Shown piece by piece: positions 1 to 23,298 of a stretch of DNA of 23,298 nt; the first letter of the stretch is position 1, and every line of letters begins with the position of its first letter. Source of the stretch: Stramenopiles sp. TOSAG23-6 (Eukaryota > Sar). The stretch spans positions 1 to 23,298 of the forward strand of contig LT636006.1 in assembly GCA_900128565.1 (NCBI GenBank). The letters run 5' to 3'. The notes beneath the pieces are model-generated. The model was not told where the DNA came from. It made no database searches and worked only from the letters and a program-made list of their open reading frames with translations. The position numbers were made by a program, and so were the translations under genes.

Positions 1-45
1 CAAATTTAAGGTTTTTTTTTTTTCAAATATTTTTCCAAAATACAT
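1..45 (+). repeat. 3' end of an introner-like intron (partial)
   Basis: The first 45 bases are T-rich and end in CCAAAATACAT, the same tail found on complete introns at 14829-14926 and 3228-3343. The reading frame of the downstream coiled-coil gene opens directly after it with GAG TTG GAA. The 5' end and branch site lie outside the window. Confidence 0.7.
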
Positions 46-1222
46 GAGTTGGAAGACCAAAGAATAAAACTAGAAAAAGGACTATTAGTCAGAAAAGAAA
101 AGCAACAAAAATTGTCAGAAGGTCAAATGTGTCTTGGTGAAGATGCTGTTGCAGTGCTTGATTCGAAAATTATTACCGCAAAACAAATTCTTGATTCTGG
201 GGAAAAGAAGATTAAAATGCTCCATGAAATTTCAAAGATTCTTCAATCTGGTATTAAAGATTAAAATGCTCCATGAAATTTCAAAGATTCTTCAATCTGG
301 TATTAAAGTCTTATATAATCAATTGTCGCCAGCTGATTACACCAATGATAATAATAAAGTACAAAAAATACCAGAAATTTCAAGACCTAGTACAGGTAGA
401 TCAAGACCTAGTACAGGTAGATCAAGACCTAGTACAAGTAGAAAAAGTGCTATCTCTAATGATATCACCAACGCAATACCATCTAAATCACGAGATCTCC
501 AACAAAATGAGACAAGAAAGGGAACAAAGAAAGATGTACCAAACCCTAATTCTCATTTATTACAAGTTAATCCTCCTTTAGAAATGCTTTCTAAACTTTT
601 AGGAATTATAGAATTTCGCATCAATGTTGTTGTAGGGGAATGCATATATCAGCAACAAGGAGCTGCCGAAAAACAAAGAGAAGAATTGATAATCGAACAA
701 AAACGATTCGAGGCAGAGGAAGCCCGAGAAAATTCAAAATATTCAAAATTAGGGATAGGTTCTAAACAAGCAAAAGTTCATTATAAAAAAAATAGTCATT
801 CATCAATAATAGGCATACGAAGTGATAAGAGTAGGAAAAAAGTAGAGAATTTTTCTACAATGTTTGGTTTCGATGGAGATAAAATGGAAAATATTGAAAA
901 TAAATCTACATTGGCTATGCCTCCGATTGATTTCATGCGAAGAGAAAAGTTTAAAGGAGTTCTGCCCAGACGTGCCGCTGAAATTGTACCCAAAAGATTC
1001 CTAAAACTCGTCACTCGAGGTCCAGATATTGAAAAGCGTGATATACAAGGTATTGCAAAAATTACGTCGAGTAAAATGATAGCTCAGCAAAATCTTTTGA
1101 ATAATTATCTNGATGAGCAAGCTTTGAGTAACTCACTTGTACCATTGTCTTTGAGTCAAATTAGAGAAGTCACAAAATCCTCATANGTAAAAATCAAAAA
1201 AGATATTCAAAATACAAGTTAA
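46..1222 (+). CDS. coiled-coil protein, 5'-truncated by the window, frame broken by a 49-bp duplication
   Basis: This is the 3' part of a gene; its first exon in view opens after an intron tail at 45. The frame runs to 256 and then continues one base out of register, because bases 208-256 are repeated at 257-305. Reading through with one copy removed gives about 375 residues, so the break is an assembly error, a null allele or an unusual spliced segment. The protein starts with a charged helical region rich in K, E and Q, has three SRPSTGR repeats, then a helical stretch near LLGIIEFRINVVVGE and a second charged helix, and ends with a basic region. A helix of this LL.IIE.R kind also occurs in outer-dynein-arm docking proteins, but the likeness is weak and I do not assign a family. 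Two N positions fall in it, at 1111 (CTN, Leu) and 1186 (TAN, Tyr or stop). If 1186 is A or G the protein ends 12 codons early. Confidence 0.6.
208..308 (+). repeat. 49-bp tandem duplication inside the coiled-coil gene
   Basis: Bases 208-259 are repeated exactly at 257-308, a period of 49 with slightly more than two copies. Since 49 is not a multiple of three, it shifts the frame. The peptide KIKMLHEISKILQSGIK is encoded in frame 1 by the first copy and in frame 2 by the second, and only the second runs into the rest of the protein. Confidence 0.97.
380..442 (+). repeat. three 21-bp tandem repeats encoding SRPSTGR
   Basis: Units lie at 380-400, 401-421 and 422-442. The first two are identical. 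The third differs by one base (AGT for GGT), giving SRPSTSR. The length keeps the frame. The peptide is basic and Ser/Pro-rich, probably a disordered linker. Confidence 0.95.
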
Positions 1223-1363
1223 TGTATGTACGAAATATCCTAAAAGAAGAAAAACTATTGTGATGATAATTACTCGTGCAATCACAAAGCACCTTTATTT
1301 TAATTCCAAGAGTTNAATGATATATATATATAAAATTAGTTGAATATAAGTGTATCTCAAGCA

Positions 1364-1741
1364 TTAATCTTTTCTATTCCATGTCATTGTAGCTAAAATT
1401 TCAGCATCTTTGGGGTCTTGAACCATGACCAAATCCTTCATCTTCTGTTTACGTAAGACATGCAAACCAATCCATTCATCGTTCCAAGATTTCTCACCAT
1501 CTAGGATATATCCAAACACTGAATTCTCGAAATAAACACTTGTTGAAGATTTGTCTACTTTGAATGTGGCGTTGATGACTAATTGTGGGACAGGCTGTTG
1601 CCGTGTAGGTCTTGAGAAAACCACGGAAAATCGAACCTCATCAACAGAAGAAGAGCTTTCTTCAGGAACGCTATATTTATAAGTGGTACCGCTACTTTTC
1701 AAATATTCTTGTACACGCTCCAATGCACTAGATTTCTCCAT
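1364..1741 (-). CDS. small single-exon gene, 125 residues, function unknown
   Basis: An uninterrupted frame from ATG at 1741 to TAA at 1364 encodes 125 residues. I do not recognise the family. The N-terminal 20 residues look helical. They are followed by a Ser-rich turn (PEESSSSVDE) and alternating hydrophobic stretches (VRFSVVFSR, PQLVINATFKV, STSVYFENSVFGYIL) that suggest a small beta-rich domain, then a Trp-containing C-terminus. No signal peptide or membrane segment is seen. It converges on the coiled-coil gene (141 bp between stops), and the upstream gap carries two GGTACC motifs. It has no intron, unlike most neighbours. Base composition is nearer the coding regions than the flanks, which supports it being real. 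Confidence 0.6.
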   Translation of the reverse strand: MEKSSALERVQEYLKSSGTTYKYSVPEESSSSVDEVRFSVVFSRPTRQQPVPQLVINATFKVDKSSTSVYFENSVFGYILDGEKSWNDEWIGLHVLRKQKMKDLVMVQDPKDAEILATMTWNRKD

Positions 1742-2120
1742 TTGTTTCTAATTTAACTATTTGAAATAGTATTGTAATTTACTCTAACTGCTTGAGCCTT
1801 GAGTAGTATCTTGCAAAGGTCATAAGTCAACTTTGTGACCGCGGCGTAACTGAAAACAAAAAAGGTACCTGGTACCCATCATTTTCACTGCATTTCAATG
1901 AAAATTTGAAATTTCTATGACAAACTTCTCTCGCAATGATTACTCATCAACACTTTGACGGAAAATAAAGTATATAGAAGAAATAAAATGACAAAAATAA
2001 ATATTTCATTCATTTTTTATAAAAAAAAATAAACGTTTAAAAAAGCCGCTTACATATAGCTCTCTAACACATATGAACAAAGCTGCCCACACATCCTCGA
2101 TGAACTCGAATAAAAAACAT
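1742..2120. other. 379-bp intergenic region with a double GGTACC motif
   Basis: No gene is seen. This gap lies between the start of the small minus-strand gene and the stop of the TTL-like gene on the same strand, so it should hold the 3' UTR of the latter and the promoter of the former. Two GGTACC hexamers sit one base apart at 1864-1876. The half nearest the TTL-like gene is A/T-rich. Confidence 0.6.
1864..1876. promoter_or_regulatory. paired GGTACC motif upstream of the small gene
   Basis: GGTACC occurs at 1864-1869 and 1871-1876, about 125 bp upstream of the ATG at 1741. The same palindrome occurs in the upstream regions of the TTL-like and SET genes (4453, 16402, 16530). Five of the eight copies in the window lie in roughly 1 kb of promoter-side intergenic DNA. 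A regulatory role is inference. Confidence 0.35.
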
Positions 2121-4333
2121 TTATTCTGCTGATATAAATGGATCTTCCTCGTCATTATTGACATAACTACTAAATGCTCCAGAATCGATTTGATCTTGTA
2201 CTTGTAGTTCTTTCGCTTGATTCAAATCTGCAGTCGTCATTCCTACATTCGCTTTTAAATCAGCTGTGGATTTTTTTGACAGTGTTTGAAATGTATTATC
2301 AATTTTTATTGCATCCATTTTTTTTATACACTCTGAATCAACATTTTGTGGTTGTGTTGCCTTTGATTCTGTTTCACATTCTTTACCTACCTGAATCCAT
2401 AATTTATTAATAACATCATTTTCTACATCGACATCAACACCTTCTCGGCATACAATGTTCATCATTGCATCAATCATAGGTCGATCTGCTTCACGTAACA
2501 CAGGCCCCGCATTAGATTCAAACATCCAAACTTTTTTTTGAGGATCAAGCATAAAATCTAAACCCATTATCATGAAAGAAGATTTTTCAGGTAATGGTTT
2601 CACTTTCGTCCTCACTGTTTTAGCCAAAATATCAAAAATTTCAAGAACTTTCGGACGAGTTTCTTCCCATAGGTCCCATTCGGACAAAAGAAGGGAACGA
2701 TCTCGAGTAATTTGTACATCTCTATCTAAGTTCCAAGGTGAAAATTCAGAAATTGCAGTGACAAAGTAACCATCATTTATTGTGAAAACAAAATGTCAAA
2801 ATTCGAAATTTGTAAAAAAAATTTAATTGTTCGAATGAAAATGTCTCAACGTAGTAAAAAAAAAAAAAAAAAATCAAATTCAAATTCAAATTCAAATTCA
2901 AATTGAAGTGAACGATAAAAACATACGTGATACATATAAAAATCAACTCTTTCACAATTTCGCGGCGAGTGGAGTAATAAATATATACGCAAATGATGTT
3001 TACGATTATTCACTAAATATGGTAAAATCATGTTTTGTGAAAAAATATTTTTTTTTTTTTTTTTTTACAAAAAAATGTTCTATGAAAAAAGATAAATTTG
3101 AAATCAAATGATGATAGCATACATGGGTTGCACAACGTATGCATTCTCCTTTTCTGCAATCTCCATACATTTTGTGGAGTCTTTCAATAAAAATATCCCA
3201 GTCGAGTAATTTCGTAAAGTCTCCATCATGTATTTTGGAAAAATATTTCAAATTTGATTTTTTTTGTTAGGTATGAAATTTTGTACGAAAAAAAAAAATC
3301 CAAATTAAAAAAAAAAGTTTCAAATTGAAATAATGAAACGTACATGAACCAAACTGACTTTTCAGGATCACCGTCAGATCCAGGAGTCAATGCAGAAGGT
3401 GGGTCTCCCACCCATTTATTATCTCTAATATGCCAAGATGGTGGTGTAAATGGAAAATTTAATGTACCTAATTTTCCTTTATCTGTAATCCATTCATGGC
3501 CTGGAATATCAGCTACACATCGAGAATACACATGTATTGTGAAAAAAAAAAAAATTATAAAAAAAATCGTTAGGTACAAAATTTCGTACGAAAAAAAAAT
3601 CAATTTGAAATTCATGATGAAAATATACATGCTGATCACTGAAGTCTACAGAAACATTATGTAAAGGAGTGTATAATTGAGTCCCTTTCTTTGTTATAAA
3701 CCATTTCACAGAAGGATACTCGGACCATTGTTTACGTTTTGCTAATGCTGCACAGTACCATGGAGCGTGGCCTTCTTGTTTACAATACGAATAAAAAAAC
3801 TTTTTTCGATCTTTATCCGCCACAATTGTACTAAAGTTTTTCACCAATGCCAAATTGTCCGTCAAGTCTTTCAAGAGCTCAAATTGTTCCAATTCTATCT
3901 TACGTGCCATTTCTACTTTGCGCAATAGTTCTTCCTCCTTCAATTTAGATATCTTGTTCTCAATTTCTTTGACCTTGAGATCGCACCTGGCCACCTCAAG
4001 CTGGCAAGAGATACGTGATAGAGACGACGGTGGGGATGCGTTTAGCCTTGATAGCTTCAAGCGAGCTGCAGCAGTCTCTAAACGCCACGTTTGTGCCCAT
4101 GTTGATGCAATCTCTAGCTGTCGTTCCAAATTTTGGCGCTCTATTGTTATCTTTAGCTTCGCTCCGCGTCCAGCAGTCGTGTCGAGATCTTCTAATAACT
4201 CAAACTTTGAAGTAAAACCAGAAGTTGACCCACCAAAGCGACTCCGAACTTTTACATTCCCTTTTCTGCGAGCTTCGGAGTCTGCTGGTCCAGTCCTCTT
4301 CGATTCGGGTTTTGTGGCACTTGGGCCTGACAT
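2121..4333 (-). CDS. tubulin-tyrosine-ligase-like (TTL/TTLL family) ATP-grasp protein, five exons
   Basis: Exons are 4333-3629, 3531-3344, 3227-3123, 3029-2927 and 2774-2121 (stop TAA), joined in frame to 584 residues. Residues 1-235 are mainly a charged coiled-coil region with a basic, disordered start. The second half matches the TTL ATP-grasp core: STGIFLL after an aromatic VWF (about 294-310), VVQP near 329-332, PYLVNNRKHHLRIYLL (about 336-351, the family's PLLI..RKFDIR.YVL motif), FYMYHDGYFV around the exon 4/5 joint, and GLDFMLD (438-444) with FESN (452-455), whose D440, E453 and N455 fit the metal/ATP ligands. Family members add Glu, Gly or Tyr to tubulin tails or other proteins. The usual WI(V/I)KP lysine motif is not obvious here, so activity and substrate are open. 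The third exon has a second open frame, but only the frame used here yields VVQP. The gene is divergent from the giant C2 gene. Confidence 0.8.
2775..2926 (-). repeat. intron 4 of the TTL-like gene, diverged family member (152 nt)
   Basis: It starts GTATGTTTTTATCG after CAC and ends CACAATAAAT before GATGG. Splicing joins FYMYH to DGYFV in frame, which fits the TTL pattern. It is the longest of the set, lacks a clear CTAAC branch site and contains a CAAATT microsatellite. The flanking dinucleotides match at one base only (AC against AT). Confidence 0.75.
2856..2904. repeat. A18 tract plus (CAAATT)5 microsatellite inside intron 4
   Basis: Eighteen A at 2856-2873 are followed by five perfect CAAATT units at 2875-2904. 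The CAAATT/AATTTG word also occurs in the T-rich arm of other introns here, so the array probably arose by slippage from element sequence. It accounts for part of this intron's extra length. Confidence 0.95.
3030..3122 (-). repeat. intron 3 of the TTL-like gene, introner-like (93 nt)
   Basis: The upstream exon ends CAT, the intron opens GTATGC, and its tail is TTTTTTCACAAAACAT. The last three intron bases copy the last three of the exon. No CTAAC is seen; AGAACATTTTTTT occupies the equivalent place. Removal joins VVQP to ILPYLVNN through a split Met codon, rebuilding the TTL motif. Confidence 0.85.
3228..3343 (-). repeat. intron 2 of the TTL-like gene, introner-like (116 nt)
   Basis: The exon ends CAT, the intron opens GTACGT and ends CCAAAATACAT, with branch site ATACCTAAC. 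The terminal CAT copies the upstream CAT. Removal creates a split Met codon and leads into METLRNYSTGIFLL, the ATP-grasp-like frame. Confidence 0.88.
3532..3628 (-). repeat. intron 1 of the TTL-like gene, introner-like (97 nt)
   Basis: The exon ends CAT, the intron opens GTATAT and ends CACAATACAT. It contains the perfect palindrome TTTCGTACGAAA (3582-3593) and branch site GTACCTAACGA. The phase-0 joint gives FSDQH-VYSRC. An AG-ending alternative (TGTAG at about 3513) breaks the frame. Confidence 0.9.
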
Positions 4334-4722
4334 GTTCCTTTAACAGGAAAAGTATAAATTGAAGGAGAAAATTTGAGCAACAACAAATTCTGCAGCGATT
4401 TGATTCGAAATTCGAATTGCGGTTTTTGAGATTGACAGCGGTGCAAAAAAAGGGTACCTAGTAGCTAGGGTTAGGGTCAAAATAATAATAGTATTACATC
4501 TCGAGATCTGATCTGATCAGACAGTTACACTTGTTTGACACTTTACCTCTTCTATTATTATTACCTCTCATTGCTAAAAGATAGCAACAAGTGAATTGGA
4601 GAAGCGCATAAATCCCGTCGCGTTAGATCTTCATGAATACAAAAAAAATATAATAGAAGTAGCCGTTTATTAGTGGCAATGTATTTGTGGGATTTGGTGT
4701 AGCTTGCTGACAAGCACTGAAA
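4334..4722. promoter_or_regulatory. 389-bp divergent promoter region between the TTL-like and giant C2 genes
   Basis: No gene is seen. It must serve the TTL-like gene (start 4333, minus) and the C2 gene (start 4723, plus). It contains GGTACC at 4453-4458, a telomere-like TAGGGTTAGGGT at 4466-4477, and a palindrome-rich patch with overlapping TGATC/GATCA words around 4507-4520. An in-frame TGA about 18 bases upstream of 4723 fixes the giant gene's first ATG. I see no TATA box I would defend. Confidence 0.5.
4453..4477. promoter_or_regulatory. GGTACC plus telo-box-like motif
   Basis: GGTACC (4453-4458) is followed eight bases later by TAGGGTTAGGGT (4466-4477). The same two motif types occur together upstream of the SET gene (16402, 16530 and 16619-16645). 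Telomere-like repeats are known promoter elements in plants; such a role here is inference. Confidence 0.35.
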
Positions 4723-7700
4723 ATGATTGTTACTGATGGAGTCTCCGCCAAGGCAGCTGCAACTAAACTAAAAGCCGGTATTAAAGATGTAGTGAATGGT
4801 GATGAAATAGTCGATTCTACTAATGATGCTTCGCAGAATGAATCATCAGGTCGTGTTAAGGTAACAATCATGGCAGGTCGTCATTTACCACGAGCTGACA
4901 AAAAATCGTCAGATCCATTTGTGGAGTTGTCACTCGGAAATCAAACTTTCACGACAAGTACAAAAATGAAAAATTTGAATCCTGTTTGGCAAGAAGAATT
5001 TGAATTCATTGTTTCAGACTGGAATACTCTACTTTCAACAGAAGTAAATATCGCCGTATATGATTGGGATTTAGTCGGAGGAAATGATTTGATGTGTACA
5101 ACAACTTTGGGAGACTTTGGTACTTTCAATGGAGATCCAATTCGAATGGAAGGATACAACCCACGACAACCTGTCGTTGGCCGCGAAGAATCACGCACTC
5201 TTCAACTCACTAATCGTACAAATGGTAAAGATAAAAATCAACCGGGGGGCATGTTGAGTGTACGGCTTTGTGTTTTTGGCTTTCCTGTTGAAGCTCCTGA
5301 TGGAACTAGTGGGAGTATCAAATCTATGCACGGTATTGACGAAGAAACTAGAAATAGACAATTAGCAAAATTAGCGAAAAACTTTAGTCCATCTGTTAGT
5401 AGTCTCAGAGGTACTTGCAATTGTTTCCTTGTAGGTGGGAATGATTTACCTCGGGCAGATAAAACGTCATCTGATCCATTTGTAGAATTTAATTTAGTAT
5501 ATACNGGTCAAAATACAGTAAATAAACGTAGAAAACAATGTTTTAAAAGTAGTAAAAAAAAGAAAAAGCTTAATCCCAACTGGGATGAGAATTTTGTTTT
5601 CGAATTTGAAGATTGGGATTCTTTAAGTAACTCGTACATTGAAGTAAAGGTTTATGACTGGGATCGTATTGGTAGAAATAAATTAATGGGGACAGCCTCA
5701 ATTATAGGACTAGATTTTATTGCAGGTAAACAGCTTCGAGCTGGTGGGCCTGAAAGTTTTGACAGAACTGAACCACTAGTTGGCGTAAATGATGTTCGAG
5801 TAATACAATTAGAAAACCATACCACGGGAGTTGACAAAGATGAACCAGGTGGTGAAATTAGTGTGAAACTCCGCGTTGAAGGATTTCCAACCAAGAAGCA
5901 AGTCAGTGAAGCTCTTCGATCAATTAGATTAGCAGAAGCAAAAGAAAGACGAGAAGCAAAGCGTAAAGAAGATGCTGAATTCGCACGAAATCTTATTGCT
6001 TTATCTGAAAAAAGCCAGGGATTTAAGATGCTCCGTAATTTCCGAAAAGAAGTAGAAAAGCGAAAACAAGCTAATATTGATTTAGCATGGGAACTCAAAC
6101 TTGAAACAGAAGGGCAGCAAAAGCAAATTCTCGAAAATGAACGAGCTGTGCGTGATAATTATGGTGATATGATTGAGCGTCTTAATCCTGATAAATTCCA
6201 TTGGTCATTGAAAGATGTTTTAGTTGAGTGTCTCATTGAAAAGAAAGCACCGAGTGTTGAAATGTTAAAACAATATTTTATAGATNGAGAAAGCATTGGT
6301 ATGCGGTATCAAGATATGTATGAGAAAGGACGTACTAGAACTGAACACCTCAAAGTACTGGCGGATCTTGAAAAGGAAAAATTAAATCGGAAGAATAGAA
6401 TCCGATTTTCCAAAGTTGCCGCGGAAGACGGCGAAGATAGTGGTGAAGACTGTGGTGAAGATGATGCTGGGAGAGAACTACATGAAGATAGAAAAGAAGT
6501 TGATGATTTAGAACAGAAATCTGGTGAGGCCGAGGAAGTGGAAGGAGATCCTAAAATTGCCGCAGCAAAAATTGCTTTATTGGAAGCTCAGGAAGCAGAA
6601 GATGAAGAAGCTATTGAAGAAGCAAAAAAGGTATTCGAAACTCTAGGTGTTCCTGTGCCAGGTGAGCTTACGTTAGCGCAGATATATGGAAGAACAGAGG
6701 AAGAACAACTTCGATGGGAAGAAAAAACTGCAATTCGATTTCTTGGTGGCATGAACAAAAATTATTATTGTGTCAAGCAATTAGTATCCCGATCACTTCG
6801 GCGCAAAACAAATATTACAATTAAATGGATGAAGCGAGAAAAGCGCAAGATTGATCGTGAAGAGAGTCGCAAGAAAACTGAAGCGAAACAAAAGGAGAGA
6901 CAAAGACTAAAACTTGTACAGACTGAAAAGAAGCAAAGGCATGAAAAACTTAGACGAGCTCGTAAAAAGTTGATAAGACGTGCACTAGGTGAGACCGAAG
7001 AAGAAGCCGAACAGGACAGTTACGATGAGTACTCTGCATCGGGATCTGATATCGAGGATATACTCGCAGATGCACAAGCAGTTGCCTTATCTGCGAAAGA
7101 TAATTTGATCCAATTATATGAAGAGTTTCATGCTGTTCAACTTTCTTTACATGATACCGTAGAGTCCAAAGAGGGTCCTTCATTGGATGAAGATGTAGTG
7201 ACACTCCAGAATCAAATGAAATCAAAGCTCCTAAAGCATGATATTGAAGCAGCCGAAGGTAATTTAAAAACTGTTGAAACAAAACTGCATAAAATTTGGC
7301 TGGCAAATAAGAAACTTGATTCTAGTGTNGATGAAAGTAAGCGCTTATCCAAAGATGGCGACGAAGATGAAGACAAAAACGATGAAACATATTTGAATTT
7401 GCGATCTGAAAATAATGATGATGATGAAGTAGCTATAGGGCAATCTAAAGAACCACACAATGGAAATGAAAATAAGAGAAATGAAAATGAAGAGAAAATT
7501 GACGCTCAGTTTCATGAAGATCAAAACCAGTCTGATTTATGCAATGATGGAAATGAAAGTATCAAGGATATTGATAAAGTTCCGAAAGATCACAAAAATA
7601 CTCAAGATGTAATACGTAACCTTTCTGGTATTCCAAGCACTGACTATACAAATATGTATATATCAAAACCTCGNGAGAAGAAACGTATTACAAAGCGAAG

Positions 7701-10700
7701 GCGTCGACGTAAGAAACGTGGCCGTTTCGCGAAAATTGCTACTCATGTTGGAGGCACCAAATATGCCCATGTAGAACGTGTTATTGTTGGGCGTCTAAAA
7801 AAAATGAAGGAGAGTGACAAGTATAAGGCCTTATTAGAAAAAGCCGCTGAGGCAAAAGCAAAAGCAAAGCAAAAAGCTATCGAGGTTAATCTCAGAGCAA
7901 AAGCAGCTGCAGCAGAAGCTAAACGGTTAGCAGAGGAGAAGCGCAAGGCAATGCGCGATTCTGAAACATATAAAGCTGCTATAGCAAAAGCTAAGAAAAC
8001 TCGAGCCTTAGCAAAACAAAAAGCCGCCGAAAGAGCACATGCTTCGTATAAGAAATCTAAAGAAGCAAAACATGTTGCCCGTATAAAAAAGATCACTTCT
8101 GCAAAGGACAAAGCATTGAGAAAAGAATCTAAAGCTGATACAAAGAAACTTAAAAATCTGCAAAATGCAATTCAAAACATTGAAAAGAAACGTGAACAGA
8201 CTAGACTTCAATTAAACTTGCTCAATGCTGAACCAACCAAAGAAGAGAAACTTGACGAAGAACTCGAACTAGATGCTATGGAGGAAGAAGATAAAACTGC
8301 ATACATTGAACAAAAACTAATCGAAAAGGCTGAAGAAAATGAAGAGTTGAAAGCCAGAATTGATTCTTTTGATGAGGAAATGATNTCTGCGAAGAAATGT
8401 ATTGATACATTCATTGCTACTTGTACTGCTCGTGATAAAAAGCGCCAGGAAGAAGAAGCTGCGATAGCAGCAAAGAAAGCCGAGGAAGCCGCTTTAAGTG
8501 GCAGGCTAAAACTTGAAATTTTGCGAGTATCTTCACTCCCATCAGTGAATGATAAAATCCTTGCAAATCCTTTTGTGGAAATCAAATACAAACCAAATTT
8601 AAATGAAGAGTCCTTATCAGAGTCCAAAAATAAACCCAAAGATGACATTCGGGATGTTCAAGAATTTCGAACTAAAATATTAACAGATACGACTAATCCA
8701 GAATACAATGAAACATTCGTTTTACATATAAAAGATTGGGATGCTCTATGTGCTGGAAAAATTGAAATACATATTTGGGACTGGGACATGATAAATAAAA
8801 ATAAGCTTCTGTGTACTGCCGTAATAGAAGATTTATCATTTCTTATGTCAGAAGAGAGACTTCCTATTAAGTCGAATGATGCAGATAAAGACGAACCTGT
8901 GTTGGATATATTAGATACGCGAACAATTGAATTTCATAATTCTGAGTCTACTTCATTAGAAATGAATAATAAAAACGCCAATGCAGATTTGAAAATAGGT
9001 GTACCCGAGAATGATACTGATGAAGCCGATAGTGAAAATAATAATATCAGTGATGAAGTCAAAAATGCGGACGAAAAGGCCAAAATGTACGTCAATCTCA
9101 CTGTATTTGGATTCCCAATGTCACAGTATAACAAGGTAATGGGTATAAGNGAAGAAATTCCTGAAGTAGAAACCAAACATGAATCAGATAAACATGTGGT
9201 TGCATTAGATATTGATGAAGCTGATACAAATATGTCTGCTGTAAAAAAATCTACAGAGATACACGATAAACTTTTACTAGAGCTGAATAGTGCTAAACAA
9301 ATGATGGATGCCGCCAATGAGAATTTAGAAGCGCAGAAATGTAAGCGGATTGCGAAGGAATCATTGTTGGAAGAAGCAACTAAACTCCTCGAAACTCNGG
9401 AAGATGAGGAGGAGAGACGTGATCAACAAAATTGCATTGAGGACTTAAAAACTGATCTCTTATCTCAAATAGAGAGTGAGGAAAGTAAAAGTGAAATTGT
9501 AAAACGTATGAAATCAGAATTAGTACTAGCAGAAGCTGCTTTGGCAGCAGAAGTAGACGCTCAGAAATCAACACAATCACTATATACATTAAATACATCA
9601 TTAGCCAAATCAAAAGAATCAAAATCTTCATTGTTCTGGGAAAAAGTCCAAAANAAATTCAAAAATGGACGAAGGCGTGGTGTCACTACAATTAAGTTGA
9701 GAAATGAGACACCATTAATAAAGGCAATACGAGCAAANATGAAGATTGTTAGGGAACACGAGCGTGTAATTAAACTTCAAAAGAAAATGAAAGAAGCTGT
9801 TGCTCAAATGCAAAATAAAGCTATTACAAAATTGCAAAACACCACAGCTGCTCGTCATGCACATACAGCAAAACAAATTACATTAGCTGCACATCAAGCT
9901 TTTATTCAAAGCAATGCCTACAAGTCAACAAAAGAGAAAGCACTTAGAATCAAAAAGCATTTAAATGACCCCGAGAAAAGAGCGGAGATGAAAGCAAAAT
10001 TAGAAGACAAACGAAGGATTCTCAAAGAGAGAACAGCAAAACTTAAACAAATGTTGCAGGAAAAGAAGGAGTTTACGATGGCCAAAGCAGTAGAGTTAAA
10101 GAAACAAATGGAGGATCGTAAACTTCGCTTGGCAGCAATGGGAAAAGAAGAGAGGAAGGCATTTTTAGCAAATGAAAAGGCCGAGAAGAAGGCCAATCGA
10201 TTAAAACGTGAAGTTGAAGATGAAAAATTACTTGAAGAAGAGAAACAAAGGAAAGATGCCGAAGAATGGAAGTTAATGCAAATGACTGAAGAAGAACAAA
10301 TGATTCATAAGGCAACACTTGAAGAAGAGAAAAAAATAAAACTTGAAGCAATGTCTACAAACGAACGCCAATCATACCTTTATGAAGAACAACAAAAAAA
10401 ACAGCGTTTGAGGAAAGCGAAGATGTGGGTTAAAGTAAGGCGCCACCGGCGAAATCTTGAAACCAGGGTATCAAGATTTAAAGAAACAATCCTGTCATTA
10501 AGAGATGCAGAAAAACGAGCACTACTTCTCGANGAAATGAGAGACCGAATGGCGGATGCTGCGGAAAAGAAGAAATTGGACCTCATCATTAAAGCCCGAC
10601 AGGCGAAAGAGCTTGCTACAAACAAAGAGAAGCGGAAGGAGTTGAAATTACTTGCAAAGAAACGAATGCGTGAAGCCAAAGAAAAAGCAATGGACAANGA

Positions 10701-13700
10701 CACACGACAACAAGGTTTTAATGTCTTGGCCAAACTGAAAACGAAGTTGTACAAAAAAGCATCCCAAGCAAAAAAGGCGGCAATGGCAACCAAAGCAGCA
10801 AAGAAAGCAATGGAAAAACTTGAGCAAGCACAGAAATCTGAAACATACCAGAAAGCCCTCGCTGCCGCAGAAGCNGCAAAAAAAAAGGCGATGGAATCGA
10901 GTGTAATGCAAAATGCAATGAACAGTGAAGCAATGCAGGCAGCATTAAAGTACAAGGAAAATGCAAAGCTAGACACCCAATTCAGGAAAAAAGAATCACT
11001 AAGTGTTCGACTGAAAAATATGGCAAAGAATAATATGGCAACTGAAGCCCTTTCCAAGCAAGTGTTCAAAATAAAGAAAAAGGCTGTTTCTTTGAAAGCA
11101 GATATTGATCGTGCCGCTGAAGAGCGCGGTCTAAAAGTTATTGTAGATTGGAAAGAAGATCCAATTGGTGCATCAAAGCATATTACACGACAAACTAGAG
11201 CTATAATTGAGAAAAAGTACGAGTGGTCAAAAAAATATCGCCAGCGTGTTAGCACTCTTCAGTATAAAGTTAGAATACTTCTTGCCATGAGGAAATTAAA
11301 TCTTTTGCGCCGAGATCATCAGAAACGAATGGAGTCTGCTGATTGGATCATTGCTCAATATCGACTTCGATTGACACGTCGTTTGATAGCAAAAAGTAGA
11401 CACCAAAAAAATGTAATGGCCAAGCGAATACAACGTTTAGCAATGATATTTTTGGGGAAACTACTTCATATACGATTATTCAGTATACGAGAAAAGGCAG
11501 TAGTGTGTATTCAAACTAGGGTACGTGTATTTTTAGCACGCCCTTTTCTAATGAGATGGAAGCAACGTAAACAATTTCAAAATTGTGTTTTCCCCGGATC
11601 ACGTATATTCCTACGTTCTTGTGATGGTTGTTACGTTCAACCAGAAGCACTCACTCGACGTATGATTGCAAAGCCGCCTAAAGAACAAAGATCTTTCTTT
11701 TGCCGTTTTTCAGTGGGTACATGCTATCGAAGATATCGACACTCATCTAGCATTGTGCTGAATGGAGATCCAATATCATTCAAGAGTCATCGAAGATCTT
11801 ATATATCATCCGCACCAAAGATATTTGGTCGATCGGGAGTGGAGAGGCGAGGTTGTCCTCGCGGGGGTATATTCGATAAAAGATTTTCTAGTGGTGTGCA
11901 TTTTGATTACAAAACAATGCAGACAACAAAAGTATTGACAGCAGCGAAGTACTTAGAATGGGATCAACCGGGAGATGGNCAATTATGGCGAATATATAAA
12001 GACCCGGCAGAAAGACATTCCCAGCCTCAAATAGTGAGTGGAGATTTGGTACTATTAATCAATGAAGAATCGCGCGAAGCACTTTCATGTGAAAATGGTG
12101 TACTTGGAACTATTCCTCTAACACGAGGAGCAAAATATTGGTGTTACTTCAATATAATTATTGAGGGTTATGAGAAAACAGGTGATGGTCGTATACTCGT
12201 AAGTAAAGCTAATCTTACAGCATCACTAGTAAATGAGATGAAGTTGGCTAAAATGCCCGGTACAACAACTTTCAGAAAGCGCTTATTTCGAATGGAAAGA
12301 AGTTTACAACCATTTGTACGTAGTAAGAGCTTTATCGCGCTAGAAAATGCTAGAACNAATCCTGGAATCCATGATAAAAGGGACGAGGAGGCCCGACGGG
12401 CCTTAAGGGAAGCCATAGATACATTTGATAAAACATTGCCAACTTTATTTCTTGGAGCTAGTCGCACATGTTCTATTTGTATTTTTAGTGATGGCACGGT
12501 TGAANTATGTAGTTTTGGAATTGATACAGAGACACAGAAGCAAGCAAGATTACAGAAAGAATTCCAAGAGTCATTAGAAGTTGTAACAGAAGACACAAAA
12601 AAAGCTAATGAATCCAATGAGTGGATATCTCTTCGTGATGCATGGGAAAAGGCCCGATCAGATGTTGCTAGTCATACTAAAAGCATAAAGAACTCTCGTA
12701 AATACAAAGATTTTATATTCAACCTCTCAGTAGCCCAGACCGACCTAGAAACGTTACACGAAGAAGAAACCAAAGCTAATGCCCGTATATTACACCTAAA
12801 GCGCGCTGTGGGAAATAGTACTAAGAAGAGTCGTTCTGTTTTACGAAAGGAAGCTCGTGAAGACAAGCTAAAATCTGAGCGAGNAACTAAGCGCGCCGAA
12901 CTACAAAAAATTATGAAAGAAAGTAAAGCTGCAATGGTAAATATGGTAGAAGGAGGAAGCGCGGTAAATATTCTTGCTGATAAAGTTCAAACATGCTTTG
13001 AACAAGTAAATGAATATATGTGTGCCCATCTTCTCGGCGTGAATAGGATTATGGATGAGTATTATGACCGGGCAAAAATACATGCTGAATGGCTTGAAAA
13101 ATCCTTAAAACACACAAAGACAATGAAATTTGAAATTGATAGAATTGGAATCAATTATGAGTATGGGTGCAAAGAAATCGCAGAATCAATTGTGTATGCG
13201 GCACCAACTGTTGGCTTCGATGGGGGGTTTTACATTCCAAAAAAATATCAAATATCTGATTCTTCAAGACATGTCATTGCACCACTAGCATCTCAGTGCA
13301 TTTTAGGGAAAATTTTGAGCGACGGTTCACTTCAACTCACAGGAATAAGAGAGCAATGGTCGCAAGAAGTTTTTCTTGATAGCAACAGTGTCAGAAAAGC
13401 AGCTGTGTGCCTGCAATGGAATCCACAGGAAAAGAAAAAAAGAAAAAAGAGACGAAAAAAGAAGCGGAATGGTAGAAATGGTAAAAACAAAAGTCCCAGA
13501 TCAAGGAAGCATTCAACAGATATTTCAACAGTATCTACAACGTCTTCAACACCTGAATCAATCTCACCGATACATAGCCCAGAGATACCTAAAAAATCTG
13601 CAATCATTCCTATTATTCCATCCAAAGAAGAATTAAAATGCTGGAGTCTTATTGAAGGTGCTATTGATGCCCAGAGTAAAGATAAAGATGGCGCTGGCAA

Positions 13701-14568
13701 AAAGCTAACTCTTGACCAATTGCGACGCATACAACTAGCAAAAGTATTTGTCAGTGAGGGCTGGTGGGAGACATATGCTATATTGGCTCTTGAACGCATG
13801 GGTGATAATATCGAGAGTGCCCGAGAGTATTTGCTCAACGGGCATGCCAAGGATTATTACATAGCAACAGAGGCGATCCGCTGGGGAATGTCAAGAATTA
13901 ATTCCCGTTCTTTTGAAGATCGATGGCGAGATCCTCACTTGGAAGCTTGGAAAAATAAGTCTCCTTGGGATCAGAGACATGTTGCATGGTTACAGCGAAC
14001 AGCACGTTTGCGACCCGTTCAACTTCCAAAATGGGTATGGCGATTACATCCTGAGTGGAACTGGCTTCGTTATGGTTGGTCAGAAAATCTTTTGACACAG
14101 AGCGCTTATGCAGCAACAGAGGAACGAAGAAATCATCTAGTAGCCGAAGCAGCAGCTGCGGAGGCAGCCAAAAATGCACCAAAAGTACCTGGTTTGGACA
14201 TGTCATCTGTTGGAAGATACGATGAAAATGGCAACTGGGTTGAGGGTGGCGAAGAACTTGGATATTACGACGAATATGGAAATTTCATTGAAATCAATAC
14301 TGAAGGCCAGCTTGATTCTGTTCCCGATGGAGAAGGTGGGGAATATTTTGTAAATATGACCGTGGACGGATTTTGGGAGAGTGAAAATATGTGGTATGAA
14401 GCTGATATTGTAAGACTTTTCGAGGATCGATGTAGTATAAAGTGGCACATCGACGATTCTGTCAGTGATGATATTCCTTATTCATTTATAAGACCTTTTA
14501 AAGAGGGTAGTAAAGAACAACGCCAGACGGATGCACTGACAGAATTAGGACAGCGCTACTCTTGGTGA
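4723..14568 (+). CDS. giant intronless triple-C2-domain protein, 3281 residues, with IQ, UBA-like and Tudor-like segments
   Basis: One open frame runs from ATG (in-frame stop just upstream) to TGA at 14566-14568. C2 domains lie at about residues 43-187, 229-390 and 1259-1466. The first has all five expected Ca2+-binding Asp positions (D59, D64, D114, D116, D122). The second has lost the last (K320), and the third has N1282 in loop 1. Each ends in a strand closing with GFP (VFGFP, VEGFP, VFGFP). Between and after them are very long Lys/Glu/Ala-rich helical stretches. An IQ motif (IQTRVRVFLAR, about 2263-2273) suggests calmodulin binding. A Trp/Gly-rich region at about 2287-2480 (FLRSCDGCYV, YLEWDQPGD) could be beta-trefoil-like. 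Residues 2995-3046 resemble a UBA helix bundle (MGDNIESAREYLL). Residues 3203-3261 resemble a Tudor fold (WYEADIV...IKW), after a YDENGNW/YDEYGNF pair. It may be a Ca2+-regulated membrane-cytoskeleton scaffold; that role is inferred. Sixteen N positions lie inside. Confidence 0.93.
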   Translation: MIVTDGVSAKAAATKLKAGIKDVVNGDEIVDSTNDASQNESSGRVKVTIMAGRHLPRADKKSSDPFVELSLGNQTFTTSTKMKNLNPVWQEEFEFIVSDWNTLLSTEVNIAVYDWDLVGGNDLMCTTTLGDFGTFNGDPIRMEGYNPRQPVVGREESRTLQLTNRTNGKDKNQPGGMLSVRLCVFGFPVEAPDGTSGSIKSMHGIDEETRNRQLAKLAKNFSPSVSSLRGTCNCFLVGGNDLPRADKTSSDPFVEFNLVYXGQNTVNKRRKQCFKSSKKKKKLNPNWDENFVFEFEDWDSLSNSYIEVKVYDWDRIGRNKLMGTASIIGLDFIAGKQLRAGGPESFDRTEPLVGVNDVRVIQLENHTTGVDKDEPGGEISVKLRVEGFPTKKQVSEALRSIRLAEAKERREAKRKEDAEFARNLIALSEKSQGFKMLRNFRKEVEKRKQANIDLAWELKLETEGQQKQILENERAVRDNYGDMIERLNPDKFHWSLKDVLVECLIEKKAPSVEMLKQYFIDXESIGMRYQDMYEKGRTRTEHLKVLADLEKEKLNRKNRIRFSKVAAEDGEDSGEDCGEDDAGRELHEDRKEVDDLEQKSGEAEEVEGDPKIAAAKIALLEAQEAEDEEAIEEAKKVFETLGVPVPGELTLAQIYGRTEEEQLRWEEKTAIRFLGGMNKNYYCVKQLVSRSLRRKTNITIKWMKREKRKIDREESRKKTEAKQKERQRLKLVQTEKKQRHEKLRRARKKLIRRALGETEEEAEQDSYDEYSASGSDIEDILADAQAVALSAKDNLIQLYEEFHAVQLSLHDTVESKEGPSLDEDVVTLQNQMKSKLLKHDIEAAEGNLKTVETKLHKIWLANKKLDSSXDESKRLSKDGDEDEDKNDETYLNLRSENNDDDEVAIGQSKEPHNGNENKRNENEEKIDAQFHEDQNQSDLCNDGNESIKDIDKVPKDHKNTQDVIRNLSGIPSTDYTNMYISKPXEKKRITKRRRRRKKRGRFAKIATHVGGTKYAHVERVIVGRLKKMKESDKYKALLEKAAEAKAKAKQKAIEVNLRAKAAAAEAKRLAEEKRKAMRDSETYKAAIAKAKKTRALAKQKAAERAHASYKKSKEAKHVARIKKITSAKDKALRKESKADTKKLKNLQNAIQNIEKKREQTRLQLNLLNAEPTKEEKLDEELELDAMEEEDKTAYIEQKLIEKAEENEELKARIDSFDEEMXSAKKCIDTFIATCTARDKKRQEEEAAIAAKKAEEAALSGRLKLEILRVSSLPSVNDKILANPFVEIKYKPNLNEESLSESKNKPKDDIRDVQEFRTKILTDTTNPEYNETFVLHIKDWDALCAGKIEIHIWDWDMINKNKLLCTAVIEDLSFLMSEERLPIKSNDADKDEPVLDILDTRTIEFHNSESTSLEMNNKNANADLKIGVPENDTDEADSENNNISDEVKNADEKAKMYVNLTVFGFPMSQYNKVMGIXEEIPEVETKHESDKHVVALDIDEADTNMSAVKKSTEIHDKLLLELNSAKQMMDAANENLEAQKCKRIAKESLLEEATKLLETXEDEEERRDQQNCIEDLKTDLLSQIESEESKSEIVKRMKSELVLAEAALAAEVDAQKSTQSLYTLNTSLAKSKESKSSLFWEKVQXKFKNGRRRGVTTIKLRNETPLIKAIRAXMKIVREHERVIKLQKKMKEAVAQMQNKAITKLQNTTAARHAHTAKQITLAAHQAFIQSNAYKSTKEKALRIKKHLNDPEKRAEMKAKLEDKRRILKERTAKLKQMLQEKKEFTMAKAVELKKQMEDRKLRLAAMGKEERKAFLANEKAEKKANRLKREVEDEKLLEEEKQRKDAEEWKLMQMTEEEQMIHKATLEEEKKIKLEAMSTNERQSYLYEEQQKKQRLRKAKMWVKVRRHRRNLETRVSRFKETILSLRDAEKRALLLXEMRDRMADAAEKKKLDLIIKARQAKELATNKEKRKELKLLAKKRMREAKEKAMDXDTRQQGFNVLAKLKTKLYKKASQAKKAAMATKAAKKAMEKLEQAQKSETYQKALAAAEXAKKKAMESSVMQNAMNSEAMQAALKYKENAKLDTQFRKKESLSVRLKNMAKNNMATEALSKQVFKIKKKAVSLKADIDRAAEERGLKVIVDWKEDPIGASKHITRQTRAIIEKKYEWSKKYRQRVSTLQYKVRILLAMRKLNLLRRDHQKRMESADWIIAQYRLRLTRRLIAKSRHQKNVMAKRIQRLAMIFLGKLLHIRLFSIREKAVVCIQTRVRVFLARPFLMRWKQRKQFQNCVFPGSRIFLRSCDGCYVQPEALTRRMIAKPPKEQRSFFCRFSVGTCYRRYRHSSSIVLNGDPISFKSHRRSYISSAPKIFGRSGVERRGCPRGGIFDKRFSSGVHFDYKTMQTTKVLTAAKYLEWDQPGDXQLWRIYKDPAERHSQPQIVSGDLVLLINEESREALSCENGVLGTIPLTRGAKYWCYFNIIIEGYEKTGDGRILVSKANLTASLVNEMKLAKMPGTTTFRKRLFRMERSLQPFVRSKSFIALENARXNPGIHDKRDEEARRALREAIDTFDKTLPTLFLGASRTCSICIFSDGTVEXCSFGIDTETQKQARLQKEFQESLEVVTEDTKKANESNEWISLRDAWEKARSDVASHTKSIKNSRKYKDFIFNLSVAQTDLETLHEEETKANARILHLKRAVGNSTKKSRSVLRKEAREDKLKSERXTKRAELQKIMKESKAAMVNMVEGGSAVNILADKVQTCFEQVNEYMCAHLLGVNRIMDEYYDRAKIHAEWLEKSLKHTKTMKFEIDRIGINYEYGCKEIAESIVYAAPTVGFDGGFYIPKKYQISDSSRHVIAPLASQCILGKILSDGSLQLTGIREQWSQEVFLDSNSVRKAAVCLQWNPQEKKKRKKRRKKKRNGRNGKNKSPRSRKHSTDISTVSTTSSTPESISPIHSPEIPKKSAIIPIIPSKEELKCWSLIEGAIDAQSKDKDGAGKKLTLDQLRRIQLAKVFVSEGWWETYAILALERMGDNIESAREYLLNGHAKDYYIATEAIRWGMSRINSRSFEDRWRDPHLEAWKNKSPWDQRHVAWLQRTARLRPVQLPKWVWRLHPEWNWLRYGWSENLLTQSAYAATEERRNHLVAEAAAAEAAKNAPKVPGLDMSSVGRYDENGNWVEGGEELGYYDEYGNFIEINTEGQLDSVPDGEGGEYFVNMTVDGFWESENMWYEADIVRLFEDRCSIKWHIDDSVSDDIPYSFIRPFKEGSKEQRQTDALTELGQRYSW

Positions 14569-14594
14569 TGCTGCCTTGTGAACATTATATTCAA

Positions 14595-14600
14595 AATAAA
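14595..14600 (+). terminator. possible AATAAA poly(A) signal of the giant C2 gene
   Basis: AATAAA lies 26 bases after the TGA stop, within the 45-bp gap to the convergent SET gene. If used, cleavage would fall inside or just past the SET gene's 3' coding end, so the transcripts would overlap. The lineage's true signal is unknown. Confidence 0.3.
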
Positions 14601-14613
14601 TACAATCTAAAAA

Positions 14614-16376
14614 TTATTTCAAATCAGATTTTATTTTTTTCATTAATATCATAAATTCTTCTACAACTACTTTCTCGGCATAAATCATTGATTTCACATG
14701 TGACCATATACCAACATCATTTTTACTATTCATTTCATTTTTAGCAACATCAAAAACATCAAATCTTTTTTTTGCTTTTTTTGTCTTCTCAATCAAAAAC
14801 TTCCCAACCTGAAAGAGACATCTGAATAATGTATTTTGGAAAAATATTTCAAAAAAAAATCGTTAGGTACGAAATTTCGTACGAAAATAAATTCGATTTT
14901 TTTGTTAAAAAAAAAATAAAACATACACGCTGCTTCATTCTGTGGACTAATACCAATACTACTATTTTGATCTATCCTATTACCATAAGCAAGTTGGATA
15001 CTATTTTCATCTTCAAACTCAAGGGTTGACATTAGAATAACACGCAACGCACCTGTATTGTAGGAAAATATTTCAAATTTGTTTTGTTAGGTAAAAAATT
15101 TTTATAAAAAAATAAATTCGATTTTTTTGTTGAAAAAAAAATAAGACATACCTAGTGTAGTTGGCATCGCACCAAGTGACGTCACTATTAAAGGAGTTTC
15201 AGTACCAATATCAATGCCGCTTTTATAAGCTTTGAAACATCGTTGATGAAACTGAATCATATTTTGATTCTCAGAGTTATTTTTTATCTTTATTTTCTTT
15301 TCTTTTGTTTCATATACATCCAATACACGACATTTTGGTAAACGTTTTACAGCATCACCTAAACTCATTTGTAAAGAAGCTTGTGGCTGAACTATAATTT
15401 TATTCCCAATAAAGTAAGACGCAGTAAATCCATACTGAGCCAACAATTTATCATCTCCAAGCCATGATCCATAGCTAATGTAAATTTGTTCACCAACCGA
15501 AATATCAGAAATTAACTTTACTTCATAATGAGTAGTATCATTATTCGATACAATTGCATTTGGCGTATGACTGTGATTCAATAAATCAAACAAAGGAATC
15601 ATCACTCTTTCTTGATAATTGTTTTTGGTACCCAATTTCCTACCTAATTCTGAATATGTATCGAATGTACCGTCATGAAAATCAAATGATCGAGATAAAA
15701 CTAATGATAATACATATTCAAAATCATGATGAGCAGTAAAACCAATACCACTTACACCAACATCAACAGAAGTAGCCGGATTTATATAAAGTTCAAATGC
15801 CCGTTTTTCGTGTTCTTTCCTCTTCTGCAGTAGAGTATGCAAAGTAGTGCCTTTAATAACATTTAGCATCTCTAAAGACCACTTATACATATCTGACGAT
15901 TGCGGTAGACTCTGAATGTAAGTAGACAACCAATCGTGTTTTTCTTTACATAAATTCGAATTTGTATTTTTTAGTTGTTTCTTTAGGTAAAGCAAAAATC
16001 GTGCAAATGCTATAGTTTGCCTATCAAGATCACAACCCTGACTTGTATCTTCTTGGAATAATATATCACTATATACACCATCTTCATCAAAGTACGAGAG
16101 AAGAAAATCTTTCCGTATTGCAAGCTTCTTAGGAACTTTGAAAATGGAAGTACCCTTTTTAATTATTTTTGAGCTAAATACACCACGGCCCTGACCAGGA
16201 GCTTCTCTGATTTCTAAAGACTCTTCAATTACACCACCCCTTTTTAAAACTTCGTCATACATTGAAGGGAATACATTCTTAATATTGTATATATCATTAA
16301 TAACAAATGAAAACACAAAGTTCCTCAAAAGGAGAAACAAGAAAAGACCCACTTTCAACTTACTTTCGGGGTTCAT
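14614..16376 (-). CDS. SET-domain protein lysine (or histidine) methyltransferase, SETD3/Rubisco-LSMT type, three exons
   Basis: Exons are 16376-15152, 15052-14927 and 14828-14614 (stop TAA), giving 521 residues. Residues 8-25 (VGLFLFLLLRNFVFSFV) form a hydrophobic N-terminal segment, either a signal peptide, the first part of a plastid leader or an anchor. The SET domain spans about 60-304: GQGRGVF near 61-67, the interrupting helical insert, then PLFDLLNHSHTPN with NHS at 267-269, SYGSW at 301-305 and YGF at 315-317, the usual SAM-binding and catalytic region of this class. The C-terminal part (LRVILMSTLEFED onward) resembles the LSMT substrate-binding helical domain. The family methylates Lys (Rubisco LSMT, SETD6) or His (SETD3, actin); the substrate here is unknown. 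It is convergent with the giant C2 gene, 45 bp apart. The first intron is the only one in the window with a canonical AG end. Confidence 0.88.
14829..14926 (-). repeat. intron 2 of the SET gene, introner-like (98 nt)
   Basis: It opens GTATGTTTTATT and ends CCAAAATACAT, with the palindrome TTTCGTACGAAA (14875-14886) and branch site GTACCTAACGA. The frame needs the cut after ACAT. The nearest AG (TTCAG, six bases on) is out of frame. The flanking dinucleotides match at one of two bases (GT against AT). Its first 43 bases differ from intron 1 of the same gene at about two positions. Confidence 0.9.
15053..15151 (-). repeat. intron 1 of the SET gene, introner-like with AG end (99 nt)
   Basis: The upstream exon ends AG, the intron opens GTATGTC and ends CTACAATACAG. 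The AG end looks canonical but also copies the exon's AG, as in the other introns. Branch site TTACCTAAC. It is a close copy of intron 2, which lies 126 bases downstream in the gene. Confidence 0.92.
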
Positions 16377-16401
16377 GTGATTTTACGGACTTGTTTTTTC
16401 T

Positions 16402-16535
16402 GGTACCTGGACTCTATCCACAGTAAAAATATAGCGACTAACACACCCACGAAAATTGACAATACTATTAATGTAAGCGAAGGCATTGAGATCTTAATGC
16501 GTTGTATACTGGCAAGAATGATCTACTTCGGTACC
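16402..16535. promoter_or_regulatory. two GGTACC motifs upstream of the SET gene
   Basis: GGTACC occurs at 16402-16407 and 16530-16535, about 26 and 154 bp upstream of the SET ATG at 16376. This repeats the pattern seen near the small gene and the TTL-like gene. Function is inferred only from the recurrence. Confidence 0.35.
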
Positions 16536-16618
16536 TATCTTAAATATTTGTGTTCTTTCCGATTTATTTCGATTTCGAGATTTTTTTGAGTCGAAGTCAG
16601 CCGTCAGCTTCAAAATAT

Positions 16619-16645
16619 CACCCTATCCCTATAACCCTAACCCTA
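16619..16645. repeat. telomere-like CCCTA cluster beside the AIRIM-like stop codon
   Basis: Four CCCTA units lie at 16621, 16627, 16635 and 16641, the last two forming AACCCTAACCCTA. The cluster directly abuts the AIRIM-like stop codon (16646-16648) and lies about 245 bp upstream of the SET ATG. With genes on both sides it is interstitial, not a chromosome end. Confidence 0.8.
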
Positions 16646-17691
16646 TTAACTCATTCGGACTCGTTCTTGACACACTGCAATATACCTCAAATTCATTCCA
16701 GATCCAGAGGACGAATTAGACCAAAATTTTATACATTGACGCAACGCATCTAGCCCTTCTAATTTTCTATCTTGAATACTATCGCGACTAAGTTCAATCA
16801 TATTTTTTGGACTTTTTTCTAAAGTTGCGATACCTGCAACAAGCAATACATCAATTAAGTGTGTATTTTGGAAAAATATTTCAAAAAAAAAAAAACTAAA
16901 ATTTGTTAGGTACAAAATTTCGTACGAAAAAAAAATCAAATTTGAAAAAAAATAAAACATACGTTTCTTTCGAGTTGATTCCGTGTAATGCATATTAATA
17001 ATCTCATCGACCCACTCCATATAATCTGAGACAGATATCGGATGCTCTATTGTACGTGTGGTTTGGTCTTCAAAATTCAATGATGTTACGCATTGCGATA
17101 CTTCATTCTCCATATCGATTGCAATATGGATTGTGAAAAAATATTTTTTTTTTACAAAAAACTAAAAAATTCGTTAGGTACAAAATTTACTATGAAAAAA
17201 ATCTAGCTAAAAATTAAATTCTGAAAACGTACATCTTGAAGATGTTTTGTAAGAGTTTTGATAGCTTTCATGTTTTTCTCTAGTAACACTCGATGTTTAT
17301 ATAGTAGGCGTTCCTTAAGACCATCAAAAAAATGCAGTGGTGTTGAAATCCCGTTCTCTTTGGTAAATGTATCATAGATACAAGGAACCCGACTTGCAAC
17401 ATTTATCAGAGATGATATAGCGTTTTCACACCGATGCTCCGTATTTAACCATTCTTCATGGAATTTCATGATGCGTACGAATATACGATTCCAGAATTTT
17501 AGAGCAGATATAATACTGCGAGAAGCTTTTGTGGGGCTAATCTGATTTTCTATATTTATTAGAGATAAATTATTGTCTTTGGTTTTTGCCGCATCACGTC
17601 TCTCTTTTTCTAAAACTCTAGCCTTTTCTCGAGCTTCCCTATTTCGTAGGAGCTTACGTTGGTTTGCAGTATATCCATGATTTCCTTCCAT
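16646..17691 (-). CDS. AIRIM / C1orf109-like ribosome-maturation factor, three exons
   Basis: Exons are 17691-17233, 17125-16963 and 16860-16646 (stop TAA), giving 278 residues. Residues 1-40 are a basic helix (KLLRNREAREKARVLEKERR). A helical core follows, with LKERLLYKHRVLLEKN (about 127-142). The signature is at 183-208: ISVSDYMEWVDEIINMHY then RKKH. I recognise it from human C1orf109, which I recall as PSVADMLEWLQDIERHY followed by KRKY and then, 18 residues on, a PK pair. The spacing here is identical (H208, then 18 residues to PK), which also fixes the second splice joint. The human protein works with the AFG2 (SPATA5/SPATA5L1) AAA ATPases and CINP in late 60S maturation and genome maintenance; the same role here is inference. 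The basic N-terminus and a longer C-terminal tail are extra relative to the human protein (203 residues). It is divergent from the coiled-coil/WD gene. Confidence 0.75.
16861..16962 (-). repeat. intron 2 of the AIRIM-like gene, introner-like (102 nt)
   Basis: The exon ends AC, the intron opens GTATGTTTTATT and ends CCAAAATACAC; the terminal AC copies the exon's AC. It contains TTTCGTACGAAA (16918-16929) and branch site GTACCTAAC. The joint gives RKKH-LIDVL, ungapped against the human homologue. The next AG (TTGCAG) is in frame but would delete ten conserved-length residues. Confidence 0.9.
17126..17232 (-). repeat. intron 1 of the AIRIM-like gene, introner-like (107 nt)
   Basis: The exon ends AT, the intron opens GTACGTTTTC and ends TTTCACAATCCAT, with branch site GTACCTAACGA. 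Phase 0. Two AG-ending alternatives stay in frame here (just after the branch site, and at ATGGAG), so this intron alone does not decide between rules. Confidence 0.8.
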
Positions 17692-17987
17692 GGAACTTCA
17701 AACAATATTTAAGGCAATTCTTCTATAACAATCACGGGCGCCTATACAATATATTGAAAATAACCTTTTAATATCCTCAAGTCGTGTGTGGAATGAGTGA
17801 GAATAAAAAAGGTATAGCGCTTCGAACGGCTTCGTTTCTGTCAGGATTTTTTGATGTCCGAGGATTTCGTGTTTTGCTACCGGACCGACGGTTACCCAGT
17901 GAGCGTAAAGAAGATGACATAATTCTTTTACAAAAAAGAAAAGATGAAAAAAGGCCATCTTAATGGCATGTCGATTCCAGCGAATCA
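17692..17987. promoter_or_regulatory. 296-bp divergent promoter region, AIRIM-like / coiled-coil-WD genes
   Basis: It separates two divergently transcribed starts (17691 minus, 17988 plus). It is noticeably more GC-rich from about 17815 to 17915 than other gaps and holds a 56-codon plus-strand frame (17793-17963). It has neither GGTACC nor the telomere-like motif found in the other two upstream regions. Confidence 0.45.
17793..17963 (+). CDS. possible small ORF, 56 residues, unrecognised
   Basis: ATG at 17793 to TAA at 17961-17963, ending 24 bases before the ATG of the coiled-coil/WD gene. The peptide runs from MSENKKGIALRTASFLSGFF through a basic-acidic tail ending KRPS. It has a plausible amphipathic start (LRTASFLSGFFDVRGFRVLL) and is more GC-rich than the surrounding non-coding DNA. 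It could be a small gene, a uORF or chance; no family is recognised, and a 96-codon frame overlaps it on the other strand. Confidence 0.25.
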   Translation: MSENKKGIALRTASFLSGFFDVRGFRVLLPDRRLPSERKEDDIILLQKRKDEKRPS

Positions 17988-20900
17988 ATGAAAAAGAACA
18001 AAGGTGGGAATCGCCCCAGGGGGTTCATCTCATATGATCCTTTTGCTGATATGGCTGGCAGAAGCGGCTCTACAAAAGTAAAAGAGGTTCAAGGAGAAAT
18101 TTCTGATCATGTGAAAGCTTTGACCGATCCAGTTATTGAAGTTGGAACACCTCCAGAACCTCCGACAAAAGGTTCAGAAATTCAATCGAATCCCAATTCG
18201 AAACCTGAATCAAATCAGGAAGACATTACTCCTAACCAAAATAGTCAAACAAGTCAAAAAGTGCCTCAGTATAATATAGAAACTGTAGGTGAAGAAGACT
18301 TTGAAGATGTCTTTGACTCGGATGATTCAACAAGGTCAATGACACCCAGAGGATCACCAATCCCACGAGGCAGACGAAATAGAAAACTGTTTTATGAAGG
18401 CCGAGAACTTGTACAATTAGAACTAAAAGCTGCAGAACAGACACAAGTTTTGAAAGAGAAACGGCGAATTTATGAAGAAAAACAAAAAAACAATTCTCTT
18501 GCGCTTGTACGTTTTATATGAATTTCTAATTTAATTATTTTTTTCATACGAAATTTCGTACCTAACAATTTTTTTAAGATTTTTGTTGAAATATTTTTTC
18601 ACAATACTTCATCGTCGATACGTGCAACGCTTAAAAGAAATTGACCAAGAGGATAAAGAATCCATTAGAGCCCAAATAGAAAATACAAAACTACTTACTC
18701 AAAAAAGGGAACTCCAATTAGCTCAAAGAAAAGTCGATTTATTACACGAAGAAAATCTTCGTAAGCATGTACGTTTTCGAAGTTGAATTTCGAATTTATT
18801 TTTTTTTCGTAAATTGTTTTTGTATCTAACGATTTTTTTTCTTTACTAAAAAACAATTTCACAATGCATGACCGTGATATTGAGCTCGAGAGGGTAGTTG
18901 CAAGAAAACTTCAATTAGAAGAAATTCAGGAACGGAAAAGGCAAATGTATGCTTTATTTTTTTTCAATTTCGATTTGTTTTCGTACTAAATTTTGTACCT
19001 AACGATTTTTCTTTTGAAATATTTTTTCAAAGTACATATCGGAGCAAGTTCGATTACGCAAGCTACTTTTAGAAGAAGTTCAAGAAGAGAGAGGTCGAAG
19101 GGCAAATGCGAAAGCAAACCGTTTGCAGGAAGTTCTTGCAAAAGCAGAATATGTGCGTTTCCTTCATGCATTTTAAATTGTTTTTTCGTACTACATTTTG
19201 TACCTAACGAATTGTTTTAAACCAAACAAAAAAAAATATTTTTTCGCAATACATCTTCAAAAGGAAATTAACTCTGGCGCTTTTGATGCCAAAGACAGAG
19301 AAACCTTCGCTGCTGAGTTTCTGAAAGAAGATACAGATAATGATAATGTGTTTCATTTAACCGAAGAAATTTCTGGAGCACGACATAAAGAGTTTATGAA
19401 GCGGCAAAGACAGAATGAGGAAGAAATGACCCAGCTAACAAATAAACGTGAAATTTTAGATGTTGAACGTGCAAAGTTATTGGATAAAAAACAAAAATTA
19501 GTATCAATACAAAACAAAGGAATTGAGTTTATGGCAGATATTGAAAGAGGGCTGAAATCAGAGTCTGATTTATCTCCAAGACCATTGAATGATCCCAAAT
19601 CAATCGATGAAGTTGAGATGAAAGATAACAAAACTGTGAAAGAATTTGCTGAAGACCTGAGAACAAATCGACCTTATAGACAAAAGAAAATACAATCTTT
19701 GAAAGCAGACCTTTTTGTTTTAGAAGCTGAACGTATTCGAGCAAAACCGAAGTTGCATATGCTTCCAGAATACGATGGAAGACTCGGAATTTCTTCTTAT
19801 CCACCAGAAAGTCAAGAAATGGTAAAATGGCTTCGTGAGATAACTGTGGAGCTTTGTGATGAGATAATGAATGCATTTTATCTTCGAGAAATAACATTTG
19901 AAAATGTTGAAAAAGAGCGAATCCTTTATGAAGAAAGTAAAGCTCTATTAGTAAAGCGTTATTCGGCACGAGCTACTGATCGTGCTATTGATGAAATCAC
20001 CGCGACTGCGGTTTTGGATGTTGTCCAACAGCAAATTCGAGAAGTGCATAAAGAATTTTCGTATTTGTATGAAGTTGCAACACAGATGAGTAATCAGCTT
20101 CTTCTGAACACAGTACTGGAACGGCGATCTGTCACGAGCATACTACATATAGAAAATACAAAGGACAACACAAAAATGTCAGATTTTACTAAAGCATGGA
20201 AAGCTAGAATATTAGAATTCTGTAGAAAACAACAAGTAAAGAATCGTGATAAGCGTGATCAATCAGGAGAAAAAGTTCGCCTTGATCCTCCTTACCAAAA
20301 TTCTCCTCTAATTCCGTCAAATAAAGGAAAAGCTGTTGTGCTTCTTGTTGCAGAAAAGGGTAAAAAGGCTCTTGAAAAAGAAGAGAAACCAGAGAAAAAA
20401 GGTAGAAGTTTCTTTATGAAACGAACTGGAGATTCAGATTCTTCTGAAGATTCTGACGATGAGAACAATGCATTAATTAAGGAGAAAGATGTCACTTACT
20501 CGAAACTCCACGACTCGGATACCATAAAAGTTTGGGTTCCTAATTATGAATCTGAAAAGGGCTTAAATAATACCAGTAAAGAAGCTGCACACAAAGAAGA
20601 AAAAAAATTCTTCAAGAATGTGCATTACACGTCAGCTTCATTTTCAACACCTAAGGAATATGGTGCTGTAACATGTTGCTCATTAGGATATCACAGACAG
20701 ACCCTTCTTGCTGTTGGTACCGCATCTGGTGTTGTTCTTATATATCGCGTTAGTTTGCCACCTGCAAGACTGCTACATGTTCTCGAACATAAAAGAGTTA
20801 TTCCTAAAAAGAAGACATTAGATATGAAAACTTTTGATCCATCGATGGTTCACCGCAAGAAGAAGAAAAAAGCAAAAAAGTGTGCAGCGGATAGTATAAG

Positions 20901-22426
20901 TTGGAGTTTCGATAGTATGCAATTATCAGTAGTACATGTTGATGGGCAAGTGAGAGTATGGTCACTGGCCCATCACTCTACAGAGAAAGCTGAAACAAAA
21001 GAAGAGATGCAAAATGCTCATGGTGTAGTGGATGATGCTGAGGATGTCAAACCCCAGATACACTCGTACCCATCGATAGAATTATCAAATATTGACTTTC
21101 AACGCTGCGCGGTAAATAATAATATCGGTTTAAATAAAAAAGGCAAAAAGACTAAAAAGTCAAAACAAAAAGAGAAAGAGGAACTCGTATCTTTAGAGCC
21201 GATATTATCATGTTTTCACCCTGCAGCGACTTTTCTAGGTTTCCAGACGTCAATAATGTGTGCGGTACGACATGGACATGTAATAAAATGGAATGGTTTA
21301 GATGAAACTGAAACTACGCCTCTTTTATTCAATAATATCTCACCATATGAGCCACTCTACAGAGGTGAAGAAGCGAATGACATTAAAGAACGGCTCGCAC
21401 AGGAAGTCAAACGGGAATTCTTTCAGTGTCATAGGAATACAATTATTTTAATGAATTTTTTGGAAAATACAACATCTACAATGGTCACTGTTGACAAAGC
21501 TGGACTAATTTGTGTATGGAATTATAATACCGATAGCTTTTCTGGATACGGATGGTTTGTACCTTTTAAACAATATCAATTAATTTTACCTATAACAGAT
21601 TTGAATACAGATATTAAAAAAAGCAAGACAAAAAGGAATAAAAAAGGAAAACAAAAGATTGATATTTTATCTGCAAGATTAACAATATCAGGAAATGAAA
21701 TTATTATGATAGCCAAGACTCCACAATCCCATGGAGGCAACAGAATACTTATTTTTGATCCTGTGAAAGGACAATTTTTGAGGTCACAGATAAAGCTTTC
21801 ATCATCCATCAATTCTCATTATTTTACAGTTTCACCAGTGCTTGATGCCACTTGTTCAGACTATGTATATTTATATAACAAGGGCAAATATTTGGTTTAT
21901 TCACTGGCCACAATGAAAAAGGTAAAAGAAGTAACGTTGTTAGCTGATACAGGAAAAGAAAGGCAGACAACACAGCCATATATTACACGAAATCATAGTC
22001 AAATAGTCATTTGTGTAAAAGGTACAACAGACGTCAAAATCAGAACAATTGTCGATACAAATTCATTTGAGAACCCACCAACAATATTTTCTAAATTCGA
22101 GCCCCAGAAAGATAAAAAGGAGGGATATTGTATGTTATCATTTTCCCACACTTTTTTAAAAATTTATTTATTTTGTACCAAATATTGTATCTAACAAATT
22201 TCAAACGTAAAACATATTTCTTCACATTACTTCTAGTTTTGAATCCGATGATGAAGAATATCGTGAAAACTTAAAATTTAGACCGCGCTTTCACTCAGCT
22301 TCTTCCGAATATAGAGTCCGTCGCTTTATGTATGACATCTCAATTTTTAACGTAAAGAAAGAAATTAGAAATATAGTGTCTGATATTGTCGCTGAAGCAA
22401 CAGAGAGAGCAAAAACACTTTGGTAA
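17988..22426 (+). CDS. large coiled-coil plus WD-repeat protein, six exons, about 1312 residues
   Basis: Exons are 17988-18506, 18610-18768, 18870-18946, 19038-19152, 19255-22129 and 22233-22426. Residues 1-140 are polar and disordered. About 140-345 is a continuous charged coiled coil spread over five exons. Helical segments follow to about 640, including a well-folded-looking stretch near PEYDGRLGISSYPPES. An acidic Ser-rich patch (SDSSEDSDDENN) precedes a beta-propeller region from about 755 to 1230. Its recognisable WD-type strands are LLAVGTASGVVLIYR, DGQVRVWSL (about 856) and KAGLICVWNY (about 1042), with long basic loops between them. I do not recognise the protein. Cilium-associated and vesicle-tethering proteins combine such parts, but no motif decides. 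The last exon ends TTTGG-TAA. A GT-AG alternative would add 30 residues and end at 22665, close to the convergent DCP1 stop. Confidence 0.8.
18507..18609 (+). repeat. intron 1 of the coiled-coil/WD gene, introner-like (103 nt)
   Basis: The exon ends CTT, the intron opens GTACGTTTTA and ends CACAATACTT; CTT is copied exactly. Branch site GTACCTAAC lies 43 bases before the end. The AG just after the branch site gives a stop. Phase 0. Confidence 0.9.
18769..18869 (+). repeat. intron 2 of the coiled-coil/WD gene, introner-like (101 nt)
   Basis: The exon ends GCAT, the intron opens GTACGTTTTC and ends CACAATGCAT; GCAT is copied. Branch site GTATCTAACGA. The joint is KH-DRDIELER. An AG alternative (ATTGAG) is also in frame and would drop five residues. 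Confidence 0.88.
18947..19037 (+). repeat. intron 3 of the coiled-coil/WD gene, introner-like (91 nt)
   Basis: The exon ends AT, the intron opens GTATGC and ends TCAAAGTACAT. Branch site GTACCTAACGA is 34 bases before the end. Phase 2, making a split Ile codon. Both nearby AGs (CAAAG, ATCGGAG) break the frame, so the non-AG end is well supported. Confidence 0.92.
19153..19254 (+). repeat. intron 4 of the coiled-coil/WD gene, introner-like (102 nt)
   Basis: The exon ends AT, the intron opens GTGCGTTTCC and ends TCGCAATACAT. Branch site GTACCTAACGA. Phase 0, joint AEY-LQKEIN. An AG alternative (TCAAAAG) is in frame and would remove three residues. Confidence 0.87.
22130..22232 (+). repeat. intron 5 of the coiled-coil/WD gene, introner-like (103 nt)
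   Basis: The exon ends TT, the intron opens GTATGTTATC and ends TTCACATTACTT; TT is copied. Branch site GTATCTAAC. The joint GYS-SFESDDEEY opens a 64-codon exon. Using CTAG four bases later with the same 5' site gives a stop after 13 codons. It would fit only with a GT four bases downstream (GTTATC). Confidence 0.88.
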
Positions 22427-22574
22427 ATCATTCGTTTTTTTTGTTAGGTACAAAGTTTACTACGAAAAACAAATAAATTTGAAATTCATATATTTGCCAA
22501 ATTGTATACTTTGATATTTTTTTATCGAGTTCTCATAAAGTATTTTAATCATATAGTATTTTCTTACAATTTAG
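22423..22574 (+). other. possible GT-AG intron 6 leading to an alternative last exon (22575-22665)
   Basis: ACTTTG is followed by GTAAATC, and TTACAATTTAG precedes a frame that stays open for 30 codons, matching phase, to TAA at 22663-22665. This would bring the gene to 60 bp from the DCP1 stop, like the 45-bp convergent gap at 14569-14613. Without it the gene stops at 22426. The two options cannot be separated from sequence alone. Confidence 0.35.
22433..22512 (-). repeat. reverse-orientation orphan copy of the intron element
   Basis: Read on the minus strand, this stretch has the family's arm (GAATTTCAAATTTATT), a CGTAGTAAA version of the palindrome, and the branch site GTACCTAAC (22443-22451) in the right order. 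A GTATAC head lies at 22504-22509. The 3' tail (AATATTTT...ATAC) is missing. It is antisense to the coiled-coil/WD gene and beyond the DCP1 stop, so it is either a truncated insertion or a DCP1 3'-UTR intron. Confidence 0.65.
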
Positions 22575-22724
22575 CTCAATAGACAAGCACAAGAAGATTC
22601 GAAATGTAGACTGTGGAGTAATCGATTTTTGTGGAAATAAAGTAGAACGAGAACGGAATGAGTAACGAACGAAACCAGATATTAAAAAAAAAAAAATTGT
22701 TAATTTACTCAAAAAAAAATGTTT

Positions 22725-23298
22725 TTATTTCTTACAATTTTTACGTCCGGATGAGTGAACTTTCGTTATGTATGCAGAATGCAAGGCAGCTATAAAATCA
22801 TCATCATTTGCTAATTCTAAAAGAGTAGCTTTAAGCTTTGTCTTACTCAGTACCAACTTTTCCTTATCTATAGAAGAGTCCGGAATATTATCAACTACAT
22901 TTCCGGCAAAATTCGCCACATTTGTCAGGCTCTTCTTCTTTGCCTTCTTCTTCTTTTCTGAAACAACCACATGATCTATTTTAATTGGAGCATTTGCAGC
23001 TGCAACAGCAGCACTTTCTTTTAAGACACGCTCACGTTCTTTTTCAAAAACTTTTAAATCCGCTTTTGTTAATGGCGTCCCCTGTTGCAGCGACGTGACT
23101 AATTTTTGCAATAAAGCTGTAACAACTTGACGTTCACCAGCATCATGAAACCAAAATGCATCTATCGCTGCGTTGTCTTTATTTGGGCGAACCATTAAAA
23201 AATCGCCGTTGGTTTCTAGTTCTAACTCCGCAGTAACGTCTTTACCCATGTCATCCGGATTATTCCGATTCAAAATAACCAACATATATTCAGGATTA
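22725..23298 (-). CDS. DCP1: mRNA-decapping protein DCP1, 5'-truncated by the window end
   Basis: The frame is open to the window edge (NPEYM before VILNR) and ends with a stop codon at 22725-22727; about 190 residues are visible. It contains the second half of the EVH1/PH-like domain: LVILNRNNPDDM, then DFLMV and DAFWFHDAGERQVV, matching DCP1's hallmark ILNR...IWFYD..E pattern. After a charged linker with a KKKKAKKK run, the C-terminal segment LKATLLELANDDDFIAALHSAYI resembles the DCP1 trimerisation helix (the F(I/V)..LH..Y pattern). DCP1 activates the DCP2 decapping enzyme in 5'-3' mRNA decay in P-bodies. The N-terminal NYW/DCP2-contact part lies outside the window. No intron is present in the visible part. 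It converges with the coiled-coil/WD gene. Confidence 0.85.
   Translation of the reverse strand, partial: NPEYMLVILNRNNPDDMGKDVTAELELETNGDFLMVRPNKDNAAIDAFWFHDAGERQVVTALLQKLVTSLQQGTPLTKADLKVFEKERERVLKESAAVAAANAPIKIDHVVVSEKKKKAKKKSLTNVANFAGNVVDNIPDSSIDKEKLVLSKTKLKATLLELANDDDFIAALHSAYITKVHSSGRKNCKK

Follow-up and report, generated by a model that had tools for sequence, protein, structure and literature searches.

Introners rank among the main candidates for the origin of sudden intron gain, and few rules of splicing are as constant as the AG that closes an intron. In Amoebophrya A25 and A120 (Syndiniales; Farhat et al. 2021, PMC7789003), the available part of the paper describes 252 and 1,954 families of repeated introns with TE-like spread and canonical introns alongside. 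Their borders are non-GT-AG, with no clear signature in the first and last two nucleotides; 3-5-nt direct repeats lie over the exon/intron boundaries, and 8-20-nt inverted repeats pair the intron ends. The introners of Micromonas, Aureococcus, Florenciella, Symbiodinium and others (Gozashti et al. 2022, PMC9860276) are, in the portion of that survey available to us, near-identical introns in many genes of aquatic protists; these elements have their own splice sites, mRNA length is restored, and part of the families show a target-site duplication. The survey used annotated introns and reported rare GC and GA 5' sites; the same portion describes no family whose 3' ends are systematically non-AG and does not mention MAST. 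In Fritillaria borealis, non-canonical introns with AU, AC and similar 3' ends are spliced, and the accessible text (PMC13326754) shows a U2AF duplication with divergent U2AF paralogues. Nonconventional introns of euglenids also have non-consensus borders and, according to the accessible sources, an RNA structure joins their ends.

We analysed a 23,298-nt stretch of DNA (the window) from a marine single-celled MAST stramenopile, probably MAST-3, whose introns have something in common with each of these systems: with Amoebophrya the non-GT-AG borders, short direct repeats over the boundaries, apparent TE-like spread and persisting canonical introns; with the surveyed introners the near-identity across many genes, an aquatic protist host, a target-site duplication, splice sites of their own and the apparent restoration of mRNA length; with Fritillaria 3' ends such as AU and AC; and with euglenids the non-consensus borders. 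They differ from those of Amoebophrya, as the available part of PMC7789003 describes the latter, in forming one related family with a constant GTAYGT, CTAAC and tail, a 2-nt repeat and inverted ends of ~4-6 nt. GT is retained and only AG is lost, and the host is a stramenopile, not a dinoflagellate. Judged from element ends and conservation, end-pairing inverted repeats of 8-20 nt as in Amoebophrya appear to be absent. Fritillaria, by contrast, is an animal whose introns have diverse ends. Unlike the euglenid introns, those studied here fold with a mean z of -0.8 (n=24).

The intron family in the window and the assembly

The window introns belong to an introner family. There are 13 complete introns in four genes, three on the minus strand and one on the plus strand, and one partial intron, as the preliminary description had counted them. 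After intron removal, the four genes are single open frames of 584, 521, 278 and 1,312 codons. The description had spoken of five adjacent genes; the intron-bearing genes are not all adjacent, and an AKAP28-like gene and a 9.8-kb C2-domain gene, both without introns, intervene.

From its sequence, the partial copy (1-45, plus strand) is an introner intron truncated by the contig end; its 3' part remains, with the tail CCAAAATACAT. On the minus strand, the TTL-like gene carries introns at 2775-2926, 3030-3122, 3228-3343 and 3532-3628. The two at 2775-2926 and 3030-3122 keep head and tail and lack the CTAAC core, and their removal leaves one open frame at each junction (...FYMYH|DGYFVTAI and VVQPM|ILPYLVNNR, respectively). 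Also on the minus strand are the introns of the SET-domain gene (14829-14926 and 15053-15151) and of the C1orf109-like gene (16861-16962 and 17126-17232). The copies at 14829-14926 and 16861-16962 reach up to 97% identity with other copies, and at 15053-15151 the left and right NN are both AG. The best example of the palindromic core and branch site (GTACGAAATTTCGTACCTAAC and preceding bases) lies at 14862-14887 on the minus strand.

The plus-strand 1,312-codon gene has introns at 18507-18609, 18769-18869 (GCAT at both edges), 18947-19037, 19153-19254 and 22130-22232. Compared with the homologue P0241 at the protein level, four of the five junctions are gapless with no insertion, including LQKEINSGAFD at 19153-19254. 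At the remaining junction (22130-22232), in the 3' part of the gene, the frame is kept and P0241 is poorly aligned.

In layout, the introns begin with GTAYGT, have CTAAC further on and close with the fixed tail CACAATAC+NN; most copies are ~80-115 bp long. Head and tail of the plan proposed earlier hold in the window, but the core is present in only 11 of the 13 introns, and the tail is better written TTTTTYCAMAATAC+NN, with an acceptor that is not AG. We built a catalogue of 109 unique elements by motif thresholds, in which a few tails are mis-set. Ten came from the window (of its 13 introns), 36 from a 190-kb survey, 35 were fetched for their likeness to window introns and 28 came from other loci; L023 was excluded from the surveys as an assembly palindrome. 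A GT 5' end occurs in 108/109 copies and CTAAC in 105/109, both being features for which the catalogue selects. Donors are mostly GTATGT or GTACGT, and the branch A lies a median of 41 nt from the intron end. To our knowledge, the 16-nt near-palindrome preceding the branch site matches no known splicing motif.

The 21-nt core gave 2,287 strand matches across the 8.03-Mb assembly, a count that includes assembly duplicates and some double matches on the palindrome, and none in the reversed control. In the window, the core pattern with at most 3 mismatches matched 8 times, one match being the palindrome of another, and never in 100 shuffles. No exact match was found in the viral_contigs and genome_contigs collections, from which records of the source genome are possibly excluded. 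An HMM built from 11 window introns, applied to 190 kb from other contigs of the same assembly, found 58 further matches (E<0.01); the reversed sequence and a single dinucleotide shuffle gave none. Full-length copies are up to 97% identical, and among 32 copies selected as highly similar, pairwise identity has a median of 92%. Among the matches listed, most end no more than a few bases from the edge of the element, and a few extend 10-20 nt further. The exon flanks of 24 young copies match their own site only, with the exception of one flank common to two contigs.

These results establish the sequence family and its copy number. The preliminary description had claimed a likeness along the whole intron and proposed a profile search of the genome; the likeness does run full length, the search returned many further copies, and neither outcome it had named as contrary (identity no higher than in shuffled sequence, or no further copies) was seen. 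Many near-identical introns reaching both splice borders, with unshared exon flanks, support its reading of these introns as introners.

Non-AG 3' ends and the reading frame

When introns are removed at tail+NN, 43 of the 47 testable ones leave the frame intact, as do 33 of 35 from an overlapping set. Two of the four out-of-frame junctions were judged to be mis-set tails, and two are without explanation. The same excision restores conserved junctions in kinesin (QSVH|VPYRDSKL, DSL|GGTSKTLMIA and T|SGKLLQEA) and Rho (NER|VVSKEEGRQLA). The DSL and NER junctions jointly permit this border or one base rightward and nothing else, and the element borders are placed to about one base. The protein comparisons indicate that element removal restores the coding sequence.

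The final NN of catalogued copies is AT in 76/109 and AG in 2/109. With the 3' end at tail+NN, nearly all members of the family close with AT, TT, AA or another dinucleotide that is not AG. Among canonical U2-type features, the GT donor and a CTAAC-like branch site are present and the 3' AG is missing. Minor U12-type (AT-AC) introns are a poor match, since the donors are mostly GTATGT or GTACGT rather than ATATCC-type and the branch A lies far from the end (the median given above). Where the NN is duplicated, GT...AT and AT...AC borders yield identical mRNA, and AT...AC is excluded for the L042 and L047 copies only.

We also examined folding in 24 sampled introns, whose z against shuffles ranged from -2.0 to 0.9. 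In minimum-energy folds, the intron ends were paired in 16/24 and the core hairpin formed in 15/24, both counts being without a control. One of the six core base pairs covaried beyond shuffles. Structure-guided splicing in the style of Amoebophrya or euglenids was rejected on the mean folding z and on this covariation.

The non-AG 3' ends, the 2-bp repeat and the exact restoration of frame are observations beyond the preliminary description.

Insertion, orientation and rival explanations

Identity between left and right NN was 90/109 (expected 75.4; 0/4000 shuffles) and 78/109 (expected 68.4; p 0.002). The covariation is confined to one offset and includes AA/AA, AC/AC and TT/TT. A 2-bp target-site duplication is thereby statistically supported at the sequence level. 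When the left NN was not AT (n=40), the right NN was identical in 16 cases and AT instead in 20, indicating either a weak duplication or one that drift has obscured.

Seven of the 109 elements were dropped from the frame and orientation test, their flanks being too short; of the 102 kept, 12 had neither flank decided. The elements lie in sense orientation: 47 of the 102 were sense on both flanks, 41 were sense on one flank with the other undecided, and 0 were antisense on both. The exceptions were one mixed flank pair and one single antisense flank. Where both flanks were decided (n=48), 47 elements lay in coding sequence in the sense direction. No transposase sharing the element ends was found in a search covering the DDE_3 family, which gave a single gene; within 3.2 kb this gene had no introner-like ends and no exact inverted repeats of at least 12 nt. 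No empty allele was found for 24 sites looked up within the same assembly.

We consider it likely that these are intron-generating mobile elements (introners) of a MAST nuclear genome, which insert as DNA with a duplication of ~2 bp and are removed by the spliceosome at tail+NN without AG. We infer DNA transposition, spliceosomal removal and the mode of 3' end recognition as follows. The element would enter as DNA, its short targets being mostly AT and often ATG, and duplicate ~2 bp; it would bring GTAYGT as 5' splice site, CTAAC as branch site and the U-rich TTTTTYCAMAATAC as 3' tail. Excision by the spliceosome would take out the element with one copy of the duplicated dinucleotide, giving back the original coding sequence. 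Since the ends are not AG, the 3' splice site would have to be set by the tail or by its distance from the branch site.

An alternative is that introners spread via RNA, by reverse splicing and then reverse transcription, and that the shared dinucleotide reflects target preference. Strict sense orientation would follow directly, although selection could equally yield it; the lack of a transposase with matching ends among those searched, terminal inverted repeats of only ~4-6 nt (GTAY...RTAC, by eye) and the imperfect 2-bp repeat (16/40 non-AT cases) also favor this route. However, reverse splicing is not expected to duplicate target bases, and from copy to copy the left NN varies together with the right NN, at a single offset (0/4000 shuffles; p=0.002); we regard spread via RNA as possible but rather unlikely. 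Far less probable are internal eliminated sequences (IESs), which, as in ciliates, would be removed from the DNA of a somatic nucleus. Ciliate IESs are excised precisely, leaving one copy of a short repeat, and have short inverted ends; the exact removal with one short direct repeat left, the short inverted ends and the TA near both element ends would fit. But GTAYGT and CTAAC are conserved, 47 of the 48 copies in which each flank could be decided are sense on both, several copies have lost the TA of their tail (GCAT, CCAT, TCAT), and the host is a stramenopile with long frames using all three standard stops. A TA-bounded cut would moreover leave 6 extra bases, which the conserved junctions contradict, and IES-like excision of this kind was rejected.

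The introners might instead have a normal AG end located inside the presumed downstream exon, and by eye an AG does occur from a few to ~35 nt past the tail in window introns. Splicing there would lose conserved residues. With the first downstream AG the frame survives in 14 of 46 introns, no more than by chance, whereas the fixed tail end preserves it in 43 of 47; on this frame test such acceptors were rejected as highly improbable. Hardly any probability at all is left for ordinary introns that are alike only through an AT-rich splicing consensus and T-tracts. U-rich sequence with common splice motifs is indeed present, but this reading is refuted by the full-length identity of up to 97% and the clean HMM controls (no match at E<0.01 in either the shuffle or the reversed DNA), and the 16-nt near-palindrome before the branch site also speaks against it.

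The chances seem to us even that in this genome a transposon has changed what counts as a 3' splice site, such that most introns derive from one introner family, CACAATAC+NN is accepted instead of AG and a minority of older GT-AG introns remain. Host 3' splice-site recognition might then be relaxed or retuned to the element, e.g., via U2AF or a fixed CTAAC distance. The element appears to supply its own unusual splicing signal, and an abundant, partly young and well-bordered family without AG separates the question of how an insertion becomes an intron from that of the spliceosome's requirements at the 3' end.

Host splicing and gene models

Long open frames of the host terminate at all three standard stops, and alpha-tubulin gave no taxonomic placement. 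GT-AG introns are present in two Rab genes, from which we infer a spliceosome. U2 and U6 snRNAs were not found by a U2 family search (without a positive control match) and U2/U6 patterns in this partial assembly, and Rfam at gathering thresholds returned an 18S fragment only from 249 kb. A frame-based scan of 213 kb outside catalogued elements gave 5 GT...YAG introns, and 5-6 with decoy acceptors; canonical introns there are either rare or missed by the scan.

According to the available part of the MAST-3F paper, that assembly of 21.1 Mb yielded 2,694 genes, and complete proteins were too scarce to train the predictor on it. Introner introns may lie behind this poor gene prediction, and our results suggest that automated gene models may fail in this lineage owing to non-AG introns. 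In the sole gene model compared, a EukProt actin-related protein from the same species, 373/373 aligned residues were identical and two open coding stretches were absent; these stretches look GT/AG-bounded.

Distribution of the introner within the assembly

Within the window, 13 introns are complete, and a fourteenth is represented by its 3' end. The preliminary description gave all 13 one plan. We found this plan in full in 11 of them (GTAYGT head, T-rich arm, near-palindromic core TTTCGTACGAAATTTYGTAC, CTAAC branch site and tail GAAATATTTTTYCAMAATAC), and the two further introns, both in the TTL-like gene, share the head and tail only. After intron removal, a single open frame was obtained for the plus-strand gene (1,312 codons), the TTL-like gene (584), the SET-domain gene (521) and the C1orf109-like gene (278). 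Gene names were taken from Pfam matches, which for the plus-strand gene (beta-propeller) were all below threshold. An intron-free 9.8 kb open frame (4723-14565; 3,281 amino acids, three C2 domains) has intron-containing genes on either side, and a non-coding introner fragment lies on the minus strand at 22440-22489, just 3' of the stop of the plus-strand gene.

The further copies anticipated across the genome were found, with three counts, each inflated by assembly duplicates, far above their reversed or shuffled controls: a profile of the 11 window introns, run on 190 kb from other contigs of the same assembly, matched in 16 of 19 loci (77 matches at E<10, 58 of them at E<0.01), against none in the reversed 190 kb and one (E 0.99) in one dinucleotide shuffle; the core, with at most 3 mismatches allowed, gave 1,180 forward and 1,107 reverse matches in the whole assembly (8.03 Mb, 408 contigs), where one near-palindromic copy may match twice, and its reversed pattern gave none in either direction; and a strict pattern spanning the full element (GTATGT, CTAAC without mismatch, ATAC, limited spacing) gave 606 matches versus 22 in the control, a few of them being one element counted twice or non-elements. 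Extrapolation from the 46 strict elements counted over 213 kb gives about 1,700 in the assembly.

Contigs 13 and 14 are identical over the part compared, and large parts of contigs 2 and 173 are duplicated in inverted orientation. Similar chimera-like duplications, which raise copy counts, occur at locus L023 and, judged by coordinates, in contigs 37 and 369. This suggests single-cell whole-genome amplification as their origin.

With 7.85 kb of the window as query, at least 235 matches were obtained (best 40 of 1,344 candidates scored). The full-length matches listed are about 100 bp long and up to 97% identical, and most match edges among those listed fall within a few bases of intron borders. 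For 24 young copies, the flanking exon sequence was found at its own place only, with the exception of one upstream flank present on two contigs. Since intron borders bound most of the listed matches and nearly all flanks are unique, the repeat is the intron and not the gene. In the exceptional case, L054 (G000:C206) and L074 (G000:C257) have a common upstream exon flank and an introner followed by different downstream exons, perhaps an amplification chimera at the repeat or a real rearrangement.

Position of the 3' border

We compiled a catalogue of 109 unique elements, picked by motif rather than frame. When GT through AATAC plus two bases was removed, the frame was kept in 43 of the 47 elements with both flanks clearly coding; a previous run with a partly shared set of elements kept it in 33 of 35. 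Four loci failed (L035, L038, L059, L076), and we judged the first two to be tails mis-set by the script. Acceptors at a downstream AG were rejected, because taking the first AG from the tail onward (14/46) or beyond the branch site (15/46) as the intron end kept the frame only at chance level. The phases of the 43 in-frame introns are near even (16, 15, 12); the length is a multiple of three in 13, and retention would introduce a stop in 31.

Conserved kinesin and Rho motifs, compared with the computed joins, narrow the border. Removal produced the kinesin junctions QSVH/VPYRDSKLTRLL, HGT/SGKLLQEA and LLMDSL/GGTSKTLMIA, the last of which spans two adjoining introners and is compatible with shifts of -1 to +1. 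In L047 (G000:C187, minus strand), a Rho GTPase copy with a GA donor (GAACGT), removal restores NERVVSKEEGRQLA; the junction NER/VVSKEEGRQLA is compatible with shifts of 0 to +2, and leftward shifts lead to a stop. Together, the two ranges allow only a shift of 0 or +1 from the stated border. In alignment with a protein from EukProt (46% identity across the part searched), the plus-strand gene shows four gapless junctions out of five; the alignment is poor around the fifth. The conserved and gapless junctions exclude a TA-bounded excision, which would be 6 nt shorter. At a perfect AT repeat, GT...AT and AT...AC introns would yield the same mRNA, so terminal dinucleotides are fixed only at imperfect repeats; an AT...AC-type shift was ruled out for the L042 and L047 copies.

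The kinesin pair in L042 (G000:C76:2400-2860, from position 152) has zero exon bases between its members at DSL/GG, the second introner beginning exactly where the 3' end of the first falls. What looks like a second back-to-back pair is present in L021 (7482/7587).

Among the 109 copies, with a few tails mis-set, the terminal dinucleotide is AT in 76, TT in 12, AA in 6, TG in 5, AC in 4, and AG, GT and GA in 2 each. An AG occurs between the branch site and the 3' end in 44/109.

GT-AG introns are present in the same genome, in one Rab gene (GTACGT...TTTGTAG) and in another (GTAAGT...CATGTAG). The latter, in L046 (G000:C308, minus strand), holds an introner core and CTAAC, and may be an introner turned canonical or a source of the introner. 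The join for the introner copy in this Rab gene would be AQGI/FMVYS; downstream of this join, however, the last exon contains an in-frame TAA, possibly marking a pseudogene or an amplification error. Seven conserved-gene stretches contained 2 canonical introns as against 7 of the introner type, with no intron in L044, and in a 213 kb scan GT-AG introns were no more frequent than decoys. We infer that most introns in this genome are probably introner-derived.

Insertion, orientation and mobility

The two exon bases before GT and the two bases after AATAC were identical in 90/109 (75.4 in shuffles) and 78/109 (68.4 in shuffles) copies at one offset; no excess at p<0.05 was seen in these copies at other offsets or at the two positions that follow. 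This covariation would fit a 2-bp target duplication, mostly of AT, followed by drift. The duplication is not clean: where the left pair is not AT (n=40), the right pair is the same in 16 and AT in 20.

For 102 copies with usable flanks, the orientation was sense on both flanks in 47 and sense on one with the other undecided in 41; 12 were undecided, one was mixed, one was antisense on one flank, and none was antisense on both. This sense bias is consistent with excision at the RNA level and speaks against elimination of the elements from DNA.

Our transposase search, which covered the DDE_3 (Tc1/mariner-type) family, turned up one gene, a single open frame at G000:C298:6479-6913 (L088), and the 3.2 kb around it contain neither introner ends nor an exact inverted repeat of at least 12 nt.

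Comparison with known introners and host assignment

Introners as such are already known, and those of Amoebophrya have unusual borders. The Amoebophrya introners differ from the family here in falling into many families, carrying long inverted repeats and lacking a clear terminal signature (PMC7789003). The word MAST is absent from the text of Gozashti et al. examined (PMC9860276). Among the titles listed from openly licensed papers, none deals with this family or with MAST introners, and the one paper matching MAST-3 together with introns and splicing was a classification review. We regard the elements as an introner family whose own tail would replace the AG rule.

A eukaryotic 18S is represented on one contig by its first 564 nt. 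An actin-related protein from the assembly and a EukProt entry with the label GSMAST32 are identical at 373/373 residues aligned; among the matches listed, one other protein is identical and the next relatives are at most 45% identical. Thus, the host is a MAST stramenopile, and we interpret the label as MAST-3. A published MAST-3F assembly is reported at 21.1 Mb with an N50 of 7,132 and 2,694 genes. The EukProt model of the actin-related protein lacks two open coding stretches, as would be expected, judging from this one gene, of a gene finder forcing GT-AG introns on this genome.
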